Made by a program: the position numbers and the translations under genes
Part shown: one piece after another, positions 1-64,000 of the stretch
How positions within the stretch are numbered: the first letter of the stretch is position 1
How the letters are laid out: each line of letters starts with the position of its first letter
Origin: Paludibacter sp.
Lineage (GTDB): Bacteria > Bacteroidota > Bacteroidia > Bacteroidales > Paludibacteraceae
Direction of reading: 5' to 3'
Length of the DNA stretch: 64,000 nucleotides
Assembly (NCBI GenBank): GCA_031292575.1
Contig: JARLGX010000035.1
Location: 62,001 to 126,000 of the forward strand
The notes under the pieces: model-generated
What the model was told of the DNA's origin: nothing
Seen by the model: the letters and a program-made list of their open reading frames with translations, nothing else
Database searches by the model: none

Positions 1-502
1 CGTTCCAGACTTCTGCGCCTGTAGTACGTTTATGAACGGCAGGATTTGACGCATTCTCAAATTGCTGTGGAATAAATGAAGCAGGATTTTCTTCGTGCAG
101 TTCCAATGCGCGTGCAATTGCACCTTTCATGCCCGTTGCGCCGGGAGTTAACACTAAATTAGCTCCAAATGCTTTTAATAAATTGCGACGTTCCATGCTC
201 ATGGTTTCGGGCATAGTCAGTGTAAGTTTGTACCCTTTAATAGCAGCTACCATGGCCAGTCCTATGCCGGTGTTTCCGCTAGTTGGTTCAATAATTTCGA
301 TTCCGGCTTTTAGAATTCCGGCTTTTTCGGCATCTTCAATCATCGACAAGGCGATGCGTTCTTTTACGCATCCGGCAGGATTGAACGATTCAAGTTTAGC
401 AACAATAATGGTCTGAAGGCCTTTTTTGGCACTGTAATTTGCCAGTTGAACGAGAGGAGTATTTCCAATCAGTTCGGTAAGATCTTTTGCAATTTTTGCC
501 AT
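1..502 (-). CDS. cysK: Cysteine synthase (O-acetylserine sulfhydrylase), 5' part only
   Basis: Cytoplasmic PLP enzyme making cysteine from O-acetylserine and sulfide. The first 167 residues are present; the rest runs off the left edge of the window. The N-terminus [20 protein letters not shown] is typical of CysK, and the phosphate-binding loop TSGNTG lies near residues 74-79. The PLP lysine is K47, in [10 protein letters not shown]. The family usually reads SVKDR here, so this copy has Ser to Cys and Asp to Glu next to the lysine. The start is the ATG at 500-502, just downstream of a clear promoter. Family assignment is secure; CysK versus CysM or cystathionine beta-synthase cannot be fully settled from the N-terminal part. 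Confidence 0.9.
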
Positions 503-540
503 GACAATAAATATTAATGGGTTTGTTTATTTTTATGATG

Positions 541-571
541 CAAAGATAACAGGCTTTCGCAATCTTCACAA
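541..571 (-). promoter_or_regulatory. Bacteroidota-type promoter of cysK
   Basis: On the minus strand TATCTTTG (541-548) matches the -7 consensus TAnnTTTG. A TTG (569-571) lies 20 nt upstream, the usual -33 spacing. It sits about 40 nt before the cysK ATG. Confidence 0.7.
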
Positions 572-735
572 TCGCAATGATGGGGTATTTTGCATACCAT
601 ATTTATGGTAGACAGGTTGGAACTTTTTTCGTTCGATTGAAAAAACGATTTCAATCGACCGGGAAAAACCATTTAATTTTACAATAGTATGTTTAAAAGC
701 ATTTATATTATCTGTATTAATTTAAAATTATCGTA

Positions 736-768
736 TATATTTGCATTTGGAATTTAAAATTAACTTTG
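736..768 (+). promoter_or_regulatory. Possible promoter(s) upstream of the small ORF and the 1046 gene
   Basis: Two -7-like boxes occur: TATATTTG (736-743) and TAACTTTG (761-768). Neither has a well-spaced TTG upstream. The rest of the 503-1045 interval holds a 58-codon ORF (796-972) and a small hairpin CGGAC...GTCCG (987-1005). A transcript from here would carry a leader of about 280 nt before the gene at 1046. Confidence 0.35.
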
Positions 769-795
769 TAAGCTCTCAGTACGTTTTAACCACGT

Positions 796-972
796 ATGAA
801 AAGAATTTATCGTTTACATTACCCTGAAGTTTCTGCTTCGGTTTTCAACATATTTACTCACCATTCTCCCTTTTCGGGGCGAAGTTACACACATCCCATC
901 ATCTTCGAGGCTTTACCCCGTCCTGCATTTGATCATTTTCAGACGGCAGAGTACGGGGTGATTTTAATCTGA
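796..972 (+). CDS. Possible 58-aa leader peptide/small protein
   Basis: An ATG-to-TGA open frame of 58 codons (MKRIYRLHYPEV... to ...AEYGVILI) lies between promoter-like boxes and the hypothetical gene at 1046. It shows no recognisable domain, signal peptide or membrane segment and is rich in His, Phe and Pro. It could be a real small protein, a leader peptide or chance; only its position and intact frame support it. Confidence 0.25.
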   Translation: MKRIYRLHYPEVSASVFNIFTHHSPFSGRSYTHPIIFEALPRPAFDHFQTAEYGVILI

Positions 973-1045
973 GTCTGAAAAAATAGCGGACGAAGTGTAA
1001 GTCCGTTATCTGTTCTTAGTTTTACAAAAAAAACAAATGAAATAA

Positions 1046-1531
1046 ATGAATAATATTCACAATCAGAGTATTCCACAGGAGGTACTCGACCAGGTAATAG
1101 CAAAAATAAATGAAGCTGGCTCAATATTAAAACCGTACACTTTATCTCTTACTCCTGATGAAAGGAAAAATATATTGAAAATGGGGGATAAATCAAGTGC
1201 ATTTGTTGAGAAGGCTTTTGAATACACTAAAACAAATCCAGAGTTTATTCCTTCATTTATGACTGCAGCTGAATTCGAAATTGATCTCACTGATTCGAAA
1301 AATTTAGTTGGGTCAGTATCACTGACAAAGCAGCTATTTTACGCACTTGAAGACACTATGATGGTAGCGGGCAGCGAAGCATATTATGCAGCTTTGTACT
1401 ATTATAAAAATGTACAACAAGCAGCTGCTATGAATATACCGGGTGCAAAAGCTATTTATGAGGACTTGAAAAAACGATTCCCAAGTCTGACACGTAAGAG
1501 TGGTGACAGTACTACCGATGCTGCAAAATAA
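1046..1531 (+). CDS. Conserved hypothetical protein, 161 aa
   Basis: I recognise the general type, a ~160-aa helical cytoplasmic protein seen in Bacteroidota, but know no function. There is no signal peptide or membrane segment. The C-terminal half holds an Ala/Tyr-rich helix (AYYAALYYYKNVQQAAAMN, about residues 112-130), followed by PGAKAIYEDLKKRFP, where such proteins usually end; the tail here is short and Ser/Thr-rich. It is transcribed alone, with a strong terminator 25 nt after the stop. A 21-bp tandem array and a nuclease-bearing repeat element follow directly, so it sits at the edge of accessory DNA. Confidence 0.7.
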   Translation: MNNIHNQSIPQEVLDQVIAKINEAGSILKPYTLSLTPDERKNILKMGDKSSAFVEKAFEYTKTNPEFIPSFMTAAEFEIDLTDSKNLVGSVSLTKQLFYALEDTMMVAGSEAYYAALYYYKNVQQAAAMNIPGAKAIYEDLKKRFPSLTRKSGDSTTDAAK

Positions 1532-1555
1532 GGATATAAATTATAGCTGGACTTT

Positions 1556-1585
1556 AAACCGATTCTTCCGAGAATCGGTTTTTTT
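1556..1585 (+). terminator. Rho-independent terminator after the 1046 gene
   Basis: Perfect stem AAACCGATTC / GAATCGGTTT with loop TTCCGA, followed by a run of T. It begins 25 nt after the stop codon at 1531. Confidence 0.85.
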
Positions 1586-1835
1586 ATACATATACCTTCC
1601 GAAGGTCGACGACCACGTAAAAAGGGTTTTTGGTCATGTAAATAAGGTGTCGAACCACGTAAATAAGGTATTGGGATACGCTCCGAAGGGAATCGGCGGG
1701 ATAATTTACGTGGTCGGATACGTAAATTACGTCTCCAACAACGTAAAAAAGGAGTCAGGATACGCTCCGAAGGTATACGGAGAGCCAAATTAGGTGTCGG
1801 CCGGGGTAAATTACGTGTAGAGAGAGGTAACTTGG
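1584..1835. repeat. 21-bp degenerate tandem array, about 12 units
   Basis: Units fall at an exact 21-nt step (1605, 1626, 1647, 1668, 1689, 1710, 1731, 1752, 1773, 1794, 1815, plus a first unit at 1584). Recurrent blocks are ACGTAAATAAGGTGTCG and GGATACGCTCCGAAGG. Because 21 is a multiple of 3, both strands stay open. The plus frame reads heptapeptides such as GHVNKVS, NHVNKVL and GYAPKVY. The minus frame reads Arg/Pro-rich units such as RIPIPYLRG. Neither looks like an ordinary gene, so I annotate the DNA repeat only. Confidence 0.75.
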
Positions 1836-1902
1836 TTGAAATTAGTGGGGTTAGATGTGTTAAGTGTAAAATTAAAGGGGTATATTTGCGGGGAGAAAAG
1901 TT

Positions 1903-2077
1903 AACCCCACCCGCTGCGCTCGTCCCCTTAAAAAGGGGATATCGGTGTATAGCGTTTTGCTCATTAATGAAATTTATATTACTTGGAAGTTTGAAAGAAG
2001 AAATAGTCTGATTAAAAGTATAGAGTCTCAAGTTCCGGATGTCTCCTTTTTAAGGGGACGAGCGAAGCGGAGGGGTT
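1903..2077. mobile_element. Inverted-repeat element A (one 119-bp-type unit)
   Basis: Left end 1903-1941 (CGCTGCGCTCGTCCCC then TTAAAAAGGGG) and right end 2040-2077 (CTTTTTAAGGGGACGAGCG then AAGCGGAGGGGTT) are inverted copies of one ~38-bp sequence. Each end also contains its own small palindrome CCCCTT...AAGGGG. Between them is one copy of a ~100-bp unit beginning GGTGTATAG and containing GCTCATTAATGAAATTTATA. It lies immediately upstream of the DUF559 nuclease gene and has no coding capacity of its own: a MITE- or REP-like element. Confidence 0.75.
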
Positions 2078-2111
2078 TTCTTAATAACCAAGTTTGTATT
2101 ATATAAAAAAT

Positions 2112-2471
2112 ATGACAGATCAAATAAACTCACTACCCGAAATGAAGCCATTTCGTCGTAGGTTGCGAAAGCAGATGACTGCTGCCGAGGTGGCTTTGTG
2201 GCTAATGATTAAAAACCGGCAGCTTGATGGCGAGCGGTTTTTGCGTCAGTTTAGCATTGGATATTATGTGGTGGATTTTTATTGCCACAAACATAAGTTG
2301 GCTATTGAACTGGATGGAGAAGGACATTTTACGGAAGAAGGAGAAGCCTATGATGCTAAACGAACAGAATTTTTGAATTCTGTAGGTGTGCGTGTACTAC
2401 GTTTCGAAAATTTTGAGGTTTTTCAATATCCAATGCGGACATTGGATGAGATTCGGAAATATTTGCAATGA
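2112..2471 (+). CDS. DUF559 (Vsr/restriction-endonuclease-like) domain protein
   Basis: 119-aa single-domain protein of the DUF559 family, related to very-short-patch-repair and PD-(D/E)XK nucleases. Key residues are visible: D55 in VVDFYC, E66 and D68 in AIELDG, then DAKRTEFLNSVGVRVLRFEN, the family's DxxRxxxLxxxGxxVxRF signature. The ATG at 2112 is preferred over an in-frame TTG at 2094 because it gives the usual family N-terminus. The gene is bracketed by inverted-repeat elements at 1903-2077 and 2483-2894. That arrangement suggests a nuclease that acts on, or moves with, these repeats; this role is inferred, not shown. Confidence 0.85.
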   Translation: MTDQINSLPEMKPFRRRLRKQMTAAEVALWLMIKNRQLDGERFLRQFSIGYYVVDFYCHKHKLAIELDGEGHFTEEGEAYDAKRTEFLNSVGVRVLRFENFEVFQYPMRTLDEIRKYLQ

Positions 2472-2482
2472 TGCTATTTTAG

Positions 2483-2894
2483 AACCCCTCCGCTGCGCTC
2501 GTCCCCTTAAAAAGGGGACATTGGTGTACGGAGTTTTGCTCATTAATGAAATTTATATTACCAGGAAGTTTGAAAGAAGAAATAGTCTGATTAAAAGTAT
2601 AGAGTCTCAAGTTCCGGATGTTCCCTCAAAAAGGGGACAACGGTGTACAGGGTTTTGCTCATTAATGAAATTTATATTACTTGGAAGTTTGAAAGAAGAA
2701 GTAGTCTGATTAAAAGTATAGAGTTTCAAGTTCCGGATGTCTCCTTAAAAAGGGGACAACGGTGTACGTGGTTTTGCTCATTAATAAAATTTATATTGCC
2801 AGAAAGTTTGAAAGAAGAAATAGTCTGATAAAAAGTATAGAGTCTCAAGTCTCGGATGTCCCCTTTTTAAGGGGACGAGCGAAGCGGAGGGGTT
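2483..2894. mobile_element. Inverted-repeat element B (three 119-bp tandem units)
   Basis: Left end 2483-2520 (AACCCCTCCGCTGCGCTCG then TCCCCTTAAAAAGGGGACA) and right end 2857-2894 are near-perfect reverse complements. Inside, a unit starting GGTGTACG recurs at 2523, 2642 and 2761, an exact 119-bp step. The unit resembles the single copy in element A at over 90 percent by eye. Its right end stops 15 bp short of the stop codon of the convergent ABC-F gene. Confidence 0.8.
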
Positions 2895-2909
2895 GGGTTT
2901 TGAAGACTC

Positions 2910-4799
2910 TCAAATTTCACTCAACTCCAGCCACCGCATAGTTTTCCCGTCAATCAATTCAATGACTTCTGAATGTCGCTGGGAAGCCTTGATGATTTCG
3001 TCGCCCGTTAATGTGCCCGAAGCAAGTTGGTTTTCTATTTCAGTTTTTTCGGTTTCTAATTGTGGAATTTCTTTTTCCAACGCTTCAAATTCCTGCTTTT
3101 CTTTAAAACTTAATTTGCGTTTAGCGTTTAGTGTTTCACGTTCCGTGTTTTGTGGTCTCTGCTCTTGGTTCTTGAATCTTGAATCTTGTTTTTTCTTTTC
3201 TTCCTTCTCCTGCTCTTCCATCAATTCATTCCACTCGCGGTAATCGGTATAATTGCCGGGGAAATCTTTCAGTTCGGCATTGCCTTTGAAAACCATCAAG
3301 TGATCCACCACTTTATCCATAAAATAGCGGTCGTGGCTCACCACAATTACGCAACCTTTAAAGGATTGAAGGTATTCTTCCAATATATTCAACGTCACAA
3401 TATCCAAATCGTTGGTTGGCTCATCGAGAACTAAGAAGTTAGGATTGCGCATCAACACGGTGCACAGGTGCAACCGGCGTTTTTCACCACCGCTCAGTTT
3501 GTATACGTAATTGTATTGTGTTTCGGGAGTAAAAAGGAAGTGCAGCAGAAACTGCGAAGCAGTCATTTTCTTGCCGTTACCCAAATCTACCACTTCGGCA
3601 ATGTCCTGCACCACATCAATCACTTTCATTTGTTCGTCGAACGCCAGTCCGTCCTGACTGTAATAACCGAAAACAACCGTTTCACCAATATCAAACGAAC
3701 CGCTGTCGGGTTTTACTTCGCCCAATAGCATTTTCAGAAAGGTAGATTTGCCCGTTCCGTTTTTGCCCACGATACCCATCTTTTCGTAGCGGGCAAAATT
3801 GTAATAAAAGTTGTCGAGAATTTTCAGGTCGCCATAAGCTTTGGTAATATATTTTGCTTCGAAAATCTTGGAACCGAGGTAGCTCGCTTTCACATCCAGT
3901 TGCACCTTGTCGTTGTTGCGGCGTTGTTTGGCACGTTCTTCAATCTCGTAAAAACTTTCCTGACGCGATTTGGCTTTGTGAGCCCGTGCCTGAGGTTGGC
4001 GTCGCATCCATTCTAATTCTTTCTTGTATAAATTGACGGTTCGTTCGCTTTCCGAATTCCAGTTTTCAATACGTTCCTGCCTTTTTTCGAGGTAATAAGA
4101 ATAATTTCCGCTATATTGAAACAATCCCTGATGGTCGATTTCCATAATGTTGGTACACACGCGGTCGAGAAAATACCGGTCGTGTGTCACCATGAGCAAG
4201 GCCATGGAGGAACGTTTAAGGAAATCTTCGAGCCATTCCACCATTTCGAGGTCTAAGTGGTTGGTTGGTTCATCCAAAATCAACAAATCAGGTTCTGAAA
4301 TCAGCACATTGGCCAATGCCACGCGTTTCAGTTGTCCGCCCGAAAGTTCGCCAATCAGTTGCTCCAAGTTGGTAATTTTCAGTTTGCCCAAAATCTGCTT
4401 GATACGTGTTTCGTAATCCCACGCTTTGTGCAAATCCATTTGCGACAGGATTTCATCCAGCCCTTCCTGATTTTCGGACATCATGCAATGTTCATAAGCG
4501 GCAATGGTCCGAACGGCTTCATTATCTGTACGCAGACAGGCATCAATGACCGACAATTCTTTTGGAAAATCGGGATCCTGATTCAGGTAACCAACGCGTA
4601 AATCGCGCCTGAACGAAATGGTTCCGCCCTGATAATCTTCAATTCCGGCAATGATGTTGAGTAAGGTGGTTTTTCCAGTGCCATTTTTGGCTATCAACGC
4701 CACACGTTGGTTGTCGGCAATGCCGAAAGATATATTTTCGAAAAGCAGATTGTCGCCAAACGATTTGGTGAGATTTTCTACTTGTAAATAACTGACCAT
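2910..4799 (-). CDS. ABC-F family ATPase (Uup/YdiF-like)
   Basis: Soluble protein with two ATP-binding cassettes in one chain and no membrane segments, the ABC-F plan. These proteins bind the ribosome E site and influence translation. First cassette: Walker A AKNGTGKTTL (about 37-46), signature LSGGQ, Walker B LLILDEPTNHLD (about 172-183). Second cassette: Walker A GKNGTGKST near 345, LSGGEKRR near 434, Walker B LVLDEPTNDLD near 457. A charged coiled-coil tail (about 540-629) is typical of Uup-like members. The first Walker A has Ala where the consensus has Gly. The 629-residue length is normal. A housekeeping role is likelier than antibiotic resistance, but sequence alone cannot decide. Confidence 0.92.
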   Translation of the reverse strand: MVSYLQVENLTKSFGDNLLFENISFGIADNQRVALIAKNGTGKTTLLNIIAGIEDYQGGTISFRRDLRVGYLNQDPDFPKELSVIDACLRTDNEAVRTIAAYEHCMMSENQEGLDEILSQMDLHKAWDYETRIKQILGKLKITNLEQLIGELSGGQLKRVALANVLISEPDLLILDEPTNHLDLEMVEWLEDFLKRSSMALLMVTHDRYFLDRVCTNIMEIDHQGLFQYSGNYSYYLEKRQERIENWNSESERTVNLYKKELEWMRRQPQARAHKAKSRQESFYEIEERAKQRRNNDKVQLDVKASYLGSKIFEAKYITKAYGDLKILDNFYYNFARYEKMGIVGKNGTGKSTFLKMLLGEVKPDSGSFDIGETVVFGYYSQDGLAFDEQMKVIDVVQDIAEVVDLGNGKKMTASQFLLHFLFTPETQYNYVYKLSGGEKRRLHLCTVLMRNPNFLVLDEPTNDLDIVTLNILEEYLQSFKGCVIVVSHDRYFMDKVVDHLMVFKGNAELKDFPGNYTDYREWNELMEEQEKEEKKKQDSRFKNQEQRPQNTERETLNAKRKLSFKEKQEFEALEKEIPQLETEKTEIENQLASGTLTGDEIIKASQRHSEVIELIDGKTMRWLELSEI

Positions 4800-4842
4800 T
4801 TTTTAGTTTGAAAGTTTGAAGAGTTTGAAAAGTATAGAGGTG

Positions 4843-4872
4843 CAAAGATACTGAATTTGCCGCACGAAGCAA
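4843..4872 (-). promoter_or_regulatory. Promoter of the ABC-F gene
   Basis: Minus-strand TATCTTTG (4843-4850) with TTG (4870-4872) at 19-nt spacing, about 40 nt before the ATG at 4799. Confidence 0.75.
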
Positions 4873-4897
4873 TTTGTAAAAATAAATGCCAGTTTTA

Positions 4898-4928
4898 TTG
4901 CTTGATTAAACTAAAATTTGTATTTTTG
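4898..4928 (+). promoter_or_regulatory. Promoter of the KilA-N gene
   Basis: TTG (4898-4900), a 20-nt spacer and TATTTTTG (4921-4928), with the ATG 25 nt downstream. It is divergent from the ABC-F promoter at 4843-4872, 25 nt away. Confidence 0.65.
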
Positions 4929-4952
4929 AAAGCTGATTTTGAGTAAAATAAG

Positions 4953-5762
4953 ATGGCTAAAATTAATGTAAAAGACACTACAGTTACAGTTATTCAGGTT
5001 AATAATGTTGATTATATTTGCATTACTGATATTGCAAGAATCAAAAATCCACTTGAACCGAAGGACGTTGTAAAAAACTGGCTTCGGAGCAAAAATACGT
5101 TATTGTTTCTCGGTTTGTGGGAAAAATTGAATAATCCCGATTTCAAAGGGGTCGAATTCGACTCCTTTATGATGGAAGCAGGGACAAATGCATTTACAAT
5201 GAGTCCCTCAAGATGGATTGAACAAACAAATGCTGTTGGTCTTATTAGCAAAAGTGGTAATAATGGTGGAACTTTCGCACATAAAGACATCGCTTTTGAG
5301 TTTTCATCGTGGGTAAGTACTGAATTCAAGCTTTATTTGCTTAAAGAATTCCAACGATTAAAAGAACAAGAACAATTACAGCTCGGTTGGTCGGCAAAAC
5401 GTGAATTGGCAAAAATAAACTACCGGATTCACACGGATGCCATTCAGCAAAATCTTGTCCCAAATGAATTGACACCAATTCAAATTTCCAATATTTATGC
5501 CAATGAAGCCGATGTTTTAAATGTGGCTCTGTTTGGTTTAACAGCTAAACAGTGGCGTGAAGCTAATCCTAAATTGAACGGAAATATCAGGGATTATGCG
5601 ACAATTAATGAGTTAATTTGCCTTTCAAACATGGAAAATATCAATTCAGTATTAATTGAAGAACGTATTCCTCAAAATAAAAGATTGAAAAAACTAAATC
5701 AAACAGCCATCCAACAAATGAGAATTCTGAATGAATCTGAAAACAGAAAGTTATTGAAATAA
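4953..5762 (+). CDS. KilA-N domain protein
   Basis: 269-aa soluble protein. The N-terminal ~120 residues match the KilA-N fold, a DNA-binding domain common in phage, large DNA viruses and bacterial accessory regions. Visible features are [30 protein letters not shown] and the [20 protein letters not shown] turn leading to [13 protein letters not shown]. The C-terminal half is helical and charged and matches no domain I know. It has its own promoter and lies between housekeeping genes, so it may be a phage-derived or defence-linked cargo gene, but no other phage gene is adjacent. Confidence 0.85.
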
Positions 5763-5787
5763 TTATCACCCACAAAAAACAAAAAGT

Positions 5788-6363
5788 ATGAAAAGCATTA
5801 AAGGAACAGAAACCGAAAAGAATTTGCTAAAGTCGTTTGCCGGCGAAAGTCAGGCTCGTATGCGTTACACGTATTTTGCCAAAGTGGCAAAAACCGAAGG
5901 TTTTGAACAAATCTCAGCCATTTTTCTGGAAACTGCCGATCAGGAAAAACAACATGCTAAAAAGTTTTTTAGTTACTTAGAAGGCGGCATGGTTGAAATT
6001 ACAGCCTCTTATCCTGCCGGAGTAATCACTACTACTGCCGAAAACCTGAAAGCAGCTGCTGATGGTGAAAACGAAGAGTGGACTGATTTATATCCTCATT
6101 TTGCCGACGTGGCCGAGGCCGAAGGATTTCCAAACATTGCCGCTACCTGGCGCAAAATTGCTGCCGTAGAAGCTCAACACGAAAAACGCTACCGTAAATT
6201 GCAGGCTCGTGTTGAAACAAATACTGTTTTTGTCCGAGAAGAAGAAACCTATTGGCAATGCCGTGAATGTGGTCATATTCATTATGGAAAAGAAGCTCCA
6301 AAGGCTTGCCCAACCTGTGCACATCCTCAGGCTTATTTTGAAGTGGAAAAACAAAATTACTAA
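5788..6363 (+). CDS. rbr: Rubrerythrin
   Basis: Non-haem iron peroxidase that removes hydrogen peroxide in anaerobes, with electrons passing through a rubredoxin-like centre. The N-terminal ferritin-like four-helix domain shows diiron ligand motifs [21 protein letters not shown] and [11 protein letters not shown]. The C-terminal rubredoxin domain has C158-x2-C161 and C174-x2-C177. The full length of 191 residues is typical. It starts 25 nt after the KilA-N stop with no clear promoter between them, so it may be co-transcribed or driven from within that gene. Two terminator hairpins follow. Confidence 0.95.
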
Positions 6364-6383
6364 CCCCACACCTATACAAACGC

Positions 6384-6421
6384 AACTTTTCCAAAGTTTC
6401 GTAACTTTGGAAAAGTTATTT
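6384..6421 (+). terminator. Terminator after rubrerythrin (first hairpin)
   Basis: Perfect 15-bp stem AACTTTTCCAAAGTT / AACTTTGGAAAAGTT around TCGT, followed by ATTTT. Confidence 0.85.
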
Positions 6422-6422
6422 T

Positions 6423-6464
6423 AAACAACCGCTGTCCGATTTATCGAATAGCGGTTGTTTTGTT
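6423..6464 (+). terminator. Second tandem hairpin, overlapping the mnmD promoter
   Basis: Stem AAACAACCGCT (6423-6433) / AGCGGTTGTTTT (6450-6461). The 3' arm contains the TTG (6455-6457) used as the -33 box of the next promoter, so terminator and promoter share bases. Confidence 0.65.
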
Positions 6465-6485
6465 TGTGTGTTTTCAGTACTTTTG
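6455..6485 (+). promoter_or_regulatory. Promoter of mnmD, predicting a leaderless transcript
   Basis: TTG (6455-6457), a 20-nt spacer and TACTTTTG (6478-6485). The ATG is at 6490, so transcription would begin at or within a few bases of the start codon. Confidence 0.65.
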
Positions 6486-6489
6486 CAAT

Positions 6490-7149
6490 ATGAACACTGA
6501 ATTGATTTTGACCGAAGACGGTTCACACACCCTGTATGTTCCGCAGATTGATGAAAATTATCATTCGTCGCATGGTGCTATACAGGAATCAACCCATATT
6601 TTTATCGAAGCCGGATTAAAAAAATGCTCTAAATCAAAAATCAAAGTGTTGGAGGTTGGTTTCGGAACAGGATTGAATGCTTTTATGGCTTTAATTGAAG
6701 CAGAAAAAAGCGGTAAACATGTTCAGTACACTTCGCTCGAAAAGTATCCGGTAGAAGTAGAAAAGGCAATGCAACTGAATTATTCTGAAATACTTTCACC
6801 TGCAAACCGAAGTGTTTTTGAACTTATACATACTTCGCCGTGGAATATGGATGTAGAAATCACCCCCTATTTTACATTAAAGAAAATAGAAACGGATTTT
6901 AGCAGTTATGTTACCGAAGGTAAATTTGATGTCATATTTTTCGATGCATTTTCACCTGAGAAACAACCGGAAATGTGGACACAGGAACGATTTGAAATGA
7001 TTTATAAATACTGTAACCTGGAAGCAATTCTCACTACTTATTGTGCCAAAGGAACTGTTCGCAGGGCAATGCAAACTGCCGGATTTACAGTCGAACGTTT
7101 GGCCGGACCTCTGGGTAAAAGAGAAATTTTGAGAGGAATTAGTCAATGA
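6490..7149 (+). CDS. mnmD: tRNA 5-methylaminomethyl-2-thiouridine methyltransferase, free-standing MnmD
   Basis: SAM-dependent methyltransferase completing mnm5s2U at the wobble position of certain tRNAs. It corresponds to the methyltransferase half of E. coli MnmC, without the FAD oxidase half. Features: N-terminal LILTEDGSHTLYVPQIDENY with HSSHGAIQES, SAM loop VLEVGFGTGLNA, and FDAFSPEKQPEMW followed by TYCAKGTVRRAMQTAGF. An upstream in-frame ATG at 6460 is rejected because it lies before the promoter -7 box. 219 residues is normal for MnmD. The PAP2 gene follows 14 nt later, probably on the same transcript. Confidence 0.9.
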   Translation: MNTELILTEDGSHTLYVPQIDENYHSSHGAIQESTHIFIEAGLKKCSKSKIKVLEVGFGTGLNAFMALIEAEKSGKHVQYTSLEKYPVEVEKAMQLNYSEILSPANRSVFELIHTSPWNMDVEITPYFTLKKIETDFSSYVTEGKFDVIFFDAFSPEKQPEMWTQERFEMIYKYCNLEAILTTYCAKGTVRRAMQTAGFTVERLAGPLGKREILRGISQ

Positions 7150-7163
7150 GTTAATATGATAAT

Positions 7164-7814
7164 ATGATAATGAAGAAATATCTAGCTTTTTACATTCCGT
7201 ACTTTTTGTTTGTGCTGACATTTGTAGTGCTGATTTTATGCAATTCAAAAGTTGATTTGCATCTATGGCTCACCTCGTTTTACACACCTGCCGGTGATGA
7301 ATTTTTCCGATATTACACGTATGTGGGTGATTGGATTCCGTTTGTAGTCATTGCAGGATTATTATTTTATCGATATCGAATGGCGCTTTTTGTGCTGGTT
7401 TCACAACTTGCAACCGGATTGGTTTCAATAATCATTAAGCGAACATGGAATGAACCCAGACCACTTGCCTATTTCAAGGAACATTTTCCGAACATACAAC
7501 TGCATCAAGTTGCCGGAGTTCATATGTATTCGGCTCACAGTTTTCCGTCGGGACATACCATTACAGCATTTGCATTCTTTTTGGCATTAGCGTTTTATAC
7601 TAAAAAGCCCGCATTACATTTTCTGTACTTTGTGTTGGCCTTGCTGGTTGGATATTCCCGAATTTATTTGTCGCAACATTTCGCAATTGATGTACTTGTT
7701 GGCTCATTTATAGGTGTTTCAATAACGATTCTATCTAAATACTACTACGACAAATATCCTATGAAATGGGCAGACGGCTCATTACGCGATGTTTTTTCGG
7801 GAAAAGCAAGTTGA
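7164..7814 (+). CDS. PAP2-family membrane phosphatase
   Basis: Integral membrane acid phosphatase of the PAP2 superfamily. The three motifs are intact: KRTWNEPRP (K92, R99-P100), PSGH (128-131) and SR-x5-H-x3-D (R166, H172, D176). There are about five or six hydrophobic segments. The substrate is probably a lipid phosphate, such as undecaprenyl diphosphate, phosphatidylglycerophosphate or lipid A phosphate; the sequence does not discriminate. The start could be ATG 7164 or ATG 7170. It is likely co-transcribed with mnmD. Confidence 0.9.
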   Translation: MIMKKYLAFYIPYFLFVLTFVVLILCNSKVDLHLWLTSFYTPAGDEFFRYYTYVGDWIPFVVIAGLLFYRYRMALFVLVSQLATGLVSIIIKRTWNEPRPLAYFKEHFPNIQLHQVAGVHMYSAHSFPSGHTITAFAFFLALAFYTKKPALHFLYFVLALLVGYSRIYLSQHFAIDVLVGSFIGVSITILSKYYYDKYPMKWADGSLRDVFSGKAS

Positions 7815-7819
7815 AGGTT

Positions 7820-7849
7820 TTGTTATTCAAAATTAAAAACTTATCTTTG
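7820..7849 (+). promoter_or_regulatory. Promoter of rpsO
   Basis: TTG (7820-7822), a 19-nt spacer and TATCTTTG (7842-7849). This leaves a leader of about 77 nt before rpsO, which could hold S15 autoregulation; no specific structure was recognised. Confidence 0.75.
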
Positions 7850-7932
7850 CAAGCTCAAAATCAAATATGTAGTTTTGCGATGTGTGCATTGCTAAGTTTG
7901 TATTTTAAAACATTTATTTTGAATAAATTATC

Positions 7933-8202
7933 ATGTATTTAACTTCTGAAATTAAGAAAGAAATCTTCGGGAAACACGGAAAGTCTAACACTGATACTGG
8001 CTCATCTGAAGGCCAGATAGCATTGTTTTCATACCGTATCAACCATTTGACTGAACATTTGAAGTCAAACAAAAAAGATTATAGTACAGAACGCGCTCTT
8101 GTTATTTTGGTAGGAAAACGTCGTCGTCTTCTCAATTACTTGAAAGATACCGATATTTCACGCTACCGTGCAATTATTAAAGAGTTAGGCATCAGAAAGT
8201 AA
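7933..8202 (+). CDS. rpsO: 30S ribosomal protein S15
   Basis: 89-residue S15, which binds 16S rRNA early in assembly of the small subunit platform. The conserved core is clear: GSSEGQIALFSYRINHLTEH (about 23-42), KDYSTERALVILVGKRRRLL and YLKDTDISRYRAIIKELGIRK at the C-terminus. Length and termini are canonical. It is transcribed alone from its own promoter, with a terminator 20 nt after the stop. Confidence 0.98.
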   Translation: MYLTSEIKKEIFGKHGKSNTDTGSSEGQIALFSYRINHLTEHLKSNKKDYSTERALVILVGKRRRLLNYLKDTDISRYRAIIKELGIRK

Positions 8203-8222
8203 TTCTGGCTTTCAAACCTTAA

Positions 8223-8256
8223 AAAGGCGTTTCAAAACCATTTGAAATGCCTTTTC
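8223..8256 (+). terminator. Terminator after rpsO
   Basis: Stem AAAGGCGTTTCAAA / TTTGAAATGCCTTTT (one mismatched pair) with loop ACCA and a T-rich tail. Confidence 0.8.
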
Positions 8257-8331
8257 TTTTACCACCAACCCACTGAAGAGGGTGAAGAAAAGGCAGACTT
8301 TTATATTAGTTAAACAGACGAGATAATTTAA

Positions 8332-8354
8332 TTCCCCTTTAGGGGTTAAGGGTC
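8332..8354 (+). repeat. Dispersed palindromic repeat, copy 1 (abuts the waaA start codon)
   Basis: TTCCCCTTTAGGGG followed by TTAAGGGTC; the next base begins the ATG of waaA. Core palindrome CCCCTTTAGGGG. A more degraded reverse copy may lie at about 8262-8285. Confidence 0.8.
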
Positions 8355-9572
8355 ATGAAAATAATCTACTCAACAGGCATTTACCTTTACGGAATCGCGA
8401 TATTTATTGCTTCGCTATTCAATGAAAAAGCCCGATTGCTTCGGAATGGACAACACAATGCGTTTAAACTTTTGAAAGAAAAAGTGGATCCAAATGCACA
8501 TTATGTGTGGTTTCATGCTGCTTCGTTGGGTGAATTTGAGCAAGGCCGGCCGGTAATGGAACAACTTAAAAAAGAACAACCTGACATCAAAATTTTGTTG
8601 ACTTTCTTTTCTCCATCGGGCTATGAAATCAGAAAAAATTATACCGGAGCTGATATCGTTTCATACTTGCCATTAGATATTCCCGGAAATGCATGGTCTT
8701 TTGTGAATTTGGTAAAACCGTCGAAAGCTATTTTTATCAAATACGAATTTTGGCCAAATTACTTGCTGGCGTTAAAAGCAGCAAATGTTCCTGTTTATTC
8801 CATTTCGGCCATTTTTAGACAGGAACAGGTATTTTTCAAGAGTTATGGTAAATGGTATAAAAACTTATTGGCAACATTCCAACATATTTTTGTGCAGGAT
8901 AAAGTTTCGCTTGAATTACTCGAAGAGAACAATATTAAAAACGCCTCGGTTTGTGGTGATACCCGCTTCGACCGTGTTTACGATTTATTTTCCCAGACAA
9001 AACAGCTTCCGTTGATTGAAGAGTTTGTGAAGAGCACAGAAAAAGTGATAGTTGCAGGCAGTACATGGCCGAAGGATGAAGAATTGTTGGTACGATACCT
9101 CAAATTACATCCCGACGTGAAATTAATATTGGTACCACATGAAGTTCATTATGCACATATTTCGGAAATTTCGAAGCTTTTGGATGGTAAATTCGTTCGT
9201 TATTCCGAAGCGAATAATGAGAATGTAAAAACTACTAACTGCCTGGTGGTGGATGTTATCGGAATTCTGTCGTCCATTTACCGTTATGCCAATGTAGCTT
9301 ATATTGGTGGCGGATTTGGGGTTGGAATTCACAATACATTGGAAGCTGCGGTTTACGGCATTCCGGTTGTTTTTGGACCTAATTACCAAAAATTTCGTGA
9401 AGCAAAAGAGTTAATTGCCGTTGGTGGAGCTTTTTCTATCTCGAATTATGTGGTGCTCGAAGCGCAATTAGATGCGCTTTTCAAGGACAAAGAAGCCGGA
9501 AAAATTGCCGGAGAATATGTGAAAGAAAATACCGGAGCGACACAGATGATACTAAATTTATTGGCAAATTAG
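8355..9572 (+). CDS. waaA: 3-deoxy-D-manno-octulosonic acid (Kdo) transferase
   Basis: Inner-membrane-associated GT30 enzyme attaching Kdo from CMP-Kdo to lipid A precursor, a step in LPS core synthesis. An N-terminal membrane anchor (about 5-22) precedes the acceptor-domain motif HAASLGEFEQGRP, with the catalytic Glu near residue 60. The C-terminal half has VAGSTWPKDEE and IGGGFGVGIHNTLEAAVYG, the nucleotide-sugar-binding loop. 405 residues is normal. The start codon abuts a dispersed repeat. hisS follows after 30 nt, so the two are probably co-transcribed. Confidence 0.95.
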   Translation: MKIIYSTGIYLYGIAIFIASLFNEKARLLRNGQHNAFKLLKEKVDPNAHYVWFHAASLGEFEQGRPVMEQLKKEQPDIKILLTFFSPSGYEIRKNYTGADIVSYLPLDIPGNAWSFVNLVKPSKAIFIKYEFWPNYLLALKAANVPVYSISAIFRQEQVFFKSYGKWYKNLLATFQHIFVQDKVSLELLEENNIKNASVCGDTRFDRVYDLFSQTKQLPLIEEFVKSTEKVIVAGSTWPKDEELLVRYLKLHPDVKLILVPHEVHYAHISEISKLLDGKFVRYSEANNENVKTTNCLVVDVIGILSSIYRYANVAYIGGGFGVGIHNTLEAAVYGIPVVFGPNYQKFREAKELIAVGGAFSISNYVVLEAQLDALFKDKEAGKIAGEYVKENTGATQMILNLLAN

Positions 9573-9602
9573 CATATTACCAAATTATCACATTAAATTA
9601 TT

Positions 9603-10961
9603 ATGCAAAAACCTTCTATCCCAAAAGGAACCCGTGATTTTACGCCACAGGAAATGGCAAATCGCAATTATATATTCAATACTATTAAAGACGTTTTTCG
9701 TTTGTACGGCTTTCAGCAGATTGAAACACCTGCTATGGAAAACCTGTCGACTTTGATGGGAAAGTACGGCGAAGAAGGTGATAAATTATTGTTTAAAATA
9801 TTGAATTCAGGCAATTTTGTGAATGGTTTAACTGATGACGAATTGCTTGGACGAAATAGCATAAAACTTACCAATAAAATTTCGGAAAAAGGATTACGTT
9901 ACGATCTTACAGTGCCTTTTGCCCGGTTTGTGGTACAACATCAGAATGAAATTTCGTTTCCATTCAAACGTTACCAAATCCAACCGGTTTGGCGTGCCGA
10001 TAGACCACAAAAAGGACGTTATCGCGAGTTTTACCAATGCGATGTGGATGTGGTGGGAAGTGATTCGTTGCTCAACGAGCTGGAATTGATTCAGATAGTA
10101 GACGAAATTTATCGTCGCCTGAAAATCAAGGTTGTCATCAAGATAAATAACCGCAAAATTCTTTCGGGAATTGCTGAAATCATTGGCGAAGCCGAAAAAA
10201 TTACCGACATAACCGTTGCCATTGATAAAATGGATAAAATTGGATTGGAAAAAGTAAATGAGGAAATTGCGTCGAAAGGAATTTCTGCTGAAGCAATTGC
10301 TAAACTACAACCAATTTTGAAACTCAGCGGAACAAACTCTGAGAAACTTCTTCAGCTTAAAACAGTACTTGCTAATTCAAAAGTTGGACTGAAAGGAGTC
10401 TCGGAACTCGAAACTATTTTCGGGCTTTGCGAAGCCATGAAAGTAAAAACTTCAATTGAGCTTGATTTGACTTTGGCGCGCGGACTGAATTATTATACGG
10501 GAGCTATTTTTGAAGTTAAAGCGTTGGACGTGGAAATGGGTAGCATTACCGGTGGCGGACGATACGATAACCTGACGGGGGTATTTGGTATGGAAGGAGT
10601 TTCCGGCGTTGGTATTTCGTTTGGCGCCGACCGCATTTACGACGTGCTGAATCAACTGGATTTATACCCGGAAACATCGGTAGAGCAAACTAAAATACTC
10701 TTTGTTAGCTTTGGTGAAAAGGAATTGATGTATTGCTTGCCATGGCTAAGCGCCTTGCGAACGAAAGGAATAAATGCCGAAATTTATCCCGAGCCTGCAA
10801 AAATGAAAAAACAAATGAGTTATGCCGATAATAAAAAAATTCCGTTTGTAGCCATTGTTGGTGAAACTGAAATGAACGAAGGCAAAGTTATGTTGAAGAA
10901 TATGAAAACCGGGGAGCAAGCCCTTGTTTCGCAAGAAGAATTGATTGAAAAGTTCCACTGA
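9603..10961 (+). CDS. hisS: Histidyl-tRNA synthetase
   Basis: Class II aminoacyl-tRNA synthetase charging tRNA-His. It opens with the family N-terminus [18 protein letters not shown]. Motif 2 is [20 protein letters not shown] followed by [12 protein letters not shown]. The HisRS-specific [15 protein letters not shown] and motif 3 with GGGRYDNL and [11 protein letters not shown] are present. The C-terminal anticodon-binding domain spans about 345-452. 452 residues is usual for Bacteroidota. The 30-nt gap after waaA has no promoter signature; a terminator follows. Confidence 0.97.
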
Positions 10962-10982
10962 AAAATAGAATTATAAACGAAG

Positions 10983-11021
10983 AAGTCCTGAAGATGTAAT
11001 TGTTTTCAGGACTTTATTTTT
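10983..11021 (+). terminator. Terminator between hisS and the convergent DUF456 gene
   Basis: Stem AGTCCTGAA (10984-10992) / TTCAGGACT (11005-11013) with a T-rich tail TTATTTTTC. The convergent gene's stop codon lies at the edge, so the hairpin may serve both strands. Confidence 0.75.
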
Positions 11022-11503
11022 CACATACTATAAATTATTTTGTCGATATAGTGATTTAGTAAAATACCTGCAACTATCAATTGGGAAATTGTACCAAGGA
11101 TAAAAAATGAAAACGAACTAATAGCATGATGAATGGCTTCGTTGCTTTCTTTTCCGGCAAAAAGTTCGCCAATAAAGGCTCCTATAACAGCTCCGACTAT
11201 TACTCCATAAGAACCAAAATACATACCTGTCAACATTCCCAACAGGCTTCCCCATACCCCGGTTTTGCTTCCTCCAAATTTTCGGTCACCCCAGTTAGGG
11301 ATAATATAATCAAGGCCTTGAATGGCAATAATAATAACTCCCCAACGAATAAAGAAATGTACCGAATATTCTGCAATCGAGCTGAAATTAAGAATTATTA
11401 TTCCCAAATAGCTAAGAACAATACCTGGCAATTTTGATATTAGACAGCCTAACAGTCCTGCAATCAGAAAAATTCCCGCTACGATAATGAGAAATATGTC
11501 CAT
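11021..11503 (-). CDS. DUF456 family membrane protein
   Basis: 160-residue integral membrane protein with four or five hydrophobic segments. The glycine-rich centre GGSKTGVWGSLLGMLTGMYF followed by GVIVGAVIGAFIGELFAGK is the recognisable DUF456 signature. The function of the family is unknown; its glycine-zipper-like segments suggest a small membrane assembly. The gene is monocistronic and convergent with hisS. Confidence 0.8.
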   Translation of the reverse strand: MDIFLIIVAGIFLIAGLLGCLISKLPGIVLSYLGIIILNFSSIAEYSVHFFIRWGVIIIAIQGLDYIIPNWGDRKFGGSKTGVWGSLLGMLTGMYFGSYGVIVGAVIGAFIGELFAGKESNEAIHHAISSFSFFILGTISQLIVAGILLNHYIDKIIYSM

Positions 11504-11650
11504 GATTTTTATCGATGTTACGTGAAAAATATAGAGTCAATATATTTCAACTGCAAATGTAATTCAAAAAAAAGAAATCTAAGTTTTAAATAGAAAAAAG
11601 TGGTTGCATTTTAAATACAACCACACTGAAAACTGCTAAGCTGGAAATGG

Positions 11651-12772
11651 TTAAGCCAAAAATTGTGATGCTTGAGCAAAAACCATGTTGAATGAATTGT
11701 CAACCAGTGAAGATTCTGATTGATTTCCAACAGGAAACGGATTTTCGTGAGAGTATTTAAAAGCAAAGTCAAGTAAATTTATTCTGGACTTTACGTTTTC
11801 GGCACCTAAAGCTTCCACAACTCCATGATAGGGAATTACCGCGTCTTTTACTAATGAGATTCCTTCAATTTTATTGCCCAAGTCTTTGAAAAATTGTTGC
11901 CTTTTGCCTTTATTCCTTTCGGGTGAAATCATGCTGAAAAACGATTCGTAGATTTTGTCGGAAACTGAGTTTGGTTTAACGTCTTCTGTAAAATCGTTCA
12001 TGTAATATTGAAGTAAACGGGCAAATGCGGTTTTGTCCATTATACTGCGCGATTCTCCAAACATAGAGCTAAAAATGCTTCCACCACAAAACATAAATAA
12101 TTTTGAATCGGTAAATAATCCTTCTGGATTTGTCATGATTGTTATTTGCGAAAGAAACGAACCAATGGAATACGAAAAAATATCAATTTGTGTGTTATCC
12201 TGAAAGAATGGATGTACTCCTTGTTTTATGTTGTTGAATAATTGTGCAAGGTCATTTATACTTTGACGTCCGGAGCTGTAAAACCTGCTGGGCTTCTCGC
12301 TAATTCGTTCGCTAAGTGCTACATTGGCAAAGCTTAGAGATCTGTCATCGCCATTATGCATACGTCGCTGGTTCATTATGTTTTGTAAAGCTCTGGGATC
12401 TGACCAGTTGACGGGCGATCGATTCATGTGAAATGCAATTGGAAAAAGTATCACTGCTTTTCCGGTTTCTTTGCACAGATACTCTGCCCAGGTAAGGTAT
12501 TTACTCCAGTTGCGTTCATTCAGTCCATGCAAAAGTAAAATGGCTTTATTCTGCTTTTTCGAATATCTCTGTGTAAAAACGGGATAAATAAATGCCTGAT
12601 TCTCCCCAATTCTTTTATCTTCGGGGATAATTAAATTCCCTTCGTTTAATAAATTAATTGCTGAACTTTCGAATTTGCAAAAGCGAATATCAACCGTTGA
12701 ATCGGTTAAATGTGTGTCAATTCCTAACCGAAACTGAGTCTGAAGTTCTATTTGTCGTTGAGTATAATTCAT
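11651..12772 (-). CDS. Alpha/beta-hydrolase-like protein (possibly DUF6051)
   Basis: 373-residue soluble protein with an alpha/beta-hydrolase look: strand plus oxyanion region ILLLHGLNERNWSKYLTWAE, then KAVILFPIAFHMNRSP. A nucleophile-elbow-like DIFSYSIGSFLSQI has Ser within S-Y-S-I-G rather than the classical G-x-S-x-G. I think it matches the Bacteroidota family DUF6051, but cannot confirm this. Substrate unknown. Start ATG 12772 is preferred over 12811 because a promoter-like TTACTTTG lies between them on the minus strand. There is no signal peptide. Downstream 11504-11650 is AT-rich with nothing recognised. Confidence 0.65.
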   Translation of the reverse strand: MNYTQRQIELQTQFRLGIDTHLTDSTVDIRFCKFESSAINLLNEGNLIIPEDKRIGENQAFIYPVFTQRYSKKQNKAILLLHGLNERNWSKYLTWAEYLCKETGKAVILFPIAFHMNRSPVNWSDPRALQNIMNQRRMHNGDDRSLSFANVALSERISEKPSRFYSSGRQSINDLAQLFNNIKQGVHPFFQDNTQIDIFSYSIGSFLSQITIMTNPEGLFTDSKLFMFCGGSIFSSMFGESRSIMDKTAFARLLQYYMNDFTEDVKPNSVSDKIYESFFSMISPERNKGKRQQFFKDLGNKIEGISLVKDAVIPYHGVVEALGAENVKSRINLLDFAFKYSHENPFPVGNQSESSLVDNSFNMVFAQASQFLA

Positions 12773-12925
12773 ACTTAAATGCTGATTTTGAAAACAAAGT
12801 AACAACAACAATTTCCGATTTCAAATTAACTGGGAAGTTTGAGGTTCAAATGGGATGAAAAGGTGGAATATGGGATAAAACAATGAATTACGGGATAAAA
12901 AAATCGATTGCTGAAGAAATCAGGT

Positions 12926-12956
12926 TTGTTTGTTTGAGCAGAAAGACATACCTTTG
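12926..12956 (+). promoter_or_regulatory. Promoter of the LytTR regulator gene
   Basis: TTG (12926-12928), a 20-nt spacer and TACCTTTG (12949-12956). It lies inside the longest open frame and therefore favours the internal start at 12985. Confidence 0.65.
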
Positions 12957-12984
12957 TCAGTGTTTTTTGAACCAGCTCAAAGCT

Positions 12985-13839
12985 ATGAATTCCAAAATTC
13001 CCGCCTATCTGACTGAAAAGAACAATATCATACGTTTGATATTGTTTACTGCCGCCTTTGCTTTGTTATTCATCAATATTTTTAAACCTTTCGGTTCGCG
13101 TGATTGGTATAAAATTTCGGATTTGAAATTCTTTATCTTTGCCAGTTTAATAGTTTTGGTTGGGATGTTGGTTGTAGTTATCAGCAGGATTATTATGCTT
13201 GCTTATGTCCGGAAAAACTCCATTAATTATTGGCAATATGCACTTTGGGTACTGGCAGAGATATTATCCATGTCCATGTTTTATGCCGTGTTTACCAAGT
13301 TTATACCAAAGGAAAATGCGATGCGCGATTTTGTTGAGATTTTTGATGATTCGACCATTCATGCAAGCCTTATTTTATTGTTACCATATTCCATCATGTG
13401 GTTGTATTTTTCGTGGCGCGACAAAACTCACATGCTCGAAAAATTGTCGAAAGATGAGCAACGTGCCGAAGTGCCTAAAAAAAGTTTAATTGCTTTCCCC
13501 GACGAGAAAGGCGAGTTGAAGATTTCCATTATGTTGGAAAATCTGTTGTATGTTGATTCAGCTGACAATTATGCCACAATTCATTATCTGAATAAATCAA
13601 AATTATCTCATTTTCTTATCAGAAATTCGTTGAAGTGGATGGAAGAAAATCTGACAAATGAGAGCCCGTTAGTTCGTTGCCATCGGTCGTATATTGTAAA
13701 TTTGGACAAAGTGAAAGTATTGCGCAAAACCAAAGATGGGATTTTTCTGGAACTTGATGCAATTAATACGCCCGATATTCCTGTTTCAAAAACCTACTAT
13801 GAACGGGTAATGAACAAATTTTCGAAATATTCAGTATAG
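12985..13839 (+). CDS. Membrane-anchored LytTR-domain transcriptional regulator
   Basis: 284-residue protein with four predicted membrane helices in the first ~165 residues, then a linker and a C-terminal LytTR DNA-binding domain of about 100 residues. Domain features include ENLLYVDSADNYATIHYL, LIRNSLKWMEE and VRCHRSYIVNLDKVKVL. There is no receiver domain, so it would be a one-component membrane regulator sensing through its membrane part; the signal is unknown. Frames extending to 12883 are rejected since the promoter lies downstream of them. A possible promoter box TAACTTTG (13841-13848) follows the stop and may drive the patatin gene. Confidence 0.85.
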   Translation: MNSKIPAYLTEKNNIIRLILFTAAFALLFINIFKPFGSRDWYKISDLKFFIFASLIVLVGMLVVVISRIIMLAYVRKNSINYWQYALWVLAEILSMSMFYAVFTKFIPKENAMRDFVEIFDDSTIHASLILLLPYSIMWLYFSWRDKTHMLEKLSKDEQRAEVPKKSLIAFPDEKGELKISIMLENLLYVDSADNYATIHYLNKSKLSHFLIRNSLKWMEENLTNESPLVRCHRSYIVNLDKVKVLRKTKDGIFLELDAINTPDIPVSKTYYERVMNKFSKYSV

Positions 13840-13948
13840 ATAACTTTGTTGAATAATCTGTGAAGTAAAATCGATTGGTTATGTGAGTCGGATTGCTTAC
13901 ACAATCAACTAATTACCCAATCAACTTATTTCTAATCAACTAACTATT

Positions 13949-14743
13949 ATGAATCTAACAAGTTTATTTAACAAAAAACCATATGAAATTGGAATTGCAC
14001 TCAGTGGTGGTGGTGTCAAAGGTTTGTGTCATGCAGGAGTGCTGAAAGCTCTTGAAGAGCAAGGTATAGTCCCAGATATTATTTCGGGAGTAAGTGCAGG
14101 ATCTCTAGTGGGGGCTTTGTATGCCGATGGATATTCCCCTGATGAAATTGCAGTTTTGTTCGAAGATATAAATTTTCGCAACATGACTAAAATCCGTATT
14201 CCTGACGGTGGATTCTTTAAAACAGATATATTCCAAAAGTTTCTGGATGAGAAGTTAAGAGCAAAAACCTTCGGGGAATTAAATATTCCATTACGGGTGG
14301 TCGCAACCAATCTTGACCAAGGGCAAAGTGTTGTTTTTTCGAGTGGAAACCTGATTGATCCTATTGTAGCTTCGTGTACCTTTCCGGTTCTTTTTAGTCC
14401 AAAACTTATTGATGGGGTTCATTATGTTGATGGAGGTGTGTTAAAAAACTTCCCTGTTTCCACCATTCGCAATGATTGCGAAAAAGTGATTGGAGTAAAT
14501 GCAAGCCCGATTGTTGCAGACAAGTACAAACAAAGCATTATCAATGTAGCTACCCGTTCTTATCATTTCATGTTTAAAGCCAATATGTTGTACGATAAAG
14601 AATTATGTGATTTATTGATTGAGCCAGTAGATATGGGAAACTATGATACTTTCGATGTAGATAAGGGCCGTGAGATATTTGATTTGGGATATCGTACAAC
14701 AAAACAATTGCTCGTAAACAAATTGGACACATCGGTTGTTTAA
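13949..14743 (+). CDS. Patatin-like phospholipase (RssA-type)
   Basis: Serine lipid acyl hydrolase family with a Ser-Asp dyad. The oxyanion loop is SGGGVKGLCHAGVL, the nucleophile is in GVSAGSLVGALYADG (G-x-S-x-G) and the aspartate is in the DGGVLKNFPV motif. 264 residues with no signal peptide or barrel domain, so it is a cytoplasmic RssA-like member rather than a secreted PlpD-like one. The substrate is undetermined. Confidence 0.92.
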   Translation: MNLTSLFNKKPYEIGIALSGGGVKGLCHAGVLKALEEQGIVPDIISGVSAGSLVGALYADGYSPDEIAVLFEDINFRNMTKIRIPDGGFFKTDIFQKFLDEKLRAKTFGELNIPLRVVATNLDQGQSVVFSSGNLIDPIVASCTFPVLFSPKLIDGVHYVDGGVLKNFPVSTIRNDCEKVIGVNASPIVADKYKQSIINVATRSYHFMFKANMLYDKELCDLLIEPVDMGNYDTFDVDKGREIFDLGYRTTKQLLVNKLDTSVV

Positions 14744-14839
14744 TGGCTTGTGTACATTTTGGAACGAATACAAAAATGTGCAGGTTTAATCTTTTTTGAT
14801 TACTTTTGCCCCGCAATAATTACAAAAACAAATAAATTT

Positions 14840-16033
14840 ATGTTTCCAGTATCAGATCGTCTGGCAGCTCTTTCACCATCTGAAACGCTTGCCATGTCCC
14901 AGAAAAGCAATGAGTTGAAAGCTCAGGGTTTTGATGTAATTAACCTCAGTGTCGGAGAACCTGACTTTAATACTCCAGACCATATCAAAGAAGCTGCCAA
15001 ACAAGCCGTTGACAATAACTTTTCATTTTATTCGCCGGTGCCGGGATATCCTGCATTGCGTAATGCCATTTGTGCTAAATTGAAAACCGAAAACGGGTTG
15101 GAATATAAACCTGAACAAATTGTTTGTTCTAACGGAGCTAAACAATCTGTTTGTAACGTAATCTTGGCAATTATCAGCAAAGGAGATGAAGTAATTGTAC
15201 CTGCACCATATTGGGTTAGTTATCCAGAAATGGTGAAAATTGCGGACGGCACAACTGTAGAAGTTTATGCAGGTATAGAGCAGGATTTCAAAATTACACC
15301 GGCTCAACTCGAAGCTGCTATTACTCCAAAAACAAAAGCAATTATACTTTGCTCGCCTTCTAATCCAACAGGAAGTGTTTATAACAAAGAAGAGTTAAAA
15401 GGACTGGCCGATGTGTTGGCTAAGTATCCAAATATCATTATTCTGTCAGACGAAATCTACGAACATATCAATTACCTGGGCTCGCACGAAAGTATTGCAC
15501 AGTTCGAAAATGTTCGTGAACGTGTTGTTGTAATCAACGGAGTGTCTAAAGGTTATGCCATGACAGGCTGGCGTTTAGGCTGGATTGCAGCTCCAAAATG
15601 GATAGCTTCTGCTTGTAATACCTTGCAAGGTCAATACACTTCGGGTCCATGCTCAATCACTCAAAAAGCTGCCGAAGCTGCTTATACCGGCGATCAAAGC
15701 TGTGTAGAAACTATGCGTGTGGCTTTCGAACGCCGTAAAAAACTTGTTGTCGATTTAGCTCGTCAAATTCCGGGTTTGAAAACCAACGACCCACAAGGCG
15801 CATTTTATATCTTCCCCGATTGCAGCTCGTATTTTGGCAAATCATATAACGGACGTGTGATTACTAAATCGGGCGATCTGGCTATGTATCTGTTGGAAGA
15901 AGGGCATGTGGCTTGTGTAGGCGGTGATGCATTTGGTGCCCCTAACTGCATCCGTATGTCGTATGCTACCTCGGACGAAAACCTGGTTAAAGCTTTTGGC
16001 TGGATTAAAGAAGCATTGGCTAAATTAAAATAG
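14840..16033 (+). CDS. aspC: Aspartate aminotransferase (class I, PLP)
   Basis: Cytoplasmic PLP transaminase interconverting aspartate and 2-oxoglutarate with oxaloacetate and glutamate. Conserved elements: NLSVGEPDFNTPDHIKEAA near the N-terminus, SPSNPTGSVYNKEEL, the PLP-lysine segment GVSKGYAMTGWRLGW and the C-terminal substrate arginine in NCIRMSYATSDE. 397 residues fits the Ib subgroup. Start 14840 is preferred over an upstream in-frame ATG at 14750 because a -7 box TACTTTTG (14801-14808) lies between them. A strong terminator follows. Activity on other amino acids cannot be excluded. Confidence 0.93.
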   Translation: MFPVSDRLAALSPSETLAMSQKSNELKAQGFDVINLSVGEPDFNTPDHIKEAAKQAVDNNFSFYSPVPGYPALRNAICAKLKTENGLEYKPEQIVCSNGAKQSVCNVILAIISKGDEVIVPAPYWVSYPEMVKIADGTTVEVYAGIEQDFKITPAQLEAAITPKTKAIILCSPSNPTGSVYNKEELKGLADVLAKYPNIIILSDEIYEHINYLGSHESIAQFENVRERVVVINGVSKGYAMTGWRLGWIAAPKWIASACNTLQGQYTSGPCSITQKAAEAAYTGDQSCVETMRVAFERRKKLVVDLARQIPGLKTNDPQGAFYIFPDCSSYFGKSYNGRVITKSGDLAMYLLEEGHVACVGGDAFGAPNCIRMSYATSDENLVKAFGWIKEALAKLK

Positions 16034-16053
16034 AAATAGTAGATTAAAGTTTA

Positions 16054-16095
16054 AAACAAGGCGTTGAATTGAGATTCAACGCCTTGTTTCTGTTT
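16054..16095 (+). terminator. Terminator after the aminotransferase gene
   Basis: Perfect 16-bp stem AAACAAGGCGTTGAAT / ATTCAACGCCTTGTTT with loop TGAG and a T-rich tail. Confidence 0.9.
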
Positions 16096-16180
16096 TCAGT
16101 ATAAAACAAAAAAATAAATTCCTTTTTTCGGATTCTAAACATTCATTTCTATCTTTGCGTTTGATAAATAAAAAAATGAT

Positions 16181-17119
16181 ATGATGAATCTTTTGTTTCA
16201 AAATGGAGATAAACTTCCTGCTTTAGGTTTGGGTACCTGGTTGTCGAAAAAAAATGAAGTTTACGATGCCGTATTGGATGCAATCAAGGCAGGTTATCGG
16301 CACATCGATTGTGCATATATTTATGGTAATGAGGCTGAAATAGGGCAGGCATTGCAGCTCGCGTTTGACAGCGGAATGGTGAAAAGAGAGGATGTATTTA
16401 TTACTTCCAAATTGTGGAACAGCGATCATGCACCTGAACGGGTGGAAATTGCCATAAAAAAAACGCTGAAGGATTTGCAACTTGATTATCTTGATTTGTA
16501 TCTGATACATTGGCCGGTAGCTTTTAAAACCGGGCACGAACAGGCCAAAGATGCCGCTGATTTATGGTCGTACGATGAAATGCCAATTTCATTAACCTGG
16601 AAAGCGATGGAAAAACTCAAGAAAGCCGGATTGACGAAGCATATTGGAGTTTCCAACTTCAATATCCCCAAACTTCAACGGTTGATTGATAAGGAAGAAA
16701 TCAAGCCTGAAGTGAATCAGGTGGAATTACACCCTTATTTTCAGCAAAGCGAACTGGTAGGTTTTTGTAATGATAATCAAATACTTATGACAGCTTATTC
16801 TCCCTTGGGAAGCCGTCATTTAATCAAAAGCGATGCTGGTTTGACCCGCGAAGAGGTGATTATTAAAATTGCCGAAAAGCATAGTTGTACTCCGGCACAG
16901 GTTTTATTGGCCTGGGGAATGCAACGAGGAATTGCTGTTATTCCAAAGTCGGTAACACCATCTCGGATTTTGGAAAACTTTGAAGCCTTAAAAGTAAAAC
17001 TTGATGACTTAGATTATGCCGGAATAGCTTTGCTTGAGCAAAATAAACGAATTGCCACCGGTGCATTTTGCGTATTTCCCGGTGGCAGTTATTCGCTGAA
17101 AAACATCTGGAACGAGTGA
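16181..17119 (+). CDS. Aldo/keto reductase
   Basis: NADPH-dependent aldehyde/ketone reductase with a TIM-barrel fold. The catalytic tetrad is visible: D43 and Y48 (HIDCAYIYGN), Lys in ITSKLW and His in YLIHWP. The nucleotide-binding end is IAVIPKSVTPSRILENFEAL. 312 residues, closest in style to eukaryotic-like aldose reductases. A promoter box TATCTTTG (16150-16157) precedes it; the ATGs at 16181 and 16184 are equivalent. It ends 5 nt before the convergent giant gene. The physiological substrate is unknown. Confidence 0.93.
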   Translation: MMNLLFQNGDKLPALGLGTWLSKKNEVYDAVLDAIKAGYRHIDCAYIYGNEAEIGQALQLAFDSGMVKREDVFITSKLWNSDHAPERVEIAIKKTLKDLQLDYLDLYLIHWPVAFKTGHEQAKDAADLWSYDEMPISLTWKAMEKLKKAGLTKHIGVSNFNIPKLQRLIDKEEIKPEVNQVELHPYFQQSELVGFCNDNQILMTAYSPLGSRHLIKSDAGLTREEVIIKIAEKHSCTPAQVLLAWGMQRGIAVIPKSVTPSRILENFEALKVKLDDLDYAGIALLEQNKRIATGAFCVFPGGSYSLKNIWNE

Positions 17120-17124
17120 TTATT

Positions 17125-20100
17125 CTATTTTAAAATTATTTGTTTAGATACTACTGTATTTATAGTTTCCCCTTTTACAAGGTAAGTACCAATTGTTAGA
17201 TTTGTTGGTATCGTTGTTATTCCATTTGCACTAAATTGAATTTTATTAAGAACTCTCCCCGAGATGTCGTAAATAGTTAAATTACCCGCAAAATCTGTAT
17301 TGTTCTGAATAAAAATTGTTTTTTCAGAACTAAAAATTTTGATATTGCTGCTGTTGTTATTATTATCAGCAGCAGTCATTGGTAATCCTGTAGGAGTCAA
17401 GCTTGTTACTATTTCAAATCGTTTAACCGGTAGAGTACTAGGGTGTACATTGAAAGTATATTGAGTTCCACTTGTTGTTATATCGGTAGTTGTATTTTCC
17501 AGCAAATCCAGCAAATACTGATGTGTATAATATGTGGAAAGATTCTGATTGGTAAATGTAAGTGTATAAACACTGTCTTCGCCTGCAAGAAACCCAATAT
17601 AAGTTTCGTTAATATTATCCAACGCATCCACCTGATAATTTCCGGATGTTTCCATCCCGAAAATTTGTGGTGCAAGCGTGGATCCCAGTAATTTAGTTCC
17701 ATCCCAACCATTATCATAACCATGCGAACAAGTTGGAATGGTGAGTATCCACATTGTATCAGAGAATCTGGATCCGGTTACGTCAATACGAGTGTAAACA
17801 TCGCCCGATGCAGAAACTTTTTGTATTCCTCTGGTTTTTTGCATGGTTGTGTCTTTTACAGCGATGGAATTATAGTTAAATCCGAAGGTCAAATCACCCG
17901 AAGTGTTTTTTGTCATAATTAAAAAACCTTGCATTGATGCAATTTGACGTTGAATTCCACCTATGCCCGCAGCACTTCTTGGAATTGATGTGTATTGTCC
18001 TGGATAAGTGCCAAAAGATGTACCTCCTGAATTAGTACTCCAATCGGCTAAGCTACCTGTATTATAAATATAAACAGTGGCATCCATATCAGCTCCAAAA
18101 TTTAATTGCCTGATGTCTAATGCTGTAGTATAAGGATTTCCAATTAAATGTTGCCCGGGATAGGATGCCCCTGCTGTATAAGATAATTGCCCGGTAGTGT
18201 AATCAGAATTAACTAAATTACCTTGGAAAAATATAGTTGTTGGAGCAACCTGAGTAATTTCGTAGCCGGTAAATGGATCCAAAATAGAAGCGTTGGTTAG
18301 CGATGACCAGTGTGAAGGAGTGTCATTCTCGTTCATAACTCGCACATAAGAACCATCTAAAGCCGGACTTGGTGGTATGGAACTAACAGGAATACCAAAA
18401 AATTGCCATTTATAATTTGAATACTTGCCCGCAGAATAAGTTGTAGCTGCGGCTTTAGAGTACATTTCAACAGTTGCCGGAACAGGTGAATCTATCGTGT
18501 TGTGGAAGATTAAGGTTCCACTTGCTTTAGTTGGTGTAGATTCAATGATTAAACCTGAAACACCCGCATTATTGACAATAGTTCCAGTTACATTCATTTG
18601 ATTCCCAGCTGAAACAGTTAATGAATTGTTCGGGTTTATTGTCAGAACATTATTGACATTTAAGTCGGTATTTAATCTTACACCCTGAGAATTGTCAATG
18701 CATAAATTTTGTATCTGTCCGTTCAAATATTGATTTGTTTCAATAGTTTGTGCCGAAATACCTGCATAATCTACTGTTGATGAGCTAACTGTTGCGTCAA
18801 TAATTCCGTTCAATAAATTTATTGCCGAACTTCCAGCTATGGTTAGCGTGTCGGCATTGAGTTTTAGTTTCCCGTTGGAAAGTGTAAGTAAACCTTCAAC
18901 TTTTAAAGAATTTGTTAACGTTACAATGTCTGGGTTGTTAATATTTAAATTATTTACAGTGTTATAACTTGGAGTAGTTGTAAAACTTCCCGTAGATATA
19001 CCTTGAAATTCATAATTTGCGCTACTGCTAAATGTATTAGTCATGTTAATAGGGGAAACTGATCCGGAAATACCATTTGCGTTTGATGTTATTAATGTAG
19101 CACCAGGATAGACTGTAAATAATGCGGTTCCCGGCAGACCACCGGCTTGATATACCTGATAAGTTCCAAGGTCAAGCGTTCCATTCACGAAGATTGCTCC
19201 CTGATATCCGAGCTGCGAAATTCCATCGGCGCTGTTTAATGCAATGTTTGAAAGTAACTGAACTTTTTTTCCTGATGGAATTGAATATCCAACAGATGTT
19301 GCACCAACCGGATCAGCAAAACTCAGTGTTTGTGTTGCAGGTCCATTAAAGTAAATGGTTGCATTTTGGGCGCCTGCTCCACTAATTTTCATCGTTGCAT
19401 CTCCTGTTGTTTGACTAAAATTACCGGAAAGAAACATATTGGATGTCCCAGAATTTCCTTGATTAAAATCAAATATGCCACCACTTTGATTGAAGTTTCC
19501 TGTAATAATAAGGTTGTTACTTGTAGCATTATTTAAAACAAACTGACCGGATAATAAGCTGAAATTACCTGAAACTGAAATTGAAGAAAGCGCATTCTTC
19601 ATGCCTGTTCCACTAATAATCAAATTGTTGAAGTTACCGCCACTAATAGTTGTATTCGCTTTTCCATTCAGGTTAATTGTTCCGGTAGTTGTGAAAGTGC
19701 CATTGTTTGTCCAATTTCCTCCGATAGAATCTGTATATACTCCAGTATTAAAAGTTGCTCCATTATCAATAGTAAGATTGCCGCCAATCGTCATTGTTGA
19801 ATCAGCCGTGACTGTGGCTGTTCCGGTTAAAGTAAAATCACCGGCAATCGAAAATGCAGATTCAGGCATCGTTTTAATTCCACTGCCACTAAGAATCAGG
19901 TTATAAAAGCCCTGGTTTGAACCGTTTGTATTCAATACTGTTTGATCAGAACCGTTAAATTCAACGGTATTGGGTAGTAGTGCGGTATTCCAAATTCCAT
20001 TATTTGTTACAATATTTCCAATACGCATTATTGAATTTGTTCTATTTTCAAGATTAGCTCCGAGATTTATTACAAGATTGTAAAAGTTTGTTGTTCCCGA

Positions 20101-23100
20101 ATAGGTTGCTCCGTTTCCAGTAAAAGTAACTGTGCCTATGCCGGAGTTAAATGTACCAGTGTTAATCCAAGCACCCGTTGACCCTGAAATTGTGAGTGGA
20201 TTATCTCCTGAATTTAAGATGCCTCCATTTTGAATATATAAAGTTTTTAGAATTGCTCCTCCGGTTGGAATTGTTAATATATTAGGAGTGGTACTTGCAT
20301 CTGGTATTACAATATTGGCAGTACTATCGGTTAGAGATGGTACTGAATTTGGAGTCCAGTTTTTAGCATAAACCCAATCGCTACTAACACTACCATTCCA
20401 TGTAAATGTTGAAATTCCGGATGTTTCTGCCAACGAAATTTCTATATTTCCGAAAGGTACATTGTTGAAAGGAGCTATGTTTGCGTCGGAAACTCCCACC
20501 CATTCATTGGTCATATCAAAGTTCGAACGTCCTTGTTCTCCGGTTCCATTTAGGGTGCTATGAGTCCAACCCGACAATAAATTTTCAGTATTTCCATTTA
20601 ACTCGCTGTCAAGATAATGAATATTGAAATCGGCTTTTGTTCCTGTTCCGCCGCTTTGAGAAATTTCATAAATTCTTTTTATCGCTGGTTTTCCATAGTC
20701 AGGAGAAATTCCAGTAGTCCAGGTTGGTGCTGTTCCAATCTTTATTTTCAAACTCATGGTTGTTGGTAAAGTTTGACCTGTAACAACTGGAAATTTGATA
20801 TTTGTGAATTGATTCCCAAATGTATAGGATACATTAGTAGTCATGGAGGTTCTTCTCACAATTCCGGTGACATCGCCTAAACCAGTTGTTGTGGCGTTTC
20901 CACCCATGTCAAGTGTATATGCCCCCATATCCAAACTTCCTGCTGTTTCAGATGCGTTTGGACTTTGAAGATTAAGTACTCCATTTACAGTTAAATCATT
21001 TGCTGCAGAAGCTCCGGCAATATTGTTTATTGTTAAGTTATTGAAATTAATAGTCCCACTGACTGATTGTGTTGCTGTTCCGTTAAGTACCACTGTACTT
21101 GTATTTGCATTAAATGTTCCATTATTGTTTAAGTTTCCACCAATATTAATGGTAAAGTTAGATGCATCGAATGTTGTACCGGAAGCTAAAGATACATTTC
21201 CAATTAAATTCAAATCTTCGGTTGCTAAAACTTTAGCAGAACCGCTCATTGTAAAATCGCCATTAATAGTCATATCTACTGCGGGCAATGTTTTTGTACC
21301 ACTACCGCTAAGTATAAGGTTTGAGTATTGGTTCGTTGCAGGGTTTGGTACAACTACGAATTGATCTACGCCATTGTAATTAACAGTGGTTGTGCCTTGG
21401 GATGTTGTATTCCAAACTCCATTATTGTTTACAGTGCCTGCAATACCAATTACTGAGCCAGAAAGAGTTTCTAATTTTGAACCAGGATTAATTGTAATAT
21501 TGTAAAAGTTTGTAGTGCCCGAAATGGTTGCAGCAGGGTTTACGAAAATGATGGTACTGTTCGCAGGATTAAATGTTCCGTCGCTATTCCATGCGCCGTT
21601 ACTTCCATCAATAGTAAGCACTGCATTAGTAGCAGAATTTAATATTGCTCCATTTTGGATGTTAATGGTTGATATTTCTGCAGATAACGGCAGAGAAGGA
21701 CTGTATGCTGTTCCGCTGGGGATTATTACATTAGAAGTTGCAATTGGCAGAGTGGAATTAATCCAGTTGGTATTATCATTCCAATCGCTGCTGGTTACTC
21801 CGGTCCAAATGCATGAGGTCTGTGCAGAATTTGCTAATGTAAACTGCGTGCCTGTTGGAAAGGAAAAGTTTATATTACTCATTGTAATATAATTATTTGT
21901 GGCGTCATAATCGGAACGAGAGTTTTCAACTGAAGATACATTGTCAATACTATACCATGGCACTAAAGAACTTTCGGTGTTTAAATTTAACTCTGAATCA
22001 AGATAATGCATCTTAATTGTAGCTTGAGTATTCGTAGCACCGATTTCAAACATTGTATATTTACGTTGTATTGCATTTGTTTTCCAACTTGGTGCTGTCC
22101 CAATACTTAAATTAATACTCATCGATGTTGGTAACGTTCCAACGTGAGCAAAAATTATTGAAGAGTTTGGATTCCCAAATGTATATAACGTATTGGCATT
22201 AATAGCATTTCTACTTACCGTGCCTGTTACGTCACCTAATCCCGAAGTGATTGAAGTTGGTCCCATATTTAACGTGTTTGCCCCCATATCAAGGCAACCT
22301 TGTGTGGCCGAAGTATTTGCACTTTGCAAATACAATGTTCCATTTACAGTTAAATCATTTACAGATGAAACTCCTGCCGAATTATTTATAGTCAGATTGT
22401 TGTAAGTTGTGTTGCCCGTGATTGTTTGTGCTGATGTTCCGTTGAAAATAATTGATCCTGCTTCGGGATTGAAAATGCCGCTGTTTGACCAATTTCCTGC
22501 AATACTCAACGTTAATGCAGTTCCAACATCAAATGTTCCTGAACTAATTGCCAGATTTCCATTAAGAGTTAAAGTTGTAGTACTTCCACTCACATTCAGT
22601 GTTTGTCCGGTGTTACTTAAAGTGATATTATTAAATGTCTGACTGTTGCTGGTTCCGGTTATTGTTTGGTTACCACTTGCATTATTGAAATTAACAGTGC
22701 TTGTGCCCGGCACAAAAGCACCGCCGTTATTTGTCCAGTTTCCATTAACAGAATGAGTAAAAGAAGATGCATTAAAAGTCCCTGAATTCAAAATCACATT
22801 CCCTATAAAATTGATTGTATTTCCGGCATTTGCTGTTCCCGTCCCATTCATTGTAAAATCTCCTGAAACAGTCATTGCTGTTGACGGTAATGTCTTTGTT
22901 CCACTTCCGCTTAATATTAAGTTTGAATATCCGTTTGTAGAACCGTTTGGGTTTATGATTGTTTGGTCTACACCATTATATTCTACGGTATTCAAATTGT
23001 TAGCTGCATTTAAAATTCCTGTTGCAGAAAGTGATAATGTGCCGGCTATCCTCATCACATTGTTTGTTCCAAGCGATAAGTTAGCACCATCGGCCACTGT

Positions 23101-25947
23101 TACATTGTAGAAATTAGTGGGGTCAGACATTGTTGCCAATGCATTTGTAAAAATAACAGTACTTGTTCCCGGATTAAATGCTCCAAGATTATTCCATGAA
23201 CCCAAACCTCCGTTTACAGTAAGAATACTTCCTCCTCCATCATTCAAAACACCGCCTGATAGTATATTAATTGAAGCCACACTGGCAGTTGCAGGTAAAG
23301 TTGGTTGATAAACAGTTGTAGCTTTATCGGGAATAACCACCGCACTTGTTGAAGTTGGAACTCCACCTACCCAGTTGTTGGCATCATTCCAATCTGAGCT
23401 ATTGGCACCTAACCAGGTAAAATTGGGTGTTTGAGAAGTACCAAGGGTATAGTATTTACTTGGAAATGTTGTTTGTGGAGCCGTATATGTCAGCGATCTT
23501 TCTGTTACTCCCACCCATTTGTCGGTGGTGCTATAATTTGAACGTCCATGATCATCAAGTTGCAACGTTTGGCTTACATGATAATCGAACATGTCTAAAT
23601 TTCCCTCGGTAGCACTATTAAGTTCGCTTGGCAGATAATGCAGATTTAATGTTACTAAAGTGGCTGAACTTCCACCAGTTTGAATGATGTCGTAATATCG
23701 GTTTATAGCATCTGCTTTCCAGGTATGTATGGGAGTTAATACTATTTTAAAGCTAACGGAACTTGGCAAAATGCCACCGGCAGCAAGAGCTAACGTGGTG
23801 AACTGATTTCCAAAGCTATAAGGAGTATTTACCACAAAGGTTGTTCTATTTACAATTCCGGTGACATCTCCGGTTCCTGTTGTAGTGGCAGTTGCTCCCA
23901 TGAATAAAGTGTTTGTTCCCATTTCCAGACAACCTTGTGTCGCAGATGCATTTGCACTTATCAAATTTAAAATTCCATTCACAGTAACATCTCCGTTAGC
24001 TGTTTTTGAGTTTGTGCCAGTGCCACTGATTGTCAGATTGCTATAAGTTCCTGAACTTATTGTTTGAGTGGCTGGTGCTGCATAATTTACCGTAGTACCA
24101 CTTGCAGTATTCATCGTTGTAAATGAAGGAAAATTGCTGTAATTGACATTGTATGTTCCCGAAGTTAGATTAAGTATTCCAGTGGCTGTAAGTTGAAAAC
24201 TTCCATCGTTAAAAATGCTTCCGGTTACAATACTTCCAATAGTGAATGGATTTGAGCCAATATTTTTAGCAGCGTTGAGCGTAACTCCATTTGCATTTTC
24301 AATTTTCACACCTCCACTGCTTGACCATATGGAAGGAAACTCAATTCCGGTTGTTTGAGCAGCACTTCCTTTGTATTGGAGGGTTGCTGAAGCCCCATAA
24401 GTTGGAACAACAGTTGCTGTTGCAGTACCTTCCATTGAAAGAATGCCATTTACAGTTATTCCTGTTGTTGTTTTAGCACTTGTGCCTGAAAGTATGAGAT
24501 TATTATAGGTAAGTTGAGCTAAAGTTTGTGGATTTGCTGCATAATATTCTACTGTTCCTGTGTTTGCTGTAAATGTACCGCCACTACCGCTATATCCGCT
24601 GCCAAGTCTTAAAGTACTAGAACCGCCATCAAGTGTTCCATTTGTTCTTGTCCATGTGTTTGAAAATGTGTGGGTAAGTCCTACACCTAGGTTAAGTGTA
24701 CCACCATTGCCATTTAAAAATAATTGACCACCATTTACAGCTCCGGTGAAGGTGGCTGTTCCGCCGGTTTTAGTCATTGATACAGTTCCTGTTGTAGTGA
24801 ATCCAGCAATACTTTGCGAAGCCATAGTATTTGCTATAACAATATTTGAACTTCCCGCTGTAAAAGTTCCATTATTTATAAAGTTACCTCCGAAGGTTAA
24901 TTGGTTGTTGTGCGTTGCTAATTTTGCATTGTTATTGATTGTAAGTGGCACAGAAATATTAAACACTTTAGAAGCATATAAATTGATAGTTCCTGTGTTG
25001 GTTATATAAACACCACCTATTGCCACAAATGGTGTTATCCATTCGGCACCGGCATTTTTTGATGAAGAACTATTATACTGAAGGGTTGCATTTGAGCCAT
25101 AGGTTGGTGCAGCGCTAATTGTTTGGGTACCTTCCATTGATAGTATTCCATTGACTGTTATTGAAGTTGTTGTTTTAGTTCCCGAACCACCTAAAGTCAA
25201 ATTGCTATAAATGCTTGGTTTCACTGTCTGAGATCCACCCGAATAAATCACTGTATTGCCAGACGCAGCGGCATTTAAATTTGTAATTGATGTTGTGCCT
25301 AATAATGTAAGGGTACCGGTTACATCGTTAGTTAATGTTCCAGTTCCTGTTAAAGAAGTACTAACTGTGAATAATCCGGAATTCGTATAAGTGCCGTTTA
25401 TCGTAACATTGGCGATTGAAGTTATTGAACTACAATTAATTACCATCGAAGAACCTGTAAATGTATGAGAGCCTGTTAAAGCAGTAAATGTAGTTCCATT
25501 GTTTGTAAAATTATTAGAAAAGGTGAAAGTTGGTATTGCCAGCGAGTTTGTTTCATTCCATATAGCTCCGGAATTTAGTGTCGTTGAACCATTGAATGTC
25601 ATCTGGCAAGAGGTTGAATTTGTAGAACCGAAATTTATTCTTCCATTAATCAAAGTGGCTCCATTTACGACAAAAGGACGATTCATTGTTAATATAGAGC
25701 CACTGTTGATTGTTACAGATGCACAAGTTATTGTTCCAGTGCTTGTTGTAACACTTCCTGATCCAGTAGTTGCAATAATAACACCATCGGTCGATAGTGG
25801 TATTATATTTCCAACCCAGGTTGATGTTGAATTCCAGTCGCCTCCTGTAGATGTACTGGTTATTGTAGCAGCATTTAACGATGTCGAAGTCCAAAGAAGA
25901 AGAACAATTTGTAATAATTTAAAAAAAGTAGAGTTTAGAGCTTTCAT
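17125..25947 (-). CDS. Giant repetitive T9SS-secreted surface protein (2940 aa)
   Basis: Signal peptide (about 1-26) followed by a very long Ser/Thr/Asn/Gly-rich beta-helix-like region and a C-terminal T9SS type-A sorting domain (about 2865-2940: NIKIFSSEKT, LTIYDISGRVLNKI, GTYLVKGE, KQIILK). Such proteins cross the outer membrane by type IX secretion and are usually anchored to surface polysaccharide. The body is built of super-repeats. SSDWND-type segments recur near 36, 850, 1387 and 1860. A module with GDVTG, YTFGN and HYLxSELN recurs near 700, 1260 and 1710. Between them are short repeats of the GTFN/NLTI/GSGTKT kind. An adhesin or matrix role is inferred. There is no catalytic domain I recognise. 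A -7-like TATATTTG (26004-26011) lies upstream. Confidence 0.9.
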   Translation of the reverse strand: MKALNSTFFKLLQIVLLLWTSTSLNAATITSTSTGGDWNSTSTWVGNIIPLSTDGVIIATTGSGSVTTSTGTITCASVTINSGSILTMNRPFVVNGATLINGRINFGSTNSTSCQMTFNGSTTLNSGAIWNETNSLAIPTFTFSNNFTNNGTTFTALTGSHTFTGSSMVINCSSITSIANVTINGTYTNSGLFTVSTSLTGTGTLTNDVTGTLTLLGTTSITNLNAAASGNTVIYSGGSQTVKPSIYSNLTLGGSGTKTTTSITVNGILSMEGTQTISAAPTYGSNATLQYNSSSSKNAGAEWITPFVAIGGVYITNTGTINLYASKVFNISVPLTINNNAKLATHNNQLTFGGNFINNGTFTAGSSNIVIANTMASQSIAGFTTTGTVSMTKTGGTATFTGAVNGGQLFLNGNGGTLNLGVGLTHTFSNTWTRTNGTLDGGSSTLRLGSGYSGSGGTFTANTGTVEYYAANPQTLAQLTYNNLILSGTSAKTTTGITVNGILSMEGTATATVVPTYGASATLQYKGSAAQTTGIEFPSIWSSSGGVKIENANGVTLNAAKNIGSNPFTIGSIVTGSIFNDGSFQLTATGILNLTSGTYNVNYSNFPSFTTMNTASGTTVNYAAPATQTISSGTYSNLTISGTGTNSKTANGDVTVNGILNLISANASATQGCLEMGTNTLFMGATATTTGTGDVTGIVNRTTFVVNTPYSFGNQFTTLALAAGGILPSSVSFKIVLTPIHTWKADAINRYYDIIQTGGSSATLVTLNLHYLPSELNSATEGNLDMFDYHVSQTLQLDDHGRSNYSTTDKWVGVTERSLTYTAPQTTFPSKYYTLGTSQTPNFTWLGANSSDWNDANNWVGGVPTSTSAVVIPDKATTVYQPTLPATASVASINILSGGVLNDGGGSILTVNGGLGSWNNLGAFNPGTSTVIFTNALATMSDPTNFYNVTVADGANLSLGTNNVMRIAGTLSLSATGILNAANNLNTVEYNGVDQTIINPNGSTNGYSNLILSGSGTKTLPSTAMTVSGDFTMNGTGTANAGNTINFIGNVILNSGTFNASSFTHSVNGNWTNNGGAFVPGTSTVNFNNASGNQTITGTSNSQTFNNITLSNTGQTLNVSGSTTTLTLNGNLAISSGTFDVGTALTLSIAGNWSNSGIFNPEAGSIIFNGTSAQTITGNTTYNNLTINNSAGVSSVNDLTVNGTLYLQSANTSATQGCLDMGANTLNMGPTSITSGLGDVTGTVSRNAINANTLYTFGNPNSSIIFAHVGTLPTSMSINLSIGTAPSWKTNAIQRKYTMFEIGATNTQATIKMHYLDSELNLNTESSLVPWYSIDNVSSVENSRSDYDATNNYITMSNINFSFPTGTQFTLANSAQTSCIWTGVTSSDWNDNTNWINSTLPIATSNVIIPSGTAYSPSLPLSAEISTINIQNGAILNSATNAVLTIDGSNGAWNSDGTFNPANSTIIFVNPAATISGTTNFYNITINPGSKLETLSGSVIGIAGTVNNNGVWNTTSQGTTTVNYNGVDQFVVVPNPATNQYSNLILSGSGTKTLPAVDMTINGDFTMSGSAKVLATEDLNLIGNVSLASGTTFDASNFTINIGGNLNNNGTFNANTSTVVLNGTATQSVSGTINFNNLTINNIAGASAANDLTVNGVLNLQSPNASETAGSLDMGAYTLDMGGNATTTGLGDVTGIVRRTSMTTNVSYTFGNQFTNIKFPVVTGQTLPTTMSLKIKIGTAPTWTTGISPDYGKPAIKRIYEISQSGGTGTKADFNIHYLDSELNGNTENLLSGWTHSTLNGTGEQGRSNFDMTNEWVGVSDANIAPFNNVPFGNIEISLAETSGISTFTWNGSVSSDWVYAKNWTPNSVPSLTDSTANIVIPDASTTPNILTIPTGGAILKTLYIQNGGILNSGDNPLTISGSTGAWINTGTFNSGIGTVTFTGNGATYSGTTNFYNLVINLGANLENRTNSIMRIGNIVTNNGIWNTALLPNTVEFNGSDQTVLNTNGSNQGFYNLILSGSGIKTMPESAFSIAGDFTLTGTATVTADSTMTIGGNLTIDNGATFNTGVYTDSIGGNWTNNGTFTTTGTINLNGKANTTISGGNFNNLIISGTGMKNALSSISVSGNFSLLSGQFVLNNATSNNLIITGNFNQSGGIFDFNQGNSGTSNMFLSGNFSQTTGDATMKISGAGAQNATIYFNGPATQTLSFADPVGATSVGYSIPSGKKVQLLSNIALNSADGISQLGYQGAIFVNGTLDLGTYQVYQAGGLPGTALFTVYPGATLITSNANGISGSVSPINMTNTFSSSANYEFQGISTGSFTTTPSYNTVNNLNINNPDIVTLTNSLKVEGLLTLSNGKLKLNADTLTIAGSSAINLLNGIIDATVSSSTVDYAGISAQTIETNQYLNGQIQNLCIDNSQGVRLNTDLNVNNVLTINPNNSLTVSAGNQMNVTGTIVNNAGVSGLIIESTPTKASGTLIFHNTIDSPVPATVEMYSKAAATTYSAGKYSNYKWQFFGIPVSSIPPSPALDGSYVRVMNENDTPSHWSSLTNASILDPFTGYEITQVAPTTIFFQGNLVNSDYTTGQLSYTAGASYPGQHLIGNPYTTALDIRQLNFGADMDATVYIYNTGSLADWSTNSGGTSFGTYPGQYTSIPRSAAGIGGIQRQIASMQGFLIMTKNTSGDLTFGFNYNSIAVKDTTMQKTRGIQKVSASGDVYTRIDVTGSRFSDTMWILTIPTCSHGYDNGWDGTKLLGSTLAPQIFGMETSGNYQVDALDNINETYIGFLAGEDSVYTLTFTNQNLSTYYTHQYLLDLLENTTTDITTSGTQYTFNVHPSTLPVKRFEIVTSLTPTGLPMTAADNNNNSSNIKIFSSEKTIFIQNNTDFAGNLTIYDISGRVLNKIQFSANGITTIPTNLTIGTYLVKGETINTVVSKQIILK

Positions 25948-26371
25948 ATTAAAGTAGTTTTGACGATTAATAAACTAATAATCAATTCAATTTCAAAAAA
26001 AAACAAATATATCAAAATTTTGTAATGTATTGATATTTAGTGTAATGTAGTATTTTATGGAGACAATAAAGAATAAATACTACATAATTGAGTTTGTATT
26101 AAATAAAATTATACTATACAATTTGTAAGTTGAATTAATGTGTTTTGATTTATATGTAATTGTCACATATATTGATGTTTAGCATTAATGCCTTAGTAAG
26201 TTCAATCCTTATTTACCATCATGCTTTGTGGTATTTTAAATTACAGGTGTAATAAATAAAATTATTTATTTTTAAAGTTTAAGAGATTTTTCAGGTATTG
26301 TAATGCATATTAGTATAATAATTATAACAATTATATACTATAATTATTGTATATTAACTATTATACATAAT
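25948..26371. other. AT-rich intergenic region upstream of the giant surface gene
   Basis: No gene seen. It contains the probable -7 box of the surface protein gene (26004-26011, minus) and repeated TGTAATGTA-like words. The composition is more AT-rich than its neighbours, compatible with a regulatory region or relaxed DNA. Confidence 0.5.
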
Positions 26372-26405
26372 AAAATCTACGACAATTAATATTGTCGTAG
26401 ATTTT
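26372..26405 (-). terminator. Terminator after the PAS/LuxR-type regulator gene
   Basis: Perfect 15-bp stem AAAATCTACGACAAT / ATTGTCGTAGATTTT around TAAT; the minus strand continues with T-rich sequence. It lies 21 nt past the stop at 26427. Confidence 0.8.
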
Positions 26406-26426
26406 ATTCAAAAATTAAAGTTTCTT

Positions 26427-27197
26427 TTACTTTAATGATGATAATTTTCTAAGAAATTCTTTGCTCGAAGAAAAGTTTGTTTTTTGAAGGATACGATGGA
26501 GGGATACGCGTAAACTGTTTGAAGTTTTACCTGTTAAACTTGAAATATCATCTATTGATAATTTAAGAGAAAGATAACCACAGAGGATTAATTCATTAGT
26601 CGAAAATTCAGGAAAATATTTTGTTAATAGATTGATTCGTTCATCACCAACAACGTTAATTTGATCATTTCGGGTAGGTTTATTCGCAACTATATCTTCT
26701 AATAAATCACTAACTATGACTTCTTCCAGCAAGTTTTTGCCCGGTTTATTCAAATATGGTTTCAAACGTTGTGCTTCATGATGAAAAGCGTGCGATAATT
26801 CGGTGAGAATAACCTGATTATACGGATGGGATTCTATAAATTGAAAGATAATATAAGTTGGATTGTCGGGAAAGATACAAGCAATTAAATTGACACTGGC
26901 AATAGTTTTATCAAATCGGCGAAGTAAAATTTCCCTATAAATAGATTCTTTGGTTTTAGAAATTAATTTTATCAAATCCACCGCCCGTTGTGAATCAATG
27001 ATTATATTTTTTATATTTTGTTTATCAAAAATAAAATCTTCTTTTGTTGTAGCCCTGAAAAATTCAATGGCTTGCTGGTTAACTTCATGTATAACACCAT
27101 TCAAATCAATAACTAACGCGCAAGAAGGCATCCATTGAAATATAGTTGACAATGAGTGTTGATGGGGCAATTTATTATCGAGCGAATCTGAAGTCAT
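26427..27197 (-). CDS. PAS-domain protein with LuxR-type HTH
   Basis: 256-residue cytoplasmic regulator. The N-terminal ~120 residues look like a PAS sensor (FQWMPSCALVIDLNGVIHEV, NQQAIEFFRATT). The C-terminal ~55 residues form a LuxR/sigma-70-region-4-like helix-turn-helix (FSTNELILCGYLSLKLSIDD, then ISSLTGKTSNSLRVSLHRIL). No receiver domain, so the ligand or signal is unknown. It is the nearest regulator upstream of the giant T9SS gene, same strand, but a terminator separates them. Control of that gene is only a suggestion. Confidence 0.75.
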   Translation of the reverse strand: MTSDSLDNKLPHQHSLSTIFQWMPSCALVIDLNGVIHEVNQQAIEFFRATTKEDFIFDKQNIKNIIIDSQRAVDLIKLISKTKESIYREILLRRFDKTIASVNLIACIFPDNPTYIIFQFIESHPYNQVILTELSHAFHHEAQRLKPYLNKPGKNLLEEVIVSDLLEDIVANKPTRNDQINVVGDERINLLTKYFPEFSTNELILCGYLSLKLSIDDISSLTGKTSNSLRVSLHRILQKTNFSSSKEFLRKLSSLK

Positions 27198-27271
27198 CTT
27201 GAAAATTTATGGCAGATAAGCTAATATGTAAATTATAAACTATTCAAACAGAATTGAGTATAGATGTTAAT

Positions 27272-27300
27272 CGGAGTGTAACATCTTGAGTTACACTCCG
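27272..27300 (-). terminator. Hairpin after pgk
   Basis: Perfect 11-bp stem CGGAGTGTAAC / GTTACACTCCG with a 7-nt loop, 26 nt beyond the pgk stop. The T-tract is weak, so termination is likely but not certain. Confidence 0.6.
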
Positions 27301-27325
27301 ACAATAATAATTCCATTAATATTGA

Positions 27326-28585
27326 TTAATATCCGCGAATAGCTTCAATACCTGGTAATATACGACCTTCAATAGCTTCGAGCAATGCTCCACCGCCAGT
27401 TGAAACATAAGATACGCCGTTAGCCAATCCGAATTTGTTAACACATGCAACAGAATCGCCACCGCCTACTAAAGAAAAAGCACCATTTTTTGTAGCCTCA
27501 ACAATTGCTTCACCTACTACTCGTGAACCATGAGAAAAATTATCAAACTCAAATACACCTGTTGGACCATTCCAAAGAATAGTTTTGGATGCTTTTATTG
27601 TTTCAGCAAAAAGAGCCTCAGTTTCAGGACCAACATCCAAACCTTGCCAACCATCAGGTATTTCATTTTCCAAAACAAATTTAGTGTTTGCATCGTTGCT
27701 AAATGCATCAGCAACCTTTGCGTCGATTGCTAAAACCATTTTCACATTGTTGGCTTTGGCTTTTTCTAATAATTCCAACGCTAATTCAAGTTTATCATCC
27801 TCGCAAATAGAGTTGCCAATTTTTCCTCCAAGTGCTTTGGTAAATGTGAAAGACATTCCGCCTGTAATAATCAGATTGTCAACTTTAGTAAGTAAATTTT
27901 CAATAATGTCAATTTTAGATGAAACTTTCGAACCGCCCATTATGGCTGTAAAAGGACGAGCAGTATCTGTCATTATTTTTTCAATGGCAAGTACCTCTTT
28001 TTCCATTAAATAGCCAAACATTTTATTGTTTTCGTCAAAATACTTGGCTATAAGTGCCGTGGAAGCATGAGCCCTATGTGCAGTTCCAAAAGCATCATTT
28101 ACATAGCAATCGGCATACGAAGCCAGAGTTTCTGTAAATTTCTTTTGATTTTCTTTAGTTATTTTTTTCGCTGCAGCTTTCTCATCGTCATTTGCAAATT
28201 CACCACGAGGTTTTCCTTCTTCTTCTTCGTAAAATCTAAGATTTTCCAACATTAAGGCTTCACCGGGTTTTAAAGCTGTGGCCATTTTTGCGGCATTTTC
28301 ATCAGCACAGTCAGGAGCAAATTTCACATCAACTCCAAGTAATTCTGATACATGAGGTAAAATTGATTTCAACGAATACTTTAAATCTGGATTTTTTTTA
28401 GGACGCCCCATGTGAGAAGCAATAATAACACTTCCGCCATCTTTTAAAATTTTTTTCAAAGTTGGAAGTGCAGCACGAATACGGTTGTCATCGGTAATTT
28501 CAAAGTTTTCGTTTAATGGAACGTTAAAATCCACGCGAACAAAAGCTTTTTTGCCGGCAAAATTAAATTTGTCAATAGTTTGCAT
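27326..28585 (-). CDS. pgk: Phosphoglycerate kinase
   Basis: Glycolytic enzyme transferring phosphate between 1,3-bisphosphoglycerate and ADP. Conserved blocks: [71 protein letters not shown] and the nucleotide loop [14 protein letters not shown] then STGGGALLE. 419 residues is normal for Bacteroidota. A -7 box TATCTTTG (28648-28655, minus) lies 63 nt upstream of the ATG. Monocistronic and divergent from mdh. Confidence 0.98.
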
Positions 28586-28766
28586 ATTGTTATTTATTTG
28601 AAAGATTGATAATTCTTTTTTTATGCTTTTCTAAGAAATCTTGACCACAAAGATACAAATAAACTTATAATTTTGTGCAATTAGTTTCAGCCCATTTTAA
28701 ATTGATAATATGTATTTTTATTTACAAAAAAATTAAAGAAATTTTTCTTTAATGAATATATAGTTG

Positions 28767-28774
28767 TATCTTTG
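28767..28774 (+). promoter_or_regulatory. -7 box of mdh
   Basis: TATCTTTG, 49 nt before the mdh ATG. No well-spaced TTG upstream. Confidence 0.55.
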
Positions 28775-28822
28775 TCTCAAGAATTAAAGTAGAATTTAAT
28801 CATCAAAAAAAATAAAATTATT

Positions 28823-29764
28823 ATGTCAAAAGTAACCGTAGTAGGTGCCGGAAATGTTGGTGCCACGTGTGCAAATGTACTTGCATTCAATGAAGTAGCT
28901 GATCAGGTTGTAATGCTCGATGTAAAAGAAGGTGTTTCTGAAGGAAAAGCTTTAGATATGCTTCAAACTGCCGCATTATTGGGTTTTGATTCGAAAATTG
29001 TTGGTTGCACCAATGATTATGCTCAAACTGCAAATTCAGATGTTGTCGTAATCACTTCAGGTATTCCACGTAAACCAGGCATGACTCGCGAAGAACTAAT
29101 TGGCGTAAATGCAGGGATTGTAAAAAGTGTTGCTGATAATATTCTTAAATTTTCTCCAAATGCTATTATTGTAGTTGTAAGCAATCCAATGGACACTATG
29201 ACCTATTTAGCATTGAAAGCAACAGGTCTCCCAAAAAACAAAATTATTGGTATGGGTGGAACGTTGGATAGTGCACGTTTTAAATGCTATTTAGGCAAAG
29301 CGCTGGAAGCAAATCCTACTGAAGTAGAAGGTATGGTTATTGGTGGTCACGGTGATACTACCATGATTCCATTAACTCGTTTTGCAGGTTACAAAGGTCG
29401 TCCTGTTGCAGAAATTCTAGATAAAGCCACTTTAGATAAAGTAGTTGCGGATACAATGGTTGGCGGTGCTACTTTGACCGGATTGCTTGGAACTTCGGCC
29501 TGGTATGCTCCGGGAGCAGCCGCAGCTTATTTAGTTGAATCAATTATTCATGATCAAAAGAAAATAATTCCTTGCTGTGTTTATTTAGAAGGTGAATACG
29601 GTCAAAGTGATATTTGTATTGGAGTCCCAGTTTTGATTGGTAAAAATGGTGTGGAAGAAATTGTTGATTACAAATTGAATGCTGATGAAAAAGCCTTGTT
29701 CGAAAAAAGTGCTGCAGCAGTTCGTACTACAAATAATATTCTGAAAGAAATTAACGTTCTTTAA
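28823..29764 (+). CDS. mdh: Malate dehydrogenase (LDH-like type)
   Basis: NAD-dependent oxidation of malate to oxaloacetate. The N-terminal Rossmann motif is VVGAGNVGATCANVLA, the catalytic arginine loop is ITSGIPRKPGMTREELIGVN, and the catalytic His is in GGHGDTTMIPL. The active-site loop arginines (RKPGMTR) mark it as malate- rather than lactate-specific. 313 residues is typical. Single gene with its own promoter and terminator. Confidence 0.96.
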   Translation: MSKVTVVGAGNVGATCANVLAFNEVADQVVMLDVKEGVSEGKALDMLQTAALLGFDSKIVGCTNDYAQTANSDVVVITSGIPRKPGMTREELIGVNAGIVKSVADNILKFSPNAIIVVVSNPMDTMTYLALKATGLPKNKIIGMGGTLDSARFKCYLGKALEANPTEVEGMVIGGHGDTTMIPLTRFAGYKGRPVAEILDKATLDKVVADTMVGGATLTGLLGTSAWYAPGAAAAYLVESIIHDQKKIIPCCVYLEGEYGQSDICIGVPVLIGKNGVEEIVDYKLNADEKALFEKSAAAVRTTNNILKEINVL

Positions 29765-29781
29765 AGCCTGATTAGAAAAAG

Positions 29782-29820
29782 AATGAGTCGCAATAAATTT
29801 ATTGTGGCTCATTTTATTTT
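29782..29820 (+). terminator. Terminator after mdh
   Basis: Stem AATGAGTCGCAATAAA / TTTATTGTGGCTCATT (two mismatched or wobble pairs), followed by TTATTTTTT. Confidence 0.8.
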
Positions 29821-29963
29821 TTGAGTCGTAACGATTTTGCAATTTAATTATCCAATTACGTAAGGAATAAACCGAGTCTTGTTAATATATGTTTCTATTA
29901 ACCATGTATGTGTAATTTATTCAAATTATAAATATTTTTGAATGAAAATTCATTTTTACTAAT

Positions 29964-29971
29964 TATCTTTG
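29964..29971 (+). promoter_or_regulatory. -7 box of the Fur-family gene with nearby dyad
   Basis: TATCTTTG 51 nt before the ATG. Just upstream is the dyad ATGAA-AA-TTCAT (29942-29953), a position where an autoregulatory Fur/PerR operator could lie. The operator idea is speculative. Confidence 0.45.
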
Positions 29972-30021
29972 TAATTGTTTCAAATAAATAAGTTTTACAA
30001 AATTATAATACAATTTCTGCT

Positions 30022-30429
30022 ATGTTAGAATCTCATCAGTATTTGCGCCAATTTTCAATTAAACCATCGGTACAGCGTTCTGCAGTAATGAATTTTCTTT
30101 TAAAGAACCGCATACATCCTACTATTGACGAAATATATTTGGCATTAAGTCCTTCAATGCCAACTTTATCGAAGACCACAGTTTATAACACACTAGATTT
30201 ATTTGTAGAAAAAGGTGCAGTGCGTGCTTTGGCTATCGATGAAAAAAATGCACGTTATGATGTTGATATTTCCGCGCATGCACATTTTAAATGCAGGAGT
30301 TGTGGTAGCATTCACGATATTTTTGATTTGAATGCTAATATGTATCAACTTCCTGAAAATAAAAGTTTTAAAATTGATTCAATTGAAATTTCATATTTCG
30401 GTATTTGTGAACATTGTATCGGAAATTAA
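30022..30429 (+). CDS. Fur-family metalloregulator (PerR/Zur-like)
   Basis: 135-residue repressor with an N-terminal winged helix (PSVQRSAVMNFLLKNRIHPT, TLSKTTVYNTLDLFVEKG) and a C-terminal metal-binding dimerisation domain. The structural zinc ligands CRSCG and CEHC are both present, and the HAHFKCRSCG region carries the regulatory histidine. RYDVDISAHAHF resembles PerR-type members. Whether it senses peroxide, iron or zinc is not decided by sequence. It is transcribed alone. Confidence 0.88.
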   Translation: MLESHQYLRQFSIKPSVQRSAVMNFLLKNRIHPTIDEIYLALSPSMPTLSKTTVYNTLDLFVEKGAVRALAIDEKNARYDVDISAHAHFKCRSCGSIHDIFDLNANMYQLPENKSFKIDSIEISYFGICEHCIGN

Positions 30430-30535
30430 ATAATTTTTTGGTTTTAATTTTTAAAATAGGCAGACTTCTTTTAAGTGTGCTTATTTTTTTTATCTTATTT
30501 TTTATATCTTTGACCCAAACATTAAAATATTTGGT

Positions 30536-31813
30536 ATGAAAAGAAGTACAATTGCTTTATGTTTGTTTTTTACTTTTTCATCAGTTTTCGCACAACAAGG
30601 TGTGAAAAAAGGTTTGGGTTTTGGCGCATTACCAGCAGTTTCGTATGATTCTGATTTGGGTTTCCAGTATGGTGCATTAGTGAATCTTTACCTTTATGGT
30701 GATGGCTCGCACTTTCCAAAATACGATCATTCTTTGTATATGGAACTTTCTACATATACTAAGGGGCGTGTTATAGCCCGGATGCGGTACGATTCGGATA
30801 AATTAATACCAAAAGTGCGTTCCACAATAGATGTAAGTTATGTTACTGATCCAATGGCAAATTTCTATGGATTTAATGGATATGAAAGTAATTATAGTTC
30901 AATTCTGGATAAAACCTCAAATCGACTTTTTTATAAGAATAGTCAATATATGTTTCGTGTAAAAGCTGATTTTCAGGGATTTTTCAGTGAATCTAAATTT
31001 GGATGGGAAACTGGGTACTCCTTCTACCATTTTACTAACGATACAGTTAATAATAAGCAACTTGGTATCACAAAGACAGGTGAAACTTTGTTTGAAAAAT
31101 ACAAAGATTGGGGTTTAATAGGGGCGAATGAAGCCGGTGGAGGAAGTGTTAACTATTTGAAAATAGGATTGAAGTACGATTCGAGAGATCAGCTTGCCTG
31201 TCCGATGAAAGGAATTTTCACAGAAGCTGTAATTCAAACAGCACCGAAATTTCTAAATGAAGCTTTTCCACATACAAAACTGGCAATAATTCATCGGCAA
31301 TATTTTACTTTGGCTAATGATTTATCATTTGCCTACAGGCTGGATTATCAAATGTCAATTGGAAATAATCATGTACCTTACTATGCTCAACCATTGTTGA
31401 TTACCAGTTACCTGATTGCAGCTACAAATCAGGGTTTAGGAGGTAAAAGTTCAATCAGGGGGATACTAAGTAATCGTGTTATAGGTAATGATGTTGGATT
31501 TGGTAATTTTGAGTTTCGCTATAAATTCTTTCGTTTTGAATTATTAAAACAAAACTTTTATCTTGGAACGAATGTTTTCTTCGATTCTGGAATAATTTTG
31601 AAACCAATTGATATGGATTTGTCAAAAGTTTCTGCTTTAGACAAAGCGACTTATTTTAATGATTATGCTGCTGGAAAGTTTCATTCTGCCGCCGGATTGG
31701 GTCTGAAAATTGGATGGAATGAGAACTTTGTAATTTCTGCTGACTTTGGAAAGGCGTTTGATAAGCAAGATGGAAACACTGGATTTTATGTTGGCTTAAA
31801 CTATTTATTTTAA
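30536..31813 (+). CDS. Omp85/BamA-like outer-membrane barrel protein
   Basis: Signal peptide (about 1-19, ending SVFAQ), then a 400-residue beta-barrel with alternating hydrophobic strands, ending in the aromatic motif YVGLNYLF typical of outer-membrane barrels. GLGGKSSIRGILSNR resembles the conserved RGF-type lid-lock motif of Omp85 proteins. No POTRA domains fit before the barrel, so it is not BamA itself; it may be a single-barrel surface antigen/D15-type protein of unknown role. A -7 box TATCTTTG (30505-30512) precedes it. Confidence 0.8.
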   Translation: MKRSTIALCLFFTFSSVFAQQGVKKGLGFGALPAVSYDSDLGFQYGALVNLYLYGDGSHFPKYDHSLYMELSTYTKGRVIARMRYDSDKLIPKVRSTIDVSYVTDPMANFYGFNGYESNYSSILDKTSNRLFYKNSQYMFRVKADFQGFFSESKFGWETGYSFYHFTNDTVNNKQLGITKTGETLFEKYKDWGLIGANEAGGGSVNYLKIGLKYDSRDQLACPMKGIFTEAVIQTAPKFLNEAFPHTKLAIIHRQYFTLANDLSFAYRLDYQMSIGNNHVPYYAQPLLITSYLIAATNQGLGGKSSIRGILSNRVIGNDVGFGNFEFRYKFFRFELLKQNFYLGTNVFFDSGIILKPIDMDLSKVSALDKATYFNDYAAGKFHSAAGLGLKIGWNENFVISADFGKAFDKQDGNTGFYVGLNYLF

Positions 31814-31858
31814 AGTGTAAATGCATTATTTTAATTAAGTTGGATTTTAAAGAGTTGT

Positions 31859-32953
31859 ATGTGGATGATTATTAGTTTAGCTTTTATTCCCTTTTTATAC
31901 TTTATCCTCATACTAATTTTTTATGTTGGATGGAGGTTTATTCCTGTTTTTAATCTTAAAACAAATGAATCTTGTTCACTTTCAGTATCTATTATCGTAG
32001 CTTGTAAAAATGAGTCTGAGAATTTATTAAGTTTAATTTCGGCATTAGAAAATCAAAGTTATAAAGACTTTGAATTAATATTCGTGAATGACCATTCTAC
32101 CGATAACTCCAACGAGCAATTACTCCCTATCTTAACAGCTTTTCCAAAGTCTAAAATTATTGATGCTGAAGAGTTTGGAAAAAAAAATGCAATAAAAGAA
32201 GGAATTTTAAAAGCTACTGGTGAGCTAATTGTAACTATTGATGCAGATTGTATTCCAAATGTTCAGTGGATTGAGACAATTATCCAATTTCAAAAAATGT
32301 ATCCTTCCGATTTAATTATTTGTCCTGTTAAATATGAAGATAAACATTCTCTATTTTCCCGATTGCAATTAATTGAATTCACAAGTTTGGTAGCCTCAGG
32401 AGTAGGTGCAGCTGGGTTTAATATGCCAATTTTGTGCAATGCTGCAAATATGGCTTTTACAAAAAAAACATGGTTAGAAAGCAGGAGAGGATTACATGAA
32501 GAAATACTGTCGGGTGACGACATATTTTTATTGGAAAGTGTAAAAAAAAAAGGTGGTGTAATTAAGGTTTTAAAATCAGAATTGGCTTTTGTAACTACTC
32601 AATCATCCGATTCAATCACCGGCTTTTTCAAACAGCGTAGACGTTGGGCATCTAAATCGACAGCTTACACTGATTGGCAAATTATTTTTACGGCTGTAAT
32701 TGTACTGTTTGTGAATTTATTGTTGATGGTTTTATTGTTTTTGTCTTTTTTTTATTTTAAATATTTAGCCCTTTTTTCCGCTCTTTTTGTGTTTAAGTAT
32801 TTAGTGGATACTTTGTTTTTAAATTCAGTCAAGTCTTTTTTTAAAATTAAAAATCTTTGGATTTACTCTTTGCTTTTGTCAATAATTTATCCTCTTTATG
32901 TTGTTATTGTGGGAGTAACTGCGCTAATTATAAAGCCAAAATCATGGAAATGA
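31859..32953 (+). CDS. Membrane-bound glycosyltransferase, family 2
   Basis: GT-A fold processive-type glycosyltransferase. One N-terminal membrane helix, then SIIVACKNESENLLSLISAL, FVNDHSTDNS, the metal motif TIDADC, the acid SGDDIFLLESV and QRRRWASK (the Q/RxxRW motif). Three or four membrane helices follow at the C-terminus. 364 residues. Its substrate is unknown. It starts 45 nt after the barrel protein and may be co-transcribed. It is convergent with the next gene, with a 9-nt gap. Confidence 0.88.
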   Translation: MWMIISLAFIPFLYFILILIFYVGWRFIPVFNLKTNESCSLSVSIIVACKNESENLLSLISALENQSYKDFELIFVNDHSTDNSNEQLLPILTAFPKSKIIDAEEFGKKNAIKEGILKATGELIVTIDADCIPNVQWIETIIQFQKMYPSDLIICPVKYEDKHSLFSRLQLIEFTSLVASGVGAAGFNMPILCNAANMAFTKKTWLESRRGLHEEILSGDDIFLLESVKKKGGVIKVLKSELAFVTTQSSDSITGFFKQRRRWASKSTAYTDWQIIFTAVIVLFVNLLLMVLLFLSFFYFKYLALFSALFVFKYLVDTLFLNSVKSFFKIKNLWIYSLLLSIIYPLYVVIVGVTALIIKPKSWK

Positions 32954-32962
32954 TTTTATATT

Positions 32963-33424
32963 TTATAAAGGTGTAACGTATAAAATATTTGAAGACAAAG
33001 TGGTTTTGTACCTTTTTAAAGGTTGTTTTGCTTTTCCGGAGATTGGAGAACCAAAACCATATCCAATATCGAAAACTGAACCACAACTGTCACAAACAGC
33101 TTGCCCAATCCCATTTGGGTGTACTCGAATATTTCTCTTTGCTTCATATGGGCAAGCCATATCATAAGCCGTGTATTCACCTTCGAATCCAGTACAAACC
33201 AATATCCCCCCATAACCAATTCTGTCAGTAATAGGTAATCCAGACAATGTTTCAAAAGTCAGACAATGGAGTGTTGAATTTAAAAATGTTGGATATGTAG
33301 ATATTAGATTTAGTTCCAGGTATACCGGAAAATCAGGAATTGATGATTGAACATTATCGTAGCAACTTGTAAATGAGAGAGCAAGGAACGTAGTAAATAA
33401 GTAATATTTTCTAAGGAATCTCAT
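32963..33424 (-). CDS. Rieske-like lipoprotein lacking cluster histidines
   Basis: 153-residue lipoprotein with signal LALSFTSC and lipidation Cys at 21. The C-terminal half has the layout of a Rieske domain (YDMACPYE near 88-95, then AVCDSCGSVFDIGYGFGSPI near 109-128, then KQPLKRYK). However, the expected C-x-H and C-x2-H pairs are replaced by C-P-Y and C-D-S-C. It therefore probably does not bind a standard [2Fe-2S] cluster. A structural or different metal role is possible. Related lipoproteins occur in Bacteroidota. Identification of the fold is by motif spacing only. Confidence 0.65.
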   Translation of the reverse strand: MRFLRKYYLFTTFLALSFTSCYDNVQSSIPDFPVYLELNLISTYPTFLNSTLHCLTFETLSGLPITDRIGYGGILVCTGFEGEYTAYDMACPYEAKRNIRVHPNGIGQAVCDSCGSVFDIGYGFGSPISGKAKQPLKRYKTTLSSNILYVTPL

Positions 33425-33444
33425 AAATAGTTTGTGATTATTTA

Positions 33445-33470
33445 AAAAGGGATAAAAAGTTATCCCTTTT
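33445..33470 (-). terminator. Terminator of the murF-to-aldo/keto-reductase run
   Basis: Perfect 11-bp stem AAAAGGGATAA / TTATCCCTTTT with loop AAAG; on the minus strand a T-run follows immediately. It lies 4 nt after the stop at 33474. Confidence 0.8.
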
Positions 33471-33473
33471 TAT

Positions 33474-34475
33474 TTATCCTAATTCGCCGATTCTCCACAA
33501 TTCATCATCGGTGAAACTTACATTTTTAAGAGCATCAATATTATCTTGCAGTTGCTTAACAGAACTTGTTCCAACAATAACTGAATTAACCTGTGGTTTG
33601 TGCAAGCACCAAGCAAGAGCCATTTGCGCTAAAGTCTGACCACGTTGAATGGCAATTTCATTCAGCTTACTAATTTTCTCCATCACTTCGGGTGTAAGCT
33701 GACTTTTTTGCAAAAAACCGTAACTGTGTGCAGCACGCGAATTGTCTGGAATTCCATTCAGGTACTTATCACTTAACATCCCTTGAGCTAATGGCGAAAA
33801 TGCAATAAACCCAACACCGTTTTCTTGGGCTAAAGGTAAAACATTTTGCTCAACCTGACGTGTGAATATGTTATATTTATCTTGATTAATCAGGCATGGA
33901 GTACCGTTTTCGTGCAAAATTCTGTATGCTTCTTTTGCCTTATCTTCAGGATATTTAGATATCCCAACGTATAAGGCTTTACCTTGCTTCACCATATCTG
34001 AAAGTGCACCCATGGTTTCTTCGAGTGGTGTATTTGGATCAAAACGATGTGAATAATAAATATCCACATAATCCAGATTCATCCGTTTTAAGCTTTGATG
34101 CAAACTGGCAATTAAATACTTACGCGAACCCCATTCTCCATAAGGGCCTTCCCACATATCATGTCCGGCTTTAGTGCTAATAAGCATTTCATCTCTATAT
34201 GAAGCGAAATGCTCTTTCATCATTTTTCCAAAATTTTTTTCAGCACTACCGTATGGAGTTCCATAATTATTGGCTAAATCGAAATGTGTAATGCCATGAT
34301 CAAACGCTAATTCAATCATTTTTAATGCTTCGTTTGCATCATCCACATCTCCGAAATTATGCCATAAACCGAGTGAAATTCGTGGAAGTTTTAGACCACT
34401 ATTTCCACAATAATTATATCCAACTGAGTTAGAATAGCGATCTTTCGCAGCAATATAGGTAGTTTTAGTCATCAC
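33474..34475 (-). CDS. Aldo/keto reductase, YghZ-like
   Basis: 333-residue NADPH-dependent reductase of the potassium-channel-beta/YghZ branch (L-glyceraldehyde-3-phosphate reductase type). Features: YNYCGNSGLKLPRISLGLWH at the N-terminus, FDLANNYGTPYGSAEKNFG with catalytic Asp and Tyr, STKAGHDMWEGPYG with Lys and DIYYSHRFDPNTPLEETMGA with His. The GPYGEWGSRKYL stretch is characteristic of YghZ-type proteins, which can detoxify methylglyoxal. It starts 7 nt after LemA, so it is clearly co-transcribed. Confidence 0.92.
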   Translation of the reverse strand: MMTKTTYIAAKDRYSNSVGYNYCGNSGLKLPRISLGLWHNFGDVDDANEALKMIELAFDHGITHFDLANNYGTPYGSAEKNFGKMMKEHFASYRDEMLISTKAGHDMWEGPYGEWGSRKYLIASLHQSLKRMNLDYVDIYYSHRFDPNTPLEETMGALSDMVKQGKALYVGISKYPEDKAKEAYRILHENGTPCLINQDKYNIFTRQVEQNVLPLAQENGVGFIAFSPLAQGMLSDKYLNGIPDNSRAAHSYGFLQKSQLTPEVMEKISKLNEIAIQRGQTLAQMALAWCLHKPQVNSVIVGTSSVKQLQDNIDALKNVSFTDDELWRIGELG

Positions 34476-34482
34476 TTTACGT

Positions 34483-35073
34483 TTAGAATTTTACTGCAGG
34501 AGCTTTTTCTGCTCCATTTTCTGCAGCAAAATAAGGTTTGTCTTTAAATCCAAACATTGAAGCAATGATGGATTTTGGAAATCTCTGAATCATAATATCA
34601 TAATTCATAGCTACTTCATTAAATCTGTTTCGTTCTACCGAGATGCGGTTTTCTGTTCCTTCCAGTTGTGCCTGAAGCTCAAGAAAGTTTTGATTAGCTT
34701 TTAAATCGGGATAGTTTTCGGTAATCATCAATAATTTTCCTAAAGCAGAGCTTACCTGACCTTGTGCAGCCTGATATTCCTGTAGCTTTTCAGGTGTAAG
34801 ATTTTTAGGATCAATTGTTATCTGAGTTGCTTTTGCACGTGCTGCTACAACTCCTTCTAATGTTGAACTTTCGTGAGTTGCATAACCTTTAACTGTTTGA
34901 ACCAAATTCGGAATCAAATCAGAGCGGCGTTGATATTGACTTTCAACATTACCCCATTGACTATTAACCATTTCTCTTTGGGTGACTAAATTATTGTAAG
35001 ATGAAACACCTCCAAAGAAAACTAAAATTAAAATTACAACAACTGAAATCAAAATAATTGAATTTTTTTTCAT
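34483..35073 (-). CDS. lemA: LemA family protein
   Basis: 196-residue protein with one N-terminal membrane helix (about 5-25) and a long helical periplasmic or surface part. Family landmarks: YNNLVTQREMVNSQWGNVES, QYQRRSDLIPNLVQTVKGYA, ENYPDLKANQNFLELQAQLE and GTENRISVERNRFNEVAMNY. The function is not settled. LemA genes commonly pair with TPM-domain genes, as here (TPM immediately upstream, 91-nt gap). Confidence 0.95.
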   Translation of the reverse strand: MKKNSIILISVVVILILVFFGGVSSYNNLVTQREMVNSQWGNVESQYQRRSDLIPNLVQTVKGYATHESSTLEGVVAARAKATQITIDPKNLTPEKLQEYQAAQGQVSSALGKLLMITENYPDLKANQNFLELQAQLEGTENRISVERNRFNEVAMNYDIMIQRFPKSIIASMFGFKDKPYFAAENGAEKAPAVKF

Positions 35074-35164
35074 TGTGATAAATGTTTAAATATTTATAGT
35101 ATAATTTTATTGAAACTGATAATTATTTTGATAAATGTATTGATTATGAGTTAGATATAGAAAA

Positions 35165-36499
35165 CTACCAACCGCTTGTGGCTCCGCCACCGCCCGACAT
35201 GCCTCCACCGAAGCTTCCTCCACCACCTCCGCTAAAGCCTCCTCCACCAAATCCTCCGCCTCCGCTGAAGAACCCTCCGGCAACAGCACCACCGATAATG
35301 GCACTATTGTTACGATTTATACGTGGAATGTTGTGATTGTCATCTTCTTCGTAGCCGCAGAATTTACAAATATATGTTGTTTTTTCTGTTCCCGAACTTA
35401 TATAAGTGGGTGCAACAATTGTGCGTCTTTCTTTCAATATAAATGCTTTAGTTTTACATTTAGGACATTCAGAGTAAGCACTTGGCTTGTCAAGAGTGAA
35501 AATAGCTTCGTTGGCACATTTGTTGCAAACAAAAACATCATAATCTACAGCGTGCAATTTTTCTTCAAATTGCTGTGCCAGTTTTAAATGTGCATCTTCT
35601 TGTTTTTCAGATAGAATATGCATTACTCCATCACATACATTACATGGAATTGGCGCACGTCTGATTTTTATCATCATCAATCTACCGAAAATGTTTGCGG
35701 GAATAGTCGCAAAAGGTATGGGAATAAGCAAAAGTATATAAATTGGATTTGAAAAGAAGAGAATTAAGACTAAACCAATAATTGGTGCAAAAATGGCTAC
35801 TGTGCTTATAATTCCAGATTTTTGACTCTTGATAAATTTGTATCGAGCTATATTAGTATTTAATTTTGAATCTTTTTTTACATTTTGAATTGAACTTGAT
35901 ATCCAAAACCAGGTAAGAAGTGCAATAATTAAATATATAGCACCAGCAATTGGTAAAATCTGATTCCATGCAATTGGTGTTTTAACTTCTTCGGGAATTG
36001 GTTCTTTGAGAATGGTAGAGCCAATACGTTGAACACCAGCTGATAAACCTGCATCGTAATTTCCATTTTTAAATTCGGGAATCATAGATTGATATTGAAT
36101 TCGTTTACAAATGGCATCAGGTAAAATACCTTCAAGTCCATAACCTGTTTCAAAAGTTACTTTCTTTTGATCTAAAACAAATAGTACCAACAATCCATTA
36201 TCTTGTTTAGCTTTTCCAATTCCCCAAAGTTTAAACAGATCTGTTGCAAATGGTTTTATCTCATTTTCACCTATTGAATTAACTGCAACTACTGCTACTT
36301 CTGCTCCCGTTTGTGCTTGAAGTGAATCGAGATAGACATTCATTTGTTGCACAGATTCATTTTTCAATATCCCATCAGGATTACTTACAAATGTGTGAGC
36401 ATCTGCTGTTTTCGGATTTGGAATTGTATTTATGGTATATCCCGTTGCAAATATATAACTGGAAAATGAACAAAGAACAATGAGAAGTAGCTTTTTCAT
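35165..36499 (-). CDS. TPM-domain membrane protein with zinc-ribbon region and Gly-rich tail
   Basis: Signal peptide (about 1-18), then a TPM domain (about 30-160: VSNPDGILKNESVQQMNVYL, GAEVAVVAVNS, DNGLLVLFVLDQKKVTFETG, GYGLEGILPDA). One membrane helix near 190 and two near 235-270 follow. Four CxxC pairs come next (CNVC, CNKC, CPKC, CKFC; about 290-385), which look like two zinc ribbons. The end is a glycine-rich tail with GGGGFGGGGFSGGGGG, terminating SGW. TPM plus LemA pairs are common; TPM proteins have been linked to photosystem repair in plants and phosphatase activity in vitro, with unclear bacterial roles. The zinc-ribbon insert is the less common feature. Confidence 0.9.
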   Translation of the reverse strand: MKKLLLIVLCSFSSYIFATGYTINTIPNPKTADAHTFVSNPDGILKNESVQQMNVYLDSLQAQTGAEVAVVAVNSIGENEIKPFATDLFKLWGIGKAKQDNGLLVLFVLDQKKVTFETGYGLEGILPDAICKRIQYQSMIPEFKNGNYDAGLSAGVQRIGSTILKEPIPEEVKTPIAWNQILPIAGAIYLIIALLTWFWISSSIQNVKKDSKLNTNIARYKFIKSQKSGIISTVAIFAPIIGLVLILFFSNPIYILLLIPIPFATIPANIFGRLMMIKIRRAPIPCNVCDGVMHILSEKQEDAHLKLAQQFEEKLHAVDYDVFVCNKCANEAIFTLDKPSAYSECPKCKTKAFILKERRTIVAPTYISSGTEKTTYICKFCGYEEDDNHNIPRINRNNSAIIGGAVAGGFFSGGGGFGGGGFSGGGGGSFGGGMSGGGGATSGW

Positions 36500-36533
36500 A
36501 AAATTATGTTTTAAGTATGGTGTAACATAATAA

Positions 36534-37007
36534 TCAATTAAATGAATCCACCAGCTTCACATCAAAAATCAAAACGGAGTGTGGTGGGATAAGCACATTT
36601 GTTGTAGAGTTGTCGTAGCCTAAATTACTTGGAACATATAGCAGATAGTCCGAACCACTATACATTTTAGGTAATATTTCTTTCCATGCAGGAATTGTGT
36701 TTGACAAATAAAGACTTATTGAACTGTCTTTTGGCACGGAATCAAATACAGAACCATCAATTAAAGATCCTTTGTAACTGACCACAACTACGCTATTTGC
36801 ATTTGGCTGGCGATTGTAAGGCCAGCCCGCATAGATAACTTTATAGCATAGCCCACTTTTGGTAGTAATAAAACCCGGATCATTTTTATGAGCTGCATAC
36901 CATTTGTCATTCATAAGTTTCCAGTCAATCCACTCATTTTCTTTACAGGCAGACATTATAATTAAAAGCAGAAATGTGATAAGGAAAATAATTGATGTAC
37001 GTTTCAT
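36534..37007 (-). CDS. FKBP-type peptidyl-prolyl isomerase lipoprotein
   Basis: 157 residues with lipoprotein signal (IMSAC, Cys at 21) and a C-terminal FKBP domain: VVVSYKGSLIDGSVFDS, WKEILPKMYSGSDYLLYVPS, GYDNSTTNVLIPPHSVLIFD. The domain is shortened but keeps the core strands. It is probably a periplasmic folding helper. It lies 34 nt upstream of the TPM gene and 24 nt downstream of the lutB-like gene in the same leftward run. Confidence 0.88.
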   Translation of the reverse strand: MKRTSIIFLITFLLLIIMSACKENEWIDWKLMNDKWYAAHKNDPGFITTKSGLCYKVIYAGWPYNRQPNANSVVVVSYKGSLIDGSVFDSVPKDSSISLYLSNTIPAWKEILPKMYSGSDYLLYVPSNLGYDNSTTNVLIPPHSVLIFDVKLVDSFN

Positions 37008-37031
37008 TTTTTTTATCGTTATAATAAGATA

Positions 37032-38405
37032 TTACTTTTGTTTATTCTTAAATTGTTGCGAAAATGATTGGTTTGAAAACCTTGGCATTGTTCGTTTCGG
37101 ACCCCAACCTATAAAATTTAAAGGATAGGTTACACTATTTTTTAAAATTCCCGGAAAAATATCAAATCCAATTCTATTTGAACTAATAAGTTTAAAACCT
37201 CTCATCAATATTTTTTCAGAAACTGGACGTAAATTTTGTTCAACGGACTTTCGTCTATTTGCCAATAAAATATCAGTTAAAGGAATTTTTACCGGACAAA
37301 CTTCAACACACTTTCCGCAAAGTGTTGAAGCAAAACTTAAATGTGAAAAATCATTGAACCCCCGTAAAAATGGAGTCAGTACTGAACCAATCGGACCGCT
37401 ATAAGTTGTGTCGTACGTATAACCACCTATGGTTTTATATACAGGGCAACCATTTAGGCAAGCGCCACAACGAATGCATGCAAGAGATTTGTAAGCTTCA
37501 TCGTCGGCAAAAACATTTGTTCGGCCGTTGTCGAGCAAAATTACTACCATTTTTTCTGGGCCATCAACTTCACTTTCTTGTCTGCCACCGGTGAAAATTG
37601 TATTATAAGCCGTTATTTGCTGTCCGGTTCCATGAACAGCCAACAGTGGGTAAAAAAGCCCGAGTTGGCTCATTTTTGGAATAACTTTTTCAATACCGGC
37701 CAAAACAATATGAACTTTCGGAAATGAAGTTGACATTATGCCATTTCCTTCATTTTCAGTAACTGAGATTCCACCAATATCAGCAATCAGAAAATTTGCA
37801 CCGGTAACTCCAACTTGCGCGGAAGTATATTTTTTCCTTAAAACCCCGCGAACATATTCTGTCATTTCTTCAGGAGTACTATCAATAGCTGTATTAAATT
37901 TTTCGTTAAACAGTTTTGCAATATCACCTTTAGATTTATGCATGGCTGGTGTAACTATGTGATAAGGTTTTTCACCTGCTAGCTGCACAATAAACTCACC
38001 TAAATCCGTCTCTACAGATTCACAACCAATTTTTTCAGCTGTTGCATTCAACTCAATTTCTTCGGTGGTCATTGATTTACTCTTTACTAACAATTTTGCA
38101 TTGTTTTCAGTCAGAATTTTTTCAATGAATGTTGTTGCTTCAGCTGCATCTTTTGCCCAAAGTACCTCTACACCACGGGCGGTAATTTTTTCTTCAAATT
38201 GTAAAAGATACTTTTCCCAATTTTGTAAAACATCCTGTTTAATTGTAGCAGCACAATCCTTTGCTTTTTCGATGTTGTTGTACTTTGCCATACCTTTACT
38301 CACAGCAGTGTCGTAGCGCGAAATATTGAATTTAATTGTATTTCGATGCTTTTTATCAAAAGCAATTGTTTCAGCAGCCTGTGTAAATTTATGAGCTTTA
38401 GACAT
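37032..38405 (-). CDS. lutB: LutB-like iron-sulfur protein (lactate utilisation)
   Basis: 457-residue cytoplasmic protein with an N-terminal LUD domain and two [4Fe-4S] ferredoxin motifs near 305-370: CIRCGACLNGCPVY and CGKCVEVCPVKIPL. In the LutABC complex this subunit takes part in oxidising L-lactate to pyruvate. Blocks such as GVTGANFLIADIGGISVTEN and KVHIVLAGIEKVIPKMSQLG are typical. The partner genes lutA and lutC are not adjacent here: upstream is a coiled-coil protein, downstream an FKBP. The partners may lie elsewhere, or the protein may have a different electron-transfer role. Confidence 0.88.
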   Translation of the reverse strand: MSKAHKFTQAAETIAFDKKHRNTIKFNISRYDTAVSKGMAKYNNIEKAKDCAATIKQDVLQNWEKYLLQFEEKITARGVEVLWAKDAAEATTFIEKILTENNAKLLVKSKSMTTEEIELNATAEKIGCESVETDLGEFIVQLAGEKPYHIVTPAMHKSKGDIAKLFNEKFNTAIDSTPEEMTEYVRGVLRKKYTSAQVGVTGANFLIADIGGISVTENEGNGIMSTSFPKVHIVLAGIEKVIPKMSQLGLFYPLLAVHGTGQQITAYNTIFTGGRQESEVDGPEKMVVILLDNGRTNVFADDEAYKSLACIRCGACLNGCPVYKTIGGYTYDTTYSGPIGSVLTPFLRGFNDFSHLSFASTLCGKCVEVCPVKIPLTDILLANRRKSVEQNLRPVSEKILMRGFKLISSNRIGFDIFPGILKNSVTYPLNFIGWGPKRTMPRFSNQSFSQQFKNKQK

Positions 38406-38441
38406 TTTACATTTATCAGCTATAAATAAAAATGTTAATTA

Positions 38442-39347
38442 TTATTTTTCAAATTTAAATGTAAAACTTCCGATACGATTGCCATCGGCAAAAAATTCAG
38501 CACGATAAATTCCTTTCGGAAGTATTTCTCCCACTTTCCAAAAAATGACATCTGTTTTCGCGTCTCCAGTAAATTCAATGTTTTTTGAAGAAGAGTAGGC
38601 AATATTTTTGTTTTCAAATGGAAATACATTGTTTGGACTTTTTGTTAACACTTCTTCATCTGGTCTTGTTATTCGTAAATAAATTGTTTTTTCTCCAGGT
38701 TGAGCAGTTATATTTTTCCCAATTGTATAATTAAACTGTAGATTGGCCGTTTGTGAAAACCAACCGGTTTTTTTACCTTTACTATTCAGTGGAGTCATAC
38801 TGAAATTTGTAATTTCTAATATTGAGGCTCTTGTAACAACCTGATTCAATGTCTCTTTTTCTTTAGAAAGTTGTTGAACAGTTTCTGTGGCTGCCTGATA
38901 TTTTCGATGAACTTCTACATTTTCGGTTTTCAGAACTTTATTAGCCGAATTTAGCGAATCTATTTGATTAACATACTGAATCATTACCTGACGCACAGTT
39001 GCAAGTTCATTCTTTAATTGAGCAATTCTTCTGGCATTTGTAGATTTGGTAACTCTTAATTCGTCCAGCAATTGTTGAACTTTAGTTTTTTGATTTTCAA
39101 GTAATTTAACAATAGAGTCATTTTTGATATTAGATGTATAACCGTCAAACTCTTGATTAAGATTAGAATACTCCTTTTGGACTTGTTCTTTTTCAAAGTT
39201 CATTTGATCAATTACTTCAGACACTTCTGCTTCTTTTTGATTTGCTTTGCGAACAAAATAAAATACAGCAAAAGCTAAAACAACAATAATTACTGCTGCG
39301 GAAGTGATTACTATCAGAGCGTTTCTTTTGTTTAATTCCGAGTTCAT
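38442..39347 (-). CDS. Membrane-anchored coiled-coil protein, unknown function
   Basis: 301 residues: short N-terminus, one membrane helix (about 10-32), a long coiled coil (about 35-175, rich in E/K/Q/N with heptads), then a ~120-residue beta-rich C-terminal domain (SILEITNFSMTPLNSKGKKT, KTIYLRITRPDEE, GIYRAEFFADGNRIGSFTF). I do not recognise a named family. The layout resembles Bacteroidota envelope proteins located next to cell-wall genes. It lies between murF (26-nt gap) and lutB (36-nt gap) on the same strand. Confidence 0.75.
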   Translation of the reverse strand: MNSELNKRNALIVITSAAVIIVVLAFAVFYFVRKANQKEAEVSEVIDQMNFEKEQVQKEYSNLNQEFDGYTSNIKNDSIVKLLENQKTKVQQLLDELRVTKSTNARRIAQLKNELATVRQVMIQYVNQIDSLNSANKVLKTENVEVHRKYQAATETVQQLSKEKETLNQVVTRASILEITNFSMTPLNSKGKKTGWFSQTANLQFNYTIGKNITAQPGEKTIYLRITRPDEEVLTKSPNNVFPFENKNIAYSSSKNIEFTGDAKTDVIFWKVGEILPKGIYRAEFFADGNRIGSFTFKFEK

Positions 39348-39373
39348 TTACTTTAGGTTTTAAGATTATATAT

Positions 39374-40678
39374 TTATAGAGATGCCAATACTTTTTCAAG
39401 CTTAACGCCTCTAGAACCTTTTATCAAAATATAATGGTCTTTCAATAGTTTCTTTTGTAAATAATCATTTAATTCATCAACATCCTTAAAACAAAGATAA
39501 GAGTTTCGTGTGTTTCCAAAATCTTTGCCTACTAAAAAAACGTTGTCAAACCTGTATTGTTTTATCAAATTAATTATGTTTTGATGTTCAGCATTACTTT
39601 GTTCTCCCAATTCGAGCATATCGCCCAGAATCAGAGTTTTTTTACTTGCTCTTATATGTGAAAAATTAATTATTGCAGCACTCATGCTTGTAGGATTAGC
39701 GTTGTATGCATCAATCACTAGTTTATTTTTGTCACTGATAGCAAGTTGAGAACGGTTGTTTCGAGGCACATATCGTTCCAAACCGTGTTTTATATGTCTT
39801 TTATTTAAACCAAAATAATCACCAATTGCCACAGCTGCCATCAAATTCTCAGCATTATATTCTCCAATTAATCTTGTTTTTAATAAAAAAGTATCAGAGA
39901 TATCAATGGCACATTTTAATTTTAGAAATGGCGAACACGACATAACCTGACCATAAATATAACAATAGTGATTAGACGGATCTAAACTATAATCATGCAT
40001 TCGGTAGATATTCCCGAAACCTGCTTTTGTGGCCATATTCATTAAATATGCGTTATCTCTATTGATGAAAATTTCTTTGTCGTTTTCGAAAATATAATTA
40101 TAAAGTTCTGCTTTTGTTTGCATTACACCTTCAAATGATCCAAAACCTTCGAGGTGCGCTTTACCAACATTTGTAATCAGACCTAAATCAGGACTTGCAA
40201 TTTCGCATAAAGTTTTAATTTCACCTGGATGGTTTGCGCCCATTTCTATTACAGCAATTTGATGTTCAGGCTTCAATTGCAATAGTGTAAGCGGAACTCC
40301 AATATGATTGTTTAAATTGCCCTGAGTATATAAAACTTTAAATTTTTCAGATAAAACAGCCGCTATTAATTCTTTAGTAGTAGTTTTTCCATTCGTACCG
40401 GTAATCCCTATAATTCTTGTTCCCAATTGTTTGCGATGGTAACTTGCCAGTTGCTGTAAGGTTTCCAGTACATTTTCGACTAAAATAAACCGATCATCCA
40501 AAGCATACTGAGCCTCATCCACAATTGCATATGCACAGCCTTTTTCTACTGCCGAAAGCGCAAAAGAATTAGCATTATAATTATCACCTTTTAGTGCAAA
40601 AAAAAGTGAACCTAATGGACAAATCCGACTATCAGTACATATTGTTGGATGTTGAAGAAATAATTGGTAAAGTTGCAT
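39374..40678 (-). CDS. murF: UDP-N-acetylmuramoyl-tripeptide-D-alanyl-D-alanine ligase
   Basis: Cytoplasmic Mur ligase adding D-Ala-D-Ala to the peptidoglycan precursor. Key motifs: TDSRICPLGSLFFALKGDNY, ATP loop GITGTNGKTTTKELIAAVL, EMGANHPGEI, VIDAYNANPTSMSAAI and LGDMLELGEQSNAEH. Start 40678 (434 aa) is preferred over 40717, because on the minus strand the -7 box TATTTTTG (40715-40722) overlaps the longer start. It is the first gene of a long leftward run down to 33474. Confidence 0.95.
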   Translation of the reverse strand: MQLYQLFLQHPTICTDSRICPLGSLFFALKGDNYNANSFALSAVEKGCAYAIVDEAQYALDDRFILVENVLETLQQLASYHRKQLGTRIIGITGTNGKTTTKELIAAVLSEKFKVLYTQGNLNNHIGVPLTLLQLKPEHQIAVIEMGANHPGEIKTLCEIASPDLGLITNVGKAHLEGFGSFEGVMQTKAELYNYIFENDKEIFINRDNAYLMNMATKAGFGNIYRMHDYSLDPSNHYCYIYGQVMSCSPFLKLKCAIDISDTFLLKTRLIGEYNAENLMAAVAIGDYFGLNKRHIKHGLERYVPRNNRSQLAISDKNKLVIDAYNANPTSMSAAIINFSHIRASKKTLILGDMLELGEQSNAEHQNIINLIKQYRFDNVFLVGKDFGNTRNSYLCFKDVDELNDYLQKKLLKDHYILIKGSRGVKLEKVLASL

Positions 40679-40846
40679 TCGTTTTTTTGATTCAATTTTG
40701 GACTGAATTATTTGCAAAAATAATCATTATCCTATAAATTAACGCCATAACAATCAATTAATAATTAATAATGAACAATTAATAATTGTAATTTGATCGT
40801 AATATATGACTATTTTGTAATACTGTATTCGAATTATCTAAAAAAA

Positions 40847-40880
40847 AATGACTAAATCCCATAATTTGATTTAGTCATTT
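40847..40880 (-). terminator. Terminator after the PorT-like barrel gene
   Basis: Perfect 12-bp stem AAATGACTAAAT / ATTTAGTCATTT, followed on the minus strand by a long T-run. Confidence 0.85.
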
Positions 40881-40898
40881 CTTGTGATTTTAGTATGG

Positions 40899-41552
40899 TT
40901 AAAATTGATAAGCCACGGAAATATACCAACCTTTTTGGTTGAGATTTCCAGAACTCAATTTATTTAAATTATTTAGTCCAAAGTCGTATCCGGCTTTCAG
41001 TTGGTATTTTTTCCATTGAACGCCACCCCCTAAACCAATTTGCAAATTCAGTCTGTTCAATTGGTAAACCGGATCTGATCCATTGTATAAATCTACTGAG
41101 CGTGGTTGCACGTAGAAAGGATTTGAAGAATCATAGGTTTGCGTGGAAGTAATTTTCATATTTTGAAATAATCCAATATTTAAATTAGGTCCTGCAAATC
41201 CAAATATCTTAAGATTTTTATTGAGAGGATAAGTATAAGTCAATCGGAGGGGTATATCCAAAAAATGTCCTGTTGTTGTATAAGTTACTCCTACAGAATT
41301 CGGATTACCTTGAAAGTTGTTTGAGTAAACAAAGTTGTAAAGTGCCCCTGTAAGCAAACTAAAATTATTTTTCAGCTTGTACTCAGCAGTACCACCTAAT
41401 TTAATACCATCAAAATAGTTGATTAAGCCTGTAACATTTCCATATCGTTGGGGATTATTAACTCCTAATTCTAAACGATAAGTTTGAGCATTTAAGGAAC
41501 AAACCACTGCTAGTAATAAAATAATTAAGCGAATTTTTAATACTGATTTCAT
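40899..41552 (-). CDS. Outer-membrane beta-barrel protein (PorT/OmpA-barrel-like)
   Basis: 217 residues from the ATG at 41552: signal peptide ending CSLNA-Q, then an eight-stranded-type small barrel (YRLELGVNNPQRYGNVTGLI, KLKNNFSLLTGALYNFVYS, PLRLTYTYPLNKNLKIFGFA) ending YISVAYQF with the C-terminal aromatic residue of outer-membrane barrels. Its role is unknown. The longer frame to 41651 is rejected, because the minus-strand promoter box TATCTTTG (41593-41600) lies within it, about 40 nt upstream of the chosen ATG. Monocistronic. Confidence 0.8.
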   Translation of the reverse strand: MKSVLKIRLIILLLAVVCSLNAQTYRLELGVNNPQRYGNVTGLINYFDGIKLGGTAEYKLKNNFSLLTGALYNFVYSNNFQGNPNSVGVTYTTTGHFLDIPLRLTYTYPLNKNLKIFGFAGPNLNIGLFQNMKITSTQTYDSSNPFYVQPRSVDLYNGSDPVYQLNRLNLQIGLGGGVQWKKYQLKAGYDFGLNNLNKLSSGNLNQKGWYISVAYQF

Positions 41553-41836
41553 GAAGTTATTTATAAAAGGAGTGAGCAAATTTTTCAAGTAGCAAAGATA
41601 GATTTTTTTCATCATTAAAATACTATTGATAGTAAAGGTTATGCAATACATTATCTGTTTTTAACTAAAAACTCAAGAACTCTTAATTTGTATTCATAAA
41701 AAAACGTTTAACAAACAATAATGTTAAACATTTTGTTGTTTTTATGTTGCTCAACGATGTCATTCATCATTTTAGCGTAAGGAAATTAGTCTACATAAGT
41801 TGCTTCTCAAGTTCTAAAACTGTTTTGGTCACTAAA

Positions 41837-42613
41837 TTAAAATTTTTGCTGAGTGATAGTGGTGTGATATAACATATCCTTTAGGTTTGCTAAAGGGCCA
41901 TTAAACATATTGAGATCTACAAAACCGCGGATACCCTGAAGTTTAAATCTATCAGTTGTTTGCCAAAATGCCCATTCGCAGCTTGGTTTTTCTTTATAGT
42001 TAACAATCCACAGTTTGCATTTGTCACTCAATTTTTCTTTTAGATAAAGATTATAATACCTCGAGTTGCAGTATACAATTGGATAATGTCCCAGTTTTTC
42101 ATAAATAGTATTAATGAAATCAGCCAATTCATTGATTACCAATTCTTTTTTAGGCATCTTTCTTGTAAATTCGGCATCCAATACCGGCAATAAATCACTA
42201 TCTTTGTGTTGTGCTATTGACAAAAAGTTCTTTGCTTGTTCTTTTCCGGTACTTTTATAGGAAAAATAATGATAAGAACCCACCAAAATTCCCAGTTTCT
42301 TAGCCTCATTATAATTTTCAAGATACTTGACATCCTGATTGGATATTCCTTCCGAAGCTTTGATAAACATGAAATTTGGTTTTTGTTCGCCAAGCATAGC
42401 CCAGTTAATATCACTTTGATGATGCGAAACGTCGATGCCCCAAACATTTCCCAGAGGTTTTACGTCATTGAGCGTTACCGTTGGTTGATATATATGGTGA
42501 ACTTTGTGAGTTACTTTATGTCTCCTGTGTGTTGTTTTGTGGTGTTTTTTTGCAAAAACAGAAAATTGAGAGAAAATAACAATACAAAGTATGAAAATTA
42601 GGCGTTTTGGCAT
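41837..42613 (-). CDS. GH25 lysozyme (muramidase)
   Basis: 258 residues from ATG 42613: signal peptide (about 1-21), a His/Lys-rich stretch (KKHHKTTHRRHKVTHKVHH), then a glycoside hydrolase family 25 domain cleaving the MurNAc-GlcNAc bond. Catalytic acids are seen in WGIDVSHHQSDINW (Asp) and LLPVLDAEFTR (D-x-E). FIKASEGISNQDVKY and GILVGSYHYFS are also typical. Secreted or periplasmic; the basic His-rich segment could bind wall polymers or metal. The longer frame to 42712 has no support. Confidence 0.9.
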   Translation of the reverse strand: MPKRLIFILCIVIFSQFSVFAKKHHKTTHRRHKVTHKVHHIYQPTVTLNDVKPLGNVWGIDVSHHQSDINWAMLGEQKPNFMFIKASEGISNQDVKYLENYNEAKKLGILVGSYHYFSYKSTGKEQAKNFLSIAQHKDSDLLPVLDAEFTRKMPKKELVINELADFINTIYEKLGHYPIVYCNSRYYNLYLKEKLSDKCKLWIVNYKEKPSCEWAFWQTTDRFKLQGIRGFVDLNMFNGPLANLKDMLYHTTITQQKF

Positions 42614-42780
42614 TGTGATTAAATAGATATTAGTCTGATAAATGAGGAAAAAATATATTAATACGGGATACGGGGTACAAGATATAGATACTGTTTGTAA
42701 TCTGAAAGCCAATTTGGATTTTATTTGTAATTTTTCAATTTATTTTTGTTGATTGCTAAATAAAGTTGGTTTAAATGAAA

Positions 42781-42811
42781 CTGACGGAGTGAGTCAAAAC
42801 TACTCCGTCAG
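42781..42811 (-). terminator. Terminator after alaS
   Basis: Perfect 10-bp stem CTGACGGAGT / ACTCCGTCAG with an 11-nt loop; the minus strand continues TTTCATTT. It lies 53 nt beyond the alaS stop. Confidence 0.7.
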
Positions 42812-42863
42812 AATGAATTATTGCACAATTTCCAACTATAATAACTTCTATTTTGCTGATATA

Positions 42864-45473
42864 TTATATTGCTTCCAATGCTTTTTCAATAGCTCTCTTT
42901 ATTCCATCAGGGTTTTTACCACCAGCCGAAGCAAAAAATGGTTGTCCTCCGCCACCGCCTTGAATTTCTTTCGCTGCATCACGGGCAATGGTCACTGCAT
43001 TTAATCCACCCGCTACTAAATCGTCGGAAAGCAAAATTGTAAGCGATGGTTTGCCATCAAACACACAACCGGCAACGAAGAATAACTTCTCGTTTACCAC
43101 ATTACGTATTTGGAATGCCAGCGTTTTGACAGCATCAATTGGCAATTCGGCATCTACACGAATTACTTTTATGCCATTAATGATTTGTGCTTCTTCAATG
43201 AGAATGTCACGCAGATTTATAATTTTTTCGTGCATGAAATCTTCCACGCGTTTTTTTAAGTCACTGTTTTCTTCAATTGATTTTTGAATAGCAGACATTA
43301 AGTCCGGTGTGTTGTTGAAAAACTCACGCGCATCCGAAATAAAATCTTGTTGTTCATCCAGCAGTTTCTCAACGCCTTTGGCAGTAATAGCTTCTAAACG
43401 ACGAACTCCAGCAGCAATTGATGTCTCAGATATAATCCGCACCATGCCAATTTCTCCGGTGGCTTGTACATGCGTTCCACCACAAAGTTCGGTAGAAGTG
43501 CCAAATTGAATAACACGAACCGTTTCGCCGTATTTTTCGCCAAACAAAGCCATGGCTCCAAGTGCCTGTGCTTCGGCAATTGGCGTGTCGCGCATTTCAT
43601 TTAATGGATAGTTTTCGCGGATCTTGCGGTTGGCAATTTTTTCAACTTCACGAATTTCTTCTTTTGTCATTTTTTGAAAATGCGAAAAGTCGAAACGCAA
43701 TGCGTCAGGACTTACATACGAACCTTTTTGTTCAACATGGGTTCCCAAAACTTCGCGCAAGGCTTCGTGCAAAAGGTGTGTAGCCGAGTGATTACATTCA
43801 GTTGCTTTCCGTTTTTCGGTATCAATAGTAGCTGTAAATGTTGCGGTAACATCATTTGGCAGATTTTTGGCAATATGAACAGCTAAATTGTTCTCTTTTT
43901 TTGTATCAAGAATTTCAATATTTTCTTCATCCGAAACCAGTGTTCCGCTATCGCCGACTTGCCCACCCATTTCGGCATAGAAAGGTGTATTGGAAAGAAC
44001 GAGTTGATAAAATTCCTGATTCTTTTGTTTTACCTTGCGGTAACGAAGAATTTCGGTGTCGTAGCTTGAAAAATCATAACCCACAAACTTGCTGTCGCCT
44101 TCGCGAACGGTTACCCAGTCGCCGGTTTCAGTTGCAGCCGCATTGCGGGCACGTTCTTTTTGCTTTTGCATTTCGGAAGTAAACTCATCGATATTCACCG
44201 TAAAATTATTTTCACGAAGAATTAATTCGGTCAAATCCAATGGAAATCCAAAAGTATCATAAAGTGTAAAAGCTACTTTGCCTGTAATTTCTGTTTGTTT
44301 CTCCCTTTTGGAATCTTCCATTACTTTGTCGAGCAAACGGATGCCGGTTTCCAATGTACGCAAAAATGATTCTTCTTCTTCTTTGATTACCTTTTCAATC
44401 AACGATTTTTGAGCAACCAATTCAGGATAAGCTTTTCCCATGTTTTCGCTCAAAATGTCGATAAGTTTGTACATAAAAGCGTGACGTTGTCCGAGGAAGG
44501 TATATCCGTAGCGTACCGCCCGGCGTAAAATACGACGAATCACGTAACCCGCTTTGGCATTCGATGGCAACTGACCGTCAGTGATTGAGAAAGCAATTGT
44601 TCGAACGTGATCGGCAATTACGCGCATCGCAATGTCGATTTTCTCGTTTTTACCATATTCAGTGCCACACACAAGACCAATTTCGGTAATAATTGGTGTG
44701 AAAACATCCGTATCGTAGTTCGATTGCTTGCCCTGAATTGCCATACAAAGTCTTTCGAAACCCATACCTGTGTCAATTACTTTGGCAGGAAGTCCTTCGA
44801 GTGATCCGTCGGCTTTGCGGTTGTATTGCATAAACACGTTGTTCCAGATTTCAATCACCTGAGGGTGACTTCCGTTTACCAATGTCAAACCATCTATTTT
44901 GGCTCGTTCGGCATTGTCGCGTATGTCAATGTGTATTTCGGAGCAGGGACCACAAGGTCCGGTATCGCCCATTTCCCAGAAATTGTCTTTTTTATTTCCG
45001 TTGATAATACGGCTTTTGGGAAGAAATTGTTCCCAAATCCGGGCTGCTTCATCATCGCGTTCTAATCCTTCAGGTGCATATCCTTCGAAAACGGTTACAT
45101 AAAGGCGGTCGGTATCTAATTTCAATTCATCCACCAGATATTCCCATGCCCATTCGATGGCTTCTTTTTTGAAATAATCGCCAAACGACCAGTTACCGAG
45201 CATTTCGAACATGGTATGGTGGTATGTGTCATGACCAACTTCTTCCAAATCGTTGTGCTTACCGCTTACGCGAAGGCATTTTTGTGAGTCGGCTACACGG
45301 GAGTATTTTATAGGGTCATTCCCCAGAATGATATTTTTAAATTGGTTCATTCCGGCGTTTGTGAACATCAAAGTGGGATCATCTTTGATAACCATAGGTG
45401 CAGATGGAACTATTTTATGCCCTTTTGAAGCAAAAAAATCAAGAAAAGATTGACGAATTTCCTGTGAAGTCAT
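42864..45473 (-). CDS. alaS: Alanyl-tRNA synthetase
   Basis: Class II synthetase for tRNA-Ala with editing. It opens with [20 protein letters not shown] and has [20 protein letters not shown] (motif 1 area), motif 2 near [20 protein letters not shown], motif 3 [13 protein letters not shown], editing-site zinc ligands [11 protein letters not shown] and [13 protein letters not shown], and the C-terminal [14 protein letters not shown] domain. About 869 residues, full length. The start at 45473 is the conserved N-terminus; an in-frame ATG 57 nt upstream is less likely. The leader from the promoter at 45674-45681 is about 190 nt. Confidence 0.97.
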
Positions 45474-45673
45474 TTTATTTTTTTTGAATCGTTGAACTGT
45501 ATAATCTTTGAATATTCTAGTGCTAAACATCTAAGGCTTAGTTGTGATAAACTTATTCAAATTGATCAATAAGCTTTAAGTTTAATTGTTTCACTGTTTA
45601 ATTATTTGCAGTCTCGTAATTAGGAACTAGTAACTCGTAGCTATCCAAGGTTAATAATATCAAATAAAGACTG

Positions 45674-45701
45674 CAAAAGTAGCTCAAATTTATTATTTTT
45701 G
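45674..45701. promoter_or_regulatory. Back-to-back promoters of alaS and the M23 peptidase gene
   Basis: Minus-strand TACTTTTG (45674-45681) faces alaS and plus-strand TATTTTTG (45694-45701) faces the peptidase gene, 12 nt apart. Neither has an ideal TTG spacing. Two leaders of about 190 and 130 nt result; nothing else was recognised in 45474-45836. Confidence 0.55.
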
Positions 45702-45836
45702 CAGCAATTGTAATTATAAAATTTGTGATGAGTGGTTGATTTTCTTTTAGAAATGACTGATTGACATCCATTTTTCAGCAGAACTTAGGCTTGCGTGTTT
45801 TTTGATAAACACCCATGATAAACACGATATTTCTTT

Positions 45837-46805
45837 ATGGCTAAGAAAAAATTTCATTTCAATCCCGAAACTTTAAGTTACGAGCAAATTGAACATACAA
45901 TTTCACATTGGCTGAAACAATTGGCTATTCACGCCTTTTCGGGAGTATTTTTGGGGATAATATTTTTCTTTATATTTGTTTCTACTATTCAATCACCTCA
46001 GGAAAAACAACTTGGACAGGATAAGACGCACATGGAAGCTCAATATAAAGTACTACAGCGACAATTGGCAGAAGTTCAATATGTGATGTCTGATTTGGAA
46101 CAACGCGATGATAATCTTTACAGGGTAGTTTTTCAGGCAGATCCAATTCCACTTTCAGTGCGTAGAGGAAGTTCAGCTAATACCGATTATTATGAACAAC
46201 TGCTGGATATGACAAATTCAGAAATTGTTGTTTCCACTACCAAAAAGTTGAATGAGCTTAAAAAAGAGCTTTATATTCAGTCTAAATCCTATGATGAATT
46301 AGTGCTTTTGGCAAAAAATAATGAAACCATGCTGGCCGATCTTCCTGCAATTCAGCCTATTTCTAATAAAAATTTAATGCGCATGGCTTCAGGTTACGGC
46401 TGGCGTATTGACCCAATTTATCATACCCGACGTTTTCATGCAGGTATGGACTTTGCAGCACCAATAGGTACTGATATTTTTGCAACTGCTAACGGAACAA
46501 TTCAAAGTGCAGGTTGGGAGCAAGGTTATGGTAACTGCGTACAAATTAATCATGGATATGGTTATGTTACTTTGTATGGACACATGAGTGCCATTAAAGT
46601 ACGAGTTGGACAGTCTGTAAAGCGAGGAGAAATAATAGGTTTGGTTGGAAACACGGGTAGGTCAACCGGTCCTCACGTACATTATGAGGTGCATTTTAAA
46701 GGTCAAATTATGAATCCTCAAAATTATTATTATCTCGATTTGTCGCCTGCTGATTACGATAAGATGGTTCAAATGAGTAATAATGCCGGACAGATGCTGG
46801 ATTAA
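45837..46805 (+). CDS. M23 family (LytM-type) metallopeptidase
   Basis: 322 residues: short cytoplasmic tail, one membrane helix (about 32-52), a coiled-coil periplasmic stalk (about 60-165), then an M23 domain. The zinc ligands are visible in RRFHAGMDFAAP (H, D) and GPHVHYEVHF (H-x-H), with GYGWRIDPIYH preceding. It is a bitopic inner-membrane protein, cell-wall endopeptidase or amidase activator; the intact ligand set favours an active enzyme. A dispersed repeat follows its stop codon, before murI. Confidence 0.93.
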   Translation: MAKKKFHFNPETLSYEQIEHTISHWLKQLAIHAFSGVFLGIIFFFIFVSTIQSPQEKQLGQDKTHMEAQYKVLQRQLAEVQYVMSDLEQRDDNLYRVVFQADPIPLSVRRGSSANTDYYEQLLDMTNSEIVVSTTKKLNELKKELYIQSKSYDELVLLAKNNETMLADLPAIQPISNKNLMRMASGYGWRIDPIYHTRRFHAGMDFAAPIGTDIFATANGTIQSAGWEQGYGNCVQINHGYGYVTLYGHMSAIKVRVGQSVKRGEIIGLVGNTGRSTGPHVHYEVHFKGQIMNPQNYYYLDLSPADYDKMVQMSNNAGQMLD

Positions 46806-46808
46806 GAA

Positions 46809-46833
46809 AACCCCTAACCCGCCTAAAGGGGAA
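46809..46833 (-). repeat. Dispersed palindromic repeat, copy 2
   Basis: Reverse orientation: AACCCCTAACCCGCCTAAAG then GGGAA, just after the M23 stop codon (46803-46805). Confidence 0.8.
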
Positions 46834-46860
46834 CTTAATCACAACGATTCATTTAAACAT

Positions 46861-47742
46861 ATGGATAAAGATAATGTCATACAAAACAAAACTAACTCTG
46901 TTCCCTTTCAGGGGTTAGGGGCTTCAGGTCCAATCGGAATTTTCGATTCGGGCTATGGAGGTTTGACGATTCTGGAAAAAATTCGTGCAGAATTGTCTGA
47001 ATATGATTATATTTATCTGGGCGATAATGCCCGAACTCCTTACGGAACGCGTTCGTTTGATGTGGTTTATAAATATACATTGGAATGCGTGGAGAAAATG
47101 TTCGAAATGGGATGCCAGTTGGTGGTGTTGGCTTGTAATACAGCTTCTGCAAAAGCGTTGCGCACCATCCAACAACATGATTTACCAAAGATTGATCCAA
47201 ACAGACGTGTGTTGGGAGTTATTAGACCAACTGTGGAAGCCGTAGGGGCGATGACAAAAAGCAATCATATCGGGTTACTGGCAACTACCGGAACTGTTCA
47301 GTCGAACTCTTACCCACTTGAAATACACAAAATTCATGAAGATATCATCGTCACTTCCGAAGCTTGCCCTATGTGGGTTCCGTTGATTGAGAATAATGAA
47401 CATTTATCGGATGGTGCAGATTATTTTGTAAAAAAAAATGTAGAACATTTATTGGCTGCCGATTCACAGATTGATACAATTATGCTCGGTTGTACGCACT
47501 ATCCATTGTTGGAAAAGAAAATAAAATCTTTGTTGCCGGAAGGAATCAGAGTGGTTTCGCAAGGTGAAATTGTGGCAAAAAGTCTGGCAGATTATCTAAA
47601 ACGACATCCTGAAATGGAAAAACGTTGTACTAAAAATGCTTCTATCCGCTATTTCTCGACTGAATCTGTTGAAAAGTTTTCCTCATCTGCTTCTGTTTTC
47701 TTAAACGAAGAAATTCAGGCCGAACACATTGATTTGGGATAA
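46861..47742 (+). CDS. murI: Glutamate racemase with repeat-encoded N-terminal extension
   Basis: Makes D-glutamate for peptidoglycan. Catalytic cysteines are in VVLACNTASAKALR and LGCTHYPLLE; the substrate loop is GIFDSGYGGLTILEKI. The family normally begins a few residues before PIGIFDSG. Here the first usable start (46861) adds about 24 residues, of which SVPFQGLGAS is encoded by a dispersed repeat. No ATG, GTG or TTG lies in frame between the repeat and the IGIFDSG motif, so the repeat must be translated. 293 residues in all. An even earlier in-frame ATG at 46783 overlaps the M23 gene and is less likely. Confidence 0.93.
   Translation: MDKDNVIQNKTNSVPFQGLGASGPIGIFDSGYGGLTILEKIRAELSEYDYIYLGDNARTPYGTRSFDVVYKYTLECVEKMFEMGCQLVVLACNTASAKALRTIQQHDLPKIDPNRRVLGVIRPTVEAVGAMTKSNHIGLLATTGTVQSNSYPLEIHKIHEDIIVTSEACPMWVPLIENNEHLSDGADYFVKKNVEHLLAADSQIDTIMLGCTHYPLLEKKIKSLLPEGIRVVSQGEIVAKSLADYLKRHPEMEKRCTKNASIRYFSTESVEKFSSSASVFLNEEIQAEHIDLG
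46902..46923 (+). repeat. Dispersed palindromic repeat, copy 3 (inside murI coding sequence)
   Basis: TCCCTTTCAGGGGTTAGGGG: CTTTAG of the consensus is TTTCAG here, which removes an in-frame TAG. It encodes PFQGLG. Confidence 0.8.
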
Positions 47743-47750
47743 TTTCAGAT

Positions 47751-48473
47751 TTATATCAAAATCCGTTTATCTAAAAAGTTTTGAAATGATTCTTTGTAGG
47801 AATCTGAAACAGGAATGTAGGTTTTGCCGAAAACTATCCGATTGTGTTCTACAACTTTAATTTTATTTTTTTGAATTATAAACGATCTGTGAACCCGCAT
47901 AAATGATTGTTCCGGCAGCATTTCTTCCATGGCTTTCATGGTTATATGCGAGACAATGGGTTGCATTTCACCTTCCAGATAAATCTTCAAATAATCTTTC
48001 AGGCCTTCGATGTAAAGTATTTTGTTGAGTTGTACTTGCATAAGTCGGTAGTCGGATTTTACGTAGATGCAATCAGTTGAACCTATACCTTTTTCGGATG
48101 TTGCTTTTTCGGTGATTTGCTGCCATTGAAGTGCTTTGTTAGCCGCAAGTAAAAAGTCGGAATAGCTGAATGGTTTCAGTAAATATTCCAGCGCATTTAC
48201 TTTGTAACTTTCCAGTGCATATTTTTCAAATGCAGTTGTAAAAATAATTCGAGTTTTTTCCGGAACTAAGCGTGCAAATTCCATCCCGTTGAGTTCGGCC
48301 ATTTGTATATCGAGGAAAATCAAATCGGGTGGGGTTTCGCGAACTGATTCTACTGCCGCTACTGCCGACGAAAATTTGCCTGTCAGTTTCAAAAAAAGGG
48401 TTTTGCTTACGTACATCTCAAGCAATCCCAAAGCTAACGGCTCATCGTCGATAATAAAGCAACTGAGTGTCAT
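47751..48473 (-). CDS. LytTR-type response regulator
   Basis: 240 residues: receiver domain (acidic pocket D9/D10, phospho-acceptor D55 in LIFLDIQMAELNG, conserved Lys in EYLLKPF) and a C-terminal LytTR DNA-binding domain (YVKSDYRLMQVQLNKILYIE, FMRVHRSFIIQKNKIKVVE). It overlaps the upstream kinase gene by 4 nt, showing translational coupling. It is the last gene of the efflux operon and probably controls it or a related envelope response. It is convergent with murI, with an 8-nt gap. Confidence 0.93.
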   Translation of the reverse strand: MTLSCFIIDDEPLALGLLEMYVSKTLFLKLTGKFSSAVAAVESVRETPPDLIFLDIQMAELNGMEFARLVPEKTRIIFTTAFEKYALESYKVNALEYLLKPFSYSDFLLAANKALQWQQITEKATSEKGIGSTDCIYVKSDYRLMQVQLNKILYIEGLKDYLKIYLEGEMQPIVSHITMKAMEEMLPEQSFMRVHRSFIIQKNKIKVVEHNRIVFGKTYIPVSDSYKESFQNFLDKRILI

Positions 48474-49534
48474 AATTCAATGTTGTTTTCGAGTGGAATA
48501 ATAAGTTCTGCAACAAAGGTATCATTTTCTTTTTCGGTACGCAATATATGTTTGTGAGGATAAAGAATTTCCAGTCGCCGGCGTAAATTATCAAGTCCGA
48601 TTCCTGAACCGCTTTGATCAGATTCATCCTTGGGGAAATAACTGTTTTTAATGGTACAATTCAGCTGTTTATCGTTGTTCTGATGAATATTAATATCGAC
48701 AAACGAAGGCTGCGATGAACTTATTCCGTGCTTAAATGCATTTTCGATTAGTGTTATAAATAGCAGCGGAGCAACAGCTTTATCTTTTTCAACTACGTCG
48801 ATATTTATTTTCATGTCAACATTTGTGGTCAATCGGATTCGCATTAATTCTACATAATTATGTATGAAATTTAATTCGCGATCTAATAGCACAAAATTTC
48901 CATCATTTTCATACAAAACATAACGAAGCAGTTTGCTAAGTTCGAGCATTGATTCCTGTGCTTTTTCGGGACTTAATGCAATCAGCGCATAGATATTATT
49001 CAGTGTGTTGAATAAAAAATGAGGATTCAGTTGTTGTCGTAAATTTTTAAGCTCTGCTTCTGTGCGTTCTTTTTTTTCTTCCTGTCTTTGTGCTTCAGTA
49101 ATATACCATTTCCCGGTCATCTTAATAGCCACACTAAGTATTGCAACAATGACCATTGTAAGGATATCCCGAATCAAAAAAAATGTATCCAAATTGGGTA
49201 TTTTCTGTTGCATTGCTTTTGAATTAGGCATTACAGGCATAGTGGCAACTTGCCAGAAGTGAACAGCAGCACCTACTATTACCACCAACAGAAAATTATA
49301 CAATAAAAATTTTCCGGTTTTTCGTTGAAATAAGATTTTTTCAATTAACTGGAAATAATTGAGATAAAAAACCAACAGCATTGATGAAACAACCACCGCG
49401 TTATGAAACATTTTGTCCCAGATATTAAAATCTGAATCTTTCCAAAAAATCAAAAAGGGTAAAAAGAAAACCAATCCCCAAGCTATAAAATGGATGAGGA
49501 ATTGCAGAAGGTTTTTATTTCGTGTTTGAGTCAT
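48470..49534 (-). CDS. LytS/YehU-type sensor histidine kinase
   Basis: 354 residues: four membrane helices in the first ~140 residues, then a His_kinase domain with the phospho-acceptor in LRQQLNPHFLFNTLNNIYAL (H172) and an HATPase region with TLIENAFKHGISS and GSGIGLDNLRRRLEILYP. Partner of the LytTR response regulator that overlaps its end. It starts 54 nt after the permease gene in the same orientation. No extracellular sensor domain is visible, so the signal is probably membrane-borne. Confidence 0.93.
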   Translation of the reverse strand: MTQTRNKNLLQFLIHFIAWGLVFFLPFLIFWKDSDFNIWDKMFHNAVVVSSMLLVFYLNYFQLIEKILFQRKTGKFLLYNFLLVVIVGAAVHFWQVATMPVMPNSKAMQQKIPNLDTFFLIRDILTMVIVAILSVAIKMTGKWYITEAQRQEEKKERTEAELKNLRQQLNPHFLFNTLNNIYALIALSPEKAQESMLELSKLLRYVLYENDGNFVLLDRELNFIHNYVELMRIRLTTNVDMKINIDVVEKDKAVAPLLFITLIENAFKHGISSSQPSFVDINIHQNNDKQLNCTIKNSYFPKDESDQSGSGIGLDNLRRRLEILYPHKHILRTEKENDTFVAELIIPLENNIEL

Positions 49535-49588
49535 TGTTCAATTTTATTTGACAAAGATAAAAATAATATCAGTTATTCTGATTTAATT

Positions 49589-50809
49589 TTATTCATATCG
49601 TAAAGCTTCAATCGGATCCAGTTGAGATGCTTTTTTGGCAGGATACCAACCAAAAAATACGCCGGTAATTGTACATACCAAAAACGATAGAAAAACAGAA
49701 TATGGTTGTACGGAAATAGGCCAGTGGATAACTAATTTGATCAGTAACGATGCACCACCACCCAGTATAATACCAATAATGCCGCCGGTAAAACTGATGA
49801 GTATCGCCTCAATCAGAAATTGTGATAATATATCCCGTCCCTTAGCTCCAATAGACATACGTAGCCCTATTTCGCGGGTACGCTCGGTGACCGAAACATA
49901 CATGATATTCATAATTCCGATACCTCCTACCAATAATGAAATGCCGGCTATACAAGCCAAGAGGATAGTCAAAATATCGGTGGTTGACGTGAGCATTGAG
50001 CTTAGTTCTTGCTGCGAACGTACATTGAAATCGTCCTGATCCGAGGCCTTAAGTTTGTGGTTTGTACGCAAAATAGTGGAGACTTCGGAAATGGCTTTTT
50101 CAGTTACATTTTCAGAAAGGGCTGATGCGAAAATTCCCTGAATGTACGTGATGGCTAACACCCGTTTTTGAATAGTGGTGTAAGGTGCCAGTACGATATT
50201 GTCCTGATCCATTCCCATTGTATTATAGCCCTTTGCTTTAATAGTTCCAATAATGGTAAAAGGAATTTTATTAAATCGAATTACTTTCCCGACAGGCTCT
50301 TCGCCATTTGGGAACAGGTTTTTTATGATTGTTTGTCCCACAAGGCAAACTTTGGCTGCACTTGCAACTTGCTGGCGCGAAAACACATTCCCCTCATCGA
50401 CTTCCAGTTTCCGAATGTCCAGGTACTCAGGTGTAACACCCGAAATAGAGGCCGGATAGTTATTTCCGCCGTATATGAATTGACCGCCACTGCTTACCGA
50501 AGGTGAAACGGCAGCAATATAGGATGTTTTGTCGCGAATGGCATAATAATCTTCCAGTTTCAGCGACTGCATATCGCTGCTGCTTTGTCGTACACCGCCC
50601 ATCATACCTGTTCCGGGCTGAATCATAATCATGTTCGATCCCATTTGCGATATTTGAGACTGAATACTTTTTTTCGATCCTTGCCCCACGGCTAACATGG
50701 TAATGACCGATGCCACTCCAATGATAATTCCCAACATGGTTAGGAAAGCTCTCATTTTATTGTTGTTGAGGGCCCGAAGCGATATTTTTATTAAGTTACC
50801 TATATTCAT
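49589..50809 (-). CDS. MacB-type ABC transporter permease
   Basis: 406 residues: N-terminal membrane helix after NLIKISLRALNNNKMRAFLT, MLGIIIGVASVITMLAVGQG, a MacB periplasmic domain (about 45-260), then a FtsX domain with three helices (GGIGIMNIMYVSVTERTREI, GLRMSIGAKGRDILSQFLIE). It ends LDPIEALRYE, typical of this family. It works with the separate ATPase at 51107 to drive a tripartite MacA-TolC-like exporter. The 297-nt gap before it, in what should be one operon, holds the 41-bp hairpin array. Confidence 0.94.
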   Translation of the reverse strand: MNIGNLIKISLRALNNNKMRAFLTMLGIIIGVASVITMLAVGQGSKKSIQSQISQMGSNMIMIQPGTGMMGGVRQSSSDMQSLKLEDYYAIRDKTSYIAAVSPSVSSGGQFIYGGNNYPASISGVTPEYLDIRKLEVDEGNVFSRQQVASAAKVCLVGQTIIKNLFPNGEEPVGKVIRFNKIPFTIIGTIKAKGYNTMGMDQDNIVLAPYTTIQKRVLAITYIQGIFASALSENVTEKAISEVSTILRTNHKLKASDQDDFNVRSQQELSSMLTSTTDILTILLACIAGISLLVGGIGIMNIMYVSVTERTREIGLRMSIGAKGRDILSQFLIEAILISFTGGIIGIILGGGASLLIKLVIHWPISVQPYSVFLSFLVCTITGVFFGWYPAKKASQLDPIEALRYE

Positions 50810-50905
50810 TGTTTCCAGTTTTTAAATCTTTATTCTATATCTTTGGAATTTTGCCGGTATTTTGCCTTTTTTTGTAGAATGTTCAATTGTTTTCATTTCA
50901 TACAT

Positions 50906-51082
50906 CTACGAATTGTAGAAGGTTCAAAAGAGTTCCATTCGTTAATCTACAAGTTGTAGAAGGTTCAAAGTAGTCCATTTTGCTAATCTACAAGTTGTAG
51001 AAGGTTCTAAGTAGTCCGTTTTGCTAATCTACAAGTTGTAGAAGGTTGTACGGCGTCTGTTTCGTTTATCTACAAGTTGTAT
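50906..51082. repeat. 41-bp tandem array with palindromic core, five units, inside an operon
   Basis: The palindrome CTACAAGTTGTAG starts at 50906 (variant CTACGAATTGTAG), 50947, 50988, 51029 and 51070 (last base changed), an exact 41-nt step. Between cores, AAGGTTCAAAGTAGTCCATT is partly conserved and partly variable. It lies between the ATPase gene (ends 51107) and the permease gene (starts 50809) and would be transcribed as a series of small hairpins. The spacer-like parts are too short and too similar for CRISPR. Confidence 0.85.
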
Positions 51083-51106
51083 AAAATGATTCTATACTTA
51101 ATTTTT

Positions 51107-51850
51107 CTAATCCTCTTGTTTTGGCAAAGCATCAAGCATCTTTTTTGCCGATTCAATATGGTCGTTTGCCGAATCTTTAATCACTTTTCCATCCCGAAGC
51201 ACAATGTTTCTGTTTGTAAAAGCTGCTAATTCAGGGTTGTGTGTTACAAAAATTATGGTTCGTCCTTTGGCGTGCAATTCCTGAAACAGCACCATGATTT
51301 CGTATGCCGTTCGTGTGTCAAGGTTTCCGGTGGCTTCGTCGGCCAGAATCAAAACAGGGTCATTGACTAACGCGCGGGCAATGGCAACGCGCTGCATTTG
51401 TCCTCCCGACATTTGATTTGATTTGTGGTACAACCGGTCGCTCAGTCCAACAGCATCAAGTGCCTTAATCGCTTTTTCCCGACGTTCTTTCCCTGTATAA
51501 TCAGGATTATATTGCAGCGGTAACTCCACGTTTTCAACGGCTGTGGTTTTTGCTAACAAGTTGTATGACTGAAAAACAAATCCAATCTTTCTGTTTCGCA
51601 GGGTAGAGCGCTCGTTTTTATTCATGCTGCTGACTGCTACGTTATCAAGATAATATTCCCCTTCGGTTGGTGTGTCCAAACATCCTAGCAGGTTCAGCAT
51701 GGTTGATTTCCCCGAACCGCTGGATCCCATGATGCTTACAAACTCGCCTTCGTAGATGGAGAATGAAACTCCACGCAAGGCGTGCACTGTTTCATCTCCA
51801 ACTTGGAAGTTGCGTTTGATGTTTTCTAATCGTATTATGGCTTTGCTCAT
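51107..51850 (-). CDS. ABC transporter ATPase, MacB/LolD-like
   Basis: 247-residue cytoplasmic ATPase: Walker [11 protein letters not shown] (after IMGS), Q-loop [20 protein letters not shown], signature [15 protein letters not shown], Walker [13 protein letters not shown] and the H-loop VTHNPE. It energises the separate MacB-like permease at 49589. In E. coli MacB both parts are fused; here they are split, as is common in Bacteroidota. It starts 5 nt after the membrane fusion protein gene. Confidence 0.95.
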
Positions 51851-51855
51851 AATGT

Positions 51856-53067
51856 TTATTTTTTTGAACCGTTTCTGCCTTTGAAGTTTGGCATAAATGG
51901 GCTTTTTTCTGAAGAGTCATTGGGTGTTGAGGAGTCGTCGGTCAATGATTTTTGATCTAAAACCACTAATTCATCGTTGGATAAACCTGATGTAATTTCA
52001 GTATTTGCCATATCAGCATCACCAATTGCAACAATTTTATTTTTAATAGTATTGCCATCTTGAACCCAGACTATACGTTCGTTTTCTTTTAGGGTTTTAC
52101 CAAGTTCCTTGTTTTCGAAAATTGTATATTTGCTATTTTTCAATGACTCCATATCCGGTTTGAAACTAAATACTTTATTTGGCAAAGTTTGTACGTCGCT
52201 TTTCTCAACCGTGTAAATGGTGATATTTGCTGTTAAACCTGGTTTGAGTTTCAAATCCTTGTTAGTCGTGTTCACCACAACCTGATATGTTACCACATTT
52301 GATGTGACAGTAGATTTTAGCCTGACCTGGGTTACTTTTCCCGAAAATTGGTCGTTTGGAAATGCATCCACTGTAAATGTTACCCGTTGGCCTTCTTTTA
52401 CGTTGCCTATATCAGCCTCATCCACGTTGGCCACAACCTGCATTTTTGTCAGATCCTGTGCAATGTCAAACAAAGTAGGAGTGCTGAATGATGCTGCAAC
52501 TGTCTGTCCTTGTTCTACCGCACGCGAAACAATTACACCGTCGATTGGCGAATAAATAGTAGCATAATTCAGGTTGGTCTGCGCTTTTTTCAAATTAGTC
52601 TGATTGAGTTTGTAAGTTGATTCAGCTAATTCATAATTGTATTTTGCTGTCTCAAAATCGATGTCACTAATTAGATTTTTGTCATGAAGCTCCTTCGAAC
52701 GGTCAAAATTCTTTTTCTGAAAATCATATTGGGTTTTGCTGGAGTTCAAATTCAGGAGTTGCGAATTGTAGTCCGATTGTAAATTGGTTTTATCCAGTTC
52801 AGCCAGAATTTGGCCTTTTTTCACTACCGAATTGTAGTCTACATAGATTTTTGAAATAATTCCGGATACTTGTGTACCAACAGTAATTTCGGTAATTGGA
52901 TCAATGGTTCCCGTCGCGGTAACGCTGGTAGTGATCTTGTTAAGCGACATTTTTGTAGTCTCCAGTCGAAAAGCATTTTTCGGCGATTCTTTTTTAAAAA
53001 TGTAGAATCCTAATGCAATTACAACTACGCTTATCACTGAGATGATAATGATTTTTTTCTTTTCCAT
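51856..53067 (-). CDS. MacA-like membrane fusion protein
   Basis: 403-residue periplasmic adaptor (HlyD/RND-type). One N-terminal membrane helix (about 5-23), biotinyl-lipoyl-like halves GTQVSGIISKIYVDYNSVVK and YSPIDGVIVSRAVEQGQTVA flanking a coiled-coil hairpin (about 95-165), then beta-barrel and membrane-proximal domains (FTVDAFPNDQFSGKVTQVRL; LKPGLTANITIYT). A polar Ser-rich tail follows. It links the MacB-like permease and ATPase to the TolC-like channel. 10-nt gap from tolC. Confidence 0.95.
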   Translation of the reverse strand: MEKKKIIIISVISVVVIALGFYIFKKESPKNAFRLETTKMSLNKITTSVTATGTIDPITEITVGTQVSGIISKIYVDYNSVVKKGQILAELDKTNLQSDYNSQLLNLNSSKTQYDFQKKNFDRSKELHDKNLISDIDFETAKYNYELAESTYKLNQTNLKKAQTNLNYATIYSPIDGVIVSRAVEQGQTVAASFSTPTLFDIAQDLTKMQVVANVDEADIGNVKEGQRVTFTVDAFPNDQFSGKVTQVRLKSTVTSNVVTYQVVVNTTNKDLKLKPGLTANITIYTVEKSDVQTLPNKVFSFKPDMESLKNSKYTIFENKELGKTLKENERIVWVQDGNTIKNKIVAIGDADMANTEITSGLSNDELVVLDQKSLTDDSSTPNDSSEKSPFMPNFKGRNGSKK

Positions 53068-53077
53068 ATTGTATGTT

Positions 53078-54394
53078 TTATTTTATTTCTAATGGTAAAT
53101 CCTGATATAAATTAAGCATTTGTACGTTCATTATGCTGAGATATTTAGCTTGAAGCAGACTTTGTTTGGCAGCCAGCAAATTATTTTTTTCTGTCAGCAA
53201 ATCCAGTGTGTTTTTCAGACCAAGACTAAATTGTTGATCAATTAAGTCGTAACTGGTCTGCAAAGCTTTCACTTTCTCGGTTGCCGAAACGTACTGGCTT
53301 TGTGCTGATAAAGCGTCCTGATAGGAAGATTCCACTTCGGTAAGCAAACTTTTTTCAGCATCTTGCAGGTTCAATTGGGATGTTTTTTCGCTCAAGCGAT
53401 TGATTTCTAATGTTGATTTATTGCTTCGATTCGTGAAAATCGGGATACTTACCGATATACCGATTCCGTCATTAAAGCCATCTTGTAATTGTTGTCCGAA
53501 ACTGAAGCCCGATAATGTTGAATTGTTAGTGGCGACACTGGCATTAAGATTTATTTTGGGCAAGAAATTAGCTTTAGCTTTTTCAGTTTCCAATCCGGCA
53601 GCCTGAATGTTCAATCTGCTGCTTTTAATCTGGGGCATTACATTTAATGCATTTTCGTATACTGTTTGTAGAGCCGGCAGCGGCTTCAGAATATCTACAT
53701 CATTCAATGTTGGAATCCCGATTTTAAGTTCATCTTTTACACTTAGTTCCAGCAATTGTTTCAGGTTTAGTTTTTGTGTTTCGAGGTTATTTTTGGCTAC
53801 CACCAGTTGGTATTTATCGGAACTGAATTGAGATTCGAGTTGTGCCAAATCAACTTTCGATATACTTCCGGCAGCAAGTAAGTTTTTACCGCGATCGAAC
53901 TGGAATTTTGAAACTTCAACCGTTGCACTGTCGATGTTAACCGTTTCGGCGGCATATAATATTTGCAGATAGGATTGAAGAATCGAAAACTGGATAGTCT
54001 TTTGTGAATACTGTACGTTAAACTGACCTACCTGTTCGAGTAATTTTTGCTCGCGGATGTTTTTTTCAGTTTTGCCACCATCAAACAAAAGCATCGAACT
54101 GCTTAATCCGTAACTTCCGGCGTAAGTGTTGATTGCAGCCCCAGTTGCAGGAAATGGTGAGTTTGTAAAACTTTGGTTGATTGATCCCGAAAGCGATGGG
54201 AGTAGTTGTGCTTTGGCTTGTTTGGCTGTCACTGTACTTTGTTCCAGTGTAATCTTGCTTTTCTGAATCTGAATGTTATTTTTCAACGCATAGTTAATGC
54301 ATGTTGTTAAATCCCATTGTTGGGGCTTGTCTTGTGCTGAAATGCTCGTTGTAATTATCAGCAAAAAGCTTAGAAGGATTGTTTGTATTTTCAT
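53078..54394 (-). CDS. tolC: TolC-family outer-membrane channel
   Basis: 438 residues from ATG 54394: signal peptide ending TSISA-Q, then two tandem outer-membrane efflux protein repeats (WDLTTCINYALKNNIQIQKS ... and the second half from about 260), with long helices and barrel strands, ending LNLYQDLPLEIK. It is the first gene of the exporter operon. The longer frame to 54508 is rejected because the promoter -7 box (54422-54429) lies inside it. Confidence 0.93.
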   Translation of the reverse strand: MKIQTILLSFLLIITTSISAQDKPQQWDLTTCINYALKNNIQIQKSKITLEQSTVTAKQAKAQLLPSLSGSINQSFTNSPFPATGAAINTYAGSYGLSSSMLLFDGGKTEKNIREQKLLEQVGQFNVQYSQKTIQFSILQSYLQILYAAETVNIDSATVEVSKFQFDRGKNLLAAGSISKVDLAQLESQFSSDKYQLVVAKNNLETQKLNLKQLLELSVKDELKIGIPTLNDVDILKPLPALQTVYENALNVMPQIKSSRLNIQAAGLETEKAKANFLPKINLNASVATNNSTLSGFSFGQQLQDGFNDGIGISVSIPIFTNRSNKSTLEINRLSEKTSQLNLQDAEKSLLTEVESSYQDALSAQSQYVSATEKVKALQTSYDLIDQQFSLGLKNTLDLLTEKNNLLAAKQSLLQAKYLSIMNVQMLNLYQDLPLEIK

Positions 54395-54421
54395 CTGTTC
54401 GTAATTGATTTGATTCGGTGT

Positions 54422-54452
54422 CAAAAGTAGAACAGACAATATAGTGTTGCAA
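54422..54452 (-). promoter_or_regulatory. Promoter of the efflux operon
   Basis: Minus-strand TACTTTTG (54422-54429) with TTG (54450-54452) at 20-nt spacing; ATG about 28 nt downstream. Confidence 0.75.
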
Positions 54453-54503
54453 GTAAATTCGACGAATAGGATGGTTTTGTCGACAGAAAGACTTAAATAA
54501 AAT

Positions 54504-54543
54504 AACAACAGTCGTTTTGCAAGTTTGCAAAGCGACTGTTGTT
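54504..54543 (-). terminator. Hairpin terminator between the winged-helix gene and tolC
   Basis: Perfect 11-bp stem AACAACAGTCG / CGACTGTTGTT, with a loop that itself holds TTGCAA palindromic bases. The minus strand continues TATTTTATTT. It lies 18 nt after the stop at 54561. Confidence 0.8.
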
Positions 54544-54560
54544 TTAAGAAAATAGTTTCC

Positions 54561-54737
54561 TCACTTAGGTTGCCAAAAGCAATTTTTTGGTGATACTATA
54601 GCCTCTTCTGCTTTCAGTACTTTCATTGCTTTATCCACTTCTTTGCGTTCGAGTCCGGTTAGCTCAACTATTTTACCTGCGTTTAAAGGCACTCCGGCTT
54701 TTTTCATTGCTTCCAATACTTGTTCTTTTGTTTCCAT
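54561..54737 (-). CDS. Small winged-helix-like protein, 58 aa
   Basis: [20 protein letters not shown] and [20 protein letters not shown] form a compact three-helix DNA-binding-like unit, followed by [17 protein letters not shown], probably the wing. Such ~58-aa single-domain proteins are recurrent in Bacteroidota, usually annotated as transcriptional regulators; function unknown. It has a proper start, a terminator after its stop and a dispersed repeat just upstream of its ATG. Confidence 0.8.
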
Positions 54738-54752
54738 AATAATCTAAAATTT

Positions 54753-54772
54753 ACCTCTAACCCCTAAAGGGA
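54753..54772 (-). repeat. Dispersed palindromic repeat, copy 4
   Basis: Reverse orientation (ACCTCTAACCCCTAAAGGGA), 16 nt upstream of the small winged-helix gene's ATG. Confidence 0.75.
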
Positions 54773-54810
54773 AATAGAGAAGTTATTATATTTGACCCAT
54801 TGACTCTTGC

Positions 54811-54833
54811 TCCCTTTTAGGAGTTGGGGGTCA
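54811..54833 (+). repeat. Dispersed palindromic repeat, copy 5 (supplies the tyrA stop codon)
   Basis: TCCCTTTTAGGAGTTGGGGG then TCA. Read on the minus strand the final bases are TGA, the stop codon of the tyrA-like gene. Confidence 0.8.
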
Positions 54834-55604
54834 TTCGATGTTCTTTCTCACTTTTTTCAAAAAAGTCTGCATTCGGTCAGTATCTTTATTTTCGATAATG
54901 TCAAGCAAGACCTTCAGTTCTGCACGGATGTTTTCTACTTGTTTGGGCGTGTTAGGGTTGAAAAGAATTTCGGTCAACAAATAATCGTCCTCCGACAACA
55001 ATCCTTTGGCAATATCCATGTGGCGTTTAAAAGTTGTTCCGGGAGCTTCCTGCGGTTTCATTACCGACGCAAATACCAACGTGGATGCAAATGGTATGGA
55101 AAGTGAATAGGCAATTGTTTCGTCATGCTCATCAAAACTATATTCAAAAATTTTCAATTTCAACGACCCGTATAAATCTTTGAAAAACGCCTTGCCCATA
55201 TGGTCCGATTCCGAAATAATAATGGCACTTTGCGTACTCAGATTATCGAGTGTGGCAAAGGTAGGTCCGAACATTGGATGGGTAGAAACATAACGCATAC
55301 CGGTGCTTTCGTAATAGCTCTGCAAGCCGGTTTTTACCGAAGCAATATCTGAAATGATACAACTTTTTGGCAAATAAGGCAACACTGTCTGAAAAGCCTC
55401 GATGGTAAATTTCAAGGTCACACAGTTGATAACCAGCTCCGGCTCAAAGGCACGAACTTCTTCGTAAGTGGTCATCCGATAAGTATTGAACACGAAACGC
55501 AACCGTGTCGGATCAGTATCGAACAAAGCTACTTCGTGCTGAATGCACAATACGTCGGTAAGGAATGTGCCCATTTTTCCGGCACCAAGAACTAATATCT
55601 TCAT
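54831..55604 (-). CDS. tyrA: Prephenate dehydrogenase
   Basis: 257-residue NAD(P)-dependent enzyme of tyrosine synthesis. Rossmann motif VLGAGKMGTFLTDVL at the N-terminus, then LVINCVTLKFTIEAFQ, SDIASVKTGL and the family signature STHPMFGPTFATLD, followed by a helical C-terminal dimerisation domain. No ACT or chorismate mutase domain is fused. It lies between two dispersed repeats, one providing its stop codon and one 7 nt upstream of its start. Confidence 0.9.
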   Translation of the reverse strand: MKILVLGAGKMGTFLTDVLCIQHEVALFDTDPTRLRFVFNTYRMTTYEEVRAFEPELVINCVTLKFTIEAFQTVLPYLPKSCIISDIASVKTGLQSYYESTGMRYVSTHPMFGPTFATLDNLSTQSAIIISESDHMGKAFFKDLYGSLKLKIFEYSFDEHDETIAYSLSIPFASTLVFASVMKPQEAPGTTFKRHMDIAKGLLSEDDYLLTEILFNPNTPKQVENIRAELKVLLDIIENKDTDRMQTFLKKVRKNIE

Positions 55605-55610
55605 AAATTA

Positions 55611-55634
55611 TGACCCCTAACCCCTAAAGGGGAA
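55611..55634 (-). repeat. Dispersed palindromic repeat, copy 6 (just before the tyrA start)
   Basis: TGACCCCTAACCCCTAAAGG then GGAA on the plus strand. In the sense of tyrA it reads TTCCCCTTTAGGGG then TTAGGGGTCA, 6-7 nt before the ATG: one of the closest copies to consensus. Confidence 0.85.
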
Positions 55635-55712
55635 CTTGAGGATAGTGTATTTTATAAATAATGTGCAAAGGTAGTAATTTGAAACGATTTCTTTTTATTT
55701 AATAAGACAAAA

Positions 55713-55735
55713 TCCCCCTTTAGGGGTTAGGGGTC
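55713..55735 (+). repeat. Dispersed palindromic repeat, copy 7 (supplies the ampG C-terminus and stop)
   Basis: TCCCCCTTTAGGGG then TTAGGGGTC. On the minus strand it encodes the final residues T-P-N-P and the TAA stop of the AmpG-like protein. Confidence 0.85.
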
Positions 55736-57000
55736 TTCTTCCCATAGTTCTCATCAATTTTCATAAATGGAATAACAGCCAAAGTTGGAATAGCACAAAT
55801 CAATATCCAGATAAAGAAATGCTGGTACCCGAATAAACTCTGTATCCAGCCCGCTATCATGCCAGGGAGCATCATTCCCAGTGCCATAAATCCCGTACAA
55901 ATGGCATAATGAGCTGTTTTGTGCTCGCCATCGGCAAAGTAAATCATATAAAGCATATAGGCAGTGAACCCAAAACCGTAACCGAATTGCTCCACGGCAA
56001 CGGCAATATTAATCAGTATAAAGCTCGTTGGTAAAAACCACGACAGGTATAAATAAGCCAAATGAGGAAGCGTAATGCTCAGCGCCATAGGCCAGATCCA
56101 GTACTTCAGTCCTTTGCGGGAAGCCGCAATTCCACCGACAATTCCACCCAACGTGAGAGCTATCACGCCGACAGTTCCATAGACCAATCCTACTTGCTCG
56201 GTAGTAAGTCCCAAACCGCCAATGTTACGGGCATCGAGTAGAAACGGTGCTGCCATTTTTACCAACATAGCTTCACCAAGTCGGTAAAGTAGCAGAAAAA
56301 CAATAGCTAAAACGATTCCTTTCTTCTGAAAAAAAGAGGCAAAAGTCAATCCGAATTCTCTGAAAATATCTTTAGCGCTACCTCCTGTTTTGGTAGTGTC
56401 TGACTTAGGACGAGGCAAAATAAAGCGGTGATATAGAAAAAATAAAACAAATAATCCCGCCAAAATAAAGAATGTAACACTCCATGCAAGTCGGATTTTT
56501 CCCGTATGTTGTTCTAAATAACCTGCAATAATAACAAATAGACCCTGACCGGAAAGCATGGCTAAGCGGTAAAAGGTACTGCGGATACCAACAAAAAACG
56601 ATTGTTCCGAGCTATCCAACGCCAGCATATAAAAACCATCAGCGGCAATATCGTGCGTGGCAGAACTAAATCCTATAATCCATAAAATTGCCAATGTTGC
56701 TTTGAAAAAAAATGGCATTGGGATAAGAAAAGCTACAGCAGTTAATCCGGCGCTTATTAATAACTGCATAGTAATAATCCACCAGCGTTTAGTTTTAATA
56801 ATATCTACAAATGGACTCCAGAATGGTTTTATTACCCATGGTAAATATAGTAAGCTTGTAAAAAATGTAATGTCGGTATTAGAAACGCCTAACCGTTTAT
56901 ACATAGTGGTGGAAAAAGCTGTAGCAACGACCACATACGGAAGTCCCTCTGCAAAGTAGAGCGTTGGTATCCATGTCCAGGGGAATTTATTTTTTATCAT
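55720..57000 (-). CDS. ampG: AmpG-like muropeptide permease (MFS)
   Basis: 426-residue inner-membrane transporter with 12 predicted helices. FPWTWIPTLYFAEGLPYVVV, WVIKPFWSPFVDIIKTKRWW and SSATHDIAADGFYMLAL are hallmarks of the AmpG branch, which imports anhydro-muropeptides for recycling. The neighbours (SpoIID, BadF-type kinase, wall-related proteins) agree. Its last four residues and stop codon come from a dispersed repeat. Its start is 39 nt after the spoIID stop, same strand. Confidence 0.92.
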   Translation of the reverse strand: MIKNKFPWTWIPTLYFAEGLPYVVVATAFSTTMYKRLGVSNTDITFFTSLLYLPWVIKPFWSPFVDIIKTKRWWIITMQLLISAGLTAVAFLIPMPFFFKATLAILWIIGFSSATHDIAADGFYMLALDSSEQSFFVGIRSTFYRLAMLSGQGLFVIIAGYLEQHTGKIRLAWSVTFFILAGLFVLFFLYHRFILPRPKSDTTKTGGSAKDIFREFGLTFASFFQKKGIVLAIVFLLLYRLGEAMLVKMAAPFLLDARNIGGLGLTTEQVGLVYGTVGVIALTLGGIVGGIAASRKGLKYWIWPMALSITLPHLAYLYLSWFLPTSFILINIAVAVEQFGYGFGFTAYMLYMIYFADGEHKTAHYAICTGFMALGMMLPGMIAGWIQSLFGYQHFFIWILICAIPTLAVIPFMKIDENYGKKTPNP

Positions 57001-57026
57001 ATAATTTGCGTAGGGGTTGAATTATT

Positions 57027-57048
57027 TCCCCTTTATGGGTTAGGGGTA
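57027..57048 (+). repeat. Dispersed palindromic repeat, copy 8 (supplies the spoIID stop)
   Basis: TTCCCCTTTATGGGTTAGGGG then TA. On the minus strand the TAA within CCCCTAACCC ends the SpoIID-like protein after Tyr-Pro. Confidence 0.8.
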
Positions 57049-58371
57049 TATCTTTTTCAATTCCGCTCCCCTGAAATAATGCAATAAAATTTCATTGTAA
57101 TGAAATCCTTTTTCGCCCATCACGGCAGCACCAATCTGACAAAGTCCCACGCCATGACCCCAACCGGCTCCGGTGAGTGTAAAGTGTTGGGGTATATCGT
57201 CAACAACATCCGATTTATCCACCACAAAAGCGGAACTGTACAGATGCGAGTTGGAGAGCCATTTGCGGATTTCCAGTTCTTTGCCTACTATAATTACTTT
57301 TTTTGTGCCGATAATTTGTAGTTCAATAATGCGTCCCGATTCGCCTCGTTTCATCGGAATTAAATCAATGATTTCTCCAAAATCAATACCCGAACGACGA
57401 GCCAGCAGTTCAGAAATTTCAGCCTGAGTGTATTCTACTTTCCAGCGATAGAAATCGGTTGTTTCCTGATCGTAATTATTCAGCACCTGAGCCAATACTT
57501 TTTTGTCGGTTGTGTTGCAGTAGGCGGCGGGCGATTTGCGTATCCATTTTTCAGCATTCGCTTCCACGGTCAAATCAAGTTCGAAACCTGTCGGTGTCTC
57601 GTTGTTATCAATCACCGGAATTAAATACGGATGACGTTCCGGTGCCCAGCAATTCTCGAATGCTTCAGTGATGCCACCACACGATTTGGAAAATCGCGCA
57701 TCACAAATTCTACCTTCGTACATAAGTACTTCGCCACGCGTTGCTTCAATAGCTTTTTCAACGGCAGCTGTGGAGGCACGGGTAATTCCCTGGTAGCGCT
57801 GACAATGATCGTCGGCACAAACATCAAAACTGGTATGGGCATTGCGCTCGTAATATTTGATAATTTGTTGCAGATTTCGTAGAGACAACCCATGCGTTTC
57901 TTTATTGTTTGTGGGTATTATGGGATTTATTATCGGGTTCAACAACCAACTGCGCGAAATAACCGCGTGCGCTTTTAATAATTCCAGCGAGGCAGTGGCG
58001 CTCATTTCGCTGGAAATTACACTGGTGAGGTAATCTTCAACCGTGATTAAGTTAATGGCTGTTAGTCTGAAATCTTTAATGATAAATTCTAATTCGCCTT
58101 TGAATCGTTGATTCTCGGTACGTTCCCAATGGAAACCGATACCAATCGATACGTTTTTCAACTCAAACGAACATTCATCACTTAATGGTTCAAATGAAAG
58201 ATTATCTAATAATTCACCATCGAACAAGATTTTTCCTTTACGAAAAATCGCAACTTTTTTTCCAGGCTGGTAAATGCGTCCGTTTGAGGCAAAAAACAGT
58301 CCATTTAAAACAAAAATAATCTGAGATGACGATAGGATACCGACATGAATGGTGGGTTCTGTGTTGTTCAT
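57040..58371 (-). CDS. spoIID: SpoIID/LytB-domain protein
   Basis: 443-residue protein. The SpoIID domain is clear from about 110: VEDYLTSVISSEMSATASLE, LLKAHAVISRSWLLNP, ADDHCQRYQGITRASTAAVE, GRICDARFSKSCGGITEAFE and the C-terminal GAGWGHGVGLCQIGAAVMGE. In Bacillus SpoIID is a peptidoglycan lytic transglycosylase acting on denuded glycan. In Bacteroidota it occurs without sporulation, probably in wall turnover. I see no signal peptide, so export is uncertain. It starts 1 nt after the stop of the HTH gene, indicating coupling. Confidence 0.92.
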   Translation of the reverse strand: MNNTEPTIHVGILSSSQIIFVLNGLFFASNGRIYQPGKKVAIFRKGKILFDGELLDNLSFEPLSDECSFELKNVSIGIGFHWERTENQRFKGELEFIIKDFRLTAINLITVEDYLTSVISSEMSATASLELLKAHAVISRSWLLNPIINPIIPTNNKETHGLSLRNLQQIIKYYERNAHTSFDVCADDHCQRYQGITRASTAAVEKAIEATRGEVLMYEGRICDARFSKSCGGITEAFENCWAPERHPYLIPVIDNNETPTGFELDLTVEANAEKWIRKSPAAYCNTTDKKVLAQVLNNYDQETTDFYRWKVEYTQAEISELLARRSGIDFGEIIDLIPMKRGESGRIIELQIIGTKKVIIVGKELEIRKWLSNSHLYSSAFVVDKSDVVDDIPQHFTLTGAGWGHGVGLCQIGAAVMGEKGFHYNEILLHYFRGAELKKIYP

Positions 58372-58372
58372 A

Positions 58373-58732
58373 TTATTTTCCTACAATATTTTTATATACG
58401 CCTAATTCAATATTCAAATTTTGGAGTTCCTTTTGAAGAGTTTCTACTTGTTCTTGTAACTTTTTCTCGCGCAAGCTGATGTATTCAACCGACAATTGTT
58501 CTCCTAACTCAGCTACAAAATTATGTTTCAGTGCCAGACTTATTTTCCACAGTATACCCAGTTGCAATGACTGACTTTCAAAATATTGAAATACACTTGA
58601 TCCGCTTACACCCAGTTGACGTGCTAATTCCGCACAATTTACCGCATGTTTTGTGAAATATTCTTTCAATACATTGCCATTATGCGGATACGGATTTGTA
58701 GGTTGTAGTTTATGTTTTTTTCTATCATCCAT
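58373..58732 (-). CDS. Small HTH protein with C-terminal coiled coil
   Basis: 119 residues: an XRE-like helix-turn-helix (VLKEYFTKHAVNCAELARQL then GVSGSSVFQYFESQSLQLGI, about 22-60) followed by a coiled coil (EKKLQEQVETLQKELQNLNI). It is the first gene of the HTH-spoIID-ampG run and may regulate it. The AT-rich repeats upstream are candidate binding sites. Confidence 0.75.
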   Translation of the reverse strand: MDDRKKHKLQPTNPYPHNGNVLKEYFTKHAVNCAELARQLGVSGSSVFQYFESQSLQLGILWKISLALKHNFVAELGEQLSVEYISLREKKLQEQVETLQKELQNLNIELGVYKNIVGK

Positions 58733-58752
58733 ATTTATCGTTTTATTTTGTG

Positions 58753-58760
58753 CAAATATA
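58753..58760 (-). promoter_or_regulatory. -7 box of the HTH-spoIID-ampG run
   Basis: Minus-strand TATATTTG about 21 nt upstream of the HTH gene's ATG; the -33 region is AT-rich and not clear. Confidence 0.5.
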
Positions 58761-58978
58761 CATATAATTCCGAATAATTTATATAATATATTAGTATAAT
58801 ACTTAATTATTTATGTAAATAGCTATGTTATATTTATATTATACTTAAACGTTTTACTAAAAAACATACTTGTATTAATAATATATTTAAAATATATAGT
58901 AAAATACATAGTAATTTAAGTATAATACATAGTTATAGTAGTAATATACATATATAAAATAGTAAAATACTATTATTT
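58761..58978. other. Extremely AT-rich intergenic island with short repeats
   Basis: About 90 percent A+T by eye. Repeated words include TAGTATAATAC, ATAGTAAAATAC (twice) and the inverted pair ATTATACTTAAA / TTTAAGTATAAT (58837-58848 and 58915-58926). It lies directly upstream of the HTH gene's promoter. No coding capacity. Confidence 0.6.
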
Positions 58979-59878
58979 CTAAGTATTGCTTACCTGTTCG
59001 AATATACTTACCACATCATCTTTGGTAATTCGGTCGAAATGGCTCTGGATAGGAGTGATAAGGATGCCACCCATTTCCACAGTGGCAGGGCTTACGAGCA
59101 GCTGTAGATTGCCTTCGGCGGTATATTGCCACGGACGGAAGACTTTGCGGGGAATCACGTAGGTAAACCATTTATCGTTTTCGAAAGTGCATACGATATT
59201 CATCATGGGTTCAACTCCGTCATCGGTTTGGAAGAATGAATACAACTTTTCGAACGCATCTACTGCCGCTTCAATATTGATAGACTCGATGCAATAAACT
59301 GTTCGTAAATAATTATTCAGTTTGGAGAGCTGAAAAGTTGCTGATTCTACCAGCACTTCGGCCTGAGTTGCTTTTAGTCGTTTGTAATCATTTACGAGTG
59401 GCAGAAAATCTTTCGTTCCGGCCTGAAAATGCATATGATCAGGGGCGGATGCACCACATTTCGGACCGTTATAAAAAATCAGGTAATCGTCCAACGTTTT
59501 GGCAAGCATAAGCATGTCAGTAAAATACGGTAGAATTTGTTGGTCTACATGTTCTTTTCGCGGAATGGTAAAATGCTCGGGAAAAATAGGGAAGGGGTTG
59601 ACCAAAACCAGGTAATCGCCGGCTTCCACACTTTTTTGTTCGGCAGGACGGTTTTCGGTACACAAAAAACATTTGCGTGCGGTAATGGTTTTTGCATCTA
59701 CCTTGGCGCCCGATGACACAATACGTGCCGGGTTGAACTGAACAATTACTTCGAAGTTATTGAATGTGAAAGATTTTGTTTGCACAGATTTTAATCCGGC
59801 ATAATTCACACGGGCAAGTTCCCAATTGGAAACCTGCTCGTGAAAAAGGGATTTTATCTCATGATTGAGTTTGATCAT
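58979..59878 (-). CDS. DUF4922 / HIT-like nucleotidyltransferase-type protein
   Basis: 299 residues. KCFLCTENRPAEQ (a Cys pair) and LVLVNPFPIFPEHFTIPRKE, then SAPDHMHFQAG, fit the HIT/GalT-like superfamily, near ATP adenylyltransferase and GDP-hexose phosphorylase. The single H-M-H-F-Q-A element replaces the classical H-x-H-x-H. I believe this is the Bacteroidota family DUF4922; the substrate is unknown. It lies 11 nt after the outer-membrane protein gene, same strand, and near SpoIID and GT genes. Confidence 0.8.
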   Translation of the reverse strand: MIKLNHEIKSLFHEQVSNWELARVNYAGLKSVQTKSFTFNNFEVIVQFNPARIVSSGAKVDAKTITARKCFLCTENRPAEQKSVEAGDYLVLVNPFPIFPEHFTIPRKEHVDQQILPYFTDMLMLAKTLDDYLIFYNGPKCGASAPDHMHFQAGTKDFLPLVNDYKRLKATQAEVLVESATFQLSKLNNYLRTVYCIESINIEAAVDAFEKLYSFFQTDDGVEPMMNIVCTFENDKWFTYVIPRKVFRPWQYTAEGNLQLLVSPATVEMGGILITPIQSHFDRITKDDVVSIFEQVSNT

Positions 59879-59889
59879 TTGAAAAATAC

Positions 59890-61302
59890 TTAGAAAAATG
59901 AATAGCTAATACCGCCATTAAATCCTCCATATAAATTATTATAACTAGTAGAATAGTAATTTATGTAATTGTTTGTTAAATTAGCTCCTAAAGATAACCG
60001 TAACTGTGGAGATAAATAATAATATGCATTAAATTGGATATTGGAATTGGAATTGAATAACTTATAAAAATTAATCGTATTTTTGCTAAGATCTTTAAAA
60101 TTGTCTAATTGAAAATTTTGAGAAATAGATGCTGTAAAATAAGTCCGGGTGCTTGGATAGTATCCTAAAGTATAATTCCCGAGGAGATTAACCATACCAA
60201 CTGTGCTTCTGGTTGTTCCATTATAGATAGGAGCAAAGTATTGACCCTTGTAGTTGTTCGTATTGTAACTTCCATTTAAAGTAGCTATTACCGAATGTTG
60301 CCAGTTCAGTTTCACCGGTTTTTCGTAAGTATAGGTCAGGGCTAATCCTCCGTTTAATCCATTTTGATTTGTCATATTTCGAGTCAGAGAATCAATAGAA
60401 TTGTTTTTTGTATAATACCAATTCAACGATGGAGAAAAGCTGATTTCAAAAGACTGTCCTGATTTTCTGCTATACAATGCTCCATATTGCCAGTTGTCGT
60501 ACAAAGACGTAAAATAGGGAGCACCAGATTTATCAAGTAACTTATTGCTGACAAAAAACGAATCGACTGCACTGATTTCGTCCATTAAATGTATTCGGGC
60601 ATCGAGAAAACGTTTGTTTTTTACTCGCGAAATAAGTTGCGAGAGTTGAAAAATCTCTGCATTTTGTAAGTGGCGAGTCAAAACTCCTCTTTTCGATAGA
60701 TCATCTAAAATGTAAATGGCTTGACGAGCATCTTCCACTGACTCTATTCTACCAATACCAACACCAATTGTAGGATTAATATTCAGTTTATAATTGTTAT
60801 TGTAATTTTTGGAACTAATTGAATTTATTACTAATGCACTATTATTAAGATTCACTTGAATATTAGAGGTAATTCCCACTAAAAGATAGTTGTTTGAAGA
60901 GTTATAGAAGCGTGATGTATAACTTAGATTAAGATAGTTGGAAGTTTGCGAATTACTATTTGAATTCCCTTGATTTAGAACTCCATTGGCATCATAACTG
61001 CCGGAAAAGGTTCCGTTTAGTTGCAATTGTGATACCCGTTGACGGGTGTTGGTATAGGTAATGAAATTAGGTGTTATTGTTCCTCCTAAGTGAGTTGAGT
61101 AAGTTGTTGTAAGTGTATCAACTTTAGTACTTAAACTATTAAAAGAATTATTGGTGCTGAACGATAAGTCCAACTGATTTCGCACAATATCAGGCGTATA
61201 ATATTTGCTAATGTCATAGTTGTACTCTTGGGCGGAAGCATTAAAGGATATTGTTCCACAGAAAAAACAAAAAATAAAACCCGCAATGAATGTCTTTTTC
61301 AT
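59890..61302 (-). CDS. Putative outer-membrane beta-barrel protein, unknown family
   Basis: 470 residues with a signal peptide (about 1-24, ending NASAQ), then Asn/Ser/Tyr-rich alternating strands (RQLDLSFSTNNSFNSLSTKV, YLNLSYTSRFYNSSNNYLLV), a helical stretch near 195-250 (DDLSKRGVLTRHLQNAEIFQ), and further barrel strands ending GGISYSFF with a C-terminal Phe. I do not recognise the family. Promoter box TACTTTTG (61334-61341, minus) is 31 nt upstream. Followed closely by DUF4922, so probably an operon. Confidence 0.75.
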   Translation of the reverse strand: MKKTFIAGFIFCFFCGTISFNASAQEYNYDISKYYTPDIVRNQLDLSFSTNNSFNSLSTKVDTLTTTYSTHLGGTITPNFITYTNTRQRVSQLQLNGTFSGSYDANGVLNQGNSNSNSQTSNYLNLSYTSRFYNSSNNYLLVGITSNIQVNLNNSALVINSISSKNYNNNYKLNINPTIGVGIGRIESVEDARQAIYILDDLSKRGVLTRHLQNAEIFQLSQLISRVKNKRFLDARIHLMDEISAVDSFFVSNKLLDKSGAPYFTSLYDNWQYGALYSRKSGQSFEISFSPSLNWYYTKNNSIDSLTRNMTNQNGLNGGLALTYTYEKPVKLNWQHSVIATLNGSYNTNNYKGQYFAPIYNGTTRSTVGMVNLLGNYTLGYYPSTRTYFTASISQNFQLDNFKDLSKNTINFYKLFNSNSNIQFNAYYYLSPQLRLSLGANLTNNYINYYSTSYNNLYGGFNGGISYSFF

Positions 61303-61436
61303 AATACTTAATTTTTGATTATGTTTTGGTTTACAAAAGTAATTAAGTAAAATTAAAAAAACGAAATAAATATATAGTATTACGTTTGTTTAATACAATA
61401 AAGTTATTGATAAATATCGGATGGCAAAGAATTAAG

Positions 61437-62948
61437 CTAATAAGAAATTGAGTTTTTTCTTGCCTTAAGCTCTATCGTTCGGATTTTATCTTTGTATAAA
61501 TTATTTACATTCATTTTTACTACATCAAGCGAAGCGTCCGAATTTTCATCCCAACGTCGACAGAGGTAAAGAGAAGTGAAAATACGGCCAATCTGATATT
61601 CGCGACTGATGCGTAACCCGAGGGCGTAATCCTCGCCATAACTTGTATTGGGCACTTTTATTTCACGAAGAACCGGTGTGTAGAAAGCGCGTGGAGCACC
61701 AAGTCCATTAATACGCAGTGCATTATTGCGACCGTTTTCGGGGGTCCATTCTTTGTGATCAATTAGTCCTGGCGGAATGGTTTCCATTTCAAAGTTAGTC
61801 ATGGTATACGAACCGATAACCATCGCGCAGTTTTGTTCGTAAAAAGCATCAACGATAGTTTGAAGCGTATTTTCATCCTGATACACATCGTCGCTATCCA
61901 GCTGAACGGCAAATTTTCCACAGGCTGAGTTGTTCAATCCCACGTTCCAGCATCCGCCTATACCAAGGTCATTGCGGTTCGGGATAATATGAATTACCCG
62001 ATTGTCCAGCGAAGCATATTTCTGAATTAATTCCGAGGTGCCATCAGTTGAAAAATTATCGATAATAATCAAATTAAATTCGAATGAAGTTTTCTGCATT
62101 AATACCGATTTAATGGCATCTTCCACTGTTTTTACACGGTTTCTAATAGGAATAATTACCGAAGCTTCCACCGGAAAATTACTTTCGTTGAATTCGATTT
62201 TCTTGAATTGCGGAGCTAAATATCCGCCAATTTTCTTTAAATGGTCGGTGCAGGCTGTTTCCATTTCCACTTGCACTGCACGGTTTTTGGGATCAACATA
62301 GTCAAATTGTTTTTCGCCGCTTTTTCTCGTGTCCGTTTCCACTTCGGCGTACAAAAATTCGTTTATATGCACCAGCTCCGCCTGTTGCGATACTTTCAAC
62401 CGTAAGTTATACAGTCCAGCAAATTGATAATTAACTGTGGTTTGGGCAACGGCTTTTTTCAGACAATCGGCGTTATAGAATAGCACCGAACCAAAATTGA
62501 AATCGTCGCGCAGGCTGCCTTCCTGATAATCAATCACAGGATGAATGGAACGAACGTCGTTTTTAATTTCCCAATAATCGGAATAAACAAGTCCGGCATG
62601 AGTATCTTCGGCAATGCTGAAAAAGCGTTCCAGAGCGTATTGTCCCAGATCAAGTGTGGTGTCTTTGGTGTAAATAAGCGTGTAAGGTGTGTCTGCTTTT
62701 CCGGCAATTTTGCAAATGGTTTCCCAACTTTGGAGAGAGTCAATTTTCAGCGTTTGGCAACCATCAATTTGTATGTTAGTTTCTTTTTTTACAAGGAGAT
62801 AAATGGTTTGAACGAGCGAAGACTGTTTAATTTGCTCAATGGTTTTGAGTGATTCAGCAGTGTCGCTACAAGCTAAGAAGCAATTGATGACCCCCAACCC
62901 TCTGAAGGGGGCTTTTGCCTCAGTGGAATTTGTCGGTTGAATATTCAT
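61437..62948 (-). CDS. Family 2 glycosyltransferase with repeat-encoded N-terminal segment
   Basis: 503 residues. The N-terminal half (about 20-250) is a degenerate GT-A-like domain (LIYTKDTTLDLGQYALERFF). The C-terminal half is a canonical GT2 domain: EASVIIPIRNRVKTVEDAIK, IIDNFSTDGTSELIQKYASL, NDLGIGGCWNVGLNNS, QLDSDDVYQ (D-x-D-D) and YGEDYALGLRISREYQ. The segment KAPFRGLGVI near residues 12-21 is encoded by a dispersed repeat, with no alternative start after it. The acceptor is unknown. No membrane helices, so a cytoplasmic enzyme. Confidence 0.85.
   Translation of the reverse strand: MNIQPTNSTEAKAPFRGLGVINCFLACSDTAESLKTIEQIKQSSLVQTIYLLVKKETNIQIDGCQTLKIDSLQSWETICKIAGKADTPYTLIYTKDTTLDLGQYALERFFSIAEDTHAGLVYSDYWEIKNDVRSIHPVIDYQEGSLRDDFNFGSVLFYNADCLKKAVAQTTVNYQFAGLYNLRLKVSQQAELVHINEFLYAEVETDTRKSGEKQFDYVDPKNRAVQVEMETACTDHLKKIGGYLAPQFKKIEFNESNFPVEASVIIPIRNRVKTVEDAIKSVLMQKTSFEFNLIIIDNFSTDGTSELIQKYASLDNRVIHIIPNRNDLGIGGCWNVGLNNSACGKFAVQLDSDDVYQDENTLQTIVDAFYEQNCAMVIGSYTMTNFEMETIPPGLIDHKEWTPENGRNNALRINGLGAPRAFYTPVLREIKVPNTSYGEDYALGLRISREYQIGRIFTSLYLCRRWDENSDASLDVVKMNVNNLYKDKIRTIELKARKNSISY
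62889..62912 (-). repeat. Dispersed palindromic repeat, copy 9 (inside the glycosyltransferase gene)
   Basis: Plus strand ACCCCCAACCCTCTGAAGGG then GGC. In the gene's sense it reads CCCCCTTCAGAGGGTTGGGG then GTC and encodes A-P-F-R-G-L-G-V. Confidence 0.8.
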
Positions 62949-62984
62949 TTATGGAGATTTTATTATTTATTCTATTTGGGTTGT

Positions 62985-63014
62985 CAAAAATACGACTAAA
63001 ATTCGAATTTTCAA
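62985..63014 (-). promoter_or_regulatory. Promoter of the glycosyltransferase gene
   Basis: Minus-strand TATTTTTG (62985-62992) with TTG (63012-63014) at 19-nt spacing, 37 nt before the ATG. Confidence 0.7.
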
Positions 63015-63050
63015 TTTAAAACCTCACTATGCTATTTTGAAAATTAGTCA

Positions 63051-63058
63051 TATCTTTG
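63051..63058 (+). promoter_or_regulatory. -7 box of the BadF-type kinase gene
   Basis: TATCTTTG 29 nt before the ATG at 63087. It fixes the start upstream of the translated repeat. Confidence 0.6.
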
Positions 63059-63086
63059 TGTCTGTTACAAGTAAAATTTAAATTAG

Positions 63087-63968
63087 ATGATTGAGAATAA
63101 AGTAACTCCAAAGTCCCTTTTAGGGAATTTAGGGGTCATATTAATAGCCGATAGTGGATCTACTAAAACGCAATGGTGTTTAGTGCAGAATGGAAATATT
63201 GTAAGCAAGTTGAATACAGATGGAATTAATCCGTTTTACCAGACCGACATGGAAATTATTTCTTTGATTGAATCTCAACTGATTCCTCAATTGGTCAATG
63301 CAGACATCGACCGGATTTATTTCTACGGTGCTGGATGTTCATTCCCCGAAAAAAAGATGGTGGTCAGTCGGGCATTAATACGTTTTTTCAATAACTCGAT
63401 GATTGAGATTCAAAGCGATTTGCTTGGTGCGGCCCGTTCATTGTTTCAACACGAAAAGGGAATTGCCTGCATACTTGGAACTGGTTCCAATTCTTGTTTT
63501 TATGATGGAAATGAAATATTGCAAAATGTATCTCCGCTTGGGTTTATTATGGGCGACGAAGGTAGTGGGGCGGTTTTGGGCAAGCTTTTCGTGGCTGATT
63601 GTCTGAAAAATCAATTATCGCCGGAATTAAAAGAAACTTTTTTAAGCCGATATAACTTAACTCCTGCCGAAATTATGGATAGTGTTTATAAAAAACCTTT
63701 TCCAAATCGGTTTTTGGCTCAATTCACTCCATTTTTATTGGAGAATATTGAAAATTCTTCGATATTTAATTTGATATTCGATAGTTTTGATGCTTTTCTT
63801 GTTCGCAATGTAATGCAATATCCGTTGGAAAATGTAGAAGTGGGATTTGTGGGTTCAATAGCCCATTATTTCAGGGATATGCTCGAAATTGTGGCATTGG
63901 AACGGGGAATAAGAATTTCTGAAATTGTACAAAGTCCGATGGGCGGATTGGTGAATTTCCATTCATAA
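63087..63968 (+). CDS. BadF/BadG/BcrA-type ATPase (probable amino-sugar kinase) with repeat-encoded N-terminus
   Basis: 293-residue ASKHA-fold kinase. Phosphate-1 motif LIADSGSTKTQWCLV, YFYGAGCSF, a second acidic motif QSDLLGAARSLF, the adenosine loop CILGTGSNSCFYDG and GFIMGDEGSGAVLGKLF. This layout matches N-acetylglucosamine/N-acetylmuramic acid kinases, fitting wall-sugar salvage with AmpG nearby. Homologues normally start one or two residues before LIADSGSTKT. Here a 17-residue extension is present, with SLLGNLGVI encoded by a dispersed repeat and no usable start after it. The sugar is not determined by sequence. Confidence 0.88.
   Translation: MIENKVTPKSLLGNLGVILIADSGSTKTQWCLVQNGNIVSKLNTDGINPFYQTDMEIISLIESQLIPQLVNADIDRIYFYGAGCSFPEKKMVVSRALIRFFNNSMIEIQSDLLGAARSLFQHEKGIACILGTGSNSCFYDGNEILQNVSPLGFIMGDEGSGAVLGKLFVADCLKNQLSPELKETFLSRYNLTPAEIMDSVYKKPFPNRFLAQFTPFLLENIENSSIFNLIFDSFDAFLVRNVMQYPLENVEVGFVGSIAHYFRDMLEIVALERGIRISEIVQSPMGGLVNFHS
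63112..63137 (+). repeat. Dispersed palindromic repeat, copy 10 (inside the kinase gene)
   Basis: AGTCCCTTTTAGGGAATTTA then GGGGTCAT; read in frame as S-L-L-G-N-L-G-V-I. Confidence 0.8.
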
Positions 63969-63973
63969 CTAAC

Positions 63974-63997
63974 TGACCCCTGACTCCTAAAGGGGAA
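63974..63997 (-). repeat. Dispersed palindromic repeat, copy 11
   Basis: TGACCCCTGACTCCTAAAGG then GGAA in reverse orientation, 5 nt after the kinase stop codon and near the right edge of the window. Confidence 0.8.
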
Positions 63998-64000
63998 TAA

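Follow-up and report, generated by a model that had tools for sequence, protein, structure and literature searches.

MITEs such as Correia/NEMIS and ERIC are small, carry inverted terminal arms, lie near genes and give rise to transcribed hairpins. REP sequences and their RAYT partners, in the available portion of a 2013 account by Di Nocera (PMC3733652), are short GC-rich palindromes that occur in many copies and as inverted dimers, with a partner gene itself flanked by repeats; the same portion leaves open which enzyme serves the CGTC repeats. Rickettsia palindromic elements (RPE), according to the available parts of PMC10969869, are palindromes of ~150 bp translated in frame with their host genes. 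Here we describe a repeat family from Paludibacter sp., F1, that bears likenesses to each of these. Its copies, seen in a 64,000-nucleotide stretch of one contig (the window), probably form the arms of a short, palindromic and mobile DNA element residing in operon junctions, with a type A DUF559 nuclease as partner enzyme.

The eleven copies listed in the initial annotation were all found again on reading the window sequence. Nine of them reach at least 12 bits with a 22-bp weight matrix; the copy at 63113 reaches 4.9 bits, and the ungapped matrix misses the one at 46809-46833, which has an insertion. With up to two mismatches, TTCCCCTTTAGGGG matches the window eight times, compared with a mean of 0.27 and a largest value of 4 in 100 shuffles. 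With up to one mismatch, it matches the whole genome 131 times, and the reversed pattern has 0 matches there. A decayed copy suspected near 8262 turned out, by eye, to be a decayed left arm (8261-8286) paired with the arm at 8332. The window contains the following features.

2040..2079, plus strand: type D arm 5′ of the window's DUF559 gene (sequence reading)
2094..2471, plus strand: DUF559 nuclease gene, subtype D, not the partner of F1 (PF04480, E 7.8e-34; PDB 3hrl, E 1.2e-17)
2483..2520, minus strand: type D arm 3′ of the window's DUF559 gene, inverted relative to the first (sequence reading)
8261..8286, minus strand: decayed left arm, partner of 8332 (by eye)
8332..8353, plus strand: F1 right arm, 2 nt before the ATG of a kdotransferase-like gene, 8355-9572 (37.1 bits; Pfam Glycos_transf_N)
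46809..46833, minus strand: left arm with insertion, just past the stop (46803-46805) of an M23 peptidase gene (sequence reading)
46861..46900, plus strand: element ATG and leader codons, giving a racemase (MurI-like) N-terminus, MDKDNVIQNKTNSVPFQGLGASGPIGIFD (reading frame; Pfam Asp_Glu_race)
46901..46922, plus strand: F1 right arm, translated (32.6 bits)
54753..54774, minus strand: F1 right arm ahead of a small minus-strand gene (31.6 bits)
54810..54831, plus strand: F1 left arm at the TGA stop of a prephenate-dehydrogenase-like gene, 54831-55604 (27.7 bits)
55613..55634, minus strand: F1 right arm within the dehydrogenase gene's 5′ leader (42.3 bits)
55713..55734, plus strand: F1 left arm supplying the stop of an MFS gene, ..KKTPNP* (39.3 bits; protein end)
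57026..57047, plus strand: F1 left arm supplying the stop of a SpoIID-like gene (35.9 bits)
62890..62912, minus strand: right half-element within the first codons of a glycosyltransferase gene, 61437-62948 (14.6 bits)
63113..63137, plus strand: diverged right arm within the first codons of a BadF-like gene, 63087-63968 (4.9 bits; by eye)
63976..63997, minus strand: F1 left arm past the BadF-like gene, with its partner outside the window at C20:126077 (33.0 bits)

Both orientations occur, as had been observed, and orientation relative to gene ends, a point that the initial annotation left open, is a strong signal. The GGGGT side lies at a gene start or stop in 95 of 141 arms, versus 3 of 141 in a flipped-orientation control, a mean of 10 (largest 23) over 1000 draws of random positions and a mean of 32 (largest 48) over 1000 draws outside gene bodies. 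This sample comprised the window and 37 fetched stretches, 370 kb in all, picked for holding F1 hits, with the tandem array L068 excluded, and gene ends came from ORFs that we called ourselves (245 genes covering 74% of bases), in which missed small genes inflate some distances. Placement relative to gene ends is thus far from random. The absence of mid-gene copies very nearly holds: only 4 of 158 arms are found deeper than 110 nt within ORF calls, and the window's one mid-gene arm (46901) is an artefact of an over-long ORF start. By genome matches and gene-end positions alike, the arms are many-copy extragenic palindromes of the kind that defines REP (20-40 bp).

The unit is not the single 24-bp palindrome first described. 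In the window's genome, which belongs to the genus Paludibacter of the Bacteroidales, 122 of 158 arms are joined in inverted pairs that face outward, equivalent to the terminal inverted repeats of a MITE, with an arm spacing of 65-125 bp in 52 of 61 pairs; each palindrome is one arm of a ~125-bp element. Pairs nearly always lie between co-directional genes and run, in gene sense, from left arm through AT-rich leader and right arm to the downstream gene, the left arm adjoining or supplying the stop codon of the upstream gene. About half of the elements have their own ATG and ~20 codons between the arms. Judged by sequence only, this ATG is in frame with the next gene in 22 of 43 elements, an RPE-like arrangement, and a further in-frame ATG within 15 codons is missing in 16 of those 22; trpE, trpG and murI are among the genes whose start falls inside an element. 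The element thereby appears often to be the donor of a new start codon and front end to the next gene. Mere tolerance at gene ends, as suggested at first, does not describe a repeat that often seems to give its neighbours their stop and start codons. The sequence TTCAG (from TTTAG) occurs in 8 of 22 fusion elements versus 0 of 21 others, classes that are themselves partly defined by the open frame, and this change offers a weak frame argument for translated elements.

Among 43 aligned elements, interiors have a median identity of 0.56 versus 0.53 when shuffled, with likeness confined to a subset. Invertible promoters were considered and rejected: conserved interiors are directional in gene sense, so that the pairs do not resemble switch boxes. 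At the dehydrogenase gene, a TACCTTTG-type motif, which we take to be a promoter, lies between the arms and is also present in relatives without arms. Interior and arms therefore have separate histories at this gene, and insertion of a MITE as a single block around promoters was rejected there. No target-site duplication was recognised by eye in the element flanks read, for which strain-level empty sites were not available for comparison.

Presence of the element at the same junction varies between species. The proposal of a short mobile repeat is borne out at trpB|trpE and trpE|trpG, where the element is present, absent or replaced depending on the species, with these states placed on a tree. 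Type A loci occupy the trpB|trpE junction in five genomes, arranged as element, DUF559 gene and element, and the same full unit lies in the spoIID|MFS junction of genome G016, the site of the window's arm at 57026. Sister species differ as well: G004 has the full unit versus an empty site in G021, and G023 has an element versus none in G017, the former trpE ATG being TTG in G023, where the native start is lost. Neither random placement nor conservation of every copy at its locus across distant relatives, the two outcomes named beforehand as contradicting the proposal, was seen. Recurrence of a small nuclease gene at a conserved site (trpB|trpE, 5 of 30 loci) resembles homing endonuclease genes; however, the type A gene stands alone between two elements, outside any intron or intein, and goes with a dispersed repeat family.

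The same F1 arms flank one DUF559 subtype, type A (PF04480, a PD-(D/E)XK-type nuclease from a family of undefined role). All 10 intact type A genes have F1 arms scoring 20 bits or more on both sides, as do 5 of 8 type B genes and 0 of 21 genes of types C, D and E. Four other subtypes have palindromic repeats of their own, including one in the window (2094-2471). Locus pairs sharing at least six 12-mers in their flanks make up 126 of 145 within subtypes, versus 18 of 516 between subtypes when A-B pairs are excluded and 40 of 80 for A-B; the flanking repeats go with the DUF559 subtype. Candidate active-site residues D and E.D are invariant (39 of 39) and H is nearly so (38 of 39), which together with the PF04480 match agrees with a PD-(D/E)XK nuclease. 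Only 2 of 10 type A loci have left and right elements that are clearly sisters (p 0.051).

DUF559 genes are often flanked by repeats elsewhere in Bacteroidota and in other phyla. Stand-alone loci of the phylum have a repeat of at least 15 bp on both sides in 11 of 18 cases (missing in 7; null 1.3% of 306), and plasmid loci have a two-sided repeat in 5 of 12 (missing in 7; null largest 13 bp, 132 pairs). Within the phylum, 109 of 198 genomes have DUF559 matches. Some DUF559 domains lie within long frames (about 600-1500 aa), which are probably not element units; the one match in G006 is located in a long frame. No DUF559 was detected by tblastn at 126 loci fetched by exact pattern (L166-L291).

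An alternative account is that the element is a MITE moved by another, ordinary transposase, with DUF559 as a passenger or as a separate selfish gene settling in the same junctions. Where present, in 11 of 40 genus genomes, the type A gene is a single copy. Two observations fit this account: the window's genome has about 60 pairs versus one type A gene, and G028 (144 copies), G023 (80) and G020 (71) are rich in F1 yet have no type A match. The element also resembles Correia/NEMIS and ERIC in its inverted terminal arms, small size, proximity to genes and putatively transcribed hairpins, although no target-site duplication is recognised, the interior is partly conserved and the candidate partner is a nuclease. 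The DUF559 gene shares F1 arms on both sides, as an autonomous relative with the same ends would, yet it is no transposase, and only some of the interiors resemble one another. In favour of DUF559 as partner, genomes with intact type A have more F1 copies than those without it (10 versus 26 genomes, one-sided p 0.003, with phylogeny and completeness ignored). The presence of F1 on both sides of every intact type A gene, and the pairing of each DUF559 subtype with a different repeat family, make this account unlikely.

The pairs might instead serve the host in regulation or RNA processing, for example as intercistronic hairpins cut by a nuclease, and owe their spread mainly to selection and recombination rather than to selfish behaviour. 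RNA folding joins the left with the right arm in 42 of 43 elements, and elements recur in trp and nif-like clusters, as such sites might. However, arm covariation was not found, complementarity to an arm's own partner being 18.23 of 22 versus 18.12 with other arms (reached by 1133 of 5000 permutations), and covariation was accordingly rejected as evidence that the arms act as RNA. In close relatives the same place is without the element or is taken by another repeat family, Rfam gave no match for four loci (L052, L075, L068 and L040), and the link to DUF559 is left unexplained, so that we consider this explanation rather improbable. It is very improbable that the arms belong to ordinary REP elements moved by RAYT-like Y1 transposases. 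GC-rich hairpins, inverted pairs and Y1 matches in 33 of 40 genus genomes would suit this view, but neither a GTAG nor a CGTC tag is present at an arm end (position profile, 124 copies). In the 9 Y1 loci with readable flanks, of 30 fetched, the gene is bordered by other repeats, e.g. GGTGCGTAGCACC..TTTGTAG, or by none, and no F1 arm of at least 20 bits occurs, F1 scores being at most 13.3 bits.

We propose that F1 is a REP/MITE-like element with a DUF559 nuclease partner. As in the REP/RAYT system, so far as the available portion of PMC3733652 describes it, many-copy GC-rich palindromes form inverted dimers, often between co-directional genes, and flank a partner gene. Unlike those REPs, the F1 repeats have no GTAG or CGTC tag and abut or overlap start and stop codons, and the candidate partner is a PD-(D/E)XK-type nuclease instead of the RAYT tyrosine transposase. 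Palindromic structure and in-frame translation with host genes are shared with RPE as presented in the available parts of PMC10969869. In contrast, the F1 fusion is N-terminal, is located at an operon junction and provides the start codon, and a nuclease partner is proposed, whereas those parts mention none for RPE.

We infer that DUF559 moves the element. The type A nuclease would recognise the folded arms and cut DNA, and repair would then copy the element into a new junction. There it would separate two genes of an operon and still leave the second active, since it carries a stop codon, a leader and often a start codon. Elements that lack a nuclease gene may have been moved in trans, or the gene may have been lost when the two elements on its sides recombined. 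Selection would retain copies that preserve translation, which would explain their orientation, frame and place.

In open-licence PMC text, CCCCTTTAGGGG, CCCCTAAAGGGG, CCCCCTTTAGGGGG and SPLGVRG were not linked to such a repeat, and none of the open-licence PMC papers on DUF559/COG2852/YcjD/PF04480 was about repeats, judging by title and abstract start; reports elsewhere are possible in both cases. Open-licence PMC papers likewise gave nothing on a Vsr-like nuclease together with REP.

A broader reading, which we hold tentatively, is that a large multi-phylum class of GC-rich palindromic repeats has its missing partner enzymes in the DUF559 nucleases. Together they would be mobile elements in which a PD-(D/E)XK nuclease replaces the transposase and which move through operons by contributing stop codons, leaders, start codons and N-terminal peptides. 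The DUF559 family is widespread and takes its name from its undefined function, and many palindromic repeat families await an enzyme; nuclease subtypes matched to repeat families allow both questions to be addressed in an ordinary laboratory host. The elements illustrate how an inserted sequence can establish itself within a biosynthetic operon by carrying the translation signals that it displaces, and many enzymes in such genomes would need their start sites re-annotated.

All 11 copies of the palindromic repeat (F1 arms of ~24 bp) that the initial annotation reported in the window are real and lie far above chance. In its own genome (40 contigs, the window being C20:62001-126000), the F1 pattern has 131 matches with at most one mismatch, versus none for the reversed pattern. 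A position profile of 124 copies gives the arm core as TTCCCCTTTAGGGGTTAGGGGT, with weak conservation outside it on the TTCCCC side and almost none on the opposite side. Scanning one genome per species recovered the exact 24-mer in 78 stretches, mostly titled Paludibacter or uncultured Bacteroidales, with a few from other Bacteroidota. With at most two mismatches allowed, the 22-mer occurs in 29 of 35 genomes of the genus and in 2 of 24 from other families of the order. The exact 22-mer is also present in 48 stretches (L166-L213) of a viral contig collection, which may be phage or host DNA. Window genes were identified by Pfam scan; one open frame of 2940 amino acids spans 17125-25947 on the minus strand.

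Arm pairing was assessed in 370 kb, comprising the window and 37 stretches around the own-genome matches listed (100 of 131 places). At least 12 bits against the 22-bp F1 weight matrix were scored by 165 matches, versus 1 in a reversed control, and merging overlaps leaves 158 arms. Outward-facing pairs, or elements, number 61 and use 122 of these arms, with a spacing of 65-125 bp in 52 cases; the remaining arm neighbours no more than 300 bp apart are 7 inward and 9 same-way pairs. Both neighbouring genes were called for 57 outward pairs: 48 separate co-directional genes, 8 belong to a tandem array (L068) and 1 falls between convergent genes. With the array left out, 48 of 49 represents an enrichment over the background of 175 co-directional pairs among 207 neighbour pairs (Fisher p 0.001 or 0.008, depending on counting). 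Orientation at gene ends is a stronger signal than this placement: the GGGGT side lies at a gene end for 95 of 141 arms, versus 3 of 141 with orientation flipped and a mean of 32 of 141 for random positions outside gene bodies.

F1 elements also replace start codons. Among 43 pairs between co-directional genes turned into gene sense, ORF calls place the upstream stop -25 to +15 nt from the left arm in 31, while the downstream start follows the right arm directly in 16 and falls within the element in 14. Direct reading of the frames shows that 22 elements carry an ATG sharing the frame of the following gene; in 16 of these 22, no other ATG in this frame occurs up to 15 codons from the arm. Examples, named from translations, are what we take to be TrpE, TrpG, TrpF and TrpB (L052), a presumed nif-like cluster (L075) and presumably CysN/CysH-like genes (L069). 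Because the arm is translated in all three frames (17, 4 and 1 of the 22 elements), we think that the palindrome, rather than the encoded peptide, is what is kept. The interior is clearly common only to a subset, the trp and nif-like copies (identity up to 0.83); over all pairs the median identity is 0.56, versus 0.53 when shuffled. RNA folding pairs the left and right arms in 42 of the 43 elements, and no covariation between arms was found among the 43.

Occupancy of individual junctions, read by eye from printed sequence, is polymorphic between species. Thirty loci compared at the window's dehydrogenase gene variously carry an F1 pair (G000, the window's genome, and G063, G015 and G028), single arms, another family or nothing; in G062 and G020 both positions hold a different family of GC-rich repeats. 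Further word-like repeats between genes, among them CGTAACTTGTAAC, AACGCAAAT..CGCAAAT and ATTCGTATTAATTCG, lie near this gene in L077-L105, where repeats of these types fill the same start- or stop-adjacent places in relatives. Gene order is fluid in this region, since murI lies close to the dehydrogenase gene in some species, whereas ~8 kb separates the two in others (G005, G009, G026 and G035 compared with G000 and G016).

The 30 trpE/trpG loci include 14 with an F1-type element, 9 with none (an 11-nt junction in G033), and one each with two elements around a degraded DUF559 (PF04480, a PD-(D/E)XK-type nuclease family), another fusion, or another family before the native ATG; 2 have no trpG within the stretch and 2 are unreadable. 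Element boundaries in trpG (marked by a slash) are GTC/AAA in 4, GTTGT/CGT in 2, GCAT./TC. in 6 and singletons in 3; this variety suggests repeated insertion, although later divergence may instead have produced the boundary types. At trpB/trpE, 30 loci comprise 5 with a nuclease gene and elements, 6 with an element alone, 2 with an element and native ATG, 4 with another family before the native ATG, 1 with another fusion, 3 with other repeats, 8 with none and 1 cut by a contig end. In G023 the former trpE ATG behind the element is now TTG. Junction states are scattered across the TrpE tree.

The DUF559 frames in some junctions led us to search the genus for PF04480, which matches in 30 of 40 genomes. 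We read 39 of 41 stand-alone, complete-looking copies, and these form five subtypes (A-E) by motif and tree. Flank sequences follow subtype: at least six 12-mers are common to the flanks of 42/45 locus pairs within A, 17/28 in B, 6/6 in C, 45/45 in D and 16/21 in E (figures inflated by N-terminal codons in the upstream flanks), versus 18/516 between subtypes outside A-B and 40/80 for the sister types A-B. F1 is associated with type A, with arms of at least 20 bits on both sides of 10/10 type A genes, 5/8 of type B and 0/21 of types C, D and E. In the array L068 (G000 C14:237000-242577, about 2900-4600), whose 134-bp unit is an F1-variant element, a type B gene sits mid-array.

Type A copies, 62-100% identical to the query versus at most 52% for the next subtype, occur singly in each of 11 of 40 genus genomes, one being degraded. 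Five sit between the trpB end and trpE (G012's trpE included), and each of these five TrpB proteins now terminates with a tail encoded by the arm, for example TPNP. An element-DUF559-element unit in G016 occupies the spoIID/MFS junction, where the window has an arm at 57026; the window's own DUF559 is type D, set between inverted arms. A PDB match for the protein is 3hrl, described as an 'endonuclease-like protein'. We take YcjD to be a DUF559 member. PMC1189080 describes YcjD as a putative PD-(D/E)XK member that matches Vsr.

F1 copies are commoner in genomes with intact type A (10 versus 26 genomes, one-sided p 0.003, ignoring kinship and draft completeness). The 8 of 36 genomes lacking any PF04480 match have 0, 0, 0, 0, 1, 5, 24 and 40 copies (p 0.001, likewise ignoring both). 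G028, G023 and G020 are F1-rich without type A.

Beyond the genus, PF04480 matches in 109 of 198 genomes of the phylum. From 30 loci returned, 18 new stand-alone loci in 12 families were sampled, and the flanks of 11 have at least 15 bp in common, against 1.3% of 306 null comparisons with a largest value of 22; L395, among the 11, does so through an AT-rich stretch with no hairpin; far ends of 13 loci have at most 11 bp in common. Twelve plasmid loci were chosen from 39 records matching PF04480, and 5 (Picosynechococcus, Pseudanabaena, Azospirillum lipoferum, Deinococcus and one Sphingomonas plasmid) have at least 15 bp in common, the largest among 132 null pairs being 13. By annotation, the Deinococcus gene lies between paaD and paaZ, and that of another Sphingomonas plasmid, which has no two-sided repeat, lies inside a transhydrogenase operon.

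Hairpin repeats other than F1, including GGTGCGTAGCACC..TTTGTAG, GCCGCGTAGCGG..TTGGTAG and TCCCCGTAGGGGATA, flank Y1 transposase genes in the genus (L156, L159, L163; L136, L137, L139, L151), and these combinations look like ordinary RAYT-REP pairs. F1 itself does not belong to REP, as its position profile lacks the GTAG tag, and no RAYT stood beside F1 arms in the 9 Y1 loci read. Like F1, RPE, the Rickettsia palindromic element, is translated together with host genes, according to PMC10969869. No paper joining DUF559 with repeats was found in the open-licence PMC literature. The analysis shows that F1 arms associate with DUF559, that they are oriented at gene ends, that elements replace start codons and that junctions are polymorphic. 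On the best-supported reading, F1 is a MITE-like palindrome of gene junctions whose partner is DUF559; the nuclease would cut DNA and move the element, the two working in a manner like that of a REP-RAYT pair.
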